Positions 1-64,000 of a stretch of DNA of 64,000 nucleotides are shown one piece after another. This DNA comes from Pseudoalteromonas piscicida. GTDB lineage: Bacteria; Pseudomonadota; Gammaproteobacteria; Enterobacterales; Alteromonadaceae. The notes under the pieces were generated by a model, which saw only the letters and a program-made list of their open reading frames with translations, was not told the DNA's origin and searched no databases. The stretch covers positions 561,501 through 625,500 of the forward strand of contig NZ_CP021647.1 in assembly GCF_002208135.1 (NCBI RefSeq), read 5' to 3'. Position 1 is the first letter of the stretch. Each line of letters opens with the position of its first letter. The translations under genes and the position numbers were made by a program.

Positions 1-1
1 A

Positions 2-409
2 GTAAAGGGAGAAATGAAGTTAGCTGCTTATGATTTTGCTCAACAATCTTTTCAAATATTGACGCAGCAACCTGTGCTTTGGGCACTTGAAAGTGAACAC
101 GGTAAAGTTGTGTATAAGGATAGACTTGATCAGTTTTGGCAAATAGGCGCTGTTGAACCTCAGCGGATCAGTGCACTAGACAATCAAGGCGGCAGAGGAA
201 AATCTTTTGTAATGCGCGGCAATGGGATATATGGCGTCAATGAAGACAATCAATTCTGGTTCTATGATTTAGACAAAACGTCGTTTACTATACTCGGCGA
301 AGTACCTACCAGTGTCGACTATCTCACCGACATTAACGACAACGATGTACTGTTGATAAATCGAATATCGGCCAAGAAAGAAGTGGTAGAGCTTACGGTT
401 GCGAATTAA
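2..409 (+). CDS. C-terminal part of a beta-propeller protein, possibly a CadC-like regulator (partial)
   Basis: The reading frame is open to the left edge of the window (V-K-G-E before the first Met at 14), so this is probably the 3' end of a longer gene. Residues repeat short beta-strand units of the kind FWFYDLD, FWQIGA and VLLINR, as in TolB/WD40-like propeller blades. Such C-terminal propellers are common in Pseudoalteromonas membrane-bound winged-helix (CadC-type) regulators, but no DNA-binding domain is visible here, so that role is inference. A 43-codon gene follows 16 nt downstream and may be co-transcribed. Confidence 0.55.
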   Translation, partial: VKGEMKLAAYDFAQQSFQILTQQPVLWALESEHGKVVYKDRLDQFWQIGAVEPQRISALDNQGGRGKSFVMRGNGIYGVNEDNQFWFYDLDKTSFTILGEVPTSVDYLTDINDNDVLLINRISAKKEVVELTVAN

Positions 410-425
410 TAACTGGAGTATAAAA

Positions 426-557
426 ATGAGCAAATTAGCTCAATGTCAGCATTTTAGGCAAGAGCTAGGGCAATTGCTCGCACAATACAAAGGCTATGGG
501 TTTGTACTCGGTTTTTTATCTGCGAACAGAGCGTACGGTAAGCTGATGTGGCGCTAA
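426..557 (+). CDS. 43-aa small protein of unknown function
   Basis: A 43-codon frame with a well-placed ribosome-binding site (CTGGAG about 8 nt before the ATG). The peptide starts MSKLAQCQHF, continues with a Gln/Leu-rich stretch that could form a helix, then a Gly/Tyr/Phe stretch (YKGYGFVLGF), and ends KLMWR. It has one Cys at residue 7 and no signal peptide. It lies 16 nt after the preceding gene. I do not recognise the family. Together with the 40-aa gene at 1480 it flanks the glycine-rich-domain-like gene, so a peptide-plus-partner module is possible but unproven. Confidence 0.5.
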   Translation: MSKLAQCQHFRQELGQLLAQYKGYGFVLGFLSANRAYGKLMWR

Positions 558-847
558 CTCCTTATTCTGAGTTAGTTCATAAAGTTTGGGTCGTCGTAAA
601 AGCTCATTGTCTGTTGTTATAGCGTTTAAGCGGACCATTCAATTAAGTGAGCTGTTATTTGAACAGCTGTAAACTTTAAGGAGAAAATGGGTAAGTGTGA
701 ATTGGCAAACATGTAACTGCATTGCCTATTTTACTTTTATTAATTCAATCCATTTGCAGTGTTTAAATTCATTAAAGCCAGTTGAAATTTGGTAGCAGGA
801 GCATGTTTATTGTTTCAGGCAAGTAATCAATTAGGGGCAGAATCACT
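558..847 (+). other. 290-bp intergenic region with a weak hairpin and a 9-codon mini-ORF
   Basis: No gene of normal size. An inverted repeat (AGCTGTT/AACAGCT, near 650-667) is followed by a strong Shine-Dalgarno (AAGGAG) and a 9-codon frame (MGKCELANM). This could be a leader peptide or chance. Nothing else was recognised. Confidence 0.3.
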
Positions 848-1468
848 TTGACTAATTCAAGTGAGGCGTATACCTTAAGGCTGTTGCTGAGATGGAGACG
901 GGATTTAATGAAAGCAATTGAGGGTAAGGAAAATGCGGTCGATTACATTGAAAACTATAAGTTTGACGATGCTGTACTGGAGTGGTTTGATTGGTATATA
1001 GAAACGCACTTTGAATATAAATTATCTGATGATGAGATCCAGGTGGTCGTTGAGGGTCTGAAAGACTATCTAATATTTGTGGTTATTTCACCACAAGCAG
1101 TTGCTGCAGCAAGCAAATTAGTTGATGAGTTATTCCATGCATTTATTTTGCATACAGAACTATACCAAGCATTTTGCAAAGGTGTTGGGCAGTTTATACA
1201 CCATTATCCAATTAGAAAAAAAGTGGTGCTCGGGAATGAAACTCCACTAGAAAAGATTGAATATAATGATCATTACCAATCCATAATAAGAACATACTGT
1301 CTAGCTTGTCAGGCATCAGATCTCGATCCGCTAACCACTAATCAAGTTCCCTACCTATTTAAAGTCGATTCAATATTGCCTGAAAAACATGCCGCCTTAT
1401 TCGACATCAAGTTTTTTCAATCTGTATTACCTAAGTTAGGTGTACATAACTTTATAATTCAAGAGTAA
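848..1468 (+). CDS. Glycine-rich domain-containing protein-like (GRDP/DUF1399-type)
   Basis: 206 aa with a TTG start supported by AGGGG nine nt upstream. The segment around residues 97-120 (DELFHAFILHTELYQAFC followed by GQFIHHYP) matches the D-x-x-WH/FH-x-F-I-L-x-T-x-x-Y-x-x-F-C...HH-P core that defines the bacterial 'glycine-rich domain-containing protein' family, related to DUF1399. The family function is not established; the conserved His/Asp/Cys residues suggest metal binding (inference). It is cytosolic, with no signal or membrane segment. A 40-codon gene with a strong RBS starts 11 nt after its stop, indicating an operon. Confidence 0.65.
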   Translation: MTNSSEAYTLRLLLRWRRDLMKAIEGKENAVDYIENYKFDDAVLEWFDWYIETHFEYKLSDDEIQVVVEGLKDYLIFVVISPQAVAAASKLVDELFHAFILHTELYQAFCKGVGQFIHHYPIRKKVVLGNETPLEKIEYNDHYQSIIRTYCLACQASDLDPLTTNQVPYLFKVDSILPEKHAALFDIKFFQSVLPKLGVHNFIIQE

Positions 1469-1479
1469 AGGAGATAGTC

Positions 1480-1602
1480 ATGTCATATTTAAAAAATCGT
1501 GCTAAGCGTAATGAAGCTGCTCATTCACAAGTTGAGATTGAGCTGACGAAACCTAAAAAGTTTGTAGATGTATGCCTAGCAGGTGTTTGGCCTCGCAAGT
1601 AA
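1480..1602 (+). CDS. 40-aa small protein downstream of the GRDP-like gene
   Basis: Very good ribosome-binding site (AAAGGAG, 8 nt before ATG) and a rho-independent terminator directly after, so translation is credible. The peptide is basic at the N-terminus (SYLKNRAKRNEAAH), amphipathic in the middle, and ends VDVCLAGVWPRK with one Cys and one Trp. The family is not recognised. The arrangement of an enzyme-like gene followed by a short gene with a Cys near its end would fit a modified peptide or a small partner subunit; this is inference only. Confidence 0.6.
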   Translation: MSYLKNRAKRNEAAHSQVEIELTKPKKFVDVCLAGVWPRK

Positions 1603-1615
1603 TTAGCCCAGAAGC

Positions 1616-1639
1616 AAAGCCGGTTTATGCCGGCTTTTT
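1616..1639 (+). terminator. Rho-independent terminator
   Basis: Stem AGCCGG/CCGGCT (1618-1623 with 1630-1635), 6-nt loop, followed by TTTT. It closes the operon of the two preceding genes. Confidence 0.8.
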
Positions 1640-1648
1640 GGAAAGAGT

Positions 1649-2008
1649 ATGCTGGATAAAATTGAAGCCTTAGAGCGAGCGTTACATTCGCCAGAGCTAC
1701 GAAAAAATATTAATCTGATCTCGGACTACATCCATGATGAGTTTTCAGAAAGTGGACTATTTTGTGATGGTATGACGAAAGATGACATTATTGAAGGCTT
1801 AAAGAGTGAAGATCTCAGCGAGCATAAAATAATTAGCGAGGATTATAAGTTAGTTGAGCAGAGTCCCAATAAGGTTGTGATTGAGTACGTCTCCGCACTG
1901 GAAAATACCTTGGGTGAGAGGTCATATGACGCACTAAGGCAGTCTATTTGGTATTTATGTAGCGATGATAGATGGCGGTTGATAGGTCACTCTGCAAATT
2001 TGTTATAG
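1649..2008 (+). CDS. DUF4440/NTF2-like nuclear transport factor 2 family protein
   Basis: 119 aa. The order of elements is that of DUF4440-type NTF2-like proteins: an N-terminal helix (LDKIEALERALHSPELR), a loop with phenylalanines, a central VVIEYVSALE strand, and a closing SIWYLCSDDRWRLIGHS. These proteins form a cone-shaped fold and the substrate is usually unknown. The preceding terminator and its own ATG at 1649 suggest a separate transcript. Assignment rests on the pattern of the C-terminal strand pair W-R-L-x-x-H. Confidence 0.65.
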   Translation: MLDKIEALERALHSPELRKNINLISDYIHDEFSESGLFCDGMTKDDIIEGLKSEDLSEHKIISEDYKLVEQSPNKVVIEYVSALENTLGERSYDALRQSIWYLCSDDRWRLIGHSANLL

Positions 2009-2103
2009 CGCCAAGCCTGCACTCTATTGATAAAAGAGTGGACGAAGAAGTGCGAGGTAGAAGCACGCGTCCAGCGTGCCTATTCATAGTTAACTGCGTG
2101 CGG

Positions 2104-2478
2104 TTACAAACAATATTGTGAAATGATTTTATACACTTGGTTGATATTGTCGCCCGCTTTAAATTCTTTACTAATTGGCGTTGGATCTGAGCCAATCCAG
2201 ATTTTTAATTCCGCGTCGAGGTCGAAGTGACCCGCAGATTCTTTGCTGTATTTTGTGATTTTGTTGTACGGGATGCTGAGCATTTCTACTTTGCTGCCCG
2301 TCATGCCCTGCTTGTCGATTAAAATGAGGCGCTTGTTGGTAAAAATAAATAAGTCGCGGATCACCTTGTAAGCTTGTGCAACCTCTTCTCCAGCAATTAG
2401 CGTATCTGCTAATAACTTATCTACTTCGCTATTATCTACTTCACTTGCATTACCGAGTAGACCACTTAATAGTCCCAT
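2104..2478 (-). CDS. PH domain-containing protein
   Basis: 124 aa starting MGLLSGLLGNAS. I chose this ATG because GGAG lies 8 nt upstream; an in-frame extension to 2583 has no such support. The body (LIAGEEVAQAYKVIRDLFIFTNKRLILID...SIPYNKITKY...ELKIWI) is the bacterial pleckstrin-homology (bPH) pattern seen in YvbH-like proteins: a strand-rich barrel with the signature T-N-K-R-L-I-L-I-D and a final helix (INQVYKIISQYCL). Likely cytosolic; ligand unknown. Confidence 0.8.
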   Translation of the reverse strand: MGLLSGLLGNASEVDNSEVDKLLADTLIAGEEVAQAYKVIRDLFIFTNKRLILIDKQGMTGSKVEMLSIPYNKITKYSKESAGHFDLDAELKIWIGSDPTPISKEFKAGDNINQVYKIISQYCL

Positions 2479-2618
2479 TGTTATTCTCCGTTTTATTTCA
2501 ATTCGTCTTAGACCGATCGCAAGATAGTGCTTAGGTCTAAATGAATTAATGATGAAAGTGACAAAACCAGCATAGAAAAGCACGCTGATTTTGCCAAATT
2601 AATAACTCGAGTAAGGAG

Positions 2619-2987
2619 TTAGCTTATATCTCTGATCAAACAAATTTTACCATCGCGAAATGCAAACTCTGAGCGGCCTTGCAAGGAGATGCTTTGCCCT
2701 GCTTTCATGCCATTGGCTAAATCTTGGGCTAATTTAGCTTTGTAGACCACATGAATAATAAACAGATCATTGTCTTGCGTGGCGGCGGTTAACGATTGAT
2801 TGCGTTCGGAAAATAACTTAGCGGACTGATTCGCTAATGCTGCAAACTCCATTTTACTGGTTGTACGCGTCGTAATTTCACCATTGGCGAGATTCTCAAA
2901 CACGACATCATCGGTGAGCTGAGCTAGCATTCCCGGAATATCAAAGTGATTGTAGGCAGAGATATAGTTTTTCACTAAGGTTTCCAT
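2619..2987 (-). CDS. Nuclear transport factor 2 (SnoaL-like) family protein
   Basis: 122 aa. N-terminal YISAYNHFDIPGMLAQLTDDVVFEN is the standard SnoaL-like opening (helix, then the D-D-V-x-F strand), followed by LQGRSEFAFRDGKICLIRDIS, the closing strands. It sits 24 nt downstream of the GST gene and reads the same way, so both are probably one transcript. Members of this superfamily act as small isomerases, hydrolases or non-enzymatic binding folds; the actual reaction cannot be told from sequence. Confidence 0.75.
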   Translation of the reverse strand: METLVKNYISAYNHFDIPGMLAQLTDDVVFENLANGEITTRTTSKMEFAALANQSAKLFSERNQSLTAATQDNDLFIIHVVYKAKLAQDLANGMKAGQSISLQGRSEFAFRDGKICLIRDIS

Positions 2988-3011
2988 TTTTCCTCCTTGG
3001 TGTAATGGATG

Positions 3012-3647
3012 CTAATAAAAACTTAGGTCGGTTTGTTCAATTTCGCACACTCTTTTTACCACTTTTTGCTGTGCCATTATTCGCATAAACCTTCCCAAAT
3101 GCGCATAGTCTTTTGGCGCAGTATTAAACCCACTTGCCCAATGAGCCAGCATAAATAAATAATAATCACAAAGCGTGAGCTGATCACCAACTAAGTAGGT
3201 GTGTGTTGCTAACTGCTTGTCGATGAGTGCAAACATGTCGCCGACTCGTTGCTCAGCGGCTTGAGACATGGTCTTGCTGCTCTCTGGTGACAGCTGATAT
3301 TTTTCAGGGTAGAAATACAGCATGAGTTCTGGCTGAACTGTCGTGGTTAAATAAAAAAGCCACTGATAAAACGTGGCTCTCTGTGAGGTTGCTGGTGCTG
3401 GGATAAGCTGTCCTTCAGGGTGCTTTTCGCATAAATGCAAACAAATTGCCGCACTTTCGAAGATGATCTGGTCGCCGTCAACCAATGTCGGGATGCGTCC
3501 TGTTGGATTAAGTTCTAAATAGGTCGCAGACTTTTGTTGTTGTTTTTTTCTATCGACTAAGAGCAGTTCTTTTTCTAGTTGTAGGTGCTCAAGTACGAGA
3601 TGTGGTGCCCAGCTGGCATTACGGGGGTAGTAAAATAACTGATACAT
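3012..3647 (-). CDS. Glutathione S-transferase family protein
   Basis: 211 aa. Thioredoxin-fold N-terminal domain (starts MYQLFYYPRNASWAPHLVLE) with the glutathione-binding NPTGRIPTLVDGD and FESAAICLHL signatures, and an all-helical C-terminal domain with the conserved LTLCDYYLFM segment (N-capping box region). Cytosolic conjugating or reducing enzyme, expected to act on electrophiles. It is divergent from the MerR gene at 3765 and the shared spacer holds a 7-bp inverted repeat, so control by that regulator is plausible. Confidence 0.88.
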   Translation of the reverse strand: MYQLFYYPRNASWAPHLVLEHLQLEKELLLVDRKKQQQKSATYLELNPTGRIPTLVDGDQIIFESAAICLHLCEKHPEGQLIPAPATSQRATFYQWLFYLTTTVQPELMLYFYPEKYQLSPESSKTMSQAAEQRVGDMFALIDKQLATHTYLVGDQLTLCDYYLFMLAHWASGFNTAPKDYAHLGRFMRIMAQQKVVKRVCEIEQTDLSFY

Positions 3648-3714
3648 CTTTTGCTATTCCTTGACGATATTTTTTGTTAGCGTGTGGCAGATTTACAGCC
3701 TGATAGTTACAACT

Positions 3715-3731
3715 TTTACAGCGGCTGTAAA
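3715..3731. promoter_or_regulatory. Inverted repeat between GST and merR-family genes (candidate operator)
   Basis: TTTACAG-CGG-CTGTAAA, a perfect 7-bp palindrome with a 3-nt centre, in the divergent spacer between the GST (start 3647) and the MerR regulator (start 3765). Position and symmetry fit a regulator-binding site; which protein binds is inference. Confidence 0.5.
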
Positions 3732-3764
3732 CCGTTATTTTGCCTCTAGCTGGGAGAATCAAAA

Positions 3765-4124
3765 ATGTATATTGGCAAACTGTCAAAGCAAACTGGGCTG
3801 TCAGTCAAGGCCATTCGCTTTTATGAAGAGAAAGGGCTTATTCCTACCCCTGAGCGTGTTGGTAGGTATCGCGTCTATTCGCAAGTGGATGTCGATCTGC
3901 TGTTATTAATAAAAGAAGCAAAATTGCTTGGTGTGTCGATTAAACAATTACAGCAGGTGATTGAAATTAAAGGGCGACAAGTCAACTGGGTGGAAATCAA
4001 TACATTTTTAGTCGAGCTTAAAGCGTCCTTCATGGAGCAAGTTGTGTTGCTTCAGCAAAAAATACACCGAATTGAACACTGCATTGCATCGCTTGATGAG
4101 TGTCCACAGATAAAACTATCCTAG
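3765..4124 (+). CDS. MerR family transcriptional regulator
   Basis: 119 aa. N-terminal winged helix MYIGKLSKQTGLSVKAIRFY followed by EEKGLIPTPERVGRYRVYS is a textbook MerR HTH. A long dimerisation helix follows (LLIKEAKLLGVSIKQLQQVIE...FLVELKASFMEQVVLLQQKIHRI) and a short C-terminus with one Cys (DECPQ). MerR proteins bind between stretched -35 and -10 elements and twist the DNA to activate. Such a promoter, with a 20-nt spacer and a TCTCCC/GGGAGA dyad, lies just downstream in front of the oxidoreductase gene, so that gene is the probable target. The effector (metal, oxidant or electrophile) cannot be told. Confidence 0.92.
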   Translation: MYIGKLSKQTGLSVKAIRFYEEKGLIPTPERVGRYRVYSQVDVDLLLLIKEAKLLGVSIKQLQQVIEIKGRQVNWVEINTFLVELKASFMEQVVLLQQKIHRIEHCIASLDECPQIKLS

Positions 4125-4140
4125 TCTCAGACGGAGTAAC

Positions 4141-4172
4141 TTGACTCTCCCGTTAAGGGGAGACAGTACACT
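4141..4172 (+). promoter_or_regulatory. MerR-type promoter with 20-nt spacer and dyad
   Basis: -35 TTGACT (4141-4146) and -10 TACACT (4167-4172) are 20 nt apart instead of the usual 17. The spacer carries TCTCCC-gttaag-GGGAGA, a perfect 6-bp inverted repeat. This overlong spacer with a central dyad is the hallmark of MerR-activated promoters. It lies between the MerR gene and the oxidoreductase at 4204. Confidence 0.82.
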
Positions 4173-4203
4173 CGTTTCTTAGTTACTTGAAAAGGAAACG
4201 ACG

Positions 4204-4776
4204 ATGAAAAAAATACTGCTACTAAACGGTAATCCCAAAGCCAAAAGCTTGTGCCACGCTATCACCACAAGTTATGAGCAAGCTGCAAGCACCCAACATC
4301 AAATACGCAGAATGGATCTCCATGAGATGCACTTTGAAATCAATTTGATGTATGGCTATGAAGCGAGCCAACCATTAGAGTCATGCCTCAAGCAATTTCA
4401 AGAGAACTTACTGTGGGCGCAGCACATTGTGATAGTAAGCCCAATTTGGTGGTTGGCGTTACCAGCCAAGCTCAAAGGGCTAATAGATAGAACATTACTT
4501 CCAGGCTTTGCTTTTAAATACAGTGAAGCAGGAACAGAAATTGAAAAGCTTCTACCGCATAAAACCGCAAGAGTCATTCTCACCTCAGACACACCGCAAA
4601 CTTATTTGGAAGAAGTTGCTGCTGGGCTTATGGCTCAGCTAGAACATGGGACATTGGGATTTTGTGGCATAGAGCCAACTCAACATACGTTATTTGGCCC
4701 TGCTCACTTAGCAACTCCTGAAGTAATTGATAACTGGCTGAGTGAAGTGACAAGTATAGGCGTGCTGGGTGAGTGA
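4204..4776 (+). CDS. NAD(P)H-dependent flavin oxidoreductase (flavodoxin_2 family, MdaB/YwrO-like)
   Basis: 190 aa. The N-terminal strand and loop ILLLNGNPKAKSLCHAI is the flavin-phosphate loop of flavodoxin-fold reductases; HIVIVSPIWWLALPAKLKGLIDRTLLPGFAF is the family signature (P-x-W-W-x-x-P-A-x-L-K-x-x-I-D-R). Homologues reduce quinones or other electrophiles by two electrons at the expense of NAD(P)H, in the cytosol. It follows a MerR-type promoter and the MerR gene, so it is probably induced by the compound that regulator senses. Confidence 0.9.
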   Translation: MKKILLLNGNPKAKSLCHAITTSYEQAASTQHQIRRMDLHEMHFEINLMYGYEASQPLESCLKQFQENLLWAQHIVIVSPIWWLALPAKLKGLIDRTLLPGFAFKYSEAGTEIEKLLPHKTARVILTSDTPQTYLEEVAAGLMAQLEHGTLGFCGIEPTQHTLFGPAHLATPEVIDNWLSEVTSIGVLGE

Positions 4777-4877
4777 ATAAAACACACAACTTCTATTGCT
4801 AAGCTTATTTTAAATCAAAATTTGCAATGCCGAATGTTGCTATCTTTTACACCAAGATGGCAACTTGGGCGGAGTGT

Positions 4878-5828
4878 ATGCGAATTTGGAATTTATTACT
4901 TTTTGCGTTTCCATTATTGGGAGCTGCAAATGAGCCAATTCTGCCACTTGAGCCTGCAATAGGACTTGATGCCGATAAAGTCAGCTTGGGCAGAACACTT
5001 TTTTTTGATAAGCGGCTTTCCCGAGGAAACCAAGTCAGCTGTGCGTCATGCCATCAATTACCCAGCCATGGTGCAGATGTAAAGCCCCTTTCCAATGGCG
5101 TTAATGAGGCACTTGGTGAGCTAAAAACCCCTACCGTTTACAACGCGGCTTTAAATATTCGTCAAGCGTGGGATGGCCGTGCACAATCGCTTTATGAGCA
5201 GGTTGACTCGCCAATCCTAAATCCAAAAGAGCATGATATGACTTGGCCAGAAGTCATCGCTAAGTTAAACCAAGATAAAAAGCTGGTCGCGCAATTTACT
5301 AAACTGTATTCGCAGGGAGTAACCAAGCACACGGTAAAAGACGCAATAGCGACTTTTGAACAGTCGTTAATCACAGTTAATGCACCGTTCGATTTATGGC
5401 TTAAGGATAACAGCACAAAACTGCCTAAGCCCGCTATTGCTGGTTATGAGTTATTTAAACGGTATGGCTGCATTAGTTGTCATCAAGGACGTAATGTTGG
5501 TGGCAATATGTTCGCCAAAATGGGCACTTTTGGTGATTATTTTGGCGATAGAAATACACCAATTCAAAAAGCGGATTATGGTCGTTTTAATGTTACTGGT
5601 AACGAACAAGACCGCTTTGTGTTCAAAGTACCGAGCTTGCGACTTGCTAGCAAACAAGCGTACTTTTTTCACGATGCTAGTCATAGCAGCCTAGAATCCG
5701 CAGTTGCGACCATGGCCAAATACCAACTTGGCCGCAATATCTCAGACTCCGATATAAACAAGCTAGTTGCCTTTATTGACAGCCTAGCAGGACATCACCA
5801 CGAAATGGATTTGGAAAACCACGAATGA
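4878..5828 (+). CDS. Diheme cytochrome c peroxidase/MauG family protein
   Basis: About 316 aa from the Met at 4878, where the signal peptide MRIWNLLLFAFPLLGAAN begins; in-frame Mets at 4827 and 4857 would add residues without a better RBS, so the start is uncertain. Two CXXCH haem c sites are visible: CASCH (after RLSRGNQVS) and CISCH (after KRYGC). Other family marks are LGRTLFFDKRLS, TPTVYNAALN, WDGRA, FKVPSLRLA and the distal YFFHDAS. Diheme peroxidases of the CcpA/MauG superfamily work in the periplasm on H2O2 or as radical-forming oxidases. The stop overlaps the start of a PAS-GGDEF-EAL gene by 4 nt (ATGA), implying translational coupling. Confidence 0.9.
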   Translation: MRIWNLLLFAFPLLGAANEPILPLEPAIGLDADKVSLGRTLFFDKRLSRGNQVSCASCHQLPSHGADVKPLSNGVNEALGELKTPTVYNAALNIRQAWDGRAQSLYEQVDSPILNPKEHDMTWPEVIAKLNQDKKLVAQFTKLYSQGVTKHTVKDAIATFEQSLITVNAPFDLWLKDNSTKLPKPAIAGYELFKRYGCISCHQGRNVGGNMFAKMGTFGDYFGDRNTPIQKADYGRFNVTGNEQDRFVFKVPSLRLASKQAYFFHDASHSSLESAVATMAKYQLGRNISDSDINKLVAFIDSLAGHHHEMDLENHE

Positions 5829-8800
5829 AGAATAAGGCCTTCATTGGTGTGCAAGCGTTACTGCTATGCGCGCCAATTGCGCTTTTTGCGTATTTTTACT
5901 CGCAGCAAGAGCTCAGCAGTCAAACACACCAAGCACGAGTTACCCTGCTCTTTGAAGCCAAAAGTATTGATGCCAAACTGGATGCCGCTGTGTTACAAAT
6001 GCTTAGCGCACAGCTCAATCAATATGATCAGTTAGCGCAATTAGCACATGCAATTGACGCTTTGAATACACCACAGCGAGACGCGTTATTTGCAGAAGCC
6101 ACGCCCGACATTCGACAGCAATTTGATGCCTATCGTCAGCTACTTAGCAATAAAGTATTGCAAGTCGAATCCATTAAAACTGCGGCGGCAAATATTAAAA
6201 ATAGCCTGCTTTATCTCCCCGAGTTGCTAATCGAGCTAGAACAGAGCGATCCTGAATTGGCAACGCACGCCAATAGAATGCTTGCTAATTTAATGTTGGG
6301 TCAGCTTTACGAATTTGTCGCAGAGCCTTTACTCACGGCTGGCTCAAAAAGTAACTTAGAGCAGCTTATCTATCAGCATTTTAATGTTGCCCTTGCTAAC
6401 AGTGCAGAGTTAAAAAAGGCAAAACAACGCTTTTTGTCTTTGCCTAGTGACCAAGCTTTTTCAGCACTTTACGCGGCATATAGCCAGCACCACAGTGAAA
6501 CCATAGAAAAAACCAAGCATCAAAGTGAATTACTCTTACTGCTGACCATTGTGCTATTTTTGCTCTTGATTGTGTTTGCAAACCGGCTTTACGTGGCCAA
6601 AAATAAAATTCTGAGCACTAGCCAAACTTTGTCCGATGCCGTTGCGCGTTTAACCGAAGGCTTTGCTCTTTTTAGTCGCAGCGGCAATTTGCTGCTCTGT
6701 AACAGTGCGTGGCGTAATCATTTCGCAATTGCTGATAGCGAAAAAATGCCACGCAAGCTAGAAGAGTGGCAGCAGCAGTTTGGAGATATTTTTAACTCCG
6801 ATGCCAATTTGCATCAAACCGAATCTGGCGCTTGGTTACAGGTAAAACAAACGAACACGCACAACAATGGTCAAGTGTTTGTGAGTGTTAATGTCTCCCT
6901 TTTTAAACAAGCGGAAGAAGAGCTTCGCAAGTGGGGCCATGCCATTGAGCAAAGCCCCTCCTCCATTGTGATAACCGATCCTCGTGCTCGCATTGAATAC
7001 GTCAACCCTAAGTTTGAACAAGTTACTGGGTATTCACTTGAGAATGTGAAAGGACAAACACCCAAAGTACTAGGCTCCAAACAAGGGTTTACCGACTACA
7101 AAGCGCTGTGGCAAACCATTAAACAAGGCAAAGTCTGGCGTGGTGAGTTTTACAATCGCCGTAAGTCTGGAGATTACTATTGGGAGTACGCGTCTATTTC
7201 CCCGATTAAAAACCAGCAAGGGGAAATCATTAACTTTATTGCGATCAAAGAAGACATCACCGCACAAAAAAGCGCAAGTGCGCAGCTTAAAACCGCGGCG
7301 GCGGTATTTAATGCAACGCAAGAAGGGATCATGACCACCAACGCAAAACTTGAGATCACCGCGGTCAATCCTGCTTTCACCAAAATTACTGGATACGAAG
7401 AACATGAAGTGCTTGGTCAACGACCTAATATTTTAAGTTCGGGTAAGCATGACAAACATTTTTATGAGCAGATGTGGAGCACACTTAACTCATATGGGCA
7501 ATGGGCAAGTGAGATCTGGAACAAGCGCAAAGATGGTACCTTATATCCAGAATGGTTAGCGATAAGTGTCGTGCATGATGATAAAGGGCTAGTACAGCAA
7601 TACGTTGCCATTTTGTCGGATATGACTGAGCGCAAAGCGCAAGAAGAGCAGATTGAATATCAAGCCTATTACGATGTGTTGACCGGACTGCCCAATAGAA
7701 CGTTATTACTTGAGCGTATTGAGCAAGATATTAGACGCATGAGCCGTACGCATCATCAAAGCGCGGTATTATTTATCGATTTAGACAGATTTAAGCGTGT
7801 CAATGACACTATGGGTCACGAAGCTGGAGATGCGTTACTTATCTCCGTTGCTAAGCGCTTAAACGGCCTGTTGCGTAAAAGCGATACCTTGAGCCGCTTT
7901 GGGGGAGATGAATTTGTATTATTATTGAGTCAAATTGCTCATCCGGATCATGCTGCTCAAGTGGCCGATAAAATTGTCAAAGCACTGAGCGAACCATTTG
8001 TGATAAACGGCTTTGAGGTATTTACGGGGGCGAGTATCGGGATCGCGATTTTACCAAGTGACGCAAAAGATCAAAAAGAGTTATTACGACTTGCCGACTT
8101 AGCTATGTATAAAGCAAAAGAGTCGGGACGCAATCAATATCATTTCTTTGCGCAAGAAATGCAGCAACAGGTGAATCGTCGAGTTGAGCTGGAGCAGCTG
8201 CTGCGAGCTGCGCTTGAACATCAGCGCTTAACCGTACATTACCAACCTATTGTCGATACGGTGTCGGGTAAATTATATGGCGTCGAGGCGCTCATGCGCT
8301 GGCCAACTGATTTCGGCCAGTATATCTCACCTGCTGAATTTATTCCGGTCGCTGAAGAAAGCGGCCTTATTGCTCCTCTTGGTGAGTGGTTACTTGCCAA
8401 GGCATGTAATGATATTCGCAGGTTAAATAAAGCGCTTGGTATGAACTGTTATTTGACGGTAAATGTCTCGAGTCAGCAGTATCGACTTGGATTTAACGCC
8501 ACTACCATTAAACAAATCATGCAGCAATCAGGCTTTCATCCAGAAAATCTAACGCTTGAAATCACAGAAAGCATCTTACTTGAAGATGATAAAGCCGTAA
8601 CCGCTTGGCTGCAAAGCTTACGGGCAACGGGAGTAAACCTAGCAATCGACGACTTTGGCACTGGCTACTCTTCGCTTAGCTACCTTAAACGCTTCCCCAT
8701 CAATATATTAAAGATAGACCGAGGCTTTATTCAAGATATAGATCAAAACCAAGATGCGGCTGTTTTGGTCAACGCGATTTTGTCGATGGCGGAGAGTTTA

Positions 8801-8986
8801 TCGCTCAAAGTGGTAGCAGAAGGCGTAGAACAGCAAGGACAACTAGATTGCTTAAAAGGCTTGGGCTGTCAGTATGTGCAAGGATACTTTTATGCCAAAC
8901 CAATGGCGATTGAGGGATTAATCGATTGGGTTGAGCAATTTGCCATTGCATCAGAGCGAGCATCTTCTAAGCTCTGGTTGGATTGA
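5825..8986 (+). CDS. Membrane sensor PAS-GGDEF-EAL bifunctional c-di-GMP protein
   Basis: 1053 aa. TM1 about 5-24, an all-helical periplasmic region about 25-235 (DAHL-like in character), TM2 about 236-256, then three PAS segments (roughly 265-360, 370-485, 490-610). A GGDEF domain follows with intact GGDEF (693-697) and an inhibitory-site RKSD (684-687), then an EAL domain with EAL (821-823) and the catalytic motifs NVSSQQ, EITES, DDFGTGYSS, KIDRGF and VVAEGVE. Both synthesis and hydrolysis of cyclic di-GMP therefore look possible; the I-site suggests product inhibition of the cyclase. It is coupled by a 4-nt overlap to the haem peroxidase upstream, suggesting a sensor pair for peroxide or redox state (inference). 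Confidence 0.93.
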   Translation: MKNKAFIGVQALLLCAPIALFAYFYSQQELSSQTHQARVTLLFEAKSIDAKLDAAVLQMLSAQLNQYDQLAQLAHAIDALNTPQRDALFAEATPDIRQQFDAYRQLLSNKVLQVESIKTAAANIKNSLLYLPELLIELEQSDPELATHANRMLANLMLGQLYEFVAEPLLTAGSKSNLEQLIYQHFNVALANSAELKKAKQRFLSLPSDQAFSALYAAYSQHHSETIEKTKHQSELLLLLTIVLFLLLIVFANRLYVAKNKILSTSQTLSDAVARLTEGFALFSRSGNLLLCNSAWRNHFAIADSEKMPRKLEEWQQQFGDIFNSDANLHQTESGAWLQVKQTNTHNNGQVFVSVNVSLFKQAEEELRKWGHAIEQSPSSIVITDPRARIEYVNPKFEQVTGYSLENVKGQTPKVLGSKQGFTDYKALWQTIKQGKVWRGEFYNRRKSGDYYWEYASISPIKNQQGEIINFIAIKEDITAQKSASAQLKTAAAVFNATQEGIMTTNAKLEITAVNPAFTKITGYEEHEVLGQRPNILSSGKHDKHFYEQMWSTLNSYGQWASEIWNKRKDGTLYPEWLAISVVHDDKGLVQQYVAILSDMTERKAQEEQIEYQAYYDVLTGLPNRTLLLERIEQDIRRMSRTHHQSAVLFIDLDRFKRVNDTMGHEAGDALLISVAKRLNGLLRKSDTLSRFGGDEFVLLLSQIAHPDHAAQVADKIVKALSEPFVINGFEVFTGASIGIAILPSDAKDQKELLRLADLAMYKAKESGRNQYHFFAQEMQQQVNRRVELEQLLRAALEHQRLTVHYQPIVDTVSGKLYGVEALMRWPTDFGQYISPAEFIPVAEESGLIAPLGEWLLAKACNDIRRLNKALGMNCYLTVNVSSQQYRLGFNATTIKQIMQQSGFHPENLTLEITESILLEDDKAVTAWLQSLRATGVNLAIDDFGTGYSSLSYLKRFPINILKIDRGFIQDIDQNQDAAVLVNAILSMAESLSLKVVAEGVEQQGQLDCLKGLGCQYVQGYFYAKPMAIEGLIDWVEQFAIASERASSKLWLD

Positions 8987-9101
8987 GTCGCTAGAGATAG
9001 CGCTAACTTTGGTCTAGATTAATAATGAAGCCAGCAAATGAATATGGATCTACTTAGCAACTAGGGTCGCCGACTGACTATTGAGCTAAGCAGCTGTATA
9101 C

Positions 9102-9593
9102 CTAAGGCTTTAATAAGGCAAAAATGTGATTGTTGTAGAAACGTTCATTTTTGAATATGGCGCGTTTTAACACCGCTTCTTGCTCAAAACCTGACTTCTC
9201 TAGTAACTTCATTGATGCATGATTGTCGTCAAACACTGCGGCAAAGATCCGTTCAATATTGGTCTCGTTAAATACCTCTGACGTAATGTGTAAAATGGCT
9301 TTATGAGTAATTCCTTTGCGCCAATGGCTTTTTGCGAGCCAATAGCCTATTTCACCAGAGCGTTCATATTCAAACTCGCCAGGGTTAACACCTATACAGC
9401 CGATAAGCTGCTGACCATCGCAAATCGCCCGAACATAGCCGTGTTTACTGCCTTCATTTACCCACCAAATGGCATCTTGCTTGGTGTAAGGTTGCGGAAT
9501 TTTTGTTGATAAATACCGGACGACATCAGGATCGTTCAAAATCACGACCATGTTGTCAACATCATTGGCTTGGAACGGTCTTAGCTTGAACAT
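9102..9593 (-). CDS. GNAT family N-acetyltransferase (RimJ/RimL-like)
   Basis: 163 aa from the ATG preceded by GGGAG (5 nt spacing); longer in-frame starts lack an RBS. Starts MFKLRPFQANDVDNMV, with IPQPYTKQDAIWWV, GEIGYWLAKSHWRKGI (motif A, acetyl-CoA pyrophosphate loop) and ASMKLLEKSGFEQEA (motif B, N-x-A-S-x-x-L-L-E-K-x-G-F), all typical of the RimJ/RimL group (acetyltransf_3). Substrate unknown: ribosomal protein N-termini, amino acids or antibiotics are all known in this group. Single-gene unit. Confidence 0.9.
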   Translation of the reverse strand: MFKLRPFQANDVDNMVVILNDPDVVRYLSTKIPQPYTKQDAIWWVNEGSKHGYVRAICDGQQLIGCIGVNPGEFEYERSGEIGYWLAKSHWRKGITHKAILHITSEVFNETNIERIFAAVFDDNHASMKLLEKSGFEQEAVLKRAIFKNERFYNNHIFALLKP

Positions 9594-9656
9594 TGGACTC
9601 CCTTTCAATAAATTTAAACGTATATTCATCAATAAGTTACCATTCCCTTTCGAGGT

Positions 9657-9791
9657 ATGCAATGCGTGCTTTGTGCAGAGAAAAGCAAGCTGGGGTTGGT
9701 TGTCGTCATCGGCCTTTATTTTGCGTATTTTAATTTCATTATGTCTGGAAAGAGCGTCGTTGTTGAAGGGGAAGAAGGCGGTGTGATGTGA
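9657..9791 (+). CDS. Possible 44-aa CXXC membrane microprotein
   Basis: A short frame starting MQCVLCAEKSK (CXXC-type pair at residues 3 and 6), then a hydrophobic stretch (LGLVVVIGLYFAYFNFIM) that could span the membrane, then an acidic tail (VEGEEGG). The reading frame is closed just upstream, so the ATG at 9657 is the only option. The Shine-Dalgarno is poor (GAGG only 1 nt before ATG), which weakens the case. Family unknown. Confidence 0.3.
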   Translation: MQCVLCAEKSKLGLVVVIGLYFAYFNFIMSGKSVVVEGEEGGVM

Positions 9792-9980
9792 TGGTACGTA
9801 CTGGCCTGATAATCAAATTTCATCTGGCCGTTTTTGTAGTGTGTTCGAATTCTCAGATAATTTGATCACAAGAATGCATATTTATGTTGACCGGGACTTC
9901 TCAAGCCAAGATAGTGATAGAATTTCAATATTATCGCGTTAATGTTGACCGTTTTGATAAAAGAAAAGGATAGCTGAATT

Positions 9981-10217
9981 ATGGTTTTCTCTGAAAGTGA
10001 AAAAAACACCTTACTTGCCCTCAAAGGAGTCGGTCCTACGGTGATAAAGCGTTTTGAAGAAATCGGTATTTGCAGTTTGAGCGAGCTTGCAACTTATGAA
10101 GTTGAAGAAATTGCTGAGCGGGTCGCTTCTATGTTGCGAACAACCTGCTGGAAAAACAGCCTACAGGCCAAAGCTGCCATTCAAGCTGCAATCACAAAGG
10201 CGCGTGAGATGAACTAG
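9981..10217 (+). CDS. Helix-hairpin-helix domain protein
   Basis: 78 aa. LLALKGVGPTVIKRFEEIGICSLSELA is a clear HhH motif (L-x-G-V-G-x-x-x-x-x-x-L/F) as in ComEA-type or DUF4332-like short DNA-binding proteins; ILxxF is replaced by IKRFEEIGI. The second half (ERVASMLRTTCWKNSLQAKAAIQAAI) is helical. Probably a small non-specific DNA-binding protein, function unknown. RBS AAAGGA precedes the ATG; a terminator follows immediately. Confidence 0.8.
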   Translation: MVFSESEKNTLLALKGVGPTVIKRFEEIGICSLSELATYEVEEIAERVASMLRTTCWKNSLQAKAAIQAAITKAREMN

Positions 10218-10222
10218 CGTGT

Positions 10223-10245
10223 AAAGCCCCTTTACGGGGCTTTAT
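10223..10245. terminator. Rho-independent terminator
   Basis: AAAGCCCC (10223-10230), 5-nt loop, GGGGCTTT (10236-10243). It sits between the convergent HhH gene and the acidic protein gene and can serve both strands. Confidence 0.85.
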
Positions 10246-10255
10246 TAACGGTTTA

Positions 10256-10765
10256 CTAAGCAACAGTTTCTACAAAGTTGAGGTCAAAACGTCCATCAGG
10301 GTCTTCTACTTTAATAAGCTCGTTAAAGGGCTTACTTTTCAGCGCTTTATTTTCTGCAAAGATGTTTAGGAATAGTGCTTTTACTTCGTTTCCGCATAGT
10401 GCCTCGGCGAGCGCTTCATGAGATAGCTTGAATAACAGATCCATATTCTCGTCCTCATCTTCAACGAGTTCTATATCTTCCCAGCTCTCGAAAATGTCTC
10501 TCAGTTTACTGACTTCTGGACAATCATCTTCAAAGTCAGACAAGATGATAAACTCGTCTGAAGCAACATTTTTATGCTGTTCGAAACGGCTGTCGGGCAG
10601 GCTATAGATATTCCAATTTACATCGTAATGCCAAAACTCAACAGATAACGACATATGAGAATAAGTACTTTGATTTACATAAAATTTTAGTTCGTTGATA
10701 CGCTTTTTAATGAGCGTAATTAAAACGTTTTCATAGGCTTCAATAAGCGTATTTTTATCAAACAT
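10256..10765 (-). CDS. Acidic hypothetical protein (169 aa)
   Basis: Not recognised. N-terminal helix (NTLIEAYENVLITLIKKRINELKFYV), a middle segment rich in Trp/Tyr (EFWHYDVNWNIYSL), then a strongly acidic stretch (FESWEDIELVEDEDENMD) and a helical end. No signal peptide or membrane span, so cytosolic. The acidity and size resemble SMI1/KNR4-like or Imm-type proteins, but no signature is clear enough to name one. It is a lone gene bounded by a terminator. Confidence 0.6.
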   Translation of the reverse strand: MFDKNTLIEAYENVLITLIKKRINELKFYVNQSTYSHMSLSVEFWHYDVNWNIYSLPDSRFEQHKNVASDEFIILSDFEDDCPEVSKLRDIFESWEDIELVEDEDENMDLLFKLSHEALAEALCGNEVKALFLNIFAENKALKSKPFNELIKVEDPDGRFDLNFVETVA

Positions 10766-11165
10766 AATGTATCCTAACTGCAGTCTTAAATACTAAAACT
10801 ACGTGCTCCTAAGTTTGTTCTCAGTATTAATGCCACTCTACTATGTAAATGTGAACTTTTGTTACTGGCATTTGCTAAAGGGAAATTTATCCAAAACAGG
10901 TTCATTTAACCACTGGTGTACAAAAAATGCCAGCCTATACATAGCCAGTATGGCTTTAATCTGACGGTATACTTCTAGTCAAAATAAGTTTGCTGTTTCG
11001 TTGTATATCCGTTGCACTATACCCATTTCGACGACCAGCTGGTTAGGAGTATGTTCGGTTGATAGCTCCAACAATTCGCCCGTGTACCACTGTGAGCTGC
11101 GTCAGGTAATAACCAGTGCGCTTAGGTGTATACTGGAGGCGCTAATATTAAGCGGCTCCTTAGGA
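10766..11165. other. 400-bp region without a recognised gene
   Basis: Contains only short frames with no RBS and no recognisable peptide. No clear hairpin terminator or repeat. It includes the promoter region of the acidic protein gene (reading left) near 10770-10860. May hold the remnant of a lost gene, but nothing could be identified. Confidence 0.4.
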
Positions 11166-11699
11166 TTATCTTTGGCGTACATAGTAATTTTTTACCACGC
11201 AATCTAAGTATCTTACTGCGTTCACATGTTTAAATTTAAGCGGTTCGTTTAAATTTCCGAATAAAGGTATTCCACCACCTAAAACAGTTGGAATGGTCGT
11301 GATAATTAGCTCATCAATGAGATCTTGTTGTAGAAAGCTTTGTATGGTTTGTCCGCCATCAATGTAAAGGTTTTTAAATCCTTGCTGAGCTATTTGTTTG
11401 ACGATATCTGTCAGTTCACCCCGCACAAGCGATACCTTGTCTGCAAAGGTTTTTGGTACGTCTTTAAGCGTATTACTTAATACAAAAACAGGTTTATGGT
11501 ATGGCCATTCGCAATCAAATCCTTGGATTGTCTCAAAGGTATTACGTCCCATGATGATGGCATCTACGCGGGCCATAAAATCGGCGAACCCCAAGTCTGA
11601 ACTTTCAGGGTTAGGTAATTCGTGTAGCCAGTCTAAGCGGTTATTTTTATCCGCGATAAAGCCGTCTAGGCTTGCCCCAATATAGACGATGTTTGCCAT
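11166..11699 (-). CDS. Dihydrofolate reductase/RibD_C family protein
   Basis: 177 aa starting MANIVYIGASLDGFIAD, chosen because GGAG lies 7 nt upstream. IIMGRNTFETIQGF, KPVFVLSN, LYIDGGQTIQSFLQQDLIDELIITTIPTVLGGGIPLFG match the RibD C-terminal/DHFR-like reductase family (G-G-x-x-x-x-x-x-L-L...T-x-x-P-x-x-L-G-x-G-x-x-L-F). These NADPH-dependent cytosolic proteins reduce pterin- or pyrimidine-like substrates; the substrate here is unknown. Divergent from a TetR gene with which it shares a 41-bp palindrome, so probably repressed by that TetR protein. Confidence 0.9.
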   Translation of the reverse strand: MANIVYIGASLDGFIADKNNRLDWLHELPNPESSDLGFADFMARVDAIIMGRNTFETIQGFDCEWPYHKPVFVLSNTLKDVPKTFADKVSLVRGELTDIVKQIAQQGFKNLYIDGGQTIQSFLQQDLIDELIITTIPTVLGGGIPLFGNLNEPLKFKHVNAVRYLDCVVKNYYVRQR

Positions 11700-11730
11700 T
11701 TTATACTCCGATTGAACCCTAAACCATTTC

Positions 11731-11771
11731 AAGATAAAATAAATTCTACGGTGTAGAATTTATTTTATCTT
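11731..11771. promoter_or_regulatory. 41-bp perfect palindrome, TetR operator candidate
   Basis: Left arm AAGATAAAATAAATTCTAC (11731-11749), centre GGT, right arm the exact 19-nt reverse complement (11753-11771). It lies between the RibD_C gene (start 11699) and the TetR gene (start 11786), overlapping both promoter regions and ending 14 nt before the TetR start. Length, symmetry and location fit a TetR operator. Confidence 0.85.
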
Positions 11772-11785
11772 AGCGAGAGTAAACA

Positions 11786-12343
11786 ATGAGTGTCAAGGAT
11801 AAGAAGCGTGGCCGACCGTTAGCGGAAGGTGAAGCACTAAGTCAGGAGCGGATCATACAAGCAGCAAAATTGCAGATGAAGGAAAGTAGAAAAGTACCTA
11901 GTATTCGAGCGTTGGCGAGCAGCCTAAATGTCGATGCGATGGCAATTTATCACTACTTTAAAAACAAACAGGCTTTGCTCGAAGCTTTGACCTGCTCTTT
12001 AGTCGATGAAATATATGAACCTAGCTGCGATGAAAAGTGGCAAACAGAACTACAAAAGCTCAGTGCAAGTTATTTACAGCTACTCGACGACTATCCAGGA
12101 TTGTTAACTGTGCTGCTATCAATGGACTCAGTGGGTCCAGCTCAGGTATTTCAAACTCGATTTGAAGAAGTGACTCAAACGCTTGAATTACAAGGGCTGG
12201 CACAACAAAATGCGATTAGCTTACTGGTAGATTATCTACATGGTGTTGCACTTGCTATGGAGTGTAACCCAGATAGAGAAGCGTTAAATGTCTCGATGAC
12301 AAGCGGTGCAATTGCACTAATTTGTAAAGCGATTGAGGCTTAA
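11786..12343 (+). CDS. TetR/AcrR family transcriptional regulator
   Basis: 185 aa. Residues 20-65 (EERIIQAAKLQMKESRKVPSIRALASSLNVDAMAIYHYFKNKQALLEAL) form the TetR HTH with the signature L-A-x-x-L-x-V-x-x-x-A-x-Y-x-Y-F. The rest is the helical ligand-binding domain, with a TetR_C-like region (LLDDYPGLLTVLL...DYLHGVALAMECNP). Expected to repress its own gene and the divergent RibD_C reductase through the 41-bp palindrome. Ligand unknown. Confidence 0.92.
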   Translation: MSVKDKKRGRPLAEGEALSQERIIQAAKLQMKESRKVPSIRALASSLNVDAMAIYHYFKNKQALLEALTCSLVDEIYEPSCDEKWQTELQKLSASYLQLLDDYPGLLTVLLSMDSVGPAQVFQTRFEEVTQTLELQGLAQQNAISLLVDYLHGVALAMECNPDREALNVSMTSGAIALICKAIEA

Positions 12344-12402
12344 GTGTCATTGTGTTGTGGTGTTGTAAAGGGGCATTACAACACCTATAGGCGAAGTACC
12401 TG

Positions 12403-13197
12403 TTAGAGACGCTTGAGATAACGGTTTGGAGTGGTACCGATTATTTCTTTAAAGTCTCTTATGAGGTGGGACTGATCGGTATAGTCCAACTGAGCCACAA
12501 TGTCTGCCATTGTAGTCGCATCAGATTCAAGCAGTGCAAGCGCTTGGTGCAGGCGATACTTTCGAATTAGCCATTTGGGACTAAAACCAATGTAGTGCTG
12601 GCAGAGCCTTTGTATTTTTCGTATTGGCATGTCGCATTGTTCGGCTAGTTGCTCGACCGTAGAAATATCGCTGTGATCTTGCAAAGTGTTGAGAATATCA
12701 GCAGCCATAGCTGCACCTGTGCTTGAGGGGAGTGTATACGGCATTAAAAACTGTGATAGCACTTTTACCCGCTCTGCGTCATCATTTGCTATCGTTAATG
12801 AAGCAATAAGGGGACTCGACGGTACATCGCAAAGATGCTCCAAAGAAAAAGTTTTATCGACACATGCCAAAGGGGTGATATCAAATTGCTCTACTAGGGC
12901 ACCTACCCTAAATTTAACCCCCAAGATCTGCCCTTTCCCCTGCATTGTGTAATCGTATACTTTACTTATAGGGCCAATAATTCGTATTTCATTTTCATCT
13001 AGCAGTAAATGAAAGTTGGGATCTGGTAAGTTTCGTTGTGTATGGGTTTTATTATCCGGCAAACACCAGTCGACAAACCAAAACTGCTCGACAAGACCTT
13101 TTAACTCTGTACATGGGAAATACCGTCTAAGCTGGTAGTTTGGAGCGCTTTGTTGTTGGTGAAGTACACCGTTGATTGGGCTAAGGTTAGATTTCAT
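12403..13197 (-). CDS. AraC family transcriptional regulator
   Basis: 264 aa from the ATG with AAGG 5 nt upstream; in-frame Mets at 13224 and 13347 have no RBS and would run toward the divergent DUF3224 gene. N-terminal DUF6597-like sensor (RRYFPCTELKGLVEQFWFVDW...PDPNFHLLLD). The C-terminal double HTH has STVEQLAEQCDMPIRKIQRLCQHYIGFSPKWLIRKYRLHQAL and TMADIVAQLDYTDQSHLIRDFKEIIGTTPNRY, the canonical AraC signature. Divergent from DUF3224, which is its likely target. Confidence 0.92.
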   Translation of the reverse strand: MKSNLSPINGVLHQQQSAPNYQLRRYFPCTELKGLVEQFWFVDWCLPDNKTHTQRNLPDPNFHLLLDENEIRIIGPISKVYDYTMQGKGQILGVKFRVGALVEQFDITPLACVDKTFSLEHLCDVPSSPLIASLTIANDDAERVKVLSQFLMPYTLPSSTGAAMAADILNTLQDHSDISTVEQLAEQCDMPIRKIQRLCQHYIGFSPKWLIRKYRLHQALALLESDATTMADIVAQLDYTDQSHLIRDFKEIIGTTPNRYLKRL

Positions 13198-13341
13198 CGC
13201 TGCCTTGTTATGAATAGAGCTCATTGTTTGTTGTCGCGTTTTTACAATACCAATTTTAAATTGCGTGCTAGATTTAAAAGAAGCTGCATAAAACTGCAGA
13301 GCAAGGTCAAACTCTTCCACTATAAAATTAAGGGAAATGCG

Positions 13342-13722
13342 ATGCAACTAACAGGTGTGTACGAAATTATCAATTGGCAAGAAACCACAGAAAAACAATT
13401 TGATGATGGTGCTAAACTCTCCAAAGCTGTGGTGAGCCTCAGTTATATCGGTGAAATTGAGGGCAATAGCGAAGTTTATTATCAGCTTCACTATACCGAA
13501 GAAGGTGATGTTGAATTTAATGGCTTTGAGGCTGTCACCGGGTGCTTTTCTGGGCAACAAGGTAAGGTTGTATTGATGCACGACGGCCGTTTTAAGCACG
13601 GCAAAGCACATAGCAACTTTACGGTGGTACAGAGCGATGTTGACGCTATTGCAGTGGGTGACAAAGGGTCATTTGAGTCTACTGAGGGAAAAAAGGCAAA
13701 CTACCAAATAACACATAATTGA
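13342..13722 (+). CDS. DUF3224 domain-containing protein
   Basis: 126 aa from the ATG with AGGGA 7 nt upstream. The protein starts MQLTGVYEIINWQETTEKQFDDGAK and contains the alternating beta-strand pattern of DUF3224 (allene-oxide-cyclase-like barrel): SLSYIGEIEGNSEVYYQLHY, GFEAVTGCFSGQQGKVVLMHDGRF, DKGSFES. Function unknown for the family. Divergent from the AraC regulator at 13197 with a 144-bp spacer, suggesting regulation by it. Confidence 0.88.
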   Translation: MQLTGVYEIINWQETTEKQFDDGAKLSKAVVSLSYIGEIEGNSEVYYQLHYTEEGDVEFNGFEAVTGCFSGQQGKVVLMHDGRFKHGKAHSNFTVVQSDVDAIAVGDKGSFESTEGKKANYQITHN

Positions 13723-13741
13723 TAGTTTTATCGTGGTTACG

Positions 13742-14359
13742 CTAGGCTAAGTAACGTTGTCTTCTCGTGTCTAGCGTATACAGCGCGTCAACTAACTCTG
13801 CAAAGTGACTAATGACGACATCAGCTTGCTCTGCGTAGTGAGGTTTGTCATTGGGGGCAAACAAGCATGACGGCATGTTGGCGTTATGTGCCGCTTCGAT
13901 ATCGTAGAGGTAATCGCCAACATAAACACATTGATAAGGTGGCACTTGCCACGTTTGTGCAACTTGCAGCAGCGCTGCAGGGTCTGGTTTGGCTGGTGCG
14001 TCGTCCCTCGTTAAAATCAATGGGATTGGCAATCCCGCCGTTTTAAGCTTTAATCGCGCCGCTTTTGCAAAGTTTCGAGTCACGACGGCAAGCGGGACAC
14101 CCATTCTCGAAAGCTGCGCAATGGATTCCCTCACCCCTGGAATGACCTCACAGTGCTGTGCGTCACATAATTCATGTTGGTGGACAATGTTCATAGCCTC
14201 TTCACGCATGTAAGGTGAAGGCAATGCACTGATAAAACTGAGTAAGTCTTGACCTACCGGGCAGCCAATTTGTGCCCGAATAAGTGAGAAATCGAGTTCA
14301 GATGTCACTAGCGTGCCATCTAGGTCAAAAATGATGCCTTTAACCGGTATCCTATCCAT
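13742..14359 (-). CDS. HAD family hydrolase (phosphoglycolate phosphatase-like)
   Basis: 205 aa from MDRIPVKG, preceded by AAAGGA. Motif I DLDGTL (I-I-F-D-L-D-G-T-L), motif II VTRN (T in place), motif III with Lys in DAPAKPDP, motif IV CVYVGDYLYDIEAAHNA. The cap is small and alpha-helical (residues 25-80), as in subfamily IA phosphatases such as Gph. Likely acts on a small phosphorylated metabolite in the cytosol. Convergent with DUF3224 at 20 nt spacing. Confidence 0.9.
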   Translation of the reverse strand: MDRIPVKGIIFDLDGTLVTSELDFSLIRAQIGCPVGQDLLSFISALPSPYMREEAMNIVHQHELCDAQHCEVIPGVRESIAQLSRMGVPLAVVTRNFAKAARLKLKTAGLPIPLILTRDDAPAKPDPAALLQVAQTWQVPPYQCVYVGDYLYDIEAAHNANMPSCLFAPNDKPHYAEQADVVISHFAELVDALYTLDTRRQRYLA

Positions 14360-14468
14360 TTTTAATATCCTTTGGTTTCGCATATGTACTGCGTAGCCCT
14401 ACTTAAAGGTAGGTACGTAATTGAAGTTTGTAAAGATCAAGACGATGGAGTTTTGCTTTTGCGAGATG

Positions 14469-14503
14469 AGTGGCTCACTGATGGTAACGGTGAGCCACTT
14501 TTT
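14469..14503 (+). terminator. Hairpin with T-run
   Basis: AGTGGCTCAC (14469-14478) pairs with GTGAGCCACT (14490-14499), followed by TTTT. A 10-bp stem between the HAD gene start and the 3' end of the ybbP-like gene. The T-run reads on the + strand, where no gene is upstream, so it may simply block antisense transcription; on the minus strand it is a stem without a T-run. Confidence 0.55.
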
Positions 14504-14519
14504 AGGCTTTTCGAGTGTA

Positions 14520-17021
14520 TTAGGCTAGTTTGCGTAGTAGTCCTTGTGTGTTTTGTTTCATGGTATTCGCCACCATAAAGTAACCAATCACAGCGACGAA
14601 CGTTGCGCCTGTTGCAGGCCCTAATAACCAAATATAGGGGTGCAAGCGGCCATCTACATCGAACGTTTGGACTTGGATCACGAAAAGTGCAATGTCACTG
14701 ACCACGGCGGCTACCAGCCCTGCCAATCCGCCAAGTAATAAAAATTCATAAAGCGTGGCGAGTTTTATCAAACGACCTTTAGCACCGAGCGTGCGCAAGA
14801 TAACGATTTCTTGCATGCGTTCAGCAAGGCTCGCTTGAACCTGAGAAATTAACACCAAAGAGCCGCTGATAAGCACGATACTCAGTACAAAGCTAATCGC
14901 TAGTGATACCTGAGAAATCATTGACTGTGCCTGTTTGAGCTGGCTCTGAATGTCGATCATGCTAATCGTCGGATAGGCTTTTAAGAATTGACTAATCACC
15001 TTAGTGTCAGTTGTTTCAAGCTTGGCGGCAGTAAAGTAAGTCACAGGGAATTGGCCGGCGATTTTATCGTTAAATATCATCACAAAGTTGGGTTTCAATG
15101 AGCCCCAATTGACACTACGTAAACTTGTCACTTCGGCTTCAATTGTTTGACTATTGATTAGGAAGCTAAGCGTGTCCCCCACTTTTATCCCTACCCGCTC
15201 GGCAAGCCCTTTAGCAACGGAAACTTGAAGCACATCAGAATCATCAAACCACTTGCCGTCAACTACTTCATTGCCTGCAGGTAATTCATCTAGCCAGGTA
15301 AGGTTGAGCTCTCGCCCTACCCCTTCACGTGCATCTTTGTCTTTTTCTTCACCTTCTTGCAGTGAGACTCGGCGCGCAAACTCTTCACCATTTAAAGCAT
15401 TTACACGGCCCAAAAATACGGGATAAAAATGCGCATGTTTGATGCCACTCTCATCGAGTTTGCTCTGCATTGGCTGAATTTCTTGTTCCGCGATATTAAT
15501 AAAGAACGCATTGGGCGCGTCTTCAGGCACCTGCATCTGCCAATCCGAGATCATGTCGTTTTTCAGCACCACCAAAAACAGCATCAATTTGATAGCAAGG
15601 GCAAAGCTAATAAGCTGTACCGCGTTTGCATTTGCGCGTTTTTGCAGTGTGGCAATGGCAAGAGACCAACTTGAGCCCGGGCTCAAACCAAGTTTCCTAC
15701 CTGCTGAAAATAATAGTCGTGAGATCACGTATAGCACGGCCATGAGTAGCAAGGTTGCGCCAAATAGAATTGCGGTGATCTTAATGTCGCGACTAAATAG
15801 CCACATCAACCCGAAAATAGTTAATACAGAGAGCGCCATATGAATTCGACTAATCGCGATGGTGTCTCCAAGGTTACGTCTTAGGACGCGCAGCGGCGGG
15901 ATATCAAACAAATCTAATAGTGGTTTCAGTGAAAACATCATGGCGCACACTACACCCACAGCGATGCTCAGCAGCCAAGGCCTAAACCCTGCCTCAGGTA
16001 GGGCTGTATCCATAAAATTAATTAGGTAAGAGGCTCCAACACTTTGCAGCCCATAGCCAACAGCAAGACCAACCACAACGGAAAAAAAGGTCACTAAAGA
16101 AAGGTGTAAAAGGTAAATGCGGCGGATGGTTTTACGACTACCACCGAGTGTTTTCATCATGGCGACGGGATCATATTGACGCTCACAGTAGCGTTTTGCA
16201 GATACCGCCATCGCCACGGCAGCAAGCATGATCCCGAACAGTCCTGCAAGGAGCAAAAAGCGCTCTGAGCGGGCTAAGTTTTCACCCAAAGGTGATTGCC
16301 TATCCTTCACCCCTTGCCAAGATTGGTTGCTTTTGAGTTGAGGCTTAAGCCAAGTGTAGTACTCTCCCAGCTGTTGTTCTGAACCCGAAAATAATAGCCG
16401 GTAAAACACCCGACTACCGGGCTGAATGGCTTTAGTTACCGGAATATCATCATAATTAATGAGGACGCGTTTATTCCCCGCCAGCGAGAAGAAAGGAGCA
16501 TCTGGCTCGCTAATGAGTACCTTACTCACGGTAAACTGCCCAGCCCCTATTTCTACCTCGTCGCCAATGTTAAGGCCTAGCGAGTAAAAAAGGCCTTCAC
16601 TTAGCCATACATTGCCCTTTTTTGGGGCGGCTTGAACTTGGTAATTCTCGCCATTAAGGCTATCTCTTAGGGTAAGCTTACCTCTTAGTGGATATGTCTC
16701 TGTCACGGCTTTTAGCGAGCCAAGTATTAACTCATCGTTGGCAAATAGCATAGAGTCAAAATACACTTGCTTGGCAGTATTTAAGCCAAACTCTCGTGCT
16801 GTGGTTAGTACTCTGTCGTCGAAATCATGGTTGCTCGAAAGCCGCCTGTCAGCCGCGATAAAGTCTGCGGATTTTTGTTCTAAATTCAAACGGATCCGTT
16901 CGGTAATGGAAGACAAGCTAAACACAGTCAATACTGCAAGCGCAATTGCAGCTAGGATGATGGTGAGCTCGCCTCGCCTAAATTCCCTAGAGAATAAAGT
17001 AAGTGCTAACTTAAACCACAT
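14520..17021 (-). CDS. ybbP: ABC transporter permease, YbbP type (FtsX family)
   Basis: 833 aa with ten predicted membrane segments in the type VII ABC arrangement: an N-terminal TM at about 20-40 (TIILAAIALAVLTVFSLSSI), a periplasmic domain, and FtsX blocks around 265-400 (LLAGLFGIMLAAVAMAVSAKRYCERQ...MMKTLGGSRKTI) and 710-830 (ISFVLSIVLISGSLVLISQVQASLAERMQEIVILRTLGAKGR). It is the inner-membrane subunit that works with YbbA. Its start overlaps the ybbA stop by 11 nt, and tesA is divergent next door, reproducing the ybbA-ybbP/tesA locus of enterobacteria. Substrate unproven; a role in lipid or lipoprotein handling is often suggested. Confidence 0.9.
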   Translation of the reverse strand: MWFKLALTLFSREFRRGELTIILAAIALAVLTVFSLSSITERIRLNLEQKSADFIAADRRLSSNHDFDDRVLTTAREFGLNTAKQVYFDSMLFANDELILGSLKAVTETYPLRGKLTLRDSLNGENYQVQAAPKKGNVWLSEGLFYSLGLNIGDEVEIGAGQFTVSKVLISEPDAPFFSLAGNKRVLINYDDIPVTKAIQPGSRVFYRLLFSGSEQQLGEYYTWLKPQLKSNQSWQGVKDRQSPLGENLARSERFLLLAGLFGIMLAAVAMAVSAKRYCERQYDPVAMMKTLGGSRKTIRRIYLLHLSLVTFFSVVVGLAVGYGLQSVGASYLINFMDTALPEAGFRPWLLSIAVGVVCAMMFSLKPLLDLFDIPPLRVLRRNLGDTIAISRIHMALSVLTIFGLMWLFSRDIKITAILFGATLLLMAVLYVISRLLFSAGRKLGLSPGSSWSLAIATLQKRANANAVQLISFALAIKLMLFLVVLKNDMISDWQMQVPEDAPNAFFINIAEQEIQPMQSKLDESGIKHAHFYPVFLGRVNALNGEEFARRVSLQEGEEKDKDAREGVGRELNLTWLDELPAGNEVVDGKWFDDSDVLQVSVAKGLAERVGIKVGDTLSFLINSQTIEAEVTSLRSVNWGSLKPNFVMIFNDKIAGQFPVTYFTAAKLETTDTKVISQFLKAYPTISMIDIQSQLKQAQSMISQVSLAISFVLSIVLISGSLVLISQVQASLAERMQEIVILRTLGAKGRLIKLATLYEFLLLGGLAGLVAAVVSDIALFVIQVQTFDVDGRLHPYIWLLGPATGATFVAVIGYFMVANTMKQNTQGLLRKLA

Positions 17022-17724
17022 TTACTGCCGCTCCTTGTTTTATTACTTCTAGTTTACCAGCTTCAATATGAATAATGCGGTCACACTGTTGCGCGAGTTG
17101 TTCATCATGGGTGACGAGCACTAAAGTCGTGCCATTTTCTTTGTTGAGATCAAACAGCAACCGCTCGATAAGATGGCCGTTTTTACTGTCTAAGTTTGCC
17201 GATGGTTCGTCGGCGAATAGGATTTTGGGTTTGCCAACAAAGGCTCTGGCGATGGCCACTCGTTGCTGTTCGCCACCCGAAAGTTGTGAGGGATAGTGCG
17301 TTAGGCGATGAGACAAGCCAACCTTTTCTAATAGCTCTGTCGCTTGATTTTTTGCACCTTTGTCCCCAGCTAATTCAGCAGGAAGCATTACATTTTCAAG
17401 CGCCGTTAAGCTTTGCACTAGCATAAATGACTGAAATACGAAGCCGACTTTTTCCGCTCGTAGCTGAGCTCGAGCTTCTTCATCCATTTTTTGCAATGAT
17501 TCGCCGTCTAAATGAACTTCTCCTTTGGATGCGATATCTAAGCCAGCGAGCAAACTAAGTAAGGTTGACTTACCTGAGCCAGAAGCGCCAACGATAGCCA
17601 CGGACTCTCCTGACTTGACAGTGAAATCGATATCACTAAGGATAGTGAGATTACCTTCGACGGTAGAGACCTGTTTAGTAAGGCCTTTTACTTGGATCAT
17701 ATTTAACTGAGAAAGCACTGACAT
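17011..17724 (-). CDS. ybbA: ABC transporter ATP-binding protein YbbA
   Basis: 237 aa. Walker A GASGSGKSTLL, Q-loop FVFQSFMLV, signature LSGGEQQRVAIARA, Walker B ILFADEPSANLD and the H-loop LVTHD are all intact, of the LolD/MacB-like clade. The start at 17724 is preceded by AGGA at longer spacing; MIQVKGL at 17700 is an alternative. Its ATG overlaps the tesA start on the other strand, so both genes share a very compact divergent promoter region. Confidence 0.93.
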   Translation of the reverse strand: MSVLSQLNMIQVKGLTKQVSTVEGNLTILSDIDFTVKSGESVAIVGASGSGKSTLLSLLAGLDIASKGEVHLDGESLQKMDEEARAQLRAEKVGFVFQSFMLVQSLTALENVMLPAELAGDKGAKNQATELLEKVGLSHRLTHYPSQLSGGEQQRVAIARAFVGKPKILFADEPSANLDSKNGHLIERLLFDLNKENGTTLVLVTHDEQLAQQCDRIIHIEAGKLEVIKQGAAVNVV

Positions 17725-18343
17725 GAAGTACTATTTCCTAAAGTTGTTGTTCATACTTGTTATTGTAATGACGCCGTTAAGCGCAAATGCCAAGCAAAAA
17801 CTCATGATAGTTGGTGATAGCTTAAGCGCCGCTTATGGCCTGAAACAAGATGATGGTTGGGTTAAATTGTTACAAAATAAATACGAAGGAGAACAAAATC
17901 CGATCGAAATTATCAATGTTAGCGTTAGCGGTCAAACCACAGGTAATGCTGTGGCAAAAATAAATCAGCAACTAAAAACGATTTCGCCTACTCATGTATT
18001 AATCGAATTAGGCGGTAATGATGGCTTGCGTGGCTTCCCTGTTAAAAGGTTAAAGGCAAATCTCACACAGCTGGTGCAATCTAGCCAACAAGCAGGCGCC
18101 AACGTTGCCGTAATGGAAATCCAAATACCTCCTAACTTAGGTCCGCGTTATACCAGTATGTTTACCGAGAGCTACCAACAAGTGACAGAGCAAACCAATA
18201 GCTACCTAATGCCCTACTTTATGCTAGAAGTGGCGGACAAACCGGAATTAATGCAAAACGATAACCTACACCCAAATAAAGAAGCGCAACCTCTAATTCG
18301 CGACTTTATGTATCAAGCAATCAATCAATGGCTGGCAAAATAA
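17723..18343 (+). CDS. tesA: Periplasmic arylesterase/acyl-CoA thioesterase I
   Basis: 206 aa with a signal peptide (YYFLKLLFILVIVMTPLSANAK). SGNH/GDSL hydrolase blocks are all present: block I VGDSLSAAYGL (Ser nucleophile), block II Gly in VSVSGQTTGNA, block III GGNDGLRG (Asn), block V DNLHPNKEAQ (Asp-His). E. coli TesA has lysophospholipase, thioesterase and arylesterase activity in the periplasm. Divergent from ybbA-ybbP as in enterobacteria. Confidence 0.94.
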   Translation: MKYYFLKLLFILVIVMTPLSANAKQKLMIVGDSLSAAYGLKQDDGWVKLLQNKYEGEQNPIEIINVSVSGQTTGNAVAKINQQLKTISPTHVLIELGGNDGLRGFPVKRLKANLTQLVQSSQQAGANVAVMEIQIPPNLGPRYTSMFTESYQQVTEQTNSYLMPYFMLEVADKPELMQNDNLHPNKEAQPLIRDFMYQAINQWLAK

Positions 18344-18355
18344 GCATACAAAGTA

Positions 18356-18380
18356 AAAAACCCGCTAAGAGCGCGGGTTT
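18356..18380. terminator. Rho-independent terminator
   Basis: AAACCCGC (18358-18365) pairs with GCGGGTTT (18373-18380), with A-rich and T-rich flanks. It lies between tesA and the convergent metalloprotease gene. Confidence 0.85.
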
Positions 18381-18416
18381 GGGTGTGTTTTAGTTTGAAA
18401 CTCTAACTTATAGCGA

Positions 18417-19157
18417 TTACTTGAAGTTTGCGATGCTTGTTTTAGTCGCATCTACTGTTTTCCAAGCATACGATTGACCAACTACACCGTAAGGCACGCC
18501 ACCAAGAGACCAGTTCGGGTTAGCGAAGTAGTCGTACTGTGTTGCATTACCAAATACATGTGGATAAGCCATGATACTGGCGAAGTTGTCTTGTACACCA
18601 TGGCCCATGCCATCAACGTATACACCACCGCTGGTATCACCCTGCTTACGTGAATGCGCAAGACCTTGGTTGTGACCAAGTTCATGAACAAATGTTGTTG
18701 CACCACAATCGATACCTGTAATGCTGAACATACGGTTGCTCATGCTTGAATATAGGTTGCCATTGCTACCTTGACCTACCCAAGCTAGACCACATGTGAT
18801 GTAGTTACCATTGCGCTCACCTGTACCAAGTACAGCAACCATATCTGCACGCCAAGTGTTACGCAGGTTAGCGACATAATTGCTGTTAGTGATGTTGTTT
18901 AGCCATGCACTAGTTGGAGTTATATTATGATTGCCTAGGTTTTCGGTACCAGCAAGACGTAGCTGAAGGTCGATACCATTTTGGCTATACACTTGGTTTG
19001 TAAATGCAATCAGCTGATTGATTTTAGTATTAATGTTTGACGTAGCAGCCGCAGATTGATCGGTATAAAGAATACCGATATCAACGGTGACTGCCGATGC
19101 GCTTGCAGATAGAGCGAGTGCTGTTGCCAGCGATGCTGCCTTTACTGTTGTTTTCAT
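18417..19157 (-). CDS. Secreted zinc metalloprotease, reprolysin-like (M12-type), without a prodomain
   Basis: 246 aa. Signal peptide KTTVKAASLATALALSASASA, then directly the catalytic domain (VDIGILYTDQSA...). The zinc site HELGHNQGLAH (158-168; H-E-x-x-H-x-x-G-x-x-H) and a Met-turn (SIMAYP, Met196) define a metzincin. Paired cysteines (122, 151) may form a disulfide. Related bacterial reprolysin-like proteases normally have an N-terminal prodomain of about 150-200 aa, which is missing here; a protein resembling that domain is encoded by the gene 15 nt upstream. RBS AAAGGA precedes the ATG. Confidence 0.88.
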   Translation of the reverse strand: MKTTVKAASLATALALSASASAVTVDIGILYTDQSAAATSNINTKINQLIAFTNQVYSQNGIDLQLRLAGTENLGNHNITPTSAWLNNITNSNYVANLRNTWRADMVAVLGTGERNGNYITCGLAWVGQGSNGNLYSSMSNRMFSITGIDCGATTFVHELGHNQGLAHSRKQGDTSGGVYVDGMGHGVQDNFASIMAYPHVFGNATQYDYFANPNWSLGGVPYGVVGQSYAWKTVDATKTSIANFK

Positions 19158-19172
19158 TGTTTTTCCTTTCTT

Positions 19173-19874
19173 TTAGTTAACGTTACTTTTGGGTTGAAAA
19201 ATATCTTCCTTCACTGAAACTGAGTTATGCTCTGTTTCGTCATGGCTATCATGCGGATGCAGCTCTTCTTCTTTATGGGAGCGGTAAAGGTCTCGTTTTG
19301 CTGCAATCCAACCATATTGGTCTTTTGATTCAAATACATAGTTGCCACTTGGCGCGGTGAGCTGGCCATATACGGCGTCTTTGCCTACGGTTAAAACGGT
19401 GGTATGAAAACGACCATCGGCACCAGTTACTTTACCGAATACGCTTTTATCGCCGTTTTCAGCCAAAGAAATGCCTGTCACTTCTGCTACAAATGACTCT
19501 TGTGTTTGCGGAATTAGCAATTCAAAGTTATCGCCACCTTCTAATTTTCTGAGTGTAGGCAAGTCAAACTCAATATAAGCTTCATTGTTTAAGTCTTGTG
19601 GTAAAACTTTTGCGGCTGATAGCACGGCTTTTGCTTGATTGGATACCTTATTCACCGCATAAAAATCGCTACTTTTTTGTATTGATGGTGCTGCGGTGAT
19701 AGCTTGCTCAGGGCCTAGTTCAAGAGCTTCAAGCTGTGGGATCGCCTTAGGCTCATCTTCTGAGTTGTTTGAAACTTGAATTACATTTGCACGTGACGGC
19801 TGAGCTTCTGGCATCATTTTCCAAAAAGCAATTCCAATAAAACCAACAAGTAATGCAACAATGAGCAATCGCAT
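19173..19874 (-). CDS. Membrane-anchored protein resembling a detached metalloprotease prodomain
   Basis: 233 aa. One N-terminal TM (residues 2-19) with no obvious cleavage site, a Pro/Glu-rich linker, then from about residue 90 a beta-rich domain (EAYIEFDLPTLRKL...SFVAEVTGISLAENG...FGKVTGADGRFHTTVLTVG...VYGQLTAPSGNYVFES...GWIAAKRDL). This resembles the prodomain region that precedes reprolysin-like catalytic domains. The end is His/Asp/Glu-rich (HPHDSHDETEHN), which could bind metal. First gene of a two-gene operon with the protease. A role as a foldase or inhibitor acting in trans, as lipase-specific foldases do, is inference. Confidence 0.6.
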   Translation of the reverse strand: MRLLIVALLVGFIGIAFWKMMPEAQPSRANVIQVSNNSEDEPKAIPQLEALELGPEQAITAAPSIQKSSDFYAVNKVSNQAKAVLSAAKVLPQDLNNEAYIEFDLPTLRKLEGGDNFELLIPQTQESFVAEVTGISLAENGDKSVFGKVTGADGRFHTTVLTVGKDAVYGQLTAPSGNYVFESKDQYGWIAAKRDLYRSHKEEELHPHDSHDETEHNSVSVKEDIFQPKSNVN

Positions 19875-20207
19875 AATTCACCACGAAGACGTTAATAAGT
19901 GGTGAAATACTATTCATGTTGAGGGTTTGTGATCAACTTTTAATTTACCAGTTGTTTTCATATTGGTTCATTAAAATTAATTATCTTCATGATATATATG
20001 TATAAATCTCATTAACAAATCTTTACAATACAGTGTGGTTAAGTGTGTTACGTCGTGGAACTGTCAAACTTATGTAACCAAAGTATGTTTTTGAAAGTAA
20101 TTGTTTAGATTGGCTTTATTTTTTCAACTGGTAGTATTATTTATCCTTTAGCTTCTATCTACTTGATTTCTATATTCAAAGTTTTCTGCTTTAGTTGAAT
20201 CTTTTAT
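19875..20207. other. AT-rich 333-bp intergenic region
   Basis: No coding frame with RBS. It holds the promoter region of the protease operon (reading left) and the 3' flank of the acyltransferase gene. No hairpin terminator or repeat recognised. Confidence 0.5.
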
Positions 20208-20801
20208 TTACATTCCTGATGCGTGTTCAGGGTATTTTGCCATTTGTTTTGAAAATTGTTGTTTGACTTGGTCAAATAACTGATCAGGCGTGAGCTCCAC
20301 AGTATTGTCAATCGCTTGCATAACAACAAAAGTTTTACTGCGATAGTCTATTGCCATAGGCACAATGGGTACTTGAGCGGATTGTGCGATGTAGACGAAG
20401 CCTTTTTTCCACTCTGGGGTGTATTTACGTGTTCCTTCTGGAGCTAAGCCCAAAATCAATTTGTCGTTGGCATCAAAGATATCGCGAACCTGCGTGACCA
20501 TACCATGAGGTATATCTCGCCTAACCGGAATACCACCCCATTTGCGTAATAACCAGTCAAATGGTGGGATAAAAATGGTGTGCTTGCCTAGAAAACGAAT
20601 TTCAACATCAAGTGCAAGTTTTACCGCAATGGCGATAAAGAAGTCCCAATTTGACGTATGCGGTGCGACGGCTGCTACAAATTTGTCTTCACTTGGGAAG
20701 CTGCCAGCTATCTTCCATCCCATCATCTTAAGCATCAAGCTCCCAAGCTTTCGACCAATAGGGCTGTTCGAGCGCGGAATATTAGGTGGAACATTGATCA
20801 A
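20208..20801 (-). CDS. 1-acylglycerol-3-phosphate acyltransferase family protein
   Basis: 197 aa. PlsC-type acyltransferase motifs: block I HTSNWD (H-x4-D), block II FLGKHTIF, block III PEGTRKYTPEWKKGF, block IV VPIVPMAIDY. No clear long N-terminal TM; a short amphipathic opening (IGRKLGSLMLKMMGW). Transfers fatty acyl groups to lysophospholipids or a related acceptor at the inner membrane. Shorter than E. coli PlsC (245 aa) and closer to the standalone lysophospholipid acyltransferase-like group. Confidence 0.88.
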   Translation of the reverse strand: MINVPPNIPRSNSPIGRKLGSLMLKMMGWKIAGSFPSEDKFVAAVAPHTSNWDFFIAIAVKLALDVEIRFLGKHTIFIPPFDWLLRKWGGIPVRRDIPHGMVTQVRDIFDANDKLILGLAPEGTRKYTPEWKKGFVYIAQSAQVPIVPMAIDYRSKTFVVMQAIDNTVELTPDQLFDQVKQQFSKQMAKYPEHASGM

Positions 20802-20996
20802 GGTAATGGCCTTCTTTGTTTTTGTTATTTATTGGTGGTGAATATATTTTAGCTGAAAGTTCTATATACCAAACGCTGGTGTGTGATGCCATAGTATAAA
20901 ATGAATTACTGATTAGGCAGAAAAATCTACAAAAGAGCGATTGAGCTAAGTTAGCTCCCTTATGCGGATCCCAGTCCCAGATTAATTAACCAAAAC

Positions 20997-21263
20997 TAGG
21001 GCCTGTTGATCTTTCAAGTTTGTTTTTGCAGCAGTTTGATTGGTATTTATACAAGGCAGAGTCTGCGTAGCATAGTTATTCTATGTGAGTCAGGCGATAA
21101 CACAGTAGAAATGCCAATCAAGCGCTGCCCTTCGGGTTCACCTGAGTGCGCTTTGTTCATTGTTGCTCAACTTTTGCTTAGATTACTAGGCGGCAAGTCG
21201 AGCGCCGCGACCAAAACACACTCAGGGGAACAAAAATCAAACAGCAAAGGTAAACAGGCCCTA
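20997..21263. mobile_element. 263-bp MITE with 10-bp class terminal inverted repeats and TA duplication
   Basis: The element starts GGGCCTGTT at 20999 and ends AACAGGCCC at 21261, flanked on both sides by TA (20997-20998, 21262-21263), as expected for an IS630/Tc1-like insertion. With the adjacent bases the repeats read AGGGCCTGTT/AACAGGCCCT. Inside there is an imperfect inverted repeat (GATTGGTATTT 21038-21048 with AAATGCCAATC 21109-21119) enclosing a small hairpin CATAG/CTATG (21071-21085). No transposase is present. It lies between the acyltransferase and the binding-protein gene. Confidence 0.7.
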
Positions 21264-21295
21264 ATAACTCAAGTTTCAATAGCTTGCCACTCTGA

Positions 21296-22183
21296 TCAGT
21301 TTGGCGATATGCACTGATGGATAGGTTGCCAAGTATATTTGGGGTTAAACAGGATATCCCTTGTATGGCCACTTAAGTTTGGGTTTTGAAGTTTTAGTGC
21401 TTTCCTATCTTTAAATTTAGCTTTTGCAATGGCTTCACGAGTAATTGGATGATTGAAAAACAGTTTATCAAACGAGCCGTCTTCAATTGCTTTATTGAGA
21501 CCATAGGTGAGACGATCCTTGAGTCGACTATTGTTTTTATTGACGAAAAAATACATCGCGGCGGGGTAACAAAACGCGAACCTAGACTCTACCACTGTGC
21601 TATCTAAGCTTTGTAACTCCGTCCACGGTTCGTGAAGTGCGCGAGGGAAGAGTTCAAAGCGCTTTTCTTCTAACATCTTTGGTAGCAAGGAAGCCATGCT
21701 AGTGACCACAACAAAGCCATTTTTTTCGTAGATTGAGGTATCGGGCCAGTCGATACCACTGCCAAGTGTAAAACTCATTAATTGTGCGGGTGAGTTCAAT
21801 AGAGAGAGTTTTTCTTCGGTATCTTTGTGGATGAGAAATAAACGCGCGCCCATCATCCCTTTTAGTAACGGCACATATACCGTCGCTAAACTCTTTTCCC
21901 GTTTGATTGACGTCATACTCCAGTGAACATCTAAAAGCTTTCCTTGTTCCAATATTTCTAAGGTGCGTCCTTGGGGGGTATGGTCGAATGAATTTTCACT
22001 GAGTTGGTAAGCGCCGTATTTATCGCGGCTCTTATTTAGAGCAAGTCTTAGTAACGCAATGTAGTAGTCTTGCTTAGGGTCTGCAAATTCTTTAGAAATA
22101 TTATAGCGCACCAGGTCGCTTGCACAGACGCTAGATGACGTCAGTAATATGAATATCAGGACTAGCTTAATTGAGGCAATCAT
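21296..22183 (-). CDS. Periplasmic substrate-binding-like protein (SBP_bac_3 fold)
   Basis: 295 aa with a signal peptide (IASIKLVLIFILLTSSSVCAS). The body has features of type-2 periplasmic binding folds: a first lobe with YYIALLRLALNKSRDKYG, a hinge region GSGIDWPDTSIYEKNGF, then LPKMLEEKRFELFP, FAFCYPAAMYFFVNKNN and a C-terminal LKDRLTYGLNKAIEDGSFDKLFF. Such proteins in Alteromonadales are often free-standing and not tied to ABC permeases, and none is nearby. Ligand unknown. Confidence 0.75.
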   Translation of the reverse strand: MIASIKLVLIFILLTSSSVCASDLVRYNISKEFADPKQDYYIALLRLALNKSRDKYGAYQLSENSFDHTPQGRTLEILEQGKLLDVHWSMTSIKREKSLATVYVPLLKGMMGARLFLIHKDTEEKLSLLNSPAQLMSFTLGSGIDWPDTSIYEKNGFVVVTSMASLLPKMLEEKRFELFPRALHEPWTELQSLDSTVVESRFAFCYPAAMYFFVNKNNSRLKDRLTYGLNKAIEDGSFDKLFFNHPITREAIAKAKFKDRKALKLQNPNLSGHTRDILFNPKYTWQPIHQCISPN

Positions 22184-22251
22184 TCCTTTTCCTCATCGCT
22201 CATTAGGAAGTATTCTTTAACTCTAGCGCAGAACGTGAGTTGATAAAGTAA

Positions 22252-22280
22252 AAAAGGCACCGAAGTGCCTTTTATTTTAG
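22252..22280 (-). terminator. Rho-independent terminator
   Basis: AAAAGGCAC (22252-22260), 4-nt CGAA loop, GTGCCTTTT (22265-22273), with T/A runs on both sides. It ends the M1 peptidase-DUF6702 operon on the minus strand. Confidence 0.85.
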
Positions 22281-22293
22281 CGAGTTAGATAAC

Positions 22294-22782
22294 CTAAAAT
22301 ATGACGCTCAGCCAATCGTCATTGCCATCAAAGTGCAACGTTCTTACTTTTCCTTTGCCTTCAAAGTTTACTAAATTAATTTGCTCTGACCATACATCTC
22401 TGAGTGCACTGTGGCGCATTTTAAGCTCAGTTATGGGTGAAAAAATCGGTGTTTCTTGGTATACCCAAAAGAATTGACCATCGATTTCTGCACCAACCAA
22501 GTTTAATGGCAGCACCTCACCAGCACCTGTTTTTATTTCAACACGCTTACTGACATATTCTGCAAAGCTCGCTCTATCAGCAGCATTATTAAATATGTCG
22601 GCATTTTGGCTGAGTAGGCTCTCTACTGCATGCTCAGTATCATGGAGATAGAATCTGTGCATGATTTCAATATTACCACTGCGTTCGTTAAATAATACCG
22701 TGGTGATCGCTGCTTTTAGTTGGTGCGCCTGACAAAGCGGAGAAATCAGCACCAGTAAACAGGCTAAGCGCCAGGTTTTCAT
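22294..22782 (-). CDS. DUF6702 family protein
   Basis: 162 aa with a signal peptide (KTWRLACLLVLISPLCQAH). Contains the DUF6702 pattern HQLKAAITTVLFNERSGNIEI followed by MHRFYLHDTEHAV, and later FFWVYQETP and WSEQINLVNFEG. Periplasmic beta-rich protein of unknown role. Its ATG shares a base with the stop of the M1 peptidase gene upstream (TAATG), so the two are translated together; this pairing suggests a joint function at the cell envelope. Confidence 0.8.
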   Translation of the reverse strand: MKTWRLACLLVLISPLCQAHQLKAAITTVLFNERSGNIEIMHRFYLHDTEHAVESLLSQNADIFNNAADRASFAEYVSKRVEIKTGAGEVLPLNLVGAEIDGQFFWVYQETPIFSPITELKMRHSALRDVWSEQINLVNFEGKGKVRTLHFDGNDDWLSVIF

Positions 22783-25205
22783 TAGTTATCCTTTTTCTCT
22801 TCAAATGGTTTTAGCTCGGCTTTCACGTCTTGCATGATATCGCGATACACTTTACCTTCACGCGCTTTCTTTTTATAGAGCTCTAGGCGAGATTCTATAA
22901 TGCGTCTTGGGTAATGGTTATTCTCGATATCAACGTCAGCAGTTTCCCATCGCGGATCAACGGTCACGGACGCTAGTGGCTTATCTTTCTCTGTAATAAT
23001 TAGCTTGCTGACGTTACGGGCATTGCGGCGCCAAATCTCGGCAGGGATAACGCGTTCTTCTTTGCTACCATCTCGGTAAGTGAGCTCAAGTAAGATTGGC
23101 ATCACGAGTCCGCCGACATTACTAAACTTAAGCACGTAATAGTTTTTGTCTTCTTTTACTGCGCGCTCAAGGGTACGTTTTTCCCAAGATTTAAGCTCGG
23201 ATAAAAACTCACGATACTCATTTCGCTCTTCATTGGTTACCGTAAACTGGTCATTGCTATCGTAAAAGTCCGTTACGTCTTGATTTTTATCAATCCAAAG
23301 GGTGCGCCCTTCTTCTTGATTGCGTTTAACGAATAGTGGCATCGGCTTGTTCTTTTCGAACTCGCGTAGGCGACCAAAGTCGATGTCTGGGTTTTTGGTG
23401 TCCAAACGCAATTGATAGATTTTATCTAGCGATATATCGACATGATCTGTGCTGTAAAACCAACCCCGCCAGAACCAATCTAAATCGACCCCAGAAGCTT
23501 CTTCCATTGTTCTAAAGAAGTCAGCAGGCGTTGGGCGTTTATATTTCCAGCGTAGGGCATATTCTTTAAATGCAAAATCAAATAACTCACGACCTAAGAT
23601 AACCTCGCGCAAAATATTAAGCGCAGCAGCAGGCTTGGTGTAGGCATTTGGACCTAAGTGCAATACGCTGTCTGATTGCGTCATGATTGGAGACTGATCT
23701 TCAGATTTCATATAGGCAGCAACGTCTCTTGGTTCAACACCCCAAGGAATGCTGGGATCCCATTCGCGGCCGGCAACGCCATCTAAAAAGCTATTGAGGC
23801 CCTCGTCCATCCATGTCCATTGGCGCTCGTCTGAGTTGACTATCATGGGGAAATAGATGTGTCCTACTTCGTGAATAACAACGCCGATTAAGAAGCGTTT
23901 CTCGGCCAGTGAATAGGTACGAGAACCATCATCTTGTAATTTCGTACGAGGACCATTGAAAGTGATCATTGGATATTCCATTCCACCAACGGGACCATTT
24001 ACCGATTGCGCGGTTGGATAAGGGTAATCAAACGAGAAGCGTGAATAGACTTCCATGGTATGAATAACGGCTTCGGTGGAGTACTTTTTCCACAAGTCTC
24101 CCCCTTCTTTGGGGAAAAATGACATTGCCATCACGAGAGGCTGATCGTCTCCTCCTTGTTGATAGCCTTTAGCATCCCACATAAACTTACGTGATGAAGC
24201 CCACGCAAAATCGCGCACATTTTTGGCCTTAAAGCGCCACGTTTTGGTGTCGTCAGTGCCGGCTTTTTCGTTTTCTAGCGCTTCTTCTTCTGTAACGACG
24301 AATACCGGGCGTTTCGCTATTTTTGCTTGCACTAGTCTGTCACGCTGGGTTTTACTCAGTACTTGCTTTGGGTTAGCTAACTCACCCGTTGCAGAAACGA
24401 TATGATCGGCCGGCACTGTGATTTCAACGTCGTAGTCACCAAACTCGAGCGTGAATTCACCACTGCCAAGAAACGCCTTATTGGTCCAAGCTTCATAATC
24501 TGTATACGCCGTTAGACGAGGAAACCATTGCGCGAGCAAAAAGATATCATTACCATCTTTTTCAAAGTGCTCATAACCCGAACGTGCGCCAACCGCATCT
24601 TCTTCAACAATGTTAAAGGCAAAGTCCATACTAAATTGTAGATCGCTACCTGATTTGAGCGGTTCGTTTAGGTCAACACGCATCATGGTATCAACAATCG
24701 TGATCTTAAGCGGTTTACCGCGACCATCCTTGACATTATTGATAACAAAACCAAGTTCAGTGTCATCCATAAACTGCTGACGCCTGAGTTGGTTTAGTGA
24801 AATTTTTGCATGTTTTGTAACCGGGTTACTCTGTAATTCGTTCCCAAAAGTTGCAGTGCGTTCAGCGATCGAATCATTTTTGAAGATATTTTGGTCTAAT
24901 TGCAACCACAAATATTTTAGCGTGTGAGGAGAGTTATTTTTATATCGTATGGTTTGCGTAGCGGTTAATCTTCTGGCTTTCTCATCCAAGTTTACATCGA
25001 TATCATAATCCACCTTTTGTTGCCAATAGCGCTCTGTGGGCTCACCGGCTGCGCTGCGGTAGATATTTGGGGTCGGTAAGGTTTCGTCCAATTGGCGAAA
25101 CTTATCTTCAAAATGCCCTTTGGTTTGTGAAATGGCGCTAGCGTGTGCGACACCGGATAGCGCGAGTGCAACCAATAAAGGTATGGCTGGTGTTGACTTT
25201 TTCAT
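22782..25205 (-). CDS. M1 family metallopeptidase
   Basis: 807 aa from the ATG preceded by GGGA; the in-frame extension to 25385 has no signal or RBS, while the chosen start opens a signal peptide (KKSTPAIPLLVALALSGVAHA). Zinc site HEVGH (445-449) with the third ligand Glu468 in WMDEGLN (HEXXH-x18-E). The exopeptidase motif appears as GGMEYP instead of the usual GAMEN, as in periplasmic M1 peptidases of this group. Probably cleaves peptides in the periplasm. Operon with DUF6702. Confidence 0.92.
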   Translation of the reverse strand: MKKSTPAIPLLVALALSGVAHASAISQTKGHFEDKFRQLDETLPTPNIYRSAAGEPTERYWQQKVDYDIDVNLDEKARRLTATQTIRYKNNSPHTLKYLWLQLDQNIFKNDSIAERTATFGNELQSNPVTKHAKISLNQLRRQQFMDDTELGFVINNVKDGRGKPLKITIVDTMMRVDLNEPLKSGSDLQFSMDFAFNIVEEDAVGARSGYEHFEKDGNDIFLLAQWFPRLTAYTDYEAWTNKAFLGSGEFTLEFGDYDVEITVPADHIVSATGELANPKQVLSKTQRDRLVQAKIAKRPVFVVTEEEALENEKAGTDDTKTWRFKAKNVRDFAWASSRKFMWDAKGYQQGGDDQPLVMAMSFFPKEGGDLWKKYSTEAVIHTMEVYSRFSFDYPYPTAQSVNGPVGGMEYPMITFNGPRTKLQDDGSRTYSLAEKRFLIGVVIHEVGHIYFPMIVNSDERQWTWMDEGLNSFLDGVAGREWDPSIPWGVEPRDVAAYMKSEDQSPIMTQSDSVLHLGPNAYTKPAAALNILREVILGRELFDFAFKEYALRWKYKRPTPADFFRTMEEASGVDLDWFWRGWFYSTDHVDISLDKIYQLRLDTKNPDIDFGRLREFEKNKPMPLFVKRNQEEGRTLWIDKNQDVTDFYDSNDQFTVTNEERNEYREFLSELKSWEKRTLERAVKEDKNYYVLKFSNVGGLVMPILLELTYRDGSKEERVIPAEIWRRNARNVSKLIITEKDKPLASVTVDPRWETADVDIENNHYPRRIIESRLELYKKKAREGKVYRDIMQDVKAELKPFEEKKDN

Positions 25206-25665
25206 TATTATTTCCCGTTTTATCGTGCCAAGACATTGACCGATAAACATTTTTATTTCAGTTTTTCGCTCGGAGTGGGTAGAGGGGATTTGCATGGCGG
25301 CAAAGGAAGACAAATAAAACCTTCTACGTGTCAATAAACTGACAAATAAAAATACATAAATCAAAGTTTTGAGATAAAGTAACAAGATTTGGACACGACT
25401 GAAATTAGCGTGTTTTGAGTGCTTTTTAATCTATTGTTTTTGATAGAAAAAATACAGAGGTTCGAAAAATTAATTTGTATGCCAAAAAGGTATTTTGCTG
25501 GGTTATTGTCTACATTTTGTAAATAAATAAAGAAAACAAAATTAGTTGTTGATATTGACCCAAGTTTGTCTTTAAAATCGCGCACTTTACAATCTCTGGG
25601 TAAAACTGGCGTTAGTTTTGCTCTGTACTAAATACCCGTTTAGCGAATCGAATGTGGTGGGCAGT
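25206..25665. other. 460-bp AT-rich intergenic region
   Basis: Divergent spacer between the M1 peptidase operon and a small membrane protein gene. Several short frames exist but none has an RBS or recognisable sequence. Probably promoter and leader DNA. Confidence 0.4.
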
Positions 25666-25905
25666 ATGGATTTCTACATACTAAAAAAACAAGAGAAGTT
25701 TGTTGCAATTCCTGCAGACGAACAAAACTGTAAAGATTATTTAGATGACGGCTATTTTTATGTTGATAAAGTAGCTGCCTGTAACGAGAAGTCGGCGATT
25801 AAACGCGTGCAAGATAAGCATAGTCGTGTTTTCAAGTTACCTGCTAAATTCTTTTTACTGGCATTACCTGTAATCATTTTTGCTTGGTGGCAGCTGACTC
25901 ACTAA
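25666..25905 (+). CDS. Small protein with a C-terminal membrane anchor (79 aa)
   Basis: Starts MDFYILKKQEKFVAIPAD; a longer frame from 25618 is less likely. The first 55 residues are soluble with two cysteines (QNCKDYLDD, VAACNEKS). The end FFLLALPVIIFAWWQLTH is a tail-anchor-like membrane segment with few residues after it. Family unknown. It precedes sbcD by 81 nt, with an inverted repeat CAATATTC/GAATATTG (25919-25941) in between that may end its transcript. Confidence 0.55.
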   Translation: MDFYILKKQEKFVAIPADEQNCKDYLDDGYFYVDKVAACNEKSAIKRVQDKHSRVFKLPAKFFLLALPVIIFAWWQLTH

Positions 25906-25986
25906 GCTGTTAAAGCGTCAATATTCACAAGACGAATATTGCTTGACGATGTTATATTAGCGTTTCTACAGGAAAAGGAACGCTAA

Positions 25987-27186
25987 ATGAAGGTTTTACA
26001 TACGTCTGACTGGCACTTAGGGCAATCGTTTTACGAACATGATCGCAGTGAAGAGCATCAGCTATTTTTAGACTGGCTATGTGATGCGTTGGTTGAACAG
26101 AAAATCGATGTACTGTTGATCAGCGGTGATATTTTTCATACCGCAACACCGCCCGCGAGTGCTGAAAAACAACTGTATACCTTTATCCAAAAAGCATCTC
26201 AATTGTGCCCTCAGCTGCACATTATTCTGATTGCTGGCAACCACGATTCCGCTAATCGCATTGAAACCGCAAAGCCACTCTTAACCCTATTCAACACCCA
26301 TGTTATTGGTCGCTTTAACAAGCAAGCGCCTGAACACGTTGTTATCGATTTGCCCGTCAAAGCGCAGCATATGCATGTTGTGGCAATGCCATTTTTGCGC
26401 AGTGCCGATTTACCAAAACCGCTAGATGACGAGTTTGACTATCAAGCAGGGGTGCAATTAGCTTATCAGCATGCGCTGAGTACGATAGAAGAAGTGAAAG
26501 GCCCTATTGTGCTAATGGGGCATCTGCACGCCAAGGGGGGAACGATTTCTGAAGATTCTGAGCGTAACCTCAATATTGGCGGTTTTGATGCAGTATCTGC
26601 AGGCGTGTTTGGCGAACAGTTTGACTATGTTGCGCTAGGTCATTTACATAAAGCGCAAACTGTAGCTAAGCAGAGTGCTATCAGATACTGCGGCACACCT
26701 TTGCCGATGTCATTTTCCGAACGCAATTATAAACATCAGGTATTGCTCGTTGAATTTAATGAACAAGGTCTTGTCGATGTAAACCCCCTTTACGTTCCTC
26801 GCTTCAAAGATGTGCTATATATCCCTGAAGATGGCGCAAAGCGCTTGACTGAATTATGCGAAGCTATCGCGGCGCAGGATTTTAGCAAGTTCGATAGCGC
26901 TCCCTATATTCGCTTAAAACTATCCGCAGCAGAGACTAATAGCCGCTTTCGTGCTGAGATTGATGAAGCGCTAAAAGGAAAGGATATTAAGTTTTGTGGT
27001 ATCGAGCGGGTGTCTAAAGGCGTAGAAGCAAGCGAGCTGTTGCTTGAAGATTTGGGTAAGGTCGAATCGTTATCGCCCAACACCTTGTTGGATATTGCTT
27101 ATCGCGAGATTGAACCTGAGCAGGAAAAGGCACCAGCGGCATTGCATGAAAAGTTAGCGGAAGTGATCGCGAGCATGGAGGAATAG
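25987..27186 (+). CDS. sbcD: Exonuclease subunit SbcD
   Basis: 399 aa. Mre11-type phosphoesterase motifs in order: DWHLGQ (I), GDIFH (II), GNHDS (III), and later GHLH blocks (VLMGHLHAKGG, VALGHLHKAQ). Metal-dependent nuclease subunit that with SbcC opens DNA hairpins and cleaves protein-blocked ends. RBS AAAGGA before ATG; sbcC starts 4 nt after its stop region (27191), a tight operon. Confidence 0.96.
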   Translation: MKVLHTSDWHLGQSFYEHDRSEEHQLFLDWLCDALVEQKIDVLLISGDIFHTATPPASAEKQLYTFIQKASQLCPQLHIILIAGNHDSANRIETAKPLLTLFNTHVIGRFNKQAPEHVVIDLPVKAQHMHVVAMPFLRSADLPKPLDDEFDYQAGVQLAYQHALSTIEEVKGPIVLMGHLHAKGGTISEDSERNLNIGGFDAVSAGVFGEQFDYVALGHLHKAQTVAKQSAIRYCGTPLPMSFSERNYKHQVLLVEFNEQGLVDVNPLYVPRFKDVLYIPEDGAKRLTELCEAIAAQDFSKFDSAPYIRLKLSAAETNSRFRAEIDEALKGKDIKFCGIERVSKGVEASELLLEDLGKVESLSPNTLLDIAYREIEPEQEKAPAALHEKLAEVIASMEE

Positions 27187-27190
27187 TGCG

Positions 27191-30100
27191 ATGAAACTTG
27201 AAAAAATATTAATTACCAACCTTGCCTCTATAGAAAGTGCCGAAGTCGACTTTACTGCGGCACCACTCAAAGACACCGGTCTCTATGCTATTACCGGCGA
27301 TACAGGGGCAGGAAAAAGCACTTTACTGGATGCAGTTTGCCTTGCATTTTTTGGCAAAACCGCACGGTTAAAATCGGACGACAAAGAGAAAGTAGCCTTT
27401 AATGGCGATAACATTAAGCTAAACGATCCGCGAAACTTGTTGCGTCGGGGCTGTGTTGCGGCATCTGCGAGCGTGGTTTTTATTGCTCAAGATAGCAAGC
27501 GTTATCAAGCTACCTGGTCGGTAGAGCGTGCGAGAAAGAGCCCTAAAGGTAATTTGAAAACCGCTACAATAGAGTTATTTAGTCTACCTGATATGACGCT
27601 GGTCTGTGAGAAGAAAAAAGAAACAGAACAAAAAATCGAACAGCTAGTCGGGCTTAACTTTGAACAGTTTACTCGGGCCGTGTTACTTGCTCAGCATGAG
27701 TTCTCCGCATTTTTAAAAGCAGGCGGAGATGAGCGAGCACAGTTACTCGAATGTCTTACGGGCACTGAAAAGTTCAGTAATATCGGCAAGGCGGTTTATG
27801 AAGCGCACAAGCAAAAGAAAATCGAGCTGCAATCTCAGCAGGATAAGCTAGGTCAAATTGTGCTTTTGTCACCAGAGCAGCAAGCCGAACTTGAAGCACA
27901 AAAGTTGGGATTGCTTGATACAAGAAATCGACAACAAGAGACAAGCACAAAGCTGCAAGCTCAGCTGCAATGGCTCGCGGATGTCGAACTGAGAAAACAA
28001 AAAATAGCTGAGGTGGAACACACGCTGCAAACGCTTGAGCAGCAAATAGAAGAGGGAAAACCGCAGCAGGAATATGCGCAGCAAGTCTTAAAAGCCAACG
28101 AGATGCGTGATAACCGTGAGCAGCATGAACTGGCTGAAAAACGCGTTGCGCAGCTATCTCAAGATCGACTAGCACTGCAGCAACAAGATTTTGCATCCGC
28201 CATTACAACGCTAAAAGCAAAACAGCAGCAACTGGAACAGCAGCTCATTACGCAGCAAGCTGATTTTGTAAAGTTAGAGCCAAGCTTTAACACCATTCGT
28301 ATATTGGATGAAAAGCTGAGCCTACACAAAGCACAAGCAATCGAAACTCAGCCTTATCTCGATAAACACGCGAACCTAATTGCACAACATGCGGCTGCGA
28401 TACAGAAGTACCAAGTGCAACAAGGTGAAATAGATACTGAGTTACAGCAGCTGGAGCATGAGCAAGCGAGCTTGCGCTCAGTTAGCAATATTGCCGCCCA
28501 ATGGAGCGTGGTTCAGCCTCAATTCGATGATCTGAAAAAGTACCAACAACAACGCAATGAGCATGAAGTCCAGTTGCAAAAATTACCGAACGAACAGCAA
28601 GCGCTAGGTATACAACTGAGCAAACATGAGACTGAGGTACAGCAACTACAAAAGGTATACGACACCGAAGCCAGCGCGCTCTCAGCGTTAAAAAAAGCAC
28701 TAGCACCTTTGACTCAACAAGACCTAAATTTGGCATTGCAGAACTGGTCTCTATGCGTGCAAGCCTACCGTAGCATCGAAGAAGGTGATGCCTTGCTTCA
28801 TCAGTTACGATCGCAACAAACGCAACATCATATTGGCTTGGAAAGACTTGAGATGCTGATCCGCGATACCAAACAGCAAGACGAGTTGTCTAAGCAGCGC
28901 CTAGCCCTAACTCGTGATAATTTGGAGCAAGTGCAGTTACGCGCAAGTGAGCGGATCAGCGATTTACGCTCTCAACTGCGGGCAGGGCAAGAATGCATGG
29001 TGTGTGGCTCAAAAGAACATCCTTATGGTGTGGAGCACATCGATGTCCACTGGGAACAGCTACTATCGGATTTTCGGTCTCAGTATCAAGCTGCTGAGCA
29101 AGCTCGTGAACAAGTGTTGCAGCGTTATAATCAACAAGTCGGTGAAAAAGAGCGTGAAAATGCACTATGGCAGTCCGTCAGTCAGGAGATTGCTCACTGT
29201 ACTAAGCAAATAAATGAGAATCGTGCTCGACTAGATGCGTTGAGTGATGAGTATAAAGTTGGCAGCGCCGAGCAAGCTGAAATGCAACTCGTGAGTATTC
29301 AGTCACGGCTAAATGAATTATCAACGTTACGCAATAATATTGACCGTCAGTGGCAATCGGTTCAGCAAGCACAGCAACATCTTGAGCAGGCTAAACATAA
29401 AGGACAGGCACTTCAGCAGCAGCACCATGATTTAGGTAATCATATTGCCTTTTTGCGAACCGAATATGATCAGCTATCACAAACAGTGGATGCCTTACGC
29501 TGTCGACTTGAAGCGTTAATTTCCGACAAATCGTGGTGGCAAGAATTTGATTCATCTCCTCAAACTGCCATAAGCCAACTTAAAATGCGAGTGCAAACTT
29601 GGTTAAAAACCACCGAGCGTACCGATGCGTTAGCGAAGGATAAAGTTCAGCTTGAGCATCAATTACATCTTGTCAGTCAACAAAAACAAGATGAGGCGCA
29701 ACGGCTTGAAGAATTAAAACATACGCTTTTACAACACCAACAGAATATTGAACACCTCAATCGCGAACGCGCCGAATACTTACCACAGCAGCATACCAGA
29801 TTAGATGATTGGATTACTGAGCTTAAGCAGCAAGAGCAACAAAGCCGAGAGCAGATCACACAAACCCAGCTGGCGCTGAGCCAAACCGAAGCACAGCGTG
29901 AAAAAGCACAGCACAGCCTGACGCAGTTAGAAAAGCAAATTGCCGAGCAAACATCGCGTTTGCAACAACTAGACGAACGCTTTGAACAATGGTTGCTCGA
30001 CCAGCAAGGTCAGTTAGACAAGGTAAAAGTATTAGCGCTACTTGAGGCTTCGCTGGATGAAGCTCGAGCGGATCTAGAGAAGTGTGCGCAAGTTCAACAA

Positions 30101-30850
30101 GCGTTTCAAAACACAAAGCTACAGCTGAGTCATCAGCGTGATGAGCTTAACCAACTTGAAAAAAAGTATCCTGATGGGGTCGATGGTGAGCAAGTTAAGC
30201 AAAGTCATACCGAAACCGAGCAAGCACTTGAGCAAACTCAAAATCAATTGCTACAAGTACAAAGCGCATTAGAGGTAGATGCTCAGAATAAAAAACAGTT
30301 CTCTTTGCAAGCGGCAAACCTCGCTCAGCTGCAACAAGACTACGAGCAATGGCATTTGCTAGATAAGCTGTTAGGTGATGCAACAGGCAAGAAGCTGCGT
30401 AATTGGGCGCAAACGCAAACGTTAAAAATCTTATTGCAGTATGCTAATCAGCAATTGCATACGCTTTCTAGACGCTATCTGCTTACTAATATTGAGCAGT
30501 CTTTAGAAATTGCGGTCATAGATAAAGACATGGCGGACGAACAACGCAGCGTCAACACCTTATCTGGAGGGGAGTCCTTCTTAGTATCATTATCTTTAGC
30601 GCTTGGACTTGCCGCGCTTTCATCAAATAAAGTGCAAATACATTCATTATTCATTGATGAAGGCTTTGGTACGTTAGACCCCGAGACGCTGGGTGTCGCG
30701 ATTGATGCTTTGGACGCGTTGCAATCACAAGGCCGCAAGGTTGGAGTTATCTCACATGTCGCTCAGATGAGCGAGCGGATCGCCACCCGTATCCATGTGA
30801 ATAAACAGCCGGGAGGCTACTCATCTTTAAATTTAGTACCACAAACATGA
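27191..30850 (+). CDS. sbcC: Exonuclease subunit SbcC (SMC-like ATPase)
   Basis: 1219 aa. Walker A GDTGAGKST (36-44), two long Gln/Glu-rich coiled coils, a zinc hook CMVCG (Cys602 and Cys605) at the apex, the ABC signature LSGGES (1124-1129) and Walker B LFIDEGFGTLD. Partner of SbcD in the Rad50-Mre11-like complex that processes palindromes and blocked ends. The high CAG/CAA content of the coiled coil creates many spurious antisense frames here. Followed by a methyltransferase gene 10 nt downstream. Confidence 0.96.
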   Translation: MKLEKILITNLASIESAEVDFTAAPLKDTGLYAITGDTGAGKSTLLDAVCLAFFGKTARLKSDDKEKVAFNGDNIKLNDPRNLLRRGCVAASASVVFIAQDSKRYQATWSVERARKSPKGNLKTATIELFSLPDMTLVCEKKKETEQKIEQLVGLNFEQFTRAVLLAQHEFSAFLKAGGDERAQLLECLTGTEKFSNIGKAVYEAHKQKKIELQSQQDKLGQIVLLSPEQQAELEAQKLGLLDTRNRQQETSTKLQAQLQWLADVELRKQKIAEVEHTLQTLEQQIEEGKPQQEYAQQVLKANEMRDNREQHELAEKRVAQLSQDRLALQQQDFASAITTLKAKQQQLEQQLITQQADFVKLEPSFNTIRILDEKLSLHKAQAIETQPYLDKHANLIAQHAAAIQKYQVQQGEIDTELQQLEHEQASLRSVSNIAAQWSVVQPQFDDLKKYQQQRNEHEVQLQKLPNEQQALGIQLSKHETEVQQLQKVYDTEASALSALKKALAPLTQQDLNLALQNWSLCVQAYRSIEEGDALLHQLRSQQTQHHIGLERLEMLIRDTKQQDELSKQRLALTRDNLEQVQLRASERISDLRSQLRAGQECMVCGSKEHPYGVEHIDVHWEQLLSDFRSQYQAAEQAREQVLQRYNQQVGEKERENALWQSVSQEIAHCTKQINENRARLDALSDEYKVGSAEQAEMQLVSIQSRLNELSTLRNNIDRQWQSVQQAQQHLEQAKHKGQALQQQHHDLGNHIAFLRTEYDQLSQTVDALRCRLEALISDKSWWQEFDSSPQTAISQLKMRVQTWLKTTERTDALAKDKVQLEHQLHLVSQQKQDEAQRLEELKHTLLQHQQNIEHLNRERAEYLPQQHTRLDDWITELKQQEQQSREQITQTQLALSQTEAQREKAQHSLTQLEKQIAEQTSRLQQLDERFEQWLLDQQGQLDKVKVLALLEASLDEARADLEKCAQVQQAFQNTKLQLSHQRDELNQLEKKYPDGVDGEQVKQSHTETEQALEQTQNQLLQVQSALEVDAQNKKQFSLQAANLAQLQQDYEQWHLLDKLLGDATGKKLRNWAQTQTLKILLQYANQQLHTLSRRYLLTNIEQSLEIAVIDKDMADEQRSVNTLSGGESFLVSLSLALGLAALSSNKVQIHSLFIDEGFGTLDPETLGVAIDALDALQSQGRKVGVISHVAQMSERIATRIHVNKQPGGYSSLNLVPQT

Positions 30851-30860
30851 GGAAATTTGG

Positions 30861-31523
30861 ATGCCGACTTTTACGGGCGAAGAAGCCCAAAACTATGACT
30901 CAAGAATCACAAAGCTTGTACCAGGATATGCGTTAATTCACCAACTTACCGGGGCACAACTTTTAGCACTTTACCCAGATAGCGCGACCATTTTGGTTGT
31001 GGGGGCAGGGACAGGCAAGGAAATTGTAGAGCTTGCTCAGCTAAACCCGAGTTGGCGGTTTATAGCGCAAGATGTATCTGCTGATATGTTGGCAATTGCA
31101 GATCAGCATTTTACTAAGTTAGGCCTACAGGAGCGTGTGCAGATCCATCATGGCGCGATTTCACCTCAGGCCTATCAAGCGGATGCAGTACTGTGCTTGC
31201 TGGTGATGCACTTTGTAAAAGATAACGGCGATAAAGCAAGCTTGTTTAAACAAATGAGTGAGCAGCTAAAGTCGGATGGGCGTCTTTTTATTGCTGACTT
31301 AGAGAAACCTGCGACAAACTTTGAACGTGAAGCGCAGTTAATCGTTTGCAAACAACTTGGGCTGACTGATGTTGGTGAGCAGCGTATGAGGGTGAATTTA
31401 GAGCATGAGTTTTACCCCGTGGATAAAATCCGCCTTGCAGAGCTGCTAGACAGCGCAGGTTTTGGCATTGCTAAACCTTTCTTTAAAGCCCTTGGATTTG
31501 CGGGCTTTGTGGTAGATAAGTAA
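30861..31523 (+). CDS. Class I SAM-dependent methyltransferase
   Basis: 220 aa. Rossmann SAM site ILVVGAGTGKEIVELAQ (motif I), WRFIAQDVSADMLAIA (motif II acidic loop), VQIHHGAISPQ, AVLCLLVMHFV (motif IV) and DGRLFIADLEKP. Substrate not evident from sequence. It follows sbcC by 10 nt with an RBS (GAGGAAA), so probably the last gene of the sbcDC transcript; the association with DNA repair may be incidental. Confidence 0.9.
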   Translation: MPTFTGEEAQNYDSRITKLVPGYALIHQLTGAQLLALYPDSATILVVGAGTGKEIVELAQLNPSWRFIAQDVSADMLAIADQHFTKLGLQERVQIHHGAISPQAYQADAVLCLLVMHFVKDNGDKASLFKQMSEQLKSDGRLFIADLEKPATNFEREAQLIVCKQLGLTDVGEQRMRVNLEHEFYPVDKIRLAELLDSAGFGIAKPFFKALGFAGFVVDK

Positions 31524-31621
31524 TAGCTTTTATCTAAATAACCTGAGCTTCGGATAAATAAGCCAGACCATATTCGGGTTTGGCTTTTCCTTTCTTACTC
31601 TTTCAAAGTAGCTTGCATTAA

Positions 31622-31789
31622 GTTAGTAAAATAGCGATCTATACCAAGTCAATTGCTGCTCCGCCGCTGGCGTCACCAAGCTTTATCTAAATCTCAAATC
31701 AATTACTTCTAAAAAGTTAGTAAAATTCTGATCTCAAAGACTATACAGCGGGCAGTAGATCAGTATTTTACTTAGTAAAATACTGATCT
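31622..31789. repeat. Cluster of four copies of a 19-nt dispersed motif, one inverted pair
   Basis: Copies of GTTAGTAAAATnnTGATCT at 31622-31640 (T to C in TGATCT) and 31716-31734 (perfect), then a reverse copy 31757-31775 overlapping a forward copy 31771-31789. The overlapping pair makes a 33-bp palindrome. They lie in the convergent spacer between the methyltransferase and DUF6942 genes. Further copies are listed elsewhere in this table. Confidence 0.85.
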
Positions 31790-31832
31790 ATCTATGAACT
31801 GGCATACAGTTCAGTTGCTACTTAGGATCTAC

Positions 31833-32372
31833 TCATTGTCTTATTATATCCACTAACTTATTGATTTTTATATTACTAAGTTGGCGATAATCCAAAAATG
31901 GGGAAATGACAAGGCGTAAGTTAAAGTCAACGGCAAACTCATTATCCAGCCAGATTAGATTGTTAGTAAAAATCTGATCTCTAAGTAATGATTTTGCGTA
32001 TGTTCGCCCTGCGATAATATGCCAATCGTATGTTTTTGCTGAAAAATCAGGCGTTGAGAAGAGCAGAGCTTCTTGACTTGAAGCTTGAAGTAACGCGCTA
32101 TCACGATATGACTGCCAAGTTGGATAGTTAGTAATATCGTGATCTGGCAGCTTTGCCGCAAATAAAAACTTGGCAAAAACATTGAAGATTTTCCGCCAAC
32201 CGTTTCCGCAGTGAGTATTAATATGTTCGATCTCTCCATTGGCTAACGCACTGACTTGCATCAAATTGTTATAAGGTTCTAAGCTTGGTGGGTGCTCAAT
32301 ATAAAACGCAACTTTGCCCGCTGTTGCACCCAAACCATGAGTTAGTATTTTTTTGCTCTGTGCTGTGTTCAT
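31833..32372 (-). CDS. DUF6942 family protein
   Basis: 179 aa. GLGATAGKVAFYIEHPPSLEPYNNL, GEIEHINTHCGNGWRKIFNVFAKFLFAA, PTWQSYRDSALLQASSQEALLF and HIIAGRTYAK suggest the DUF6942 family, common in Alteromonadales and Vibrionales and of unknown function. Cytosolic. Two copies of the dispersed 19-nt motif lie inside the coding sequence (encoding DHDITN and DQIFTNN) without breaking the frame. Convergent with the methyltransferase gene. Confidence 0.65.
   Translation of the reverse strand: MNTAQSKKILTHGLGATAGKVAFYIEHPPSLEPYNNLMQVSALANGEIEHINTHCGNGWRKIFNVFAKFLFAAKLPDHDITNYPTWQSYRDSALLQASSQEALLFSTPDFSAKTYDWHIIAGRTYAKSLLRDQIFTNNLIWLDNEFAVDFNLRLVISPFLDYRQLSNIKINKLVDIIRQ
31962..31980 (+). repeat. Dispersed 19-nt motif copy inside DUF6942 gene
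   Basis: GTTAGTAAAAATCTGATCT, one change from the consensus GTTAGTAAAATnnTGATCT. On the coding strand it reads AGATCA...ACTAAC and encodes DQIFTN. Confidence 0.8.
32127..32145 (+). repeat. Dispersed 19-nt motif copy inside DUF6942 gene
   Basis: GTTAGTAATATCGTGATCT, one change from consensus. On the coding strand it encodes DHDITN. Confidence 0.75.
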
Positions 32373-32547
32373 CGCGCTTTGCTTCGATCTACTTATATAA
32401 TTAGCATTACACGTAAGTCTAAAATAAATAAGGTGAAATTGGCATGGTAAGGGCCTGAATTTATTTTTATTCTTACTACTTGAACTATTGTTAATCTTAG
32501 CGCTTGGTTACTACGTATGACACTAAGATGGAACATGGAGAACTTAT

Positions 32548-33084
32548 ATGAAAGTACGACAGTTATTTTACACGGTGATTTTAGTGCTTGCAGTTTCAGC
32601 ATGCACAGGTCTTCCTGATGGCATTAAACCGGTTAAAGATTTTAATGTAGAGCGCTATACAGGCACTTGGTATGAAATCGCAAGATTAGATCATTCATTT
32701 GAAAGAGGGATGCAAAACGTTACCGCGACTTATAGCCAAAATCCCGACGGTTCAATTAAAGTCGTAAATAAGGGATATGTAACAGAGGAAGGTGAGTGGA
32801 AAGAAGCGGTTGGCAAAGCCAAGTTTGTTGCAAACGACGAAATAGCGCATTTAAAAGTGTCATTTTTTGGTCCGTTTTATGGCAGTTATGTGGTATTCGA
32901 GTTGGATGAAGATTACCAGTATGCATTTGTTACCAGCTACAATCGTGATTACCTTTGGTTGCTTTCTAGAGTGCCTAAAGTGTCCGATACCGTAATGAAC
33001 AAGTTTAAAACCATGTCTGAACAATATGGTTTTAACACCAATGAACTTATCTATATGAGGCACGAAACCGTTCAAAAAGAATAG
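32548..33084 (+). CDS. blc: Outer-membrane lipoprotein lipocalin (Blc-like)
   Basis: 178 aa with a lipoprotein signal (FYTVILVLAVSAC, Cys19). The lipocalin signature GTWYEIARLDHSFERGMQNV (residues 39-58) and the later YVVFELDEDYQYAFV and YLWLLSRVP motifs match bacterial lipocalins of the Blc family. These bind fatty acids or lysophospholipids at the inner face of the outer membrane. RBS: GGAG 8 nt before ATG region. Single gene. Confidence 0.93.
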   Translation: MKVRQLFYTVILVLAVSACTGLPDGIKPVKDFNVERYTGTWYEIARLDHSFERGMQNVTATYSQNPDGSIKVVNKGYVTEEGEWKEAVGKAKFVANDEIAHLKVSFFGPFYGSYVVFELDEDYQYAFVTSYNRDYLWLLSRVPKVSDTVMNKFKTMSEQYGFNTNELIYMRHETVQKE

Positions 33085-33280
33085 TGTAAACCCCCTTTAC
33101 ACTTAAGTTCCTTTCATGGGTACTTTAACATATTAACAGAAGGGAGGCTGTATGTGAGTTGAGTATAAGTGTCTTATTCCTGTAGGAAATGGTTAATAAA
33201 TCATTCAGTCAACTGTAACAGGAACACTTCACACTGTTGCACGCTTTACAAAAAACAATACTTAGGAACTGGAGTAACTT

Positions 33281-35199
33281 ATGAAGCGTGTAGCATATTC
33301 TTTAATTGCAGCGGCAGTTGCAATGGCACTTACAGCCTGTGATGGTGACGATGGAGAACAAGGTCCTGCGGGTCCTCAAGGTGAGCAGGGCACTGCTGGC
33401 CAAAATGGTACTAATGGAACAAACGGCACTGATGGTGCTGACGGTACAAACGGACAAAATGGCACTGACGGGCAGGATGGTCAGAATGGACAAGACGGTC
33501 AAAATGGTCGAGATGGTAGTTACAGTGTACCTGGCCTTGTTCGCATCGCAACAGTACCAGCTGGCGCTGAGGTAACTGGTCTATTTCTCTCTGAAGGGGG
33601 GACTTGTTCTTCAATGTTCAGCACCCTAATGACACAAACACAGCGACTGATAAGTTTAACAGCAAGCCTTTCAATACAGGTACTGTCGGTGTACTAACGG
33701 GTGTGAACTTCAATAATCTACCTGCAAATATTCCAAGCGCGCCAGTTCCTGCTTCGACCATGGAACAACAAACCGTGATTTCTGCGATTGGTCAATATCA
33801 AATTCTGGGCCAAACAGGCGATACATTTGCAAACCTAGGCGCTAAAGGTTTAGCAGGTGGTTTGGGTGTGCACTACAGCATCTCAACCGGCGAAGAAATT
33901 ATTAAAAATGATAACCCTGATTTCAATGGTTATATCCCTGTAGACGCAGACACAGGTTACCTATTCACAAACTGGGAAGCGTACCCAGGTGGTGTAAGTC
34001 GTTTGAAAATGAGCAAAGCGGCAACGGGTAAATGGTCAATTGAAGAAGCAATGATGGTAGACTTCGACGGTGTTAAAGGCACCGCAGCTAACTGTTTTGG
34101 TTCAGTATCGCCGTGGGGCACACCGCTGACTTCGGAAGAATGGATTGTCTGGTCGGCAGTTGATACTACACAAGATCCAGAGTGGAATAACCCTGCTGAA
34201 ACAGGTAACGACACAATGGAAGCGCTAATGGCACCTGATTTCCCTAACCCTTATCGCTACGGTTACATTGCAGAAATCAAAAATCCTACGACCGAAACGC
34301 CTGATGTTGTGAAACACTTCACAATTGGTCGTTATGAGCATGAAAACTCAGTTGTAATGCCGGACCGTCGTACTGTTTATTCATCACAAGATGATACCGG
34401 TGGCGTACTATTTAAATTTGTTGCAGATCAACCGGAAGACCTGAGTGCAGGTACCTTGTACGCAGCAAAACTAACTCAAGATGCAGGTCTTACCGATCCG
34501 GCTGTAACTGGCTTTGACATTAGCTGGGTTGAGCTTGGTCGTGGCAGTAATGCACAGATTGAAACTTGGGTGGCTGAATATGATGGCATCAATGAAACTG
34601 ACTATGTTGAAGGTCAAACAAGCTATCTATCAGTTGCTGACGTAAAAGCATGGGCTGAAGGCGCTGCGACTTACCCAACGGTTGAAAACGGCGGTGGTAA
34701 GGTAACAGCCGGCAAGCCTATGGACAACCGTGCAATTTTCCTAGAGTCTCGTCAAGCAGCGCGTCAAAAAGGGGCAACAGCTGAATGGCGTAAACTGGAA
34801 GGCTTAAGCATCAACCATAACCGCGTACTTGAAGCAGTAACTGGTCAAGACGTTGTTGCGGGTGAGGTGGTAGACAAAGCCTATATGTATATTGGTATCT
34901 CTGATATCGACAACACCATGATTGATGGCAAAGGTGACATGCAGCTTTCTGCGCGTGTTAAAGATTGTGGTGGTGTATACCGTGCACATATCGATAACAA
35001 CTATAACCTAACTCGCATTGAGCCAGTTGTTATGGGTGCAACTTACCGCTCTTCACTGACTGGCGCTGAGCGTTGTGACGTCAATCAGCTTTCACAGCCT
35101 GATAACGTAATCGTTATGGAAGATGGTCGCATCATTATTGGTGAAGATGGTTTCCAAGAAAACAACACGCTTTGGCTTTATGACCCTAAAGCAAAATAA
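33281..35199 (+). pseudogene. Collagen-like PhoX (DUF839) family protein, frameshifted at a G-run
   Basis: Two overlapping frames (33281-33697 and 33604-35199) form one gene. The first has a lipoprotein-like signal (VAYSLIAAAVAMALTAC) and about 19 Gly-X-Y collagen-like triplets (GEQGPAGPQGEQ..., GQDGQNGQDG), then SVPGLVRIATVPAGAEVTGLFLSEGG. The second continues as FFNVQHPNDTN and carries PhoX marks: FTNWEAYPGGVSRL, SPWGTPLTSEEW, RYEHENSVVMPDRRTVYSSQDDTGG, and a C-terminal propeller part. The break is at a run of six G (33596-33601); seven would restore SEGGDLFFNVQHP and a 639-aa protein. It is a sequencing error, a true mutation or phase variation. PhoX enzymes are Ca/Fe-dependent secreted alkaline phosphatases. 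Confidence 0.85.
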
Positions 35200-35209
35200 T
35201 TAAGCAAGT

Positions 35210-35242
35210 AGCAGCGCACTTCATGGTGCGCTGCTTTTTTTT
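35210..35242 (+). terminator. Rho-independent terminator
   Basis: AGCAGCGCAC (35210-35219) pairs with GTGCGCTGCT (35226-35235), followed by T8. It ends the PhoX transcript or attenuates it before the diheme lipoprotein gene. Confidence 0.88.
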
Positions 35243-35265
35243 AGCAAAATTTTGGAGTCATAAAA

Positions 35266-36921
35266 ATGAAATACGTTAGCCTAACTCTAGTGGCATTGAC
35301 GAGCGTAGCCTTGTTTGGTTGTAATGATGAACAGACTCAAGGGCTAACCAATACCGCACTTATGTCGGCGCAAACTACAGCACCTTATAAACAGGGTGAT
35401 GACATTCCTGCGACCGCGTTTATGCAGCACAATGAAGTCTATAACCCCGAGTCAGTGATCCCACCTCAGTGTTACACCAAAACGGATGGCGTGAATAACC
35501 CTTGCTATGCTTGCCATCAGTCATATGATGAAAAAAACCGACCAAATATGATGCGCGATGCCAATTTACAAGGCGCCTATGAGTTTTCCGATCTTGGATT
35601 TAAAAACCACTGGAAAAATTTATTTAAAGATCGTTCTGAGCTTATCAAAGGTATCTCAGATCAAGATATTACTAACTGGATCAACCAAGATAATTACAGC
35701 CCTTTCATCGAAAAACTAAAAAATAACCCTGATTGGAAAGGTGAGATCACCCCGCTTAACAACTTGGCATATCCAGAAAAAGCCTTCGATGACCTGGGTA
35801 TAGCAAAAGACGGCAGTGGCTGGGTGGCATTCAATTATAAGCCTTTTCCTAGTACTTTTTGGCCAACCAATGGCTCGACGGGGGATGTCATGATCCGCCT
35901 TGCTGACGCCTTCAGAGAAAAGGGCGAAACGTATAATCAGGACGTCTATCTTGCCAACTTAAGTCTGGTTGAAATGGCTGTAAAGGGGCTTGACGAAATA
36001 TCAACGCCAGTGATTTCTGAATCGCGAGTTGGCGTAGATTTAAATGGTGATGGCAAACTCACACAGATCACCAGCATGCTGCGCAGTGAACGTTACCTTG
36101 GTGATGCCAATACTATCGAGCTTGCTCATCAGTTATATCCACAAGACACTGAATTCTTACACACCGTTCGGTATATTGGAGTGGATGATAATGGCCAAGT
36201 ATTTAATGCGCCAAGAATGAAAGAAGTGCGCTACATGAAGAAGCACAACTTTAAATCCAAGCAATCACTCGGTGCTGCTTATTACAGAGAAGCGAAAGAA
36301 AAGTCATTCGAAAATTACCCACAAACGCTTTATTTGGGCGACCAAGGGATCAATAACAACTTCGGTTGGACGATTAACGGTTATATTGAAGACAAAAATG
36401 GTGCACTTCGTCCGCAACATGAGCAAGAGCTTGCTTTCTGTAATGGTTGTCACAAAACCATTGGCTCAACCTATGACCAAACCTTCTCGTTTGCGCGTAA
36501 AGTTGAAGGCAAACTGGGTTGGGGTTATATCAATTTAAAAGAGATGCAAGACGTACCTAACAAAGGCGAAGAGCGGGGCGAATTCTTGACCTATATGATG
36601 CGTGTTGGCGGCGGTGATGAGTTTAGGCAAAACCAAGAGATGCTTATGCGCTGGTTTAACGAAGATGGCACGGTAAACAGCAAAAAAGTGCAGTCTGCGA
36701 AAAACCTTTATGAATTGATCACACCATCAAAACCACGTGCGCTGGCACTGAATAAAGCCTACTTGACCATTGTCAAAGAGCAAAGTTACCTATTCGGTCG
36801 TGACGCCACCATAGTAAAAGCGCGTAATGTGCTTGAACAAGTCGATGATTCTCAACAGCCTCTAGAGCCAGAGCACCGATATGTATGGGATATGCAGCTG
36901 GATTGGAATAAAGGTGAGTAA
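35266..36921 (+). CDS. Secreted diheme c-type lipoprotein, unknown function
   Basis: 551 aa with a lipoprotein signal (YVSLTLVALTSVALFGC, Cys19). Two haem c sites: CYACH near residue 82 and CNGCH near 395. A DLNGDGKLTQ segment resembles a calcium-binding loop. The rest (HNFKSKQSLGAAYYREAKEKS, GDQGINNNFGWTING, WGYINLKEMQDVP) is a family I know only as hypothetical in marine Gammaproteobacteria. It follows the PhoX-like gene with only a terminator/attenuator between, and its RBS (TTTGGAG) is good. A redox partner role is inference. Confidence 0.75.
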   Translation: MKYVSLTLVALTSVALFGCNDEQTQGLTNTALMSAQTTAPYKQGDDIPATAFMQHNEVYNPESVIPPQCYTKTDGVNNPCYACHQSYDEKNRPNMMRDANLQGAYEFSDLGFKNHWKNLFKDRSELIKGISDQDITNWINQDNYSPFIEKLKNNPDWKGEITPLNNLAYPEKAFDDLGIAKDGSGWVAFNYKPFPSTFWPTNGSTGDVMIRLADAFREKGETYNQDVYLANLSLVEMAVKGLDEISTPVISESRVGVDLNGDGKLTQITSMLRSERYLGDANTIELAHQLYPQDTEFLHTVRYIGVDDNGQVFNAPRMKEVRYMKKHNFKSKQSLGAAYYREAKEKSFENYPQTLYLGDQGINNNFGWTINGYIEDKNGALRPQHEQELAFCNGCHKTIGSTYDQTFSFARKVEGKLGWGYINLKEMQDVPNKGEERGEFLTYMMRVGGGDEFRQNQEMLMRWFNEDGTVNSKKVQSAKNLYELITPSKPRALALNKAYLTIVKEQSYLFGRDATIVKARNVLEQVDDSQQPLEPEHRYVWDMQLDWNKGE

Positions 36922-36924
36922 AAT

Positions 36925-36949
36925 GGTAGGAGCTCAATGAGCTCCTACC
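36925..36949. terminator. Bidirectional terminator palindrome
   Basis: GGTAGGAGCTCA-A-TGAGCTCCTACC, a 12-bp palindrome between the diheme lipoprotein gene (ends 36921) and the convergent surface protein gene (ends 36956). Confidence 0.75.
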
Positions 36950-36955
36950 TTAGAG

Positions 36956-39838
36956 TTAACCTCTTTTAAAGATTAACAAGCGCTTTGGGGATCTCAGGAC
37001 GAAGGTCCCTAGGAGAAAAATAAGTAAAAGCATATTCATGTTGCCAGAATCTTTCTCTGGTGGTGTTTTTGGCTGATTTTTCACACTGATTTCAACCATC
37101 TTAGTTTCTGAGTTCGCGAAACCATCAGATACAAAGTACTCAAAGTGGAATTTTTGTGGTGTACTTTCATTCGCTGTAAATTTTACAACCCCTGTTTGGC
37201 TATCAAGAATGAAATTTGCAAGCTTATTTGGGTTACTCACAGTGTAAATGAGTAGGTCTGAGTCAGCATCGTTACCATCAAGTTTAATTGTTGTCAGCTC
37301 ATTTAGTACAGCATCAAACGCCAAGTTCTCGGCGGTTGGTGTGCTGTTGGTGAGTTTAATCGATACAATGCCAGTTTCAGAGTCCACATAACCATCATTT
37401 ACTTTGTATTGTATATGGACGTCACCGCAACAAGATGTGGGTGTAAATAGTAAAATCCCGGCTTCTCTATCAAGCCATGTGAGCCCTTCGATATTTTCTT
37501 TATTTAGCAAGGAATAGCTTAAAGATGTTGAATCTTCGTCTTTTGCAGGTAATGTAATCTTTAAAGGCTTATTCCAGTGAGTAGCCACTTCAATATTGTT
37601 TACTTGTGGTTGGGCATTGTAGACTTCAATGTTGATGTCCCCTTTTGCGACTTCCCACTCTCCTTGCGTTGCACTATATTCTAAGTATTCATGGCCAAGA
37701 GACTGTGGCTGATATAAAAAGCGCTGGCTAGGTGCAGGATCTATTGAGCTTAGCTCCCCATGACGGGTGTAATTTGTGAAAGCGTAGGAGGTATTTTCAT
37801 GTTTTTCTGGTAGCGTAATAGATAATTGTTCACTAATATGAACTCTATAGTCGAGTGGCGGTATTACTTCCTGATTTGGCAGGCCTTTTGCGATTTCAAA
37901 CACTTGGGGAGCGGATCCAGATGTCACCAAAAACTTACTATCGTTCACTACCGAAGTATTAACATAGCCGTTATTGGCAACCCCATTGATTTCCCAATCT
38001 ATTTGCTGAGAAAATGTATCAAGCTGGCCGAACTTTGTACTGCAAGAATAGATCAGTGAATGTGGGCCACTTTGGTGTAACCCGACCGGCACATCACCTT
38101 CACACACTGTTGTGATTGGAAGTGGAGTTTCGCTTGTATTGATCACAAGAATGGCACCATCTTTCGTTAAGGCATAAGTGCCAATTTCTTCATGGTATGC
38201 TGCAGATGCTATGTCGACATATGACCCGTCACCAATTTGCTGAAATTCTGAATCAAATTGGTAATACCATGTAGAATCCTGCACTTGAACATATAACCCA
38301 TGCAATAGATGGCTCTCTATCGTTCTTGCGTAGACAAGCTTTTTAAGTGGTTCGACATGAAATTCTAGAGGGAGAGTAGCACTATCTAGACTGTTTTCAT
38401 TGGCTTCTTCTTGAGTGGTAACAATGAAGCGATGAGGATATTTGTCGAGTAGCAAATACGTATAGAAGAGTTTATCTAGCTTTCCATCGTTGTTGAAGTC
38501 ATCATAAAATTCAAACTTTTTGCTTGTGAGGTACTCGGCAAATTCAGAATCATACGTATACCTTGAGAGTGTATCGCTGTTTTGTAAGCTGATTTTGGTT
38601 CTCATGTTCTTGGTGTAAGTTCCCCCGCTCATTGCACTTTCAAAAAGCGTTTTGGAGTGGCAAGATAATTGCGCTTGATCGTTGTTGACATCCTCAACCA
38701 TATTCTGCTGAGAATGCATACAGCGAACATCATATTCTGGTAACATGGCTTGCTGTGAAGCGACATGAGTATCAAAAATAATGTTTTGACGGTTAAATTC
38801 AGTAGTATAAATCAAATCTACTTTACCATCGAAAGTGATGTCTCCATAGTAGGTTATAAAACGATGGACGTATGTAAGGTCATGATCGAAGCGATAGCAT
38901 TTTGCTGCGGGAGCATTTCTTTTTAAGTCTCTAACACAGTATCGGTATCGCTCAAACTGCCGTTCGAGGCCTCTTGTGTGCGATGACCAAGTTATCAACT
39001 TATCAGTTTCTGTTTGATTTATTGGATGGACTATTCGGTGCTCATCTGGCAGTCCGAAAATAGCTTCAACTCGTTGAGAAATACTATCAAAGATCTCAAC
39101 TTGAGAATCAGCGTCATTTTGCATTAAGATTTCGTGAATACCGTCCTTATTTTCATCTAAAGTCTTTAAGAAGTTTTTGCCAGATAATACATTTGCATTG
39201 GCATTACCCACCACCGTTAACTGTTCCGCGATGAGCTCATAGATAGATCCTGTGGACAGCAATATCTGTTTACGATTATCAGCAGTAAAGCTACCTGCGA
39301 GCATGCTACCACCAACATCAGATAGTTTTCGAACTTCGGTATTACTGTCGATGGATACTGCGTATATTGAACTTGCTGTTGTAATCAACACCTCGCTTTG
39401 TTTCCAAGGCGATTTTTGCAAAGAAACAATGGGAGATGTTGATATTTCAGTCGAATTAACAAGAGTTTTACTATTAGTATCAATAACTAATAATCGATTT
39501 TCTGCTGCCAAGACTAAAAACTGAGACGCAGTGTTATTTACAGTAACAAGTGCATGTTTACTTGTAGCTGCACCAAGTAACATTCTTTGATTAACGATAA
39601 AACGATCATCTTTTTTGACTAAGAAAGTCACATAATTAGAATTGTCGATTGTGTCGGCTAATACTATTTCATGCTCTCCATTTGGTTTTTTCTCTGCATG
39701 TAAAACTTTTTCAAATTGTCCAATTTCAGAGAGGTTGAAATAAGACTGTGGTAATTCATTTTGAGCTTGAGCAAATGAAGCTGTAAGAAGAAGTGCTAGA
39801 GCAAAGCTATTACTTACTTTTAAAGGTACACTCTGCAT
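36956..39838 (-). CDS. Large exported protein with FG-GAP-like and cadherin-like segments and a C-terminal membrane anchor
   Basis: 960 aa. Signal peptide to about residue 25 (SFALALLLTASFAQA). The first two thirds hold repeated calcium-type loops (DENKDGIHEILMQND, GDITFDGKVDLIYT, DDFNNDGKLDKLFYT), as in FG-GAP/integrin-alpha-like propellers. The last third has two Ig/cadherin-like repeats (from PQVNNIEV and from PTAENLAF, each ending in a V-S-D/N-G-x-V-D-S-E-T strand). It closes with a hydrophobic helix and a basic tail (MLLLIFLLGTFVLRSPKRLL), like a sorting or anchor signal. Probably cell-surface attached. No close named family. Confidence 0.75.
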   Translation of the reverse strand: MQSVPLKVSNSFALALLLTASFAQAQNELPQSYFNLSEIGQFEKVLHAEKKPNGEHEIVLADTIDNSNYVTFLVKKDDRFIVNQRMLLGAATSKHALVTVNNTASQFLVLAAENRLLVIDTNSKTLVNSTEISTSPIVSLQKSPWKQSEVLITTASSIYAVSIDSNTEVRKLSDVGGSMLAGSFTADNRKQILLSTGSIYELIAEQLTVVGNANANVLSGKNFLKTLDENKDGIHEILMQNDADSQVEIFDSISQRVEAIFGLPDEHRIVHPINQTETDKLITWSSHTRGLERQFERYRYCVRDLKRNAPAAKCYRFDHDLTYVHRFITYYGDITFDGKVDLIYTTEFNRQNIIFDTHVASQQAMLPEYDVRCMHSQQNMVEDVNNDQAQLSCHSKTLFESAMSGGTYTKNMRTKISLQNSDTLSRYTYDSEFAEYLTSKKFEFYDDFNNDGKLDKLFYTYLLLDKYPHRFIVTTQEEANENSLDSATLPLEFHVEPLKKLVYARTIESHLLHGLYVQVQDSTWYYQFDSEFQQIGDGSYVDIASAAYHEEIGTYALTKDGAILVINTSETPLPITTVCEGDVPVGLHQSGPHSLIYSCSTKFGQLDTFSQQIDWEINGVANNGYVNTSVVNDSKFLVTSGSAPQVFEIAKGLPNQEVIPPLDYRVHISEQLSITLPEKHENTSYAFTNYTRHGELSSIDPAPSQRFLYQPQSLGHEYLEYSATQGEWEVAKGDINIEVYNAQPQVNNIEVATHWNKPLKITLPAKDEDSTSLSYSLLNKENIEGLTWLDREAGILLFTPTSCCGDVHIQYKVNDGYVDSETGIVSIKLTNSTPTAENLAFDAVLNELTTIKLDGNDADSDLLIYTVSNPNKLANFILDSQTGVVKFTANESTPQKFHFEYFVSDGFANSETKMVEISVKNQPKTPPEKDSGNMNMLLLIFLLGTFVLRSPKRLLIFKRG

Positions 39839-40057
39839 ACATAATCCTTTTGTTTTATAAGAACTTTATATTTAATGGGGTATCATGAGTTACTTACATT
39901 GTTTATTATCAGTAACTTAGTTTGGCTGTTTTTTTATGAAAAGCTTTTTGTCGAAAGAATATAGCACGAGTTATTGTTGGATAGCAGTAAGTAGTTAATT
40001 CTGGTTCACCTAATTATATCTCTGTGTAAATCATGAAGAGTTGGGAGTGGTTGTTGA

Positions 40058-40864
40058 TTGAAAAAGTTAGCTGTAATAGTCATTTTTATTAGCCTTTGCA
40101 TTCTATTTTCTCTGAGCTTGTACGAAAATACTCATAAAATACCGGCAAGTAACGATATTAATGTCGTTAAAAAACCTTCCATAATAGAAGCTTATGCGAG
40201 CAAGAAAACTGTATGTAATGAAGTCATAACCCAATCGGATCATTTAGATCGTGAGCGTCTATTTCAAAATGCAAACAACATAAGAATATGCAGAAGAGTG
40301 CCTAAAACGCAGAGCGAACTCGATACTTGGGCTGAGCGAGCGCATGCTAATGATGAGTACTATGAAATCATAGATAGTATGCATAGAAAATTTAAAATGT
40401 GCTTAGGCATCGCAGATCGCGATGGCCCTTATGTTGACATGTTGATAGAAGCTGCTGAAAAGGGCTCAGATAAAGCGGTGTCTTTGCTTTGGCTACTGGG
40501 CGACGTTGAGCTGGTTGATGAGCTGAAGTTAAAAGATGTCCCAAGAGATGAACAAGTTTCGCGTCGACAAGCATTTATCACGACTAAGTATCGCTTAGCG
40601 CACAAGGTCGCACTTCAAGGTGGTGAGAGTTCGATGCTAAAGCTTATCTCTGGCTTTCAACACTTAGATCCACAAACTGGTGGGCAGGATTATGTTAAGT
40701 CTCTCGCTTTTGCTTACTTTTTTGTAGAAGTGGTGAGTAACAGTGAGGTATTTGGCAGAGTTGAGTGGACTATCAGAGATCTCGAGGGAAAAATGTCACC
40801 AGAAGAAATTATTCAAGCCAACGAACTGACCCGTGACTTTTTAGCGCAGCATAGAGCGCTATAG
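40058..40864 (+). CDS. Periplasmic hypothetical protein with N-terminal anchor
   Basis: 268 aa with a TTG start; GGGAG lies 9 nt upstream. A single N-terminal TM or uncleaved signal (KLAVIVIFISLCILFSLSLYE), then a linker, then a helical body. The part DMLIEAAEKGSDKAVSLLWLLGD...AHKVALQGGESSMLKLISGFQ...VKSLAFAYFFVEV has the A-x-x-G-x-x-x-A rhythm of degenerate Sel1-like helical repeats, but this is only a resemblance. Three cysteines before the body. Unknown function. Confidence 0.6.
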   Translation: MKKLAVIVIFISLCILFSLSLYENTHKIPASNDINVVKKPSIIEAYASKKTVCNEVITQSDHLDRERLFQNANNIRICRRVPKTQSELDTWAERAHANDEYYEIIDSMHRKFKMCLGIADRDGPYVDMLIEAAEKGSDKAVSLLWLLGDVELVDELKLKDVPRDEQVSRRQAFITTKYRLAHKVALQGGESSMLKLISGFQHLDPQTGGQDYVKSLAFAYFFVEVVSNSEVFGRVEWTIRDLEGKMSPEEIIQANELTRDFLAQHRAL

Positions 40865-40925
40865 ACCTTGAAGGTAAGATAAAACTTAAGCTCGGAGCAG
40901 AGCTGAGTTACTCTTCTCGTTTTCT

Positions 40926-41068
40926 GGATCAGAATTTAACTAACCAATAGTATTCCTTTGGCGCTTAGATCAGGATTTTACTAAGCTAGTCCGAAAACAA
41001 GACTATCAGATCATATTTTTACTAACTGATTAAGCTAATTGGGCTCATTAGATCACGGTTTTACTAAC
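40926..41068 (-). repeat. Phased array of four copies of the 19-nt motif, 41-42 bp apart
   Basis: AGATCAnnATTTTACTAAC copies at 40926-40944 (two changes), 40967-40985 (last base changed), 41008-41026 (one change) and 41050-41068 (one change). The start-to-start distances are 41, 41 and 42 bp, four turns of B-DNA. The 22-23 bp between copies are unrelated to each other. The array is in a convergent intergenic region. Confidence 0.85.
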
Positions 41069-41082
41069 TTATCTTAGTTTGA

Positions 41083-41184
41083 GTTAGTAAATTTGCGGTG
41101 TATTGCGTCATTATTGCTGATATTTTATGCTAAATGATGTGGTTTCAAAGAGTTAACAAAGGAATGTTAGTAAAATTGTGATCT
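41083..41184 (+). repeat. Half copy and full copy of the 19-nt motif, opposite orientation
   Basis: 41083 GTTAGTAAATTTG keeps only the left half of the motif. 41166-41184 GTTAGTAAAATTGTGATCT is a perfect match. Both point opposite to the four copies at 40926-41068. Confidence 0.7.
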
Positions 41185-41186
41185 AA

Positions 41187-41210
41187 AAAAGGCGCCATTA
41201 GTGGCGCCTT
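41187..41210 (-). terminator. Rho-independent terminator
   Basis: AAGGCGCCA (41189-41197) pairs with TGGCGCCTT (41202-41210), with a T6 run on the minus strand. It ends the DUF3325 operon. Confidence 0.88.
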
Positions 41211-41212
41211 AG

Positions 41213-41545
41213 TTAAAATATGATCCAATACAGCGTACTGAGTAGCAAACCGGTAATGACTAGGTAAAATAGTGATCTGAAATAACTTGGTTTAGTTGCA
41301 AAGGTAACGACAAGGAGTAGTACCGCTAAGGTCATATAACCAATAAACTCTAAGCTACCATAGGTTCCTTGAGTCTTAAGAGCCAGTGCTAAACTGCTGC
41401 CAAGGCAAAGCCAGCCGGCAATGGTTAATTGACTTGTTACGTTACCTTTTGGGCGTGTACCAAATACTTCTTTATAGTGATTGGGTTTTGCTACTGCAAA
41501 ACCCATAAACGCAAGCAGACAAAGTAAAAACGTTAGCCATTCCAT
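41213..41545 (-). CDS. DUF3325 domain-containing membrane protein
   Basis: 110 aa with three to four TM helices (LTFLLCLLAFMGFAVAKPNHYKEVFG opening, then GWLCLGSSLALAL, FIGYMTLAVLLLVVTF, YLVITGLLLSTLYW). The A-M/K-x-x-H-x-x-x-V-x-G opening is typical of DUF3325. Last gene of a three-gene operon; ATG overlaps the PepSY gene stop by one base. This trio is common next to siderophore uptake genes. A degenerate copy of the dispersed motif lies at 41260-41278. Confidence 0.85.
   Translation of the reverse strand: MEWLTFLLCLLAFMGFAVAKPNHYKEVFGTRPKGNVTSQLTIAGWLCLGSSLALALKTQGTYGSLEFIGYMTLAVLLLVVTFATKPSYFRSLFYLVITGLLLSTLYWIIF
41260..41278 (+). repeat. Degenerate 19-nt motif copy inside the DUF3325 gene
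   Basis: CTAGGTAAAATAGTGATCT, three changes in the left half and an intact AAAATnnTGATCT half. On the coding strand it reads in a different codon phase (RSLFYLV) from the copies in other genes. Confidence 0.55.
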
Positions 41546-43170
41546 TAGGCATTTACCTCGCGTTTTGCTTGGCGACGTGGTGTCACTGGCGCTGCTTTGG
41601 TACTGCCGAGCTTTTTGGCTTGAACCAAGAAACCGAACGCGATACCAATAGCCATCACATCAAAACCAAATAATACCCACTGACCATTAATGAAATAGCT
41701 CACAAGGCTGCCATCAGTGGTTAGCATGTTTACGACAGGCAGTAAGCCCCACACGATTGCATTTACTCTTGCAGATAGCAGCCACGCCAGCCTATCCGAC
41801 TTAAATAGAGCGGCTAGGGTGAATACTCCCCAAGTGACAAAGAACGCTAGAACTTCTTTGTCTGCACGTCCCGCTAATTCCATTGGAAGCAACCGGTTTG
41901 CATAAAAGAACATCGCCGTTGCGGCTGGCAGACCCATAATGGTGCCTAAATTGAGCGACTCCACAAGCCTAAGGCCTACACCCGGCTTGTCATCACCTTT
42001 GAGCTTTTGGCGCAGTCTTTTTGCCCACATAACCGCACCCGTTGCAATCATGGCACATCCTGCTAATCCAGCAACAAAGTATAACCAACGCAAAAGCGGC
42101 TCTGCTAACCGCCCTGTGTGTAGTGCTATCATTCCGCCGTAAAGATTTTCAGCGCCAGAAAGTGTCACATTGTGTGTTTTTAACAACTCTCCTGATGCCG
42201 CGCTGTACATCCAGCTAGGCGGATCATCTTGTATAGCACGTTGCGCATTGGCATAAAGCTTAATCGTTGCGCTTGTATCCCCTGGCGATGAGATCACAAT
42301 GCGGCGAAGCGGTGCGTCACCAGAGTTAGTAAAATAATGATCTAACGCTGTATTTAATGCTAGATCCGTTAGTGGCTGTGCTGTTTCAGGGATCGCAGCA
42401 AGAAATGGGTAGCGTTCAGCTCTAAGCGTTTTTGTATCTTCAAAGCGCTGCTCGGCAGGTTGTGGTAACAACATAAAGATAAGCGTTACTAAGCCAGTAT
42501 AAGTGATCATAATATGAAACGGTAAAGCCACCACTGACGAGAGATTGTGGGCGTCTAGCCAACTTCTCAGCCCCTTCCCGTTTCTAAATTGGAATAGGTC
42601 TTTGAAAATGCGCTTATGGATCACCACGCCAGAGATAAGTGCAATCAGCATAAACAGAGTTGCAAAACAGACAATCCAACGCGCGGTGATTGCGTTCATG
42701 TAATGCAAGTCAAAATGCAGACGGTAAAAAAAGTTACCGCCTCTAGTCTCCCTAAACTCAGGAAGTGCCTCCAGCGTTACTGGGTCAAGATACTCAGAGT
42801 GACGTTTTCCGCGCCTTTCTCCTTCGGCTGGCTTTTCGGAATACATTAATAGCAGGCTTGGGCGACGCTCCGTCGGCATTTCAATACGCCAAGACTCTGC
42901 GTTTGGCGCTATATCTTGAAATCGTTCGATACTCTTTTTGACTGTTTCATTTTGTTGAGTACTATCGTAATGAGGAAGATGGTGCGTTGCAGGTTGCGCC
43001 CACAGACTGATCTCATGTCTGAAAAAGCTCGCAGTACCGGCAAAAAAGATTAAAAACAGCAACCAACAAACGAGTAAACCAACCCAAGTGTGTAGCCAAG
43101 TCATACTACGGAAAAATGACTCTCTCACAGGGAGCCTCCAAAATGCGTCAAAGTACCGTAAAGAATACAA
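41545..43170 (-). CDS. PepSY-associated TM helix domain protein (iron-uptake associated)
   Basis: 541 aa. N-terminal TM (SMTWLHTWVGLLVCWLLFLIFFAGTASFFR) with W-x-H-x-W-x-G, PepSY-like periplasmic parts, then TM helices (WIVCFATLFMLIALISGVVIHKRIFKDLF; SVVALPFHIMITYTGLVTLIFML; LYFVAGLAGCAMIATGAVMWAKRLR; and a C-terminal bundle). Proteins of this kind are thought to be inner-membrane ferric-siderophore reductases (inference from family). Middle gene of the operon. A perfect copy of the dispersed motif at 42325-42343 encodes DHYFTN. Confidence 0.9.
   Translation of the reverse strand: MYSLRYFDAFWRLPVRESFFRSMTWLHTWVGLLVCWLLFLIFFAGTASFFRHEISLWAQPATHHLPHYDSTQQNETVKKSIERFQDIAPNAESWRIEMPTERRPSLLLMYSEKPAEGERRGKRHSEYLDPVTLEALPEFRETRGGNFFYRLHFDLHYMNAITARWIVCFATLFMLIALISGVVIHKRIFKDLFQFRNGKGLRSWLDAHNLSSVVALPFHIMITYTGLVTLIFMLLPQPAEQRFEDTKTLRAERYPFLAAIPETAQPLTDLALNTALDHYFTNSGDAPLRRIVISSPGDTSATIKLYANAQRAIQDDPPSWMYSAASGELLKTHNVTLSGAENLYGGMIALHTGRLAEPLLRWLYFVAGLAGCAMIATGAVMWAKRLRQKLKGDDKPGVGLRLVESLNLGTIMGLPAATAMFFYANRLLPMELAGRADKEVLAFFVTWGVFTLAALFKSDRLAWLLSARVNAIVWGLLPVVNMLTTDGSLVSYFINGQWVLFGFDVMAIGIAFGFLVQAKKLGSTKAAPVTPRRQAKREVNA
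42325..42343 (+). repeat. Perfect 19-nt motif copy inside the PepSY gene
   Basis: GTTAGTAAAATAATGATCT. On the coding strand it encodes DHYFTN, the same frame as the copies in the DUF6942 and DJ-1 genes. Confidence 0.8.
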
Positions 43171-43430
43171 AGTAGTCCGATCATGCCAAGAAATACCTTT
43201 TTAAAAGAGCGGCATCCAAACACCCAAATAAAGACAATGGCGTAAAAGACGATGCCAGTTGTTAATGCATATAACAGCGCATCTAGGCGCGGAGTAGGTA
43301 AAATTAAAGCCAATAAAGATGAAGCTAAAACAGTCACGTAATAGCCGCCGAAAATAGCGATAAAAAAGCGTGCTAGCACTTCAGTTCTATATAAAATAGC
43401 CTTATTATTTGTGTTATCCCGACTAGGCAT
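43125..43430 (-). CDS. DUF3649 domain-containing membrane protein
   Basis: 101 aa with three TM helices (ARFFIAIFGGYYVTVLASSLLALILP, LDALLYALTTGIVFYAIVFIWVFG, FLGMIGLLCILYGTL). The opening R-x-x-x-A-x-x-G-G-Y and R-x-D-A-x-x-x-A-x-x-x-x-F-x-x-Y-x-x-x-x-x-W-x-F are DUF3649 hallmarks. First gene of the operon; it overlaps the PepSY gene by 46 nt. A Fur-like box lies 60 nt upstream. Confidence 0.85.
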   Translation of the reverse strand: MPSRDNTNNKAILYRTEVLARFFIAIFGGYYVTVLASSLLALILPTPRLDALLYALTTGIVFYAIVFIWVFGCRSFKKVFLGMIGLLCILYGTLTHFGGSL

Positions 43431-43489
43431 AGCACCCCTTCAAAAGACAGCAAACGTAATAGAATATTATCCAATAATTTGCATCTAAA

Positions 43490-43504
43490 TGATAGTGATT
43501 CGCA
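43490..43504 (-). promoter_or_regulatory. Candidate Fur box
   Basis: On the minus strand TGCGAATCACTATCA matches the 7-1-7 Fur consensus TGATAATnATTATCA at 11 of 14 defined positions. It lies 60 nt upstream of the DUF3649-PepSY-DUF3325 operon, whose genes typically belong to iron acquisition. Confidence 0.55.
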
Positions 43505-43631
43505 CTTGTTTTAAGTTGAGTGGAGTCGGTTTAACGACTAAGCACTTTAAGTTCTGTTGGTTAAATGGGGTTTTGAATGTGGCTATGCCATAATGACCCT
43601 CGGTGTCGTTGGGCAAAATAAGTAAGGGAAG

Positions 43632-44198
43632 ATGGATATTTTTGAACGTGTTAGGCAGTGCAAGCTTTGCGATAAAGCGCTTCCCATGGAGGCAAAACCT
43701 ATCATTCAAGGCAGTTATAGGGCTAAAGTCTTAATTATAGGTCAAGCGCCGGGTTTAAAAGCACATCAAACCTGCCAGCCGTTTAATGACCCAAGTGGAG
43801 AAAGATTGCGAGACTGGCTGGGTGTAAGTCGAATACAGTTTTATAACCCTGAACTATTTGCCATTATGCCAATGGCGTTTTGTTACCCTGGTAAAGGGAA
43901 ATCTGGAGATTTACCACCACCTAAAATCTGCGCGCCAACGTGGCATTCTCAGGTGCTAGCTACACTCAGCCACGTATCGCTGACACTACTTATTGGGCAA
44001 TACGCGCAAAAATGCTACTTAACGCAATATTCATCAGTAACTGAGATGGTAAAAAATGCTGACTTTTCCAGTCAAAGTCATTTGCCATTACCTCATCCAA
44101 GCCCTCGTAATCAGATCTGGTTAAAAAAGCACGATTGGTTTGAAAAAGACGTAGTACCGCAGTTAAAGACAAGAGTTTCAGCTGCGCTATCATCTTGA
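43632..44198 (+). CDS. Uracil-DNA glycosylase family protein
   Basis: 188 aa. CKLCDKALPMEAKPIIQGSYRAKVLIIGQAPGLKAH (motif GQAPG) and a C-terminal HPSPRN motif belong to the UDG superfamily; the middle NPELFAIMPMAFCYPGKGKSGDLPPP fits the 'uracil-DNA glycosylase family' group rather than classic Ung. The Cys pair near the N-terminus (CKLC) resembles, but does not complete, the four-Cys Fe-S site of families 4 and 5. Base-excision activity is not proven. RBS: AAGGGAAG before ATG. Confidence 0.88.
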   Translation: MDIFERVRQCKLCDKALPMEAKPIIQGSYRAKVLIIGQAPGLKAHQTCQPFNDPSGERLRDWLGVSRIQFYNPELFAIMPMAFCYPGKGKSGDLPPPKICAPTWHSQVLATLSHVSLTLLIGQYAQKCYLTQYSSVTEMVKNADFSSQSHLPLPHPSPRNQIWLKKHDWFEKDVVPQLKTRVSAALSS

Positions 44199-44397
44199 GA
44201 ATGCATTAATTAAATTTTCACTTAATGCTTTAGACTTAGGTTTAAAATCAAAGGCAATCTGATAGGTTTAAAACTAAGGAATAAAGGTCATATCAGCCAA
44301 TATTTATCACCATTTAGTTGCGTAATTACGAGTATTACCTCATACTCCAGCCTGTTTACATAACAAACACTTTTTAACATTTTCAAAGGACTTGATA

Positions 44398-44754
44398 ATG
44401 ATATACAAAACTACCGGTTGGGCTGCGGTACTCCTTTCTCTCGTCGCATTTTATCCAAGTATGCAACCTGGTGCGTTTTCCGTTATAGGCTTCTACTTAT
44501 GCCTGTTTTCCCTCATTATCGCAGCATTTGCGAGCCATATGGATAAACCGATTTATTTTCGCAGCGTGATCACACTGTCTCTTGTTAACATCTTATTAGT
44601 GAATGATGGTACTCGTGCAAGCCTTTGGTTTGGCCAAAGCGACTGGGTGTATATCGGCTCTATGTACGGTATCTTTTTAGTCGTGGTGAGTATTTGTGGC
44701 TTTCTAGTGAGCCGAAACTTATTGATATCAACCTTAGAAGGTAAGATTGAGTGA
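44398..44754 (+). CDS. Small four-TM membrane protein (118 aa)
   Basis: ATG at 44398 has AAGGA 8 nt upstream; the TTG two codons earlier is less likely. Four hydrophobic helices: GWAAVLLSLVAFYPSM, FSVIGFYLCLFSLIIAAFA, SVITLSLVNILLVN and VYIGSMYGIFLVVVSICGFLV. Inner-membrane protein, no family recognised. Confidence 0.65.
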   Translation: MIYKTTGWAAVLLSLVAFYPSMQPGAFSVIGFYLCLFSLIIAAFASHMDKPIYFRSVITLSLVNILLVNDGTRASLWFGQSDWVYIGSMYGIFLVVVSICGFLVSRNLLISTLEGKIE

Positions 44755-44784
44755 AAAAAGTACACAAGCCAGAGCTCGTGTACT
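44754..44784 (-). terminator. Rho-independent terminator
   Basis: An 11-bp stem with one wobble pair (44759-44769 with 44774-44784), T6 on the minus strand. It would end the decayed quinone reductase gene. Confidence 0.75.
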
Positions 44785-44804
44785 ACGTCAGCGGTGAAAT
44801 ATGC

Positions 44805-45209
44805 TTAATTTGCTGCTAGCGAATGGGTCACCGTTGTGGTCGGGCGACCAATCAACCGACTGAGTGCATTACTCTGGATCGCAAAAAATTCTTTTTGCGC
44901 TTGTGCCTCAGCGTCAACCAATAATGCGGCAAAAGCTGTTGGCACACCTAGAGCAACCAAGTAGATCATATACGCTTCGTCAGATACAAACTTTGCTTTT
45001 ACTTCAACTTGCGTGTGCTTTGACACCGCTTGTGCCAAACCTTCAATTGTAAATGTATTATCGCCAGCCAGCTCATAAACCGAGTTGTTATGGCCTGAGC
45101 TACTTAATACGGTTGCAGCAGCCAGCGCGTAGTCTGTACGAGCAGCACCGTTGATCTGAACTTGTGGCGCGATTGAGGTAATAGCATGAACCGCTGTAAA
45201 TACAAGGCA
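44805..45209 (-). pseudogene. 5'-truncated NmrA/SDR family NAD(P)H:quinone oxidoreductase (QorB-like)
   Basis: Only the C-terminal part of the protein remains: INGAARTDYALAAATVL, NSVYELAGDNTFTIEGLAQAVSKHT, AYMIYLVALGVPTAFAALLVDAEA, LSRLIGRPTTTVTHSL. These match the last half of QorB-like atypical short-chain reductases. The frame is closed by TAG at 45210-45212, and the NAD-binding N-terminus (G-x-x-G-x-x-G) is missing. The neighbour at 45220 on the other strand is a LysR gene lacking its DNA-binding part. In intact genomes such pairs are divergent, so one deletion removed both 5' ends. Confidence 0.85.
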
Positions 45210-45219
45210 CTAAATCAGT

Positions 45220-45634
45220 GTGGTTTTCGTTATACCATCCATTTCTCAGCATGCTATTTTGGATGATGTTGAGGTATTGCTCGATAACAAAGAGCCTCAT
45301 GGTATGGTCTCAATAACCATGACACACGACACCGCACATAAATTTTTGTTACCAACACAGCCTGAGCTCACGGCGCGATATCCGAAGATCCAATTAAATA
45401 TCATCGTTGATGATGACAAGCGCGATATTATTAACGACCAAATAGATCTCGCCATCAGGGTTGGCTTTCCTAAAGACAGCGCACTGGTTGCAAGGCAATT
45501 ACATCAAGAATGTTTTAAGCTCTATGCAAGTCCTAAACTGATAGCACTCCATGGTTTATCCATCACGTAAACAAATTCCATCTAGGACACGGGCTGTTAT
45601 TGACTATCTATTGGAAGCGAACTTATTTGGATAG
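45220..45634 (+). pseudogene. LysR family regulator remnant (no HTH, internal deletion)
   Basis: The segment LDDVEVLLDNKEPHGMVSITMTHDTAHKFLLP...IDLAIRVGFPKDSALVARQLHQECFKLYASPKLIALHG is the start of a LysR effector domain. The HTH and its start codon are missing. After HGL the frame stops, but 25 codons in the next frame (45557-45634) read YPSRKQIPSRTRAVIDYLLE and end LFG-stop, the typical LysR C-terminus. So the C-terminal half of the effector domain was also lost by an internal deletion with frameshift. Not functional as a regulator. Confidence 0.88.
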
Positions 45635-45845
45635 GTTTTGCTCTTTTTAATAGAATGATATGTGATATTTTTACTTATTTGGTTATTTTAAAGCGAACGT
45701 ATACTTTCTTTCAACGGCTCATCACCTAGAGCGAATCCAGTCTTGATTTGGTCGAGTAGGGTTATCAGTCATTTTTATATTGGCTGCGATAAAATTCAGT
45801 ATTGATAGTAAGTGAAATGATGGTAGGTAATAACTTACTGATAAA
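45635..45845. other. Intergenic region after the LysR remnant
   Basis: No coding frame with RBS and no recognisable peptide. AT-rich; precedes the terminator of the ABC-2 exporter genes. Confidence 0.4.
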
Positions 45846-45875
45846 AATAAAGCGCACAGGGTTGGGACTGTGCGC
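45846..45875 (-). terminator. Rho-independent terminator
   Basis: GCGCACAG (45852-45859) pairs with CTGTGCGC (45868-45875); on the minus strand it is followed by a T-rich stretch. It ends the ABC-2 exporter operon. Confidence 0.8.
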
Positions 45876-45903
45876 TTGTGGTTGTGGTGCTATACCAACT
45901 GTA

Positions 45904-46629
45904 TTAAGCCTTCTTAAATTTAATTTGCGCGACAAAGAATAATGCAAGCGTTTGTGTAATTAGGACGGCCACATGGAGGTAAATTGGAAAGCCCAAGGTG
46001 GCATCAATGGTCGAAAGCGCCAACTGGGAAATATGGAAAGTTGGCAACAGCCAAGCAAACCATTGCATTGCTTCAGGAAATAGCGTGATAGGTAGCCACA
46101 GGCCAGAAAGCAATGAGAGTGGTAGGTAAACTAAATTAACCACTGCAGGTGCCGCTTTTGCAGACACTGACAGCCCAACTAACAGCCCTAACATACACAA
46201 AGGCAAGGTGCCGAGCAGGGCAATTGCAATCACGAGTAACCATTGACCTAAGCTTAAAGATACGCCGGAAAATAATGCCAGCAAGCTCATTAGACAGGCT
46301 ACGAGCAATGAAAAAGCCGTCGCACTCACACATTTTGCGAGCAAATACTGATAGGGAGAAACGGGAGAGAGCTGCTTGAGTATCAGCCAACCATTTTGTT
46401 TTTCAAGGGCGACGTTAACGCCAAAGGAAAATAGCGCAGGCCCTATCATGCCAAATATCAGATAATTGATATACATATAGTTATGGGAGTCATGATGACT
46501 GAACAACACGCCGAAGAAAAGATAAAACAAGCAAGGAAATAGCGTTGCTGGGATCACAAACCCCTTACTTCTAAATGTGCTCAAGAGTTCAGTTTTGCTT
46601 TCAAGTATAAAAGATGCAGTGTTTATCAT
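45904..46629 (-). CDS. ABC-2 type transporter permease
   Basis: 241 aa with six TM helices: FVIPATLFPCLFYLFFGVLF, YLIFGMIGPALFSFGVNVA, ATAFSLLVACLMSLLALFSGVSL, WLLVIAIALLGTLPLCMLGLLVGL, AAPAVVNLVYLPLSLLSGLWLPITLFPEAM (the ABC-2 signature region) and a last helix near the end. Inner-membrane channel subunit of an exporter. The ATPase gene ends 2 nt before its start. Substrate unknown; the tandem occurs in drug or lantibiotic-type exporters. Confidence 0.88.
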   Translation of the reverse strand: MINTASFILESKTELLSTFRSKGFVIPATLFPCLFYLFFGVLFSHHDSHNYMYINYLIFGMIGPALFSFGVNVALEKQNGWLILKQLSPVSPYQYLLAKCVSATAFSLLVACLMSLLALFSGVSLSLGQWLLVIAIALLGTLPLCMLGLLVGLSVSAKAAPAVVNLVYLPLSLLSGLWLPITLFPEAMQWFAWLLPTFHISQLALSTIDATLGFPIYLHVAVLITQTLALFFVAQIKFKKA

Positions 46630-46631
46630 GG

Positions 46632-47519
46632 CTAAGCGCTCCTAACATTCATCAGGGATAAATAAGCTTCTTCGAGGCTCATTGGGGCTACATATAAATT
46701 GCGGATAGAAAATTTCTCTAATAACTGCTTCAAAATATGGTTTGGCTCGTCCGTCAAGATAGTGAACTGATCGCCTTTAACATTCAGGTCTATCATGGGA
46801 AGTGCGTTAACCAGTGCAGCTGCAGACAGGTTGCTGGTGAACTTGATTTGTGAGCGACGATAGGTGTTGGCAAGCTCAGGTATGTCGTTAAGCTTGGTAC
46901 ATTTTCCTTCTTTTAAAACTAACAATTCATCTGCTAATGCTTCTGCCTCGTGAAGATAATGTGTAGTAAGGAGTACCGTTTTATTTTGTTGTTTTAACGT
47001 GCGTATGGCCTGCCACAATTGCTGTCTTGACTCTACATCCATACCAACACTGGGTTCATCCAAAAAAACAATATCGGGGTTGCCTGCTAGCGCAATTGCC
47101 ATAAACAGTCGTTGCTTCTGGCCTCCAGATAACGTATCAAAGGTTTGTTCTAAAAATGGTGCTAATTGGCAGAGTGAAATTAACTTCTCCAATGGAATTG
47201 GGGTTTGATGGTAACTTGCAAATAACGCCAGAAACTCTCTCACTTTGGTTTGCAGAGGTAGCCCGCCTAACTGCATCATGGCACCCACGCGCTGGCGGCA
47301 AAAGTCAGACTCTGGCTGATGGCCAAGAACGGAAACTCGTCCTGAAGTGGGTCTTAGTCTGCCAAGCATTATATTGATCAGGGTGGTTTTTCCTGCGCCA
47401 TTTGGACCAAGAATGGAATATATCTTACCCTGTTCAAGCGTAAGATTTAGGTCTGCTAATATTGGCTTAGTATTGTTGTATGCAAAACTGATATTTGATA
47501 ACTCAATGGCGTTGCTCAA
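46632..47519 (-). CDS. ABC-2 type transporter ATP-binding protein
   Basis: 295 aa. Walker A LGPNGAGKTTLIN, Q-loop MMQLGGLPLQ, signature LSGGQKQRLFMAIAL, Walker B IVFLDEPSVGMD, H-loop LLTTHYLHEAEALAD, and a C-terminal extension (residues 215-295) as in DRA-type (CcmA-like) exporters. Pairs with the permease directly downstream. No sensor kinase or resistance gene adjoins to indicate the substrate. Confidence 0.93.
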   Translation of the reverse strand: MSNAIELSNISFAYNNTKPILADLNLTLEQGKIYSILGPNGAGKTTLINIMLGRLRPTSGRVSVLGHQPESDFCRQRVGAMMQLGGLPLQTKVREFLALFASYHQTPIPLEKLISLCQLAPFLEQTFDTLSGGQKQRLFMAIALAGNPDIVFLDEPSVGMDVESRQQLWQAIRTLKQQNKTVLLTTHYLHEAEALADELLVLKEGKCTKLNDIPELANTYRRSQIKFTSNLSAAALVNALPMIDLNVKGDQFTILTDEPNHILKQLLEKFSIRNLYVAPMSLEEAYLSLMNVRSA

Positions 47520-47630
47520 GGTCTTCGCTCCTACTGAACTGTACGAGTTGCAGTATGCGCGGCTTTAAGGTGAAGCGTGAGTGAGGGTTGTCAGGAAATA
47601 AAATGACAAATGTCAGGACTTGAAAAGATA

Positions 47631-47658
47631 ACTCACAGGTGTAGCAACACCTGTGAGT
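47631..47658 (-). terminator. Rho-independent terminator
   Basis: 12-bp perfect stem ACTCACAGGTGT/ACACCTGTGAGT (47631-47642, 47647-47658), 4-nt loop, T-rich on the minus side. It ends the DUF2141 gene. Confidence 0.85.
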
Positions 47659-47667
47659 ATTCAAGCA

Positions 47668-48177
47668 TTACAGCCCTGTCATTTTCGATAAATGCGTAGA
47701 GAGGGCAAGTTGGATCTTAGTGTCAGGGGCCTTTACAGTAAACAAAGCCTCTTCAAAATCGCCTTTTGAAAAGCTATCGTGAATGTTATTCGACAGTGCG
47801 TAAGGCTCACTTGGCATGCCGGTAAATGGGAAGATCATTCTATCCATGCCACCATCACCATCTTCGTCATGAATTACGTGGATCGCATACTGTCCCGCAG
47901 GCACGCCTTCAAAAGTGACCGTAGTGGTAGGAGTTTGCGGTGTGACAATCAGCTTGCGAAAAAAGTGAGCGTCAGGATCATTCACATTTTTATCGCTGTG
48001 GTAGTCCGCGCTGTTGTCAAATAACAGTACTAACATTTGACCGTCGGTATTGGTCACATCTGTGATCTCAACCGTAAGATTCGTTGGGGGACCTGCAACC
48101 GTATTTACGCTTACCGGACTTGTTGAACTACACGCCGCAAGTAGTGCCAGCGCAAACAATAAACTTAGGGACCTCAT
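47668..48177 (-). CDS. DUF2141 domain-containing lipoprotein
   Basis: 169 aa with a lipoprotein signal (SLSLLFALALLAACSS, Cys16). DUF2141 features: NLTVEITDVTNTDGQMLVLLF, VTFEGVPAGQYAIHVIHDEDGDGGMDRMIF and MPSEPYALSNNIHDSF. The HDEDGDG loop could bind calcium. Beta-sandwich protein of unknown role at the outer membrane or periplasm. Confidence 0.88.
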   Translation of the reverse strand: MRSLSLLFALALLAACSSTSPVSVNTVAGPPTNLTVEITDVTNTDGQMLVLLFDNSADYHSDKNVNDPDAHFFRKLIVTPQTPTTTVTFEGVPAGQYAIHVIHDEDGDGGMDRMIFPFTGMPSEPYALSNNIHDSFSKGDFEEALFTVKAPDTKIQLALSTHLSKMTGL

Positions 48178-48322
48178 CCTTTGCTCCTATTAAGGGTTAG
48201 TTTGTAGCTCCACAAGCTTGTCAGATAATTGTGTAAATACTGTTAAAAATTGTTAGATGCAGGAAATAATAAAGACTATTCTGACCAGTGTGACTAAGCA
48301 CTGTAATAGAACGGAATAATCA

Positions 48323-48337
48323 TTCGATTTAATCGAA
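48323..48337. promoter_or_regulatory. LysR-type box upstream of pirin gene
   Basis: TTCGAT-TTA-ATCGAA, a 15-bp palindrome of the T-N11-A kind, 110 nt upstream of the pirin start. The related E. coli genes yhaK/yqjG are linked to the LysR-type gene yhaJ, so a LysR-type activator is a reasonable guess; no such gene is adjacent here. Confidence 0.5.
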
Positions 48338-48447
48338 CGAAATGGACAAGTTTGACTAATTTTATTCTCGCATAGGTTTGGTAGGCTATCCATTAAATAA
48401 TTGAGCTGAACTTATTATCCCAAGTTCAAGCTAAACCGAGAGGCATT

Positions 48448-49275
48448 ATGAAAATTATTCGAATTAACAAAGCACAGGCAACACAAGATGGTGCTGGCGT
48501 AAATATTAACCGCATCGCTGGATTTGACGGCAAGAGTTTAGATCCTTATCTCATGATTGATGAATTGAAATCAGATAATCGCAGTGACTTTATGGCTGGC
48601 TTCCCGCCGCACCCACACCGAGGCATTGAAACCTTTACCTATATTCGTAAAGGCGGCTTTGAGCATAGAGATCAAATGGGTAATGTCAAAGCCATTCGCA
48701 GCGGTGATGTGCAGTGGATGAGTACCGGGCGTGGTGTAGTGCATTCAGAAATGCCGCTTAGCGACGCCGAGGGCATGCATGGCTTTCAAATTTGGTTAAA
48801 TATGCCAGCAAAAGACAAAATGCGTGCGCCTAGATATCAAGATACAACCGAGCATCCTGCGCCACAAATAGTGATAGGAAAGGTCGGTTATTTCAAGGCA
48901 TTGGCTGGCACGTGGCAAGTGGCAGGCGAAGTACTTACATCGTCATTACAGTCACTTGCGGGCGAGGGCGCACTTGCAGATGTGACTTTAACTGCGGGAA
49001 GTCGATTGCATCTTGAACTGGAGCAGTTTGGCAAGGTGATGATCTACATTCATTCGGGCCGGCTTGAAAACTATGGGGAGCAAACGTTGCTTGAGCTTGA
49101 CCCAAGCCAAGACCTTGATCTCTTAGCGACGGATGATGTCGGCTTTTTGGTCCTTGCAGGGCAGCCAATTAATGAAAAAATAGCGCATATGGGGCCATTT
49201 GTGATGAATACTCAAGAGGAGCTTCATCAAGCGGTAAGAGATTATCAACAAGGCCGCTTCGGCGATATTGTATAG
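48448..49275 (+). CDS. Pirin family protein (YhaK/YhhW-like)
   Basis: 275 aa, bicupin. The N-terminal cupin has the metal site H-x-H...E...H (PPHPHRGIETFTYIRKGGFEH, then VQWMSTGRGVVHSE); DGAGVNINRIAG and DPYLMIDELKS are typical openings. Pirins bind Fe and some act as quercetin dioxygenases; others act as redox sensors. It is followed 9 nt later by glutathionyl-hydroquinone reductase, so the operon probably handles quinone-type electrophiles. Confidence 0.93.
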   Translation: MKIIRINKAQATQDGAGVNINRIAGFDGKSLDPYLMIDELKSDNRSDFMAGFPPHPHRGIETFTYIRKGGFEHRDQMGNVKAIRSGDVQWMSTGRGVVHSEMPLSDAEGMHGFQIWLNMPAKDKMRAPRYQDTTEHPAPQIVIGKVGYFKALAGTWQVAGEVLTSSLQSLAGEGALADVTLTAGSRLHLELEQFGKVMIYIHSGRLENYGEQTLLELDPSQDLDLLATDDVGFLVLAGQPINEKIAHMGPFVMNTQEELHQAVRDYQQGRFGDIV

Positions 49276-49284
49276 GGGGTTTAC

Positions 49285-50268
49285 ATGGGGTTATTAATAG
49301 ATGGTCAATGGCACGATAAGTGGTATGACACAAAAAGCAGCCAAGGCAAATTTGAGCGTGAGTCTGCAAAATTAAGAAACTGGGTAACAGAAGACGGCAG
49401 TGCGGGGCCAACGGGTAAAGCGGGTTTTAAAGCCGAGTCCGGACGCTATCATTTATATGTTTCCCTTGCATGTCCTTGGGCACATAGAACGCTCATTTTC
49501 CGAAAGCTCAAACAATTGGAGGCGCATATCGACGTGTCGATAGTTGACCCGGATATGTTAGATCAAGGTTGGCGCTTTACAAGTCAGCGTCCAGAAGTCG
49601 GTGATGGCCTGTATCAGCTAAGCTTTATGCATCAGCTGTATACTAAAAACGACCCAAGTTATTCGGGCCGAGTTACGGTCCCCGTCCTTTGGGATAAACA
49701 AACGGAGCAAATCGTTAGCAACGAATCGAGTGAAATCATTCGTATGTTTAATAGTGCGTTTAACCAGGTAACGGGAAACGAGACTGACTATTATCCAGAG
49801 GTACTACAGCATGAAATCGATGAAATAAACGAATTTGTTTATCACAATATTAACAATGGCGTATATAAGGCCGGATTTGCGACAACGCAAGATGCTTATC
49901 ATAGTGCGGTAACCGCGTTATTTAAAGCGTTGGATAAGCTCGAAACCAGACTGGCTGCGCAACGTTATCTTGTGAAAGGACAATTAACGGAAGCCGACTG
50001 GCGATTATTTACGACTCTCATCCGTTTCGACAGCGTGTATCATGGCCACTTTAAGTGCAACATTAAGCAAATCGAAGATTACCGCAATATTTCTGCGTAT
50101 GTGCGTGACTTATATCAACATCAAGGTATTGCAGATACGGTTGATTTTTATCACATTAAAAGGCACTACTACTTTAGCCATACGATGATCAATCCCACCC
50201 AAGTCGTACCAGAAGGGCCAAGCATTGACTATCAGCGTTTTCATAACCGGAGCGGCATCACGTTATAA
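49285..50268 (+). CDS. yqjG: Glutathionyl-hydroquinone reductase (Xi-class GST, YqjG-like)
   Basis: 327 aa. Catalytic Cys63 in ACPWAHRTLIFRKLK, preceded by ESGRYHLYVSLACPW, with SNESSEIIRMFNSAF and EADWRLFTTLIRFDSVYHGHFKCN, all diagnostic of Xi-class GSTs. They reduce glutathionyl-hydroquinones. Forms an operon with the pirin gene, repeating the E. coli association of YqjG with the pirin-like YhaK. Confidence 0.94.
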   Translation: MGLLIDGQWHDKWYDTKSSQGKFERESAKLRNWVTEDGSAGPTGKAGFKAESGRYHLYVSLACPWAHRTLIFRKLKQLEAHIDVSIVDPDMLDQGWRFTSQRPEVGDGLYQLSFMHQLYTKNDPSYSGRVTVPVLWDKQTEQIVSNESSEIIRMFNSAFNQVTGNETDYYPEVLQHEIDEINEFVYHNINNGVYKAGFATTQDAYHSAVTALFKALDKLETRLAAQRYLVKGQLTEADWRLFTTLIRFDSVYHGHFKCNIKQIEDYRNISAYVRDLYQHQGIADTVDFYHIKRHYYFSHTMINPTQVVPEGPSIDYQRFHNRSGITL

Positions 50269-50403
50269 GTAACCTAACTTCTTATCCTGAGTTCAGGTTA
50301 AGTAATCTTTGTCTTTGTCTTTGTTTCTATTTGGACTAGATTTAATAATGCGTTTGCTGGTAGTTGTCATTTGTACTTAAGTGCAAACGCATTTTAGGTC
50401 TTT

Positions 50404-53400
50404 ATGCCTAACAGTCAGGCCACTGTCCAAGGAGAAAATGTGTCTTCTTCCAATATTGCTAAGGGCGCTATTGTACTTATGCTCGCTGTGATGGTGAGTG
50501 CTATCTTATATTTTGAAAATAGTATCCATCGCGACCTTAACGAGAGCTTTTACCAGCGGTTAGAGCAGGTTTATACGGCACAAAATAGTATTTATTTGGG
50601 AGAGATCGACGACAATCGCCGGTTTCTTTATTTTCTACTAGACACCCCACCAATTCAGGGCATCGCCAGAGCCGAAAAAAACGATGGTATTGACCCTCAA
50701 GAAAACACTCAGCTTGATGTCTGGCGGGCACGACTAAGCACGATTTTTAGGTCAATACTATATTCCTATGATGGCATTAATCAGATCCGCCTAATTGATG
50801 CCCATACAGGGATGGAAATGGTTAGAGTTGAGCGGCAGTTAGGCCAAGTGATCACGGTTCCTGATAGCAAATTACAAGACAAAAGTAAGCACGACTATTA
50901 CGTTCGAGCACTGCAACTTCCAGAGCGCACTATCTATTCCACAACCATTAATTTGAATCGAGAACACGGACAAATTGTCACGCCTTTTCAACCAACCAAA
51001 CGTTTTACTTTACCGACTTACGATATAGATAACGACCTTTTTGGTATACTGATCATCAATACTGATGCCGAAAAAATGATGGACAGAATCGTCTCTCGAG
51101 CGCCGGATATACAAAAAGTGATGTTCTTAGGTGCAGATGATTCGTTTATTTATCATCCAGAGTTTTCGCTACGATATAGCAAGGATCTAAACCCAGAAAT
51201 CAGCTTTAATACTCTGTATCGCGTTACTCCATGGTCCAGTAAAATCCAGCTGGTAGAAGATAAGCAAACGGGTGAACAGTTTTTAGCGTTAATTAGTAAG
51301 GTTGAAGGGGCCAACTTTAATAACTTAGAGGCTAAGCTGGTTAATCTCATTCCCTTTACTGCTTATCAGCAAAGCCTTAATGAAAAACGATTAACGACCT
51401 ATGTTTTGCTAGCCGTTGCTAGTAGTGTCTTTGCCTTAATCTTTTTTGCGTTTTGGCAATATACTAGTAGCTTGCGCACCCTTGATTCTACGCGAGCAGA
51501 GTTCAAAGCAATTTTGGATGGTGCGTCTGACGGCGTATTGGGTTTTGATGATAATTTAAAGCTCACCAGCTTTAATGAGTCAGCACAGCGCTTTTTTAAG
51601 CAATTAAATAACAGTCGCTTAGGTAGCAACCCACAGTTTCTGCCAGAAGCTGTGCATCAGTTTTTATTTCACTACGCCAATATGGTTTTACAGGGCGAAG
51701 TGGTGGAATCTAAGCCATTACAACTAGACTTGAATGCACGTGAAAATATTTGGCTTTCACTTAGCTTATCGCCAATTTACGCACGAAGTGGACGCATTCA
51801 GGGGGTGGCATTATTTGTTGAAGACATCACAGCCAAGAAAGAAGCGGAAGCGCAGTTAGTTGGTGCCAATGAGCGACTCGAGCAAGAAGTGAAAGAGCGT
51901 ACTAAAGAGCTGGTGGATGCGCGAGATAAAGCCGCTAAAGCGTCAGAAGTAAAAAGCGCGTTTATATCCACTATTAGCCATGAAATGAGAACGCCTCTCA
52001 ATGGGATTTTAGGGTCACTTAATTTGGTGAGAAAAGAGCCAGTTTCTAAGCTCCAGCATAAGTACTTAGAAATGATGGAAACGAGCTCGACTACGCTCTT
52101 GTCGTTAATTAACGATGTACTGGATCTGTCGAAGATAGAAGCGGGCAAGCTAGACATTGATAATGAACCATTCAACCCGCTCTCTGTCATTGAGCATGTC
52201 GCGCTTTCTATGTCGGCAAAGGCCAAGGAACAGGATATCACTTATATTTTAGACCAAACCGGTTTAGAACACATTGAACTGTGCGGTGATGCGGCGCGCG
52301 TTAAACAAATAATTTATAACCTTCTCAGTAACGCGATTAAATTTACCAAAAAAGGACATGTGAAATTGACTGTCACTACTGAGCAACTTGACGACACGGT
52401 ATGGCTTAAAGTTATTGTGGAGGACACTGGAGTGGGAATTGAAAAGGCTAATCAAAACAAGCTATTTCAATCGTTTAGCCAAGAATCCATTAACACCTCA
52501 AACGAGTTTGGTGGTACAGGCCTTGGACTCTCCATTTGCAAGCAGTTAGTTGAAAAAATGCTCGGCCATATTCATTTTGAGAGTGAAAAGTTTAAAGGCA
52601 GCAAGTTTTGGTTTGAATTACCATTTTCCAGTGTGCAAACTAAGCCTATCAACGTGCCTGAAGTGTTGGCAGGTAAAACAGTCTCTGTGTTCAGCAAAAC
52701 AAAACTAGAGTCAGACACTATCGCCAAACTCATTGTCAAATGTGGTGGTGAATACGTTGATAAAGGAGCAAAGAGTGATATATGCATCATTACAAACAAG
52801 CAAGATTATATGCAAGTGAAATCGGCTCAAAATCAGTTTGAGAAACTAATTTTGGTAGGGGATGAGCTTCAGCATATTAACGACTCCGATAACATTGTGC
52901 ATATCTCTTCACCTCTTCGGATTGGAGAGTTTGTCGCGCTATTTGACTTAAACAAAGCAATTAGATTACAGCCTAGCTTGAAGAAATCGGGTGAGACAGT
53001 CGCGTTAAGCGGTAACTTGGTCGCAGGCTGTCACTTCTTGGTTGTGGACGATAATCAAATCAACCGGATTGTGGCAAAAGGCATTTTGGAAGGACAAGGG
53101 GCTAAGGTGAGTTTTGCCGTTGATGGCCAAGACGCGGTGAATAAACTACTGTTATTTGAGCATCAAGAGGTTGATTTTGATGCTATCTTTATGGACTGTA
53201 ATATGCCAGGAATGGATGGTTATCAAGCCACAAGAGCAATTCGTCAGGGTCAAGGTGGTGATAAGTACAAAGATGTGATCGTTATTGCGATGACAGCCAG
53301 CGCTCTTGCTGGTGAAAAAGAGCGTTGCCTAAATGTGGGAATGGATGAGTTTGTAACTAAACCTGTGGTCATCGAGCGGTTATTTGAAGTGCTAGATACG

Positions 53401-53838
53401 CTAGGTGTGCATGCTAAAGATGATGATTCTGTGCTTATTCACCCGTTTGAGAGCGTGGCAGAAGTACAAACGAGCCTGCCGATAAATGAAGCTGATGTAC
53501 TCGAGCGCCTTTCTGGAAATGAAGAATTACTTAAAAAGATGTACACCTTGTTCTTGAATGACTCTGAAAATCAAATGCAACAGCTCAGATTAAGTATTAA
53601 AAATAGTAATTGTGACGCATCAGCAAGATATAGCCATGCACTTAAAGGTCAAGCTGGGGATTTAGCTGCAGAAGGACTCTTTGATTTGTTCGATAAAATA
53701 GAGACTTATGCGCGAGAACACCAAGCTGGGCAATGTAAATCATACTTGGAGCAGGCGCAAAGTGAATACGATAAAGTCGTAGTATTTGCGAAAAAGCGCG
53801 TGAGTGAGCTAGAGTTCGCAGATATCAACAACGGCTAA
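50404..53838 (+). CDS. Hybrid sensor histidine kinase with receiver and Hpt domains
   Basis: 1144 aa. TM1 about 21-38, a large periplasmic (Cache-like) sensor about 40-330, TM2 about 331-352, PAS about 365-470, and a coiled coil. HisKA has His526 (ISHEMRTPLNG), followed by HATPase with N, G1 (DTGVGI) and G2 (GGTGLGLSI) boxes. A degenerate receiver lies at about 755-850, an intact receiver has Asp931 (FMDCNMPGMDGY), and a C-terminal Hpt has His1078 (YSHALKGQAGD). This is the ArcB/BarA-like phosphorelay layout. An in-frame GTG at 50440 with AAGGAG in front is an alternative start. No response regulator gene adjoins, so it is an orphan kinase here. Confidence 0.93.
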   Translation: MPNSQATVQGENVSSSNIAKGAIVLMLAVMVSAILYFENSIHRDLNESFYQRLEQVYTAQNSIYLGEIDDNRRFLYFLLDTPPIQGIARAEKNDGIDPQENTQLDVWRARLSTIFRSILYSYDGINQIRLIDAHTGMEMVRVERQLGQVITVPDSKLQDKSKHDYYVRALQLPERTIYSTTINLNREHGQIVTPFQPTKRFTLPTYDIDNDLFGILIINTDAEKMMDRIVSRAPDIQKVMFLGADDSFIYHPEFSLRYSKDLNPEISFNTLYRVTPWSSKIQLVEDKQTGEQFLALISKVEGANFNNLEAKLVNLIPFTAYQQSLNEKRLTTYVLLAVASSVFALIFFAFWQYTSSLRTLDSTRAEFKAILDGASDGVLGFDDNLKLTSFNESAQRFFKQLNNSRLGSNPQFLPEAVHQFLFHYANMVLQGEVVESKPLQLDLNARENIWLSLSLSPIYARSGRIQGVALFVEDITAKKEAEAQLVGANERLEQEVKERTKELVDARDKAAKASEVKSAFISTISHEMRTPLNGILGSLNLVRKEPVSKLQHKYLEMMETSSTTLLSLINDVLDLSKIEAGKLDIDNEPFNPLSVIEHVALSMSAKAKEQDITYILDQTGLEHIELCGDAARVKQIIYNLLSNAIKFTKKGHVKLTVTTEQLDDTVWLKVIVEDTGVGIEKANQNKLFQSFSQESINTSNEFGGTGLGLSICKQLVEKMLGHIHFESEKFKGSKFWFELPFSSVQTKPINVPEVLAGKTVSVFSKTKLESDTIAKLIVKCGGEYVDKGAKSDICIITNKQDYMQVKSAQNQFEKLILVGDELQHINDSDNIVHISSPLRIGEFVALFDLNKAIRLQPSLKKSGETVALSGNLVAGCHFLVVDDNQINRIVAKGILEGQGAKVSFAVDGQDAVNKLLLFEHQEVDFDAIFMDCNMPGMDGYQATRAIRQGQGGDKYKDVIVIAMTASALAGEKERCLNVGMDEFVTKPVVIERLFEVLDTLGVHAKDDDSVLIHPFESVAEVQTSLPINEADVLERLSGNEELLKKMYTLFLNDSENQMQQLRLSIKNSNCDASARYSHALKGQAGDLAAEGLFDLFDKIETYAREHQAGQCKSYLEQAQSEYDKVVVFAKKRVSELEFADINNG

Positions 53839-53881
53839 AGTGAGTGAGGTCTTAGTTCAACAATGACCTTATTTACCATTA

Positions 53882-54457
53882 TTAAATTCTGGGCCAGTCA
53901 TAATCCATTTGGGTTGCTGTTTTTCCTGCAACAGATTGCCCAAAGCGTTTTTTCACCAGCTCTAAACTCATATCGATACCTGCTGAAATACCCGCTGAGC
54001 TAGTAAAATTTTGATCCATAATAAACCTTACGTCTTCAACGACTTCTAGAGAGGGATATTGCTCTCTCAAATCGTCGATATCCTGCCAATGGGTGGTAAC
54101 TCGCTTGCCATCAATGAGGCCTGCTTCGGCATATAAGAACACACCTGTACAAACTGATGCGCACTGAGAGGTATGATTCGCTGTTTCTGCAAGCCAATTA
54201 AGTACGTTGTGATCATTGCAAATTTGGTGATGAATTCCGCCGACAACGATGAGCAAATCAAATTTTGGATGTGAGTAGATACTGTAATGGGGGTTTACAC
54301 TCATGCCGCCACGCGAGGTTACTGGCACATGACTTGGTGCGACAAGGCTGACGTTAATCGGGGTTTCGATAAATCGCTTTGCGGTGTTGAATACCTCAAA
54401 CGGACCACAAAAATCTAAACACTCCGCACCGTCATAGATGAAAATGCCAACTTCCAT
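53882..54457 (-). CDS. DJ-1/PfpI family protein (isonitrile hydratase-like)
   Basis: 191 aa from MEVGIFIYDGAE (GGGGAA 6 nt upstream; a GTG four codons earlier is weaker). Nucleophile Cys in ASVCTGVFLYAEAGL after LIVVGG, plus TTHWQDIDDL and TSSAGISAGIDMSL, the set found in AraC-associated and isonitrile hydratase-like DJ-1 members. Cytosolic, enzymatic function unproven. One copy of the dispersed motif (53999-54017) lies in the region encoding DQNFTSS and another (54470-54488) directly upstream of the RBS. Confidence 0.88.
   Translation of the reverse strand: MEVGIFIYDGAECLDFCGPFEVFNTAKRFIETPINVSLVAPSHVPVTSRGGMSVNPHYSIYSHPKFDLLIVVGGIHHQICNDHNVLNWLAETANHTSQCASVCTGVFLYAEAGLIDGKRVTTHWQDIDDLREQYPSLEVVEDVRFIMDQNFTSSAGISAGIDMSLELVKKRFGQSVAGKTATQMDYDWPRI
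53999..54017 (+). repeat. 19-nt motif copy inside the DJ-1 gene
   Basis: GCTAGTAAAATTTTGATCC, two changes from consensus. On the coding strand it encodes DQNFTS, the same frame as the PepSY and DUF6942 copies. This segment also belongs to the conserved TSAG region of the family, so similarity here could be partly chance. Confidence 0.5.
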
Positions 54458-54469
54458 TATTTTCCCCAC

Positions 54470-54488
54470 AGATCAGTTTTTTACTAAC
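54470..54488 (-). repeat. 19-nt motif copy upstream of the DJ-1 gene
   Basis: AGATCAGTTTTTTACTAAC, one change from the consensus AGATCAnnATTTTACTAAC. It starts 13 nt upstream of the DJ-1 start codon. Confidence 0.8.
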
Positions 54489-54694
54489 TTGGCTGATTTT
54501 AGTTAAATTTTCAAGGTAAATTGTAACAACCCATGAAAAAACTCCACATACTGTAGTCTTAGTATCTTTAAGCTACTATGAACTCAAGCTTTTCTGCTCT
54601 ATCGCAGAGAACCTAGTTTCTCCCGCAAAGCGATTGCACTTTTAGAGACGATCCGTAATATCTTACCCACGATAACAACAAGCGATGAAACAAT

Positions 54695-56860
54695 ATGTTC
54701 AAACCTTCCATTACATTATTAAGCGCTGCTGTATGTTTAGCCCTTGCGGGTTGTGCTGGCACTGCAGAGCAAATTCAAGAACCAGTAAAATCACTTCAAA
54801 GTAAGCAATATGATAACGTGCTTTTGCAGGAGTTTTCAGGACCATATCAAGGCGTTCCTCACTTTGACAAGATGAAACTTGAGGATTTAGAAGCCGCTCT
54901 TGAAATCGGTATGGCTGATAATTTGAAAGAAATTGAAGCAATTGCCAATAACCCCGCGAAGCCAACTTTTGAGAATACAATTGTTGCTTTAGAAAGAGCT
55001 GGGGCTGCTTTGGATCGTGTTTTTACCTACTACGGCCTTTGGAGTGCAAACATTTCAAGCCCAGAGTTTAGAGAAATCCAATCGCGAGTTGTGCCTAAGT
55101 TTTCAGAGTTCAGTTCTAAAATCACCCAAAACCAACCACTTTTTGAACGAGTAAAAGCAGTATACGAAGGTGCTGAATATAAAAAGCTAACGGCGGAAGA
55201 GCAGCGCATTACTTGGATGCGTTATAACAGCTTTGCCCGCAATGGTGCGACGTTAAAAGGTGATGACGCTAAGCGCTACGCAGACATTAATCTTGAGCTA
55301 TCGAAGCTACATACTAAATTTGCAAACAACGTACTTGCGGATGAAGAAAACTATGTGGTTTACCTCACTAAAGACCAGTTGTCAGGTTTGCCTGAGTCGT
55401 TTGTTGCGTCGGCAGCGGCCGCTGCAAAAGCACGCGGCAAGGCGGATATGTACGCGATCACCAACTCTCGCTCGTCAATGGATCCATTTTTAACCTACTC
55501 AACAGAGCGTGAGTTACGCGAGAAAGTATGGAACAACTACTATAACCGCGGCAACAACGGCGATGAGTACGACAACAAAGCGATTATCTCTGACATCCTA
55601 AAGCTTAGACATGAGCGCGTTAACTTACTAGGCTACGATAATTACGCGCAGTGGCGTCTTGAAGATCGAATGGCGAAGAAGCCTGAAAACGCGATGGCGC
55701 TGATGAAGAAAGTGTGGCCAGCTGCAATTGCGCGCGTGAAAGAAGAAGTTGCTGACATGCAAGCGATTGCCGATAAAGAAGGCGCTAATATCACCATTAA
55801 GCCGTGGGACTACCGTTTCTACGCCGAGAAGGTTCGCCAAGCAAAATATCAATTGGATTCAAACGAAGTTAAAGCCTATTTACAGCTAGACAATTTGCGT
55901 GAAGCGATGTTCTATGTTGCAGGCCGTTTGTTTAACTTTGAGTTCACCGAAGTGCCTAAGGGCTCAGTACCAGTGTTCCACCCTGACGTTCGTGTATGGG
56001 AAGTAACAGACAAAACCACCGGTGATAATATCGGCCTTTGGTATTTAGACCCGTTCGCACGTAAAGGTAAACGCTCTGGTGCGTGGGCCTTATCATATCG
56101 TAGCCATACAACATTTGATGGTAAAACAAATGTGCTTAGCTCAAACAACTCCAACTTTGTGAAAGCACCAGAAGGTGAAGCGACCTTAATTTCTTGGTCA
56201 GATGCAGAAACCTATTTCCACGAGTTTGGTCACGCGCTGCATGCGCTTTCATCAAACGTGAAGTATCCAAGTTCAAACTCTGGCGTGCGCGACTACACTG
56301 AGTTTCAATCTCAGTTATTGGAGCGTTGGTTGGCGACTGATGAAGTGATCAATCGTTACCTAGTTCACTATAAAACAGGCAAACCTATGCCTAAAGCACT
56401 AGTCGAGAAAATCAAGAAGTCAGCAACCTTTAACCAAGGGTTCGCGACGACTGAGTACCTTGGATCGGCTATCATGGATATGCTTTTCCATACCACAGAT
56501 CCAGACAAAATTGGTGACCCTGTTGCATTCGAAAAGTCTCAGTTAGGTGCGCTAGGCATGCCGGACGAGGTCGTGATGCGTCATCGCACTACTCACTTTG
56601 GACATGTATTCTCAGGTGAAGGTTATTCAGCGGGTTACTACGGTTACCTATGGGCTGAGGTATTGACCTCTGATGCAGCAGAAGCGTTTGCTGAAGCGCC
56701 AGGTGGCTTCTACGACAAAGACGTAGCACAGCGTTTGGTAGATTACCTATTCTCAGTTCGCAACTCAATGGATCCTGCTGAAGCATATCGCAAGTTTAGA
56801 GGCCGTGACGCTGAAGTTGAGGCGCTAATGCGTGATAGAGGCTTTCCGGTAGAGAAGTAA
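54695..56860 (+). CDS. dcp: Periplasmic M3 family peptidyl-dipeptidase lipoprotein (Dcp-like)
   Basis: 721 aa with a lipoprotein signal (SITLLSAAVCLALAGC, Cys20). Zinc motif HEFGH (509-513), followed about 25 residues on by the E of DYTEFQSQLLERW. Family elements FENTIVALERAG near the N-terminus and a C-terminal GYSAGYYGYLWAEVL (substrate-binding G-Y-x-A-x-Y-Y) identify the Dcp/oligopeptidase A group. Dcp removes C-terminal dipeptides. Lipid anchoring differs from the cytosolic or soluble E. coli enzyme. Confidence 0.93.
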   Translation: MFKPSITLLSAAVCLALAGCAGTAEQIQEPVKSLQSKQYDNVLLQEFSGPYQGVPHFDKMKLEDLEAALEIGMADNLKEIEAIANNPAKPTFENTIVALERAGAALDRVFTYYGLWSANISSPEFREIQSRVVPKFSEFSSKITQNQPLFERVKAVYEGAEYKKLTAEEQRITWMRYNSFARNGATLKGDDAKRYADINLELSKLHTKFANNVLADEENYVVYLTKDQLSGLPESFVASAAAAAKARGKADMYAITNSRSSMDPFLTYSTERELREKVWNNYYNRGNNGDEYDNKAIISDILKLRHERVNLLGYDNYAQWRLEDRMAKKPENAMALMKKVWPAAIARVKEEVADMQAIADKEGANITIKPWDYRFYAEKVRQAKYQLDSNEVKAYLQLDNLREAMFYVAGRLFNFEFTEVPKGSVPVFHPDVRVWEVTDKTTGDNIGLWYLDPFARKGKRSGAWALSYRSHTTFDGKTNVLSSNNSNFVKAPEGEATLISWSDAETYFHEFGHALHALSSNVKYPSSNSGVRDYTEFQSQLLERWLATDEVINRYLVHYKTGKPMPKALVEKIKKSATFNQGFATTEYLGSAIMDMLFHTTDPDKIGDPVAFEKSQLGALGMPDEVVMRHRTTHFGHVFSGEGYSAGYYGYLWAEVLTSDAAEAFAEAPGGFYDKDVAQRLVDYLFSVRNSMDPAEAYRKFRGRDAEVEALMRDRGFPVEK

Positions 56861-56886
56861 AAAGTTTACTCTGCTATTCGGATAAT

Positions 56887-56920
56887 AAAAAACCCCTGAA
56901 CTTGATGCCAGGGGTTTTTT
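56887..56920. terminator. Bidirectional rho-independent terminator
   Basis: A6-CCCCTG (56887-56898) pairs with CAGGGG-T6 (56909-56920). Shared by the M3 peptidase gene and the convergent DUF1707 gene. Confidence 0.9.
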
Positions 56921-56928
56921 ATAAAGCT

Positions 56929-57606
56929 TTAGCTTTTGGATTTCGTGCCGTCACCAAATAGGGATTTAAGGCCGTCGGCAAATTGCTTTATTTGCGCTTT
57001 CATCGAGCGTTTTACACTAACTTCAATGCTACCCAAAATCATTCTGCCGTGAATATAAATTCGTGGACGCTGTTTCACCTGTCCTGCAGATGCAAGCGTA
57101 TTTCTTGTGTTTTCTACTGAACCCATAATATTACGAATATCGGTGACGACGTCGACTGTGTCTGGTACAAAGATTTCGTCACTGCCTAAAATGCAATCTA
57201 TATAAATATGTACTTCAGGGTGACTAAAAATTGCGTTGCTAAAATCTAATTCCAAGCTGCCAAGGTAGTTTTTTAGGTGGATCTCTTTAGGTACGACCCA
57301 CTCGCCACTGCGATGGTTGGAACTAAGTATAGAGGTAATGCTTATTACCTCAGAGCCATCTACGTTTGAGGTAAATTTTGGACCCAAACGAGCGGCTTTT
57401 TCGCTGTGATATCTTGCATCCGACTTGAGCGGTAAATCAGCACTAAGTGCTGCAATTTGTTCTTGCTCGTTCAGGTTATATGCTTGATCTAGTCGTCTCT
57501 CGAATGCATCTGCTGAAAGCTCACCGTGGCTGTAATTTAGAATTAACTGGTCAATCACCTCTTCCCTGACGGATTCGAGAGGTCTATCTTTTAATGGTAC
57601 AGACAT
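56929..57606 (-). CDS. DUF1707 (SHOCT-like) and LiaF-like protein
   Basis: 225 aa from MSVPLKDRPLESVREEV; a longer in-frame start at 57681 has no family support. An N-terminal DUF1707 unit (VIDQLILNYSHGELSADAFERRLDQAYNLNEQEQIAALSADLP), then a beta-helical C-terminal domain of the cell-wall-active antibiotic response/LiaF type (VVPKEIHLKNYLGSLELDFSNAIF...VHIYIDCILGSDEIFVPDTV...IYIHGRMILGSIEVSVK). No TM segment. Probably an envelope-stress related cytosolic protein; function unknown. Confidence 0.85.
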   Translation of the reverse strand: MSVPLKDRPLESVREEVIDQLILNYSHGELSADAFERRLDQAYNLNEQEQIAALSADLPLKSDARYHSEKAARLGPKFTSNVDGSEVISITSILSSNHRSGEWVVPKEIHLKNYLGSLELDFSNAIFSHPEVHIYIDCILGSDEIFVPDTVDVVTDIRNIMGSVENTRNTLASAGQVKQRPRIYIHGRMILGSIEVSVKRSMKAQIKQFADGLKSLFGDGTKSKS

Positions 57607-57867
57607 ATGGTTGGTTCCGTTCTCTTGATTTGTGGTTAGGGGTGCAACAACCAAGCCAATATTAAATATTATATAAAACAAATGGTTAGTATTTTATAAT
57701 ATCAACTTACTCTATTTATTTACTAATATTTAGTTATACAAAATAGTATTTGGTCAAAATTACCACTCTTAGATGGCTGGCAACGCAGTAGCGCAGGTTC
57801 AGTTTGATATTGTCAGTCACTTTGCTATGGTAGTAGGTGTTCGCAAAACAACCAAAGGAGATCAGTT

Positions 57868-57984
57868 ATGGCGAAGAAAAGTGATGTTAAAGCGCTTAAA
57901 AAAGAGCTGAAAGCGCGTAAAGCAAAGATTGAAAAGCATGAAGCGAAAATCAAAAAGCTGAAAAAAGCGATTAAAAAGGCTTAA
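57868..57984 (+). CDS. 38-aa Lys/Ala-rich coiled-coil microprotein
   Basis: Excellent RBS (AAAGGAG, 7 nt before ATG). The sequence is built of K/A/E heptads (VKALKKELKARKAKIEKHEAKI...), strongly basic and predicted to be one continuous helix. It resembles histone-H1-like or Lys-rich nucleoid-associated tails, but is too short to assign. A single gene followed by a hairpin at 58020. DNA or RNA binding is inference. Confidence 0.7.
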   Translation: MAKKSDVKALKKELKARKAKIEKHEAKIKKLKKAIKKA

Positions 57985-58019
57985 AAGCCATTAGCCCTAA
58001 CGTAAAGGGATAAGTAAGC

Positions 58020-58045
58020 GAGCGGTAAATATACCGCTCTTCTTG
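58020..58045. terminator. Hairpin terminator (weak T-run)
   Basis: GAGCGGTA (58020-58027) pairs with TACCGCTC (58032-58039), followed by TTCTT. Between the microprotein gene and the convergent mntP gene. Confidence 0.55.
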
Positions 58046-58054
58046 CGGGTTAGA

Positions 58055-58618
58055 TTAAATCGAAAGGTGGCTATATAGCAACCAAGTTCCCACACAGATT
58101 AAGATCACCCCACCAAAGGTTTCAGCTCGACTACCAAGAAACTTTCCTGCCGAGTGCCCAATCATCACACCAATCGTTACCATCATGGTGGTGGCAAGGC
58201 CGATGAGCGCAGCGGCGAGCCATATATTCACATCAACAAATGCGAGACTGACACCGACAGCCATTGCATCAATACTGGTGCCAAACGCTGTGATAATGGT
58301 TTTTAACCAAGGTTGTTTAGCGTGTTGAGTTGGCGCATCGTCATCACCCTTAAGGCTCTCATAAATCATATGAGCGCCAAGCCCTAACAGTAAGATAAAG
58401 GCAATCCAGTGATCCCAAGCCTCGACATAGTCTGCAGCAGATTGTCCTATTAACCAGCCAATCAGCGGTGTACTGGCTTCAATAATCCCAAAAATAAGGC
58501 CGATTTTTATGGCTTCGGTAAGCCGAGGTGATTTTAGGCTGGCGCCTTTACCGATTGCCGCGGCAAACGCATCGGTAGACATGGCGTATGCTAACAGTAG
58601 CAGGGTGACGAAATTCAT
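58055..58618 (-). CDS. mntP: Manganese efflux pump MntP
   Basis: 187 aa, six TM helices in two related halves (DUF204). Conserved acidic and Gly motifs in TM1 ([19 protein letters not shown]) and TM4 ([21 protein letters not shown]), with G-x-S-x-D-A-x-A-V-G. Exports Mn(II) across the inner membrane. A yybP-ykoY-type leader precedes it, as in E. coli mntP, giving Mn-dependent control. Confidence 0.94.
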
Positions 58619-58630
58619 TTACATTGCTCC

Positions 58631-58790
58631 GGTCGGGCGATTTGAGTCCACGACATATCCACACGCCCGACCACAGGTATGGATATATCGATGGTCTCGC
58701 CAACCGAGAGGTGTCCGCACCATGGCGTGTGGCCAATTATGTTGATACGGACTCTTCCGAGCATTGGAAGCAGGCTACTCCCCAACGAGT
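58631..58790 (-). promoter_or_regulatory. yybP-ykoY manganese riboswitch (leader of mntP)
   Basis: On the minus strand the leader contains GGGGAGTAGCC (complement of 58774-58783), GGCGAGACC (58693-58701) and paired segments in the order expected for the yybP-ykoY motif. Just before the RBS, GGTCGGGCG and CGCCCGACC (58631-58639, 58664-58672) form a 9-bp stem directly next to the GGAG of mntP, suited to control of translation. The boundaries are estimates. Confidence 0.82.
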
Positions 58791-58889
58791 TGCGATAATA
58801 TCAAGAATTGTTCTAAATAGAAATCTAAGTTTATAGCTAGTTCAACACGATATGGTGAATGAGTTGGCTCCATTTTTTAGTTATTTATC

Positions 58890-59057
58890 TTACAGCAATA
58901 CACTAAAGCAGCTCCCTTTTCCTGCTTCAGAAGTCGCGCTGATCCGCCCTTTGTGGTGATGGATAATTTGTTGGCTGAGTGCAAGTCCAATTCTTGAACC
59001 ATGAGGTTTTGTGGTAAAAAATGGTACGAATATTTTATCAAGTGTGCTGAGCCGTCT
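58890..59057 (-). pseudogene. Histidine kinase C-terminal fragment (5' end lost)
   Basis: Reading leftwards: DKIFVPFFTTKPHGSRIGLALSQ followed by QIIHHHKGRISATSEAGKGSCFSVLL and stop. This is the end of a HATPase domain (F/PFFTTK box and G-x-x-x-G-L-x-L-S). The frame is closed by a stop just upstream (59058-59060), so the catalytic N-terminal part is gone. It abuts the ABC permease fragment. Confidence 0.85.
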
Positions 59058-60078
59058 TTATACAGACATCGCCAGTCAACAGCGTAGCGCATTAAAAACA
59101 CAGTTGCTCTCTCACCCAAATATTGTTAGCGTGACGGCAAGTTCGGCGGTACCAACAGAGACCATTGTCGATGCATTTGGGATGGTTAATCCAAAAACAC
59201 AATTGTCGCAAACCATGCCGACATTGGCAGTAGATGAAGATTATTTTAGCAGCTACAACATTAAGCTACTGAGTGGCCGAGGGTTTAGTCGCGATTTTCC
59301 TGCCGATAAGTTCGCGATGCCGAGTGCGGCTGAGCCAAATCCGCGTTTTTCGGTTGTGATTAATGAAAAGGCGGCGCAGAGTTTAGGATTTAGTGCTGAT
59401 GAGGCTGTTGGTAAAACATTTGAAGTACGATTAACTCGGCATTCAAGCGCTATGGCGACTATTATCGGGGTGACGCAAAACTACTATTTTTCTTCACTTA
59501 AAACAGAGATAAGCCCAACGTATCACTTGCTAAGAGAGCATGAAGGCAATTCGATGGCGATTAAATTCCAAGGTGATACAGCGCAAACTCGCGACTTTAT
59601 AGAGGCCACTTGGCGCAAGCTAGTACCAGAACAAGAAATGGAACTGACTTATCTACAAACTAAATTTGAGCAGATGTATCGCCAGGAAGACAAAGAAATC
59701 ATTGTGTTTAATTTGTTTTCTATGCTGGCGATTTTCATTGCTTGTTTAGGCTTATTTGGTCTTGCTTCTTTTACCACAAAAAGGCGCACCAAAGAGATTG
59801 GGGTACGTAAAGTGCTTGGTGCTTCCGTGATGGATATCGTGATATTGATCAACAAGGAATTCTCAAAGCAAGTGCTGATTGCAAACCTGATAGCGTGGCC
59901 GCTTGCGTACTTTGTGATGCAGCAGTGGTTAAACAACTTTGTCTATCGTATTGACCTTTCAATCGTACCATTTTTGATTGCAGCAAGTTTAGCGTTTGTA
60001 ATTGCTTGGCTAACGGTCGGCTCGTTAACGCTAGTAGCCGCACAAGCGCGACCTGTAAAATCATTAAGATACGAGTAA
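59041..60078 (+). pseudogene. C-terminal half of a MacB/FtsX-type ABC permease (5' end lost)
   Basis: About 345 codons starting inside a periplasmic domain (SQQRSALKTQLLSHPNIVSVTASS) and including PTLAVDEDYFSSYNIKLLSGRGFS. It ends with the three TM helices and the motif FTTKRRTKEIGVRKVLGAS. Full-length relatives are about 800 aa with an N-terminal TM and a first FtsX block, both missing. The in-frame ATG at 59011 overlaps the histidine kinase remnant and is not a real start. Both fragments face away from each other with their 5' parts lost in one deletion. Confidence 0.85.
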
Positions 60079-60089
60079 CTGCAACAAAA

Positions 60090-60110
60090 CAGGCCTCATA
60101 ATGAGGCCTG
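60090..60110. terminator. Terminator palindrome
   Basis: CAGGCCTCAT-A-ATGAGGCCTG between the permease remnant and the convergent disulfide reductase gene. Confidence 0.65.
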
Positions 60111-60122
60111 AACAGAGATAAG

Positions 60123-61583
60123 TTAAGCGCCAGGACCACATTCCAAGCAGTGCTTGATAATATCTGGGCCAAACTTCAAGTTTGCATTTAGATTCCGCAG
60201 TGCCGTTCTTAAGCCTTCTTCTATCACTGGGTGATAGAAAGGCATTTCGAGCATTTGTGGCACGGTCATCTTGCTTTGCAGCGCCCAAGCAAGTAAATGC
60301 GCCATGTGCTCAGCAGCAGGGCCGACAAATTCGGCGCCTAAGAATAATCCGGAGCCTTGCTCAGCGTAGACTCGCATATGGCCTTTGTTTTTTAACATCA
60401 CGCGGCTGCGGCCTTGGTTTTCAAAGCTCACCTCTCCGATGGCGAAGCAGCCGCAATTGCCATATTGCTTTTCCAGTTCTTTATAACTTGCTCCAACCAT
60501 AGCAATTTGTGGGTCGCTAAATACAGCCGCAAGCTTTGCGCGGCGCAGTCCCACTCTCACATCCGGGTAACGACCGGCATTTTCACCTGCAATTGTGCCC
60601 TGATCTGCGGCTTCATGTAGAAGCGGGATCTGGTTACTGGCATCACCCGCAATAAAAATAGGGGCGTTACCAGAGCCATCAAGACATTGCATGGTATGTG
60701 GGTCGGCTAGCGGTACGCCTCGGTCATCAAGCTCAAGCGTGGTATTTTCTAGCCCAAGGTTATCAACATTGGGCACACGGCCTGTAGCTGCCAACACATA
60801 GTCAAACTGCTCGGTTTGTGGTTTCCCTTGTTTGTCAATGTAGGTAAGCTCGGCTTTGTCACCGACCTGTTTCATGTCTGATACTTTGGCATCAGTGTCG
60901 AGGTAAAACTCATCACTGAACACGGTGATTGCGTAGTCTTTGACGATTGGGTCGGTGAGTGGCCCAAGGCCACCGCCGACACCAAATACTTTGACCTTAA
61001 CGCCAAGTCTGTGTAGCGCTTGACCTAGTTCTAAGCCAATCACGCCGGGGCCAAATACGGCGACAGAGTCAGGTAAATCGTCCCAGTCAAAAACGTTATC
61101 GTTAATGACTAAGCGGTCGCCAAAATTATTAAAGGCGCCGGGGTAGCTAGGTCTTGAACCCGTGGCGATAACAAAACGTTTTGCTGTGATCAGGGTATGA
61201 TCGTCCAACTGTAGCGTATGGCTGTCGATAAATTTTGCACTGCCGCGTAGTTTATCCTGCAGAGGCAATTCGTCGACAGCTTCGACGACAAAGCCAACGA
61301 AACGATCTCGCTCACTTTTGACTCTCGCCATAACCGCTTTACCGTCAATTTCAGCGGGTTTTACATTAATACCAAATTTAGGCGCGACTTCAATTTGGTG
61401 TGCGGCTTCAGCTGCGGCAATCAGTAACTTACTCGGCATGCAGCCAACCCGTGCGCATGTTGTGCCGTATACGCCAGACTCAATCATCAGTACTTCTGAG
61501 GTATATTTTTTGGCATTTCTATAGGCGCTGAGACCCGCTGTTCCCGCACCAATCACGACTACATCGGTGTTTATCTTTTTCAT
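60123..61583 (-). CDS. Dihydrolipoyl dehydrogenase-like FAD disulfide reductase
   Basis: 486 aa from MKKINTDVV (GGAG 6 nt upstream; a longer frame to 61616 lacks support). FAD-binding VVIGAGTAGLSA, redox pair CARVGC (C-x4-C), NAD-binding GPGVIGLELGQALHRLG, second FAD site FIAGDAS, and active-site base HPVIEEG. The family includes dihydrolipoyl dehydrogenase and mercuric reductase relatives. Unlike a normal Lpd there is no pyruvate or oxoglutarate dehydrogenase nearby, and it ends with an extra Cys pair (HCLECGPGA). It may serve a different disulfide substrate. Confidence 0.9.
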   Translation of the reverse strand: MKKINTDVVVIGAGTAGLSAYRNAKKYTSEVLMIESGVYGTTCARVGCMPSKLLIAAAEAAHQIEVAPKFGINVKPAEIDGKAVMARVKSERDRFVGFVVEAVDELPLQDKLRGSAKFIDSHTLQLDDHTLITAKRFVIATGSRPSYPGAFNNFGDRLVINDNVFDWDDLPDSVAVFGPGVIGLELGQALHRLGVKVKVFGVGGGLGPLTDPIVKDYAITVFSDEFYLDTDAKVSDMKQVGDKAELTYIDKQGKPQTEQFDYVLAATGRVPNVDNLGLENTTLELDDRGVPLADPHTMQCLDGSGNAPIFIAGDASNQIPLLHEAADQGTIAGENAGRYPDVRVGLRRAKLAAVFSDPQIAMVGASYKELEKQYGNCGCFAIGEVSFENQGRSRVMLKNKGHMRVYAEQGSGLFLGAEFVGPAAEHMAHLLAWALQSKMTVPQMLEMPFYHPVIEEGLRTALRNLNANLKFGPDIIKHCLECGPGA

Positions 61584-61872
61584 TTTTTGCTCCGAAATCA
61601 GAAAGTGGAATACCAATTTACTTAATTAAGAGGTCTATTTGAGGCGAGAAAATCTTGTCGATAACCAGGCAAAAATTTTGCTATTTAGTTGTTCTAAATG
61701 AGAAATTTTTAACGCAGTTAGCGTCAGATTTGCTCCTTCAAATTGAGCAAGTATTAAGATAAATTGGTATACTCCCCCATGACAGTCAGTTATTAGCCAT
61801 CGTGTTGTGTTGAGGGGGAACATTTTGACTTGGTGAGCAAATTCACCAAGTCATGTTGTGGGGGATGAGTGA
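61584..61872. other. 289-bp intergenic region
   Basis: Spacer between the disulfide reductase and Prx-Grx genes, both reading left, containing the promoter region of the reductase. No gene or known regulatory motif recognised. Confidence 0.4.
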
Positions 61873-62601
61873 TTAAGCGAAATATTCAGCTAAATCGTCT
61901 GAGCCACCGATGTGTTTACCGCCGATAAATACTTGCGGAACGGTTTCGCGCCCAGACAGCGCTTTAAGGCTGGTTAGCGATGCTTGTTGACCAAGTACTA
62001 GCTCTTCATATGCCAGTCCTTTTTCTTTTAGCAAGGCTTTGGCTTTTTCACAGAATGGACAGCCAATCTTGCTAATAACGGTAACCGGCTCTGGTTTGAT
62101 TTGGCGCGGGTTAATGTACTCCAACATAGTATCAGCGTCTGACACTTCAAATGGGTCGCCAGGCTTTTCTGGTTCGATAAACATTTTGTCAATCACACCA
62201 TCTTTTACCAGCATTGAATAACGCCAGCTGCGTTTGCCAAAACCTAAATCGTTTTTATCAACTAACATGCCCATGCCGTCAGTGAATTCGCCGTTACCGT
62301 CAGGTAGTAGTGTAATATTCTGCGCTTCTTGGTACTGTGCCCATGCGTTCATTACAAACGTATCATTAACGGATAAACACGCGATTTCGTCGACACCATT
62401 TTGTTTAAATACGCTAGCAAGCTCGTTATAGCGAGGTAAGTGCGTAGACGAACAAGTTGGTGTAAAGGCACCAGGCAAAGAAAATACAACTACAGTTTTA
62501 CCTTTAAAAATTTCATCGGTGGTGACGTGCTTCCACTCTTCATTTTCTCTAATTGGGAATGTAACCTGTGGTACGCGTTGACCTTCAATATTCTTTAACA
62601 T
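61873..62601 (-). CDS. Hybrid peroxiredoxin-glutaredoxin (PGdx-like)
   Basis: 242 aa. Residues 1-165 are a Prx5-type peroxiredoxin with peroxidatic Cys50 ([16 protein letters not shown]). Residues 172-242 are a glutaredoxin with CPFC (Cys181/Cys184) and [18 protein letters not shown]. This fusion, as in Haemophilus influenzae PGdx, reduces peroxides using glutathione in one polypeptide. RBS AAGGAAAG before ATG. Two neighbouring redox genes face the same way. Confidence 0.95.
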
Positions 62602-62787
62602 TTTGCTTTCCTTCTTAAGTTGATGTAGCCATTATGCCGTGCGCATTTTGATTTGTATAATTGATAGTTAAGGTTAAAGTGTTCAATAAAATTGATTGTT
62701 TTCGACTTCAAGTATTTGTATTTTTTAACCTAGCCAATGCCGCTAAGTTGAGATTAGTCAATTTTTATAAGAGCAGGGAATATTTAG

Positions 62788-63321
62788 ATGAAAGCAAATT
62801 TTGAATTAATGGCGGATTACAATCGCTGGATGAACGAAAGATTATTTGAAGCTGTTTCGGGATTGAACGCCACGGAATTACACCAAGATCGAGGGGCTTT
62901 TTTTGGATCTATTATGGGGTCATTAAACCATATTCTTGTTGCCGATATTATTTGGCTTAAGCGCTATACAGAGCATAGCCATCATGTTGAAGCACTGAAC
63001 GCTGTTGCAACGATGCCGCTGCCGACAAAACTTGATGCGATGCTGTATGAAGATTTTGCAGCGTTGAGACAGGCAAGGGCGGAAATGGATAGGGTGATTA
63101 TTGAATTTGCGAATGAAGTCACTGAGGAGGCGCTTGCAGCCGATTTACACTACAAAAACACACAAGGTAAAACCTTTTCTCGCAAGTTTGGTTTTTTAGT
63201 GCATCATTTATTTAATCATCAGACACACCATAGAGGGCAAATAACGACATTACTCAGCCAGATTGGTATTGATATGGGAGAAACCGACCTATTAGCTCGG
63301 ATCCCCACATCATTTGGTTAG
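62788..63321 (+). CDS. DinB family protein
   Basis: 177 aa four-helix bundle. Metal-binding His triad: LNHILVADIIWLKR (His in helix 2) and the C-terminal HHLFNHQTHHRGQITTLL, the DinB/YfiT signature. N-terminal ELMADYNRWMNERLF is the usual opening. These are bacillithiol-type or unknown-substrate metal hydrolases or transferases; the name does not imply the polymerase DinB. GAGCAGGGA precedes ATG. Confidence 0.9.
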   Translation: MKANFELMADYNRWMNERLFEAVSGLNATELHQDRGAFFGSIMGSLNHILVADIIWLKRYTEHSHHVEALNAVATMPLPTKLDAMLYEDFAALRQARAEMDRVIIEFANEVTEEALAADLHYKNTQGKTFSRKFGFLVHHLFNHQTHHRGQITTLLSQIGIDMGETDLLARIPTSFG

Positions 63322-63468
63322 TGCTCTGGCTGGTTTTACCGCTTCAGTTATGTCTAGTGTTTTGTGCTAGTGGCTATGAGAAGGGTTGTAAAGCTAGACA
63401 TTAGCTCTACAGGCCTTTAGAAACCGTGGTCGGTAAAGCCTGCTAAGAAGAATTTCACTCGCTAACTT

Positions 63469-63732
63469 TTACAATAACTCTGAATAGAGCTCCTCTAGCC
63501 ATTCATGAAGGTCCTCTATGGAGTCAAAATCTTCGTCTGTTAATTCTTCATACTCTGTTAGTGAAATAAGATTTAAGTCTATAGCCTCCCGAAGTTGGGC
63601 TCTGACTTTAATCAAGTCATAAGGGTAGTTTTCTCCAATGCCGACAGCTCTTCTCAAAATACTGGGGTCATAGCTTTCGACATGACAATAAGTTTTTAAA
63701 ATGGTTCTTAAAGGATCTTCAAGTTTATTCAT
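63469..63732 (-). CDS. CDI-type immunity protein candidate (CdiI_2-like)
   Basis: 87 aa, acidic. A central helix pair (YDLIKVRAQLREAIDLNLISLTEYEELTDEDFDS) and an end IEDLHEWLEELYSELL resemble the small immunity proteins of contact-dependent inhibition systems (E-Y-x-x-L-T-x-E-D-F...L-x-x-W-L). It starts 7 nt after the stop of a decayed toxin-like fragment on the same strand, the normal toxin-immunity order. Family assignment by pattern only. Confidence 0.6.
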   Translation of the reverse strand: MNKLEDPLRTILKTYCHVESYDPSILRRAVGIGENYPYDLIKVRAQLREAIDLNLISLTEYEELTDEDFDSIEDLHEWLEELYSELL

Positions 63733-63739
63733 CGTATAT

Positions 63740-63929
63740 TTACTTCTTTAGTTCAGGGTATAATGTGTGCAATTTAATGTTACCATCTTCTATTAGATAT
63801 ATAGCTTTGGCGTTTCCGTTTGAAAAATCTGTAACCTCGTATCCAGTGGGGGTTTTTCTTGGAAGCTAGTCTAGTTATTCCCCGTACCGCATTTCTGTAG
63901 TTATAGCCAAAAATATCTTCAAGCGGTAT
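63740..63929 (-). pseudogene. Frameshifted toxin C-terminal fragment
   Basis: Reading leftwards, one frame gives IPLEDIFGYNYRNAVRGITRL, and after a one-base shift (TAG at 63866-63868) the next gives LPRKTPTGYEVTDFSNG followed by NAKAIYLIEDGNIKLHTLYPELKK and stop. Together they look like the last 60 residues of a polymorphic or CDI-type toxin. A stop also closes the frame upstream (63930-63932). The fragment ends 7 nt before the immunity-like gene. Confidence 0.6.
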
Positions 63930-64000
63930 TTATGCGCTCCTCGTTTATGCCTTCAAAACGACGTTATTGAGCGAATCAAGAAAACCTCGTCCCACATCAC
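63930..64000 (-). other. End of window, unidentified partial coding debris
   Basis: One minus-strand frame reads DVGRGFLDSLNNVVLKA followed by stop, which looks like the C-terminus of some protein entering from the right edge. It is too short to identify. Confidence 0.3.

What the first reader, a model, noticed from the sequence alone, without database searches (positions are those of the whole stretch)
31622..54488. Dispersed 19-nt motif GTTAGTAAAATnnTGATCT in about 16 copies, origin and function unknown
Reading both strands I count about 16 copies: 31622, 31716, 31757(-), 31771, 31962, 32127, 40926(-), 40967(-), 41008(-), 41050(-), 41083 (half), 41166, 41260 (degenerate), 42325, 53999, 54470(-). 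The two halves TTAGTAAAAT and TGATCT are conserved while the two bases between are free, so this looks like a bipartite recognition site, not a copied gene piece. It contains GATC, a Dam site. Copies sit in three patches and in both intergenic and coding DNA. They are not tied to promoters, which argues against an ordinary transcription-factor site. Candidate explanations are DNA-uptake-like signals, nucleoid or macrodomain protein sites, or a locally spreading short element.
Basis: partly seen in the sequence, partly recalled or inferred. Interest (0 to 1): 0.82.

Follow-up and report, generated by a model that had tools for sequence, protein, structure and literature searches.

The report
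Origin-protein binding sites linking two chromosomes
The repeated 19-letter word is very probably the docking site of the protein that starts copying of this marine bacterium's second chromosome, and a matching cluster of the same sites on the main chromosome is a strong candidate for the unknown signal that keeps the copying of the two chromosomes in step.

Summary
In detail: 17 matches in the window against 0.23 expected. Genome-wide, 28 of the 29 matches with up to 2 mismatches lie in one 98-kb stretch of the 1.19-Mb Pseudoalteromonas chromid (Chr2) or in one 385-bp cluster on the main chromosome (Chr1).

The stretch begins at the chromid origin, beside repA and parAB. The motif sits beside repA in 74 of 74 fetched ori2 loci and diverges with RepA in two plasmids carrying RepA relatives. 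RepA's predicted fold is nearest to RctB, pi and RepE. I read it as the iteron of the chromid initiator RepA, mostly with a Dam site.

The window's arrays are remote iteron arrays on the early-replicated side of ori2. The Chr1 array near fba is present in 60 of 60 genomes as a block pointing one way, a gap, then a block pointing the other way; its GATC sites are kept and its spacers are not.

It is a candidate crtS-like timing site; Xie et al. 2021 found nothing resembling crtS. Binding and timing are inferred, not shown. Position data fit but do not discriminate.

The parts
8040..8058 (-). single RepA-iteron-like site (20.2 bits) inside ORF 5825-8986
31100..31118 (-). iteron site inside the methyltransferase ORF 30861-31523
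31622..31640 (+). iteron site (patch 1, between ORFs)
31716..31734 (+). iteron site, perfect match (patch 1)
31757..31789 (.). two overlapping inverted iterons (31757-31775 minus, 31771-31789 plus) forming a perfect 33-bp inverted repeat
31962..31980 (+). iteron site inside the DUF6942 ORF
32127..32145 (+). iteron site inside the DUF6942 ORF
35658..35676 (-). iteron site inside ORF 35266-36921
40926..41068 (-). four minus-strand iterons at 40926, 40967, 41008, 41050 (spacing 41, 41, 42 bp), left half of a divergent array
41166..41278 (+). three plus-strand iterons at 41166, 41208, 41260 (41083 is a weak fourth), right half of the divergent array, reaching into the 3' end of the DUF3325 ORF
42325..42343 (+). 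iteron site, perfect match, inside the PepSY_TM ORF
53999..54017 (+). iteron site inside the DJ-1/PfpI ORF
54470..54488 (-). iteron site just before the DJ-1/PfpI ORF
55012..55030 (-). weaker iteron site (16.5 bits) inside the peptidase M3 ORF

Best explanation
The motif is the iteron (binding site) of RepA, the replication initiator of the Pseudoalteromonas chromid. The copies at ori2 would load RepA and start chromid replication together with DnaA. The window's patches would be remote arrays, replicated within about 100 kb of ori2 firing, that take up RepA and hold back re-initiation. The array on Chr1 near fba would be the inter-chromosomal signal: when the Chr1 fork passes it, its RepA-binding state changes and the chromid origin is released, giving the synchronous termination measured by others. 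Shown here: site distribution, conservation, layout, covariation with RepA, and a predicted initiator fold. Shown by others: RepA plus ori2 is the minimal replicon and the two chromosomes terminate together. Inferred: that RepA binds the motif, that GATC methylation gates the binding, and that the Chr1 array sets timing. My step-wise probabilities: RepA iterons 0.93; replication-control role for the remote and Chr1 arrays 0.8; Chr1 array as timing trigger 0.55.
Against: No binding data. Timing by position does not discriminate: in 13 closed genomes taken as unidirectional the Chr1 array leaves 255 +/- 112 kb (65-441) more than the chromid needs and r = 0.88, but Chr1 and Chr2 sizes themselves correlate at 0.93, the partial r is 0.45 (p = 0.12), and a fixed distance from ori1 fits as well (SD 109 against 112 kb). 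The V. cholerae crtS is not made of iterons, and the other RctB sites on V. cholerae Chr1 have uncertain function. G001 keeps the Chr1 array without RepA in its assembly. Groups of three or four sites on the chromid lack GATC, and about a fifth of left-half sites at ori2 lack it too, so Dam gating cannot apply to all sites. L261 has no match to the chromid motif even at 4 mismatches, L262 only two at 4, away from its iterons. L265, a fourth RepA-relative plasmid, shows no site in the 4,967 bases held, but one side of its repA is cut off by the record end.
Confidence: 0.8

Rival explanations
1. The sites are RepA iterons but act only as passive titration or handcuffing sites: the chromid arrays buffer RepA, and the Chr1 array is one more sink that adds negative control without giving a timing trigger.
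For: Arrays sit in the first ~100 kb after ori2, like the V. cholerae region 40 kb from ori2 compared with datA in a review (passages). RctB sites on V. cholerae Chr1 other than crtS have uncertain function. Position data do not favour a timer.
Against: A passive sink would seem to need no fixed layout, yet the Chr1 array keeps its divergent blocks in 59 of 59 arrays found within 900 bp of fba, and in the 38 compared its spacers diverge while sites and spacing stay; it stays near the same gene in 60 of 60 genomes.
Confidence: 0.3
2. The sites are parS2 centromere sites bound by the chromid ParB2, clustered near ori2 as centromeres usually are.
For: parA2B2 lies beside the ori2 array, and several genomes have an array about 2.5-3 kb from ori2, where parB should end. 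Many parS sites lie near origins (established knowledge).
Against: The motif is not a palindrome. ParB2 is only 62.5-65.9% identical to this one in 10 of the 12 chromid records listed, while RepA is 89.9-99.8% in the 12, and the ori2 motif is kept across the genus. Plasmid L261 has a PRTRC-type partition gene and still has GATC-half-matching iterons at repA. RepA-relative plasmids are not among the 40 best ParB2 places (4,960 more not listed). A Chr2 centromere on Chr1 would be odd.
Confidence: 0.05
3. The motif is an operator of a transcription factor whose regulon includes repA, isocitrate lyase, fba, the PepSY/DUF3325 pair and others.
For: Several arrays touch metabolic genes, and an array lies beside isocitrate lyase in 6 of 7 other genomes sampled (the gene was not in the stretch held for the seventh).
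Against: Arrays lie downstream of fba, inside ORFs and at 3' ends as well as in intergenic DNA, with up to 8 sites in each. The motif follows repA onto plasmids. Nearly all good matches are within 100 kb of ori2 or at one Chr1 place.
Confidence: 0.03

Closest known systems
RctB / ori2 / crtS system of Vibrio cholerae chromosome 2
   Same: Secondary chromosome with its own iteron initiator; predicted tandem winged-helix fold nearest to RctB; most iterons carry GATC; remote initiator sites tens of kb from ori2; a conserved initiator-type site locus on Chr1.
   Different: RepA is 404 aa, with no Pfam or NCBIfam hit and no solved-structure match by sequence better than E 0.035. Iterons are 19 bp and of a different sequence from the 12-mers. 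The Chr1 locus is an array of iterons, whereas crtS shares no iteron motif. Chromids are mostly unidirectional (Xie et al.). No activity has been shown.
Iteron plasmids of the Rep superfamily (RepE of F, pi of R6K, RepA of IncA/C pRA1)
   Same: Tandem winged-helix fold, iteron arrays beside the rep gene, DnaA boxes; pRA1's initiator is 27.5% identical and has at least 12 repeat copies after its gene.
   Different: Here the iterons also form arrays far from the origin and on another chromosome, which a plasmid does not need.
datA-type titration locus
   Same: Cluster of initiator sites replicated soon after the origin.
   Different: Made of iterons for RepA, not DnaA boxes; several arrays rather than one; activity untested.
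Pseudoalteromonas chromid replicon as described by Xie et al. 2021
   Same: The same repA, ori2, parA2B2, tus cluster, and the same synchrony question.
   Different: The passages I read name no iterons for this replicon, no remote arrays and no Chr1 array; they report finding no site like Vibrio crtS.

Membership tests
Iteron-type replication initiator and origin | Initiator with tandem winged-helix Rep fold | tested here: met
Iteron-type replication initiator and origin | Several copies of one motif in the origin beside the initiator gene | tested here: met
   74 of 74 loci, 3-8 sites upstream of repA
Iteron-type replication initiator and origin | DnaA boxes in the origin | tested here: met
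   TTWTNCACA 2.07 per 700 bp, at least 1 in 74 of 74, against 0.14 shuffled
Iteron-type replication initiator and origin | Initiator binds the motif and opens the origin | not testable with these tools
   only indirect: motif co-varies with RepA in plasmids
crtS (chromosome 2 replication triggering site) | Conserved locus on the main chromosome recognised by the chromid initiator | tested here: inconclusive
   conserved locus with initiator-type sites found in 60 of 60 genomes; recognition not shown
crtS (chromosome 2 replication triggering site) | Non-iteron sequence distinct from ori2 iterons | tested here: not met
   the array is made of 4-8 ori2-type iterons; the V. cholerae crtS shares no similarity with the iteron motif
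crtS (chromosome 2 replication triggering site) | Distance to ter1 tracks the chromid replication span | tested here: inconclusive
   r = 0.88 in 13 genomes but partial r = 0.45, p = 0.12; the bidirectional genome G002 fits with 218 kb
crtS (chromosome 2 replication triggering site) | Its replication triggers ori2 firing | not testable with these tools
   needs relocation plus marker frequency analysis
parS centromere of ParB2 | Palindromic site | tested here: not met
   consensus STTAGTAAAANNNTGATCY is not an inverted repeat
parS centromere of ParB2 | Follows parB across replicons | tested here: inconclusive
   related iterons follow repA onto plasmid L261 with a PRTRC-type ParB and onto L260; RepA-relative plasmids not among the 40 best ParB2 places, 4,960 more not listed
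datA-like titration locus | Cluster of initiator sites replicated soon after the origin | tested here: met
   25 of 25 C2 matches with up to 2 mismatches lie at ori2 or within 98 kb of it on the early side
datA-like titration locus | Lowers free initiator and delays re-initiation | not testable with these tools
   needs deletion and copy-number assay

The most novel reading that the evidence does not exclude
Pseudoalteromonas independently evolved a crtS-like checkpoint built from the chromid's own iterons. A divergent array near fba on Chr1 holds RepA while its GATC sites are fully methylated. Passage of the Chr1 fork makes them hemimethylated and duplicates them, RepA is released or remodelled, and ori2 fires after the time of about 200-300 kb of fork travel. 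Remote iteron arrays, including a GATC-less set that cannot be gated by Dam, are then copied early and shut the origin again.
Probability: 0.35. Interest if true: 0.92.

Novelty: new variant of a known kind. Interest (0 to 1): 0.84.

Why it matters
How a second chromosome learns when to start copying is known mainly from crtS of the Vibrios, with a methylation-based control reported in Agrobacterium (passages). A 2021 paper showed that Pseudoalteromonas chromosomes terminate together, found no crtS-like site and called for further study; a 2026 survey still asked for such timers in other lineages. The Chr1 iteron array gives a concrete element of a few hundred base pairs, present in 60 of 60 genomes examined, that can be deleted or moved. 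If it times ori2, the same regulatory logic was reached with a different initiator sequence and a different kind of DNA site. If it does not, its strict conservation still needs an explanation.

Tried and rejected
Timing by position: the array-to-dif1 distance against the chromid span (15 closed genomes tabulated, 11 used, with G002, G021, G047 and G059 lacking a dif-like match on one replicon) and array-to-opposite-of-ori1 against chromid length (13 genomes). Both correlate, but so do the chromosome sizes, so I do not count this as evidence for a timer. G040 is an outlier (695 kb) because its dif1-like match lies about 500 kb from the point opposite ori1. In one search, G002 was left out because its skew shows bidirectional replication and G017 because its chromid is asymmetric; of the 13 kept, 11 have a dif2-like match near ori2 (about 14-156 kb away) and G021 and G047 were only assumed to be unidirectional. 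G001 (no chromid) and G020 (Chr1 in pieces) were not tabulated.

First dif search with the E. coli-derived pattern found 2 of 17 genomes; a pattern taken from those matches found at least one match in 17 of 17.

DNA uptake signal, macrodomain site, mobile short element and promoter operator were considered and set aside because of the two-place distribution, diverged spacers and ORF/3'-end positions. parS2 was considered seriously (see rivals).

RepA against solved structures by sequence gave only chance hits (best E 0.035); the fold comparison was needed. Pfam and NCBIfam gave nothing for RepA.

An idea that Chr1 sites are weaker than ori2 sites was dropped: at 8 bits or more their mean scores are alike (19.3 and 19.1).

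Rows dropped: fba paralogue matches with E above 1e-20 (16 rows) were ignored; only 38 of 60 genomes with 30-32 bp spacing of the inner sites were used for the identity comparison. The matrix used for the Chr1 scan was learned from ori2 sites found with a GATC-containing consensus, so it favours GATC sites and the counts 369 of 374 and 369 of 408 are biased upwards; detection by the left half alone gives 219 of 238 and 349 of 452. Listings were cut short, so per-site positions there were seen for only some of the genomes. The 60 genus genomes are a sample drawn from a larger group.

Papers: PMC7858055 passages and section 9; PMC11711613 passages and section 6; PMC12053903, PMC13342612, PMC8496264, PMC5854411, PMC6090056 passages only; others only in search listings. 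My statement that no iteron or crtS-like array is in print for Pseudoalteromonas rests on searches of an open-access library that lacks most subscription papers and bioRxiv.
Full report
WHAT IS THERE. The motif is real and far above chance: 17 matches with up to 3 mismatches in the window against a shuffle mean of 0.23. The window is C2:561501-625500 of a two-replicon genome, C1 4,128,210 bp and C2 1,188,838 bp. Of 29 genome-wide matches with up to 2 mismatches, 25 lie on C2 between 518,007 and 615,988, 3 lie in one cluster at C1:434.3-434.7k, and 1 is isolated; the reversed control pattern gives 3. With a weight matrix learned from ori2 sites, 35 of the 37 C2 sites scoring 15 bits or more lie at C2:518.0-616.5k, in 560,501 scanned bases of C2.

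THE ORIGIN. C2:518.0-518.4k lies between a 404-aa protein with no Pfam or NCBIfam family and a ParA/ParB pair, with a Tus gene nearby. This is the repA-ori2-parA2B2-tus cluster of which Xie et al. 2021 (PMC7858055, passages) showed by truncation that repA plus ori2 is the minimal replicon. Seventy-four of 74 ori2 loci fetched (73 titled Pseudoalteromonas, 1 an unnamed bacterial MAG) have 3-8 sites upstream of repA, 408 in all, giving the consensus STTAGTAAAANNNTGATCY with GATC in 369. The same 700 bp hold 2.07 DnaA boxes and 12.9 GATC on average, against 0.14 and 1.5 after shuffling.

THE WINDOW'S ARRAYS. In sampled stretches, GC skew on C2 is positive from ori2 rightwards through about 1,060 kb and near zero or slightly negative in the last ~130 kb, and a dif-like site lies 1,061 kb from ori2 in that direction. 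So the chromid replicates essentially one way and the window's sites, 51-98 kb from ori2, are copied early. The array at 40,926-41,278 has minus sites at 41-42 bp steps followed by plus sites. The pair at 31,757-31,789 is a perfect 33-bp inverted repeat. Genes around the window arrays (UDG, PepSY, DUF3325, lipocalin, DUF6942, methyltransferase, SbcC-like, metallophosphatase) are found together near sites at 35-52 kb of another chromid, G022. An array also lies beside isocitrate lyase in G028, G059, G040, G022, G017 and G002 (6 of 7 genomes sampled; the gene was not in the stretch held for G025), at about 10 to 62 kb from ori2. Part of that array lacks GATC in five genomes (G000, G022, G028, G040, G059), so there may be two site classes, one that Dam cannot mark.

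THE CHR1 ARRAY. Within 900 bp downstream of fba (fructose-bisphosphate aldolase), 59 of 60 genomes have 4-8 sites, 374 in all, 369 with GATC. The fba coding control has 6 sites over 60 genomes and shuffles give 0.067 per genome. In the 60th, G016, the array lies about 2 kb further on. At 10 bits or more, 59 of 59 arrays begin with a minus block followed by a plus block (2 have one further minus site at the end); same-strand neighbours are 30-32 bp apart in 190 of 242 steps, with 21, 41-43 and 62 as other common steps (period 10.4, R = 0.92, rows not independent). In 38 genomes with standard spacing, sites are 76% identical between genomes, their GATC 100%, the roughly 12-bp spacers 36%. Because the matrix favours GATC, I also detected sites by the left half alone: 219 of 238 Chr1 sites carry GATC, against 349 of 452 at ori2. 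This is strong conservation of sites and spacing over unconstrained DNA.

HOW IT MAY WORK. Xie et al. found that the chromosomes terminate together in the strains studied and proposed that a Chr1 site might trigger the chromid, but found no crtS-like sequence. The Chr1 array is the natural candidate. Because its GATC sites are kept and Dam and SeqA genes are present (4 of 4 genomes), I propose that fork passage changes RepA binding there and frees or remodels RepA for ori2, and that the early chromid arrays then draw RepA away. RctB iterons need full methylation for binding (PMC11711613, passages), and V. cholerae also has initiator sites some tens of kb from ori2 that were compared with datA (PMC6090056, passages). 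These are analogies, not tests.

TIMING TEST. In 13 closed genomes taken as unidirectional (11 with a dif2-like match near ori2, 2 assumed) the array leaves 255 +/- 112 kb more Chr1 to copy than the chromid needs, always positive (65-441). In the bidirectional genome G002 (skew flips near the middle of C2) it leaves 218 kb if half the chromid is counted. A delay equal to about 200 kb is cited for V. cholerae. But chromosome sizes correlate at 0.93, the partial correlation is 0.45 (p = 0.12), and a fixed distance from ori1 fits equally well. So position is compatible with a timer and does not prove one.

CAVEATS. No binding, methylation or deletion data exist here. G001 has the Chr1 array but no RepA; it is a one-contig 3.6-Mb assembly, so the chromid may simply be missing, but that is a guess. 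In V. cholerae the other RctB sites on Chr1 have uncertain function, and only crtS, which is not an iteron, strongly enhances ori2. The novelty claim rests on an open-access library.

VERDICT. RepA iterons: very likely (0.93). Replication-control arrays: likely (0.8). Chr1 array as the missing timing site: a good, testable candidate (0.55). It may work like, but is not a member of, the crtS family.

Noticed in passing
L033:7725-7832 (C2:532724-532831) and matching places in G022, G028, G040, G059: A group of three or four iteron-like sites beside isocitrate lyase lacks GATC (ends such as TGGTTT), with GATC-bearing sites near by; a possible Dam-independent site class.
   Followed up: partly
window 31757-31789: Two iterons overlap head to head as a perfect 33-bp inverted repeat, the kind of site a dimeric Rep protein might use as an operator.
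   Followed up: no
L261:2928-3883 (NZ_CP032092.1) and L262:2518-3906 (NC_015708.1): Pseudoalteromonas plasmids with RepA relatives carry large arrays of diverged iterons that mostly still contain GATC, useful for mapping RepA-DNA specificity.
   Followed up: partly
L126 (G001 C1, near 3357000): A single-contig genome without RepA keeps an intact six-site Chr1 array; either the chromid is missing from the assembly or it was lost recently.
   Followed up: no
G023:C7:471413-472625: The repA match is split into two pieces with a stop in the second, so this chromid initiator may be broken or misassembled in that record.
   Followed up: no
window 33281-33697: A 138-aa ORF with a collagen triple-helix repeat (Pfam PF01391) overlaps the start of a PhoX-like ORF.
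   Followed up: no
C1 of G000, G028, G056: The Chr1 array lies on opposite replichores in close relatives (434 kb from ori1 in G000, 734 and 761 kb in G028 and G056) while its distance to the dif1-like site stays 1,331-1,350 kb; one inversion around ter could explain this trivially.
   Followed up: partly
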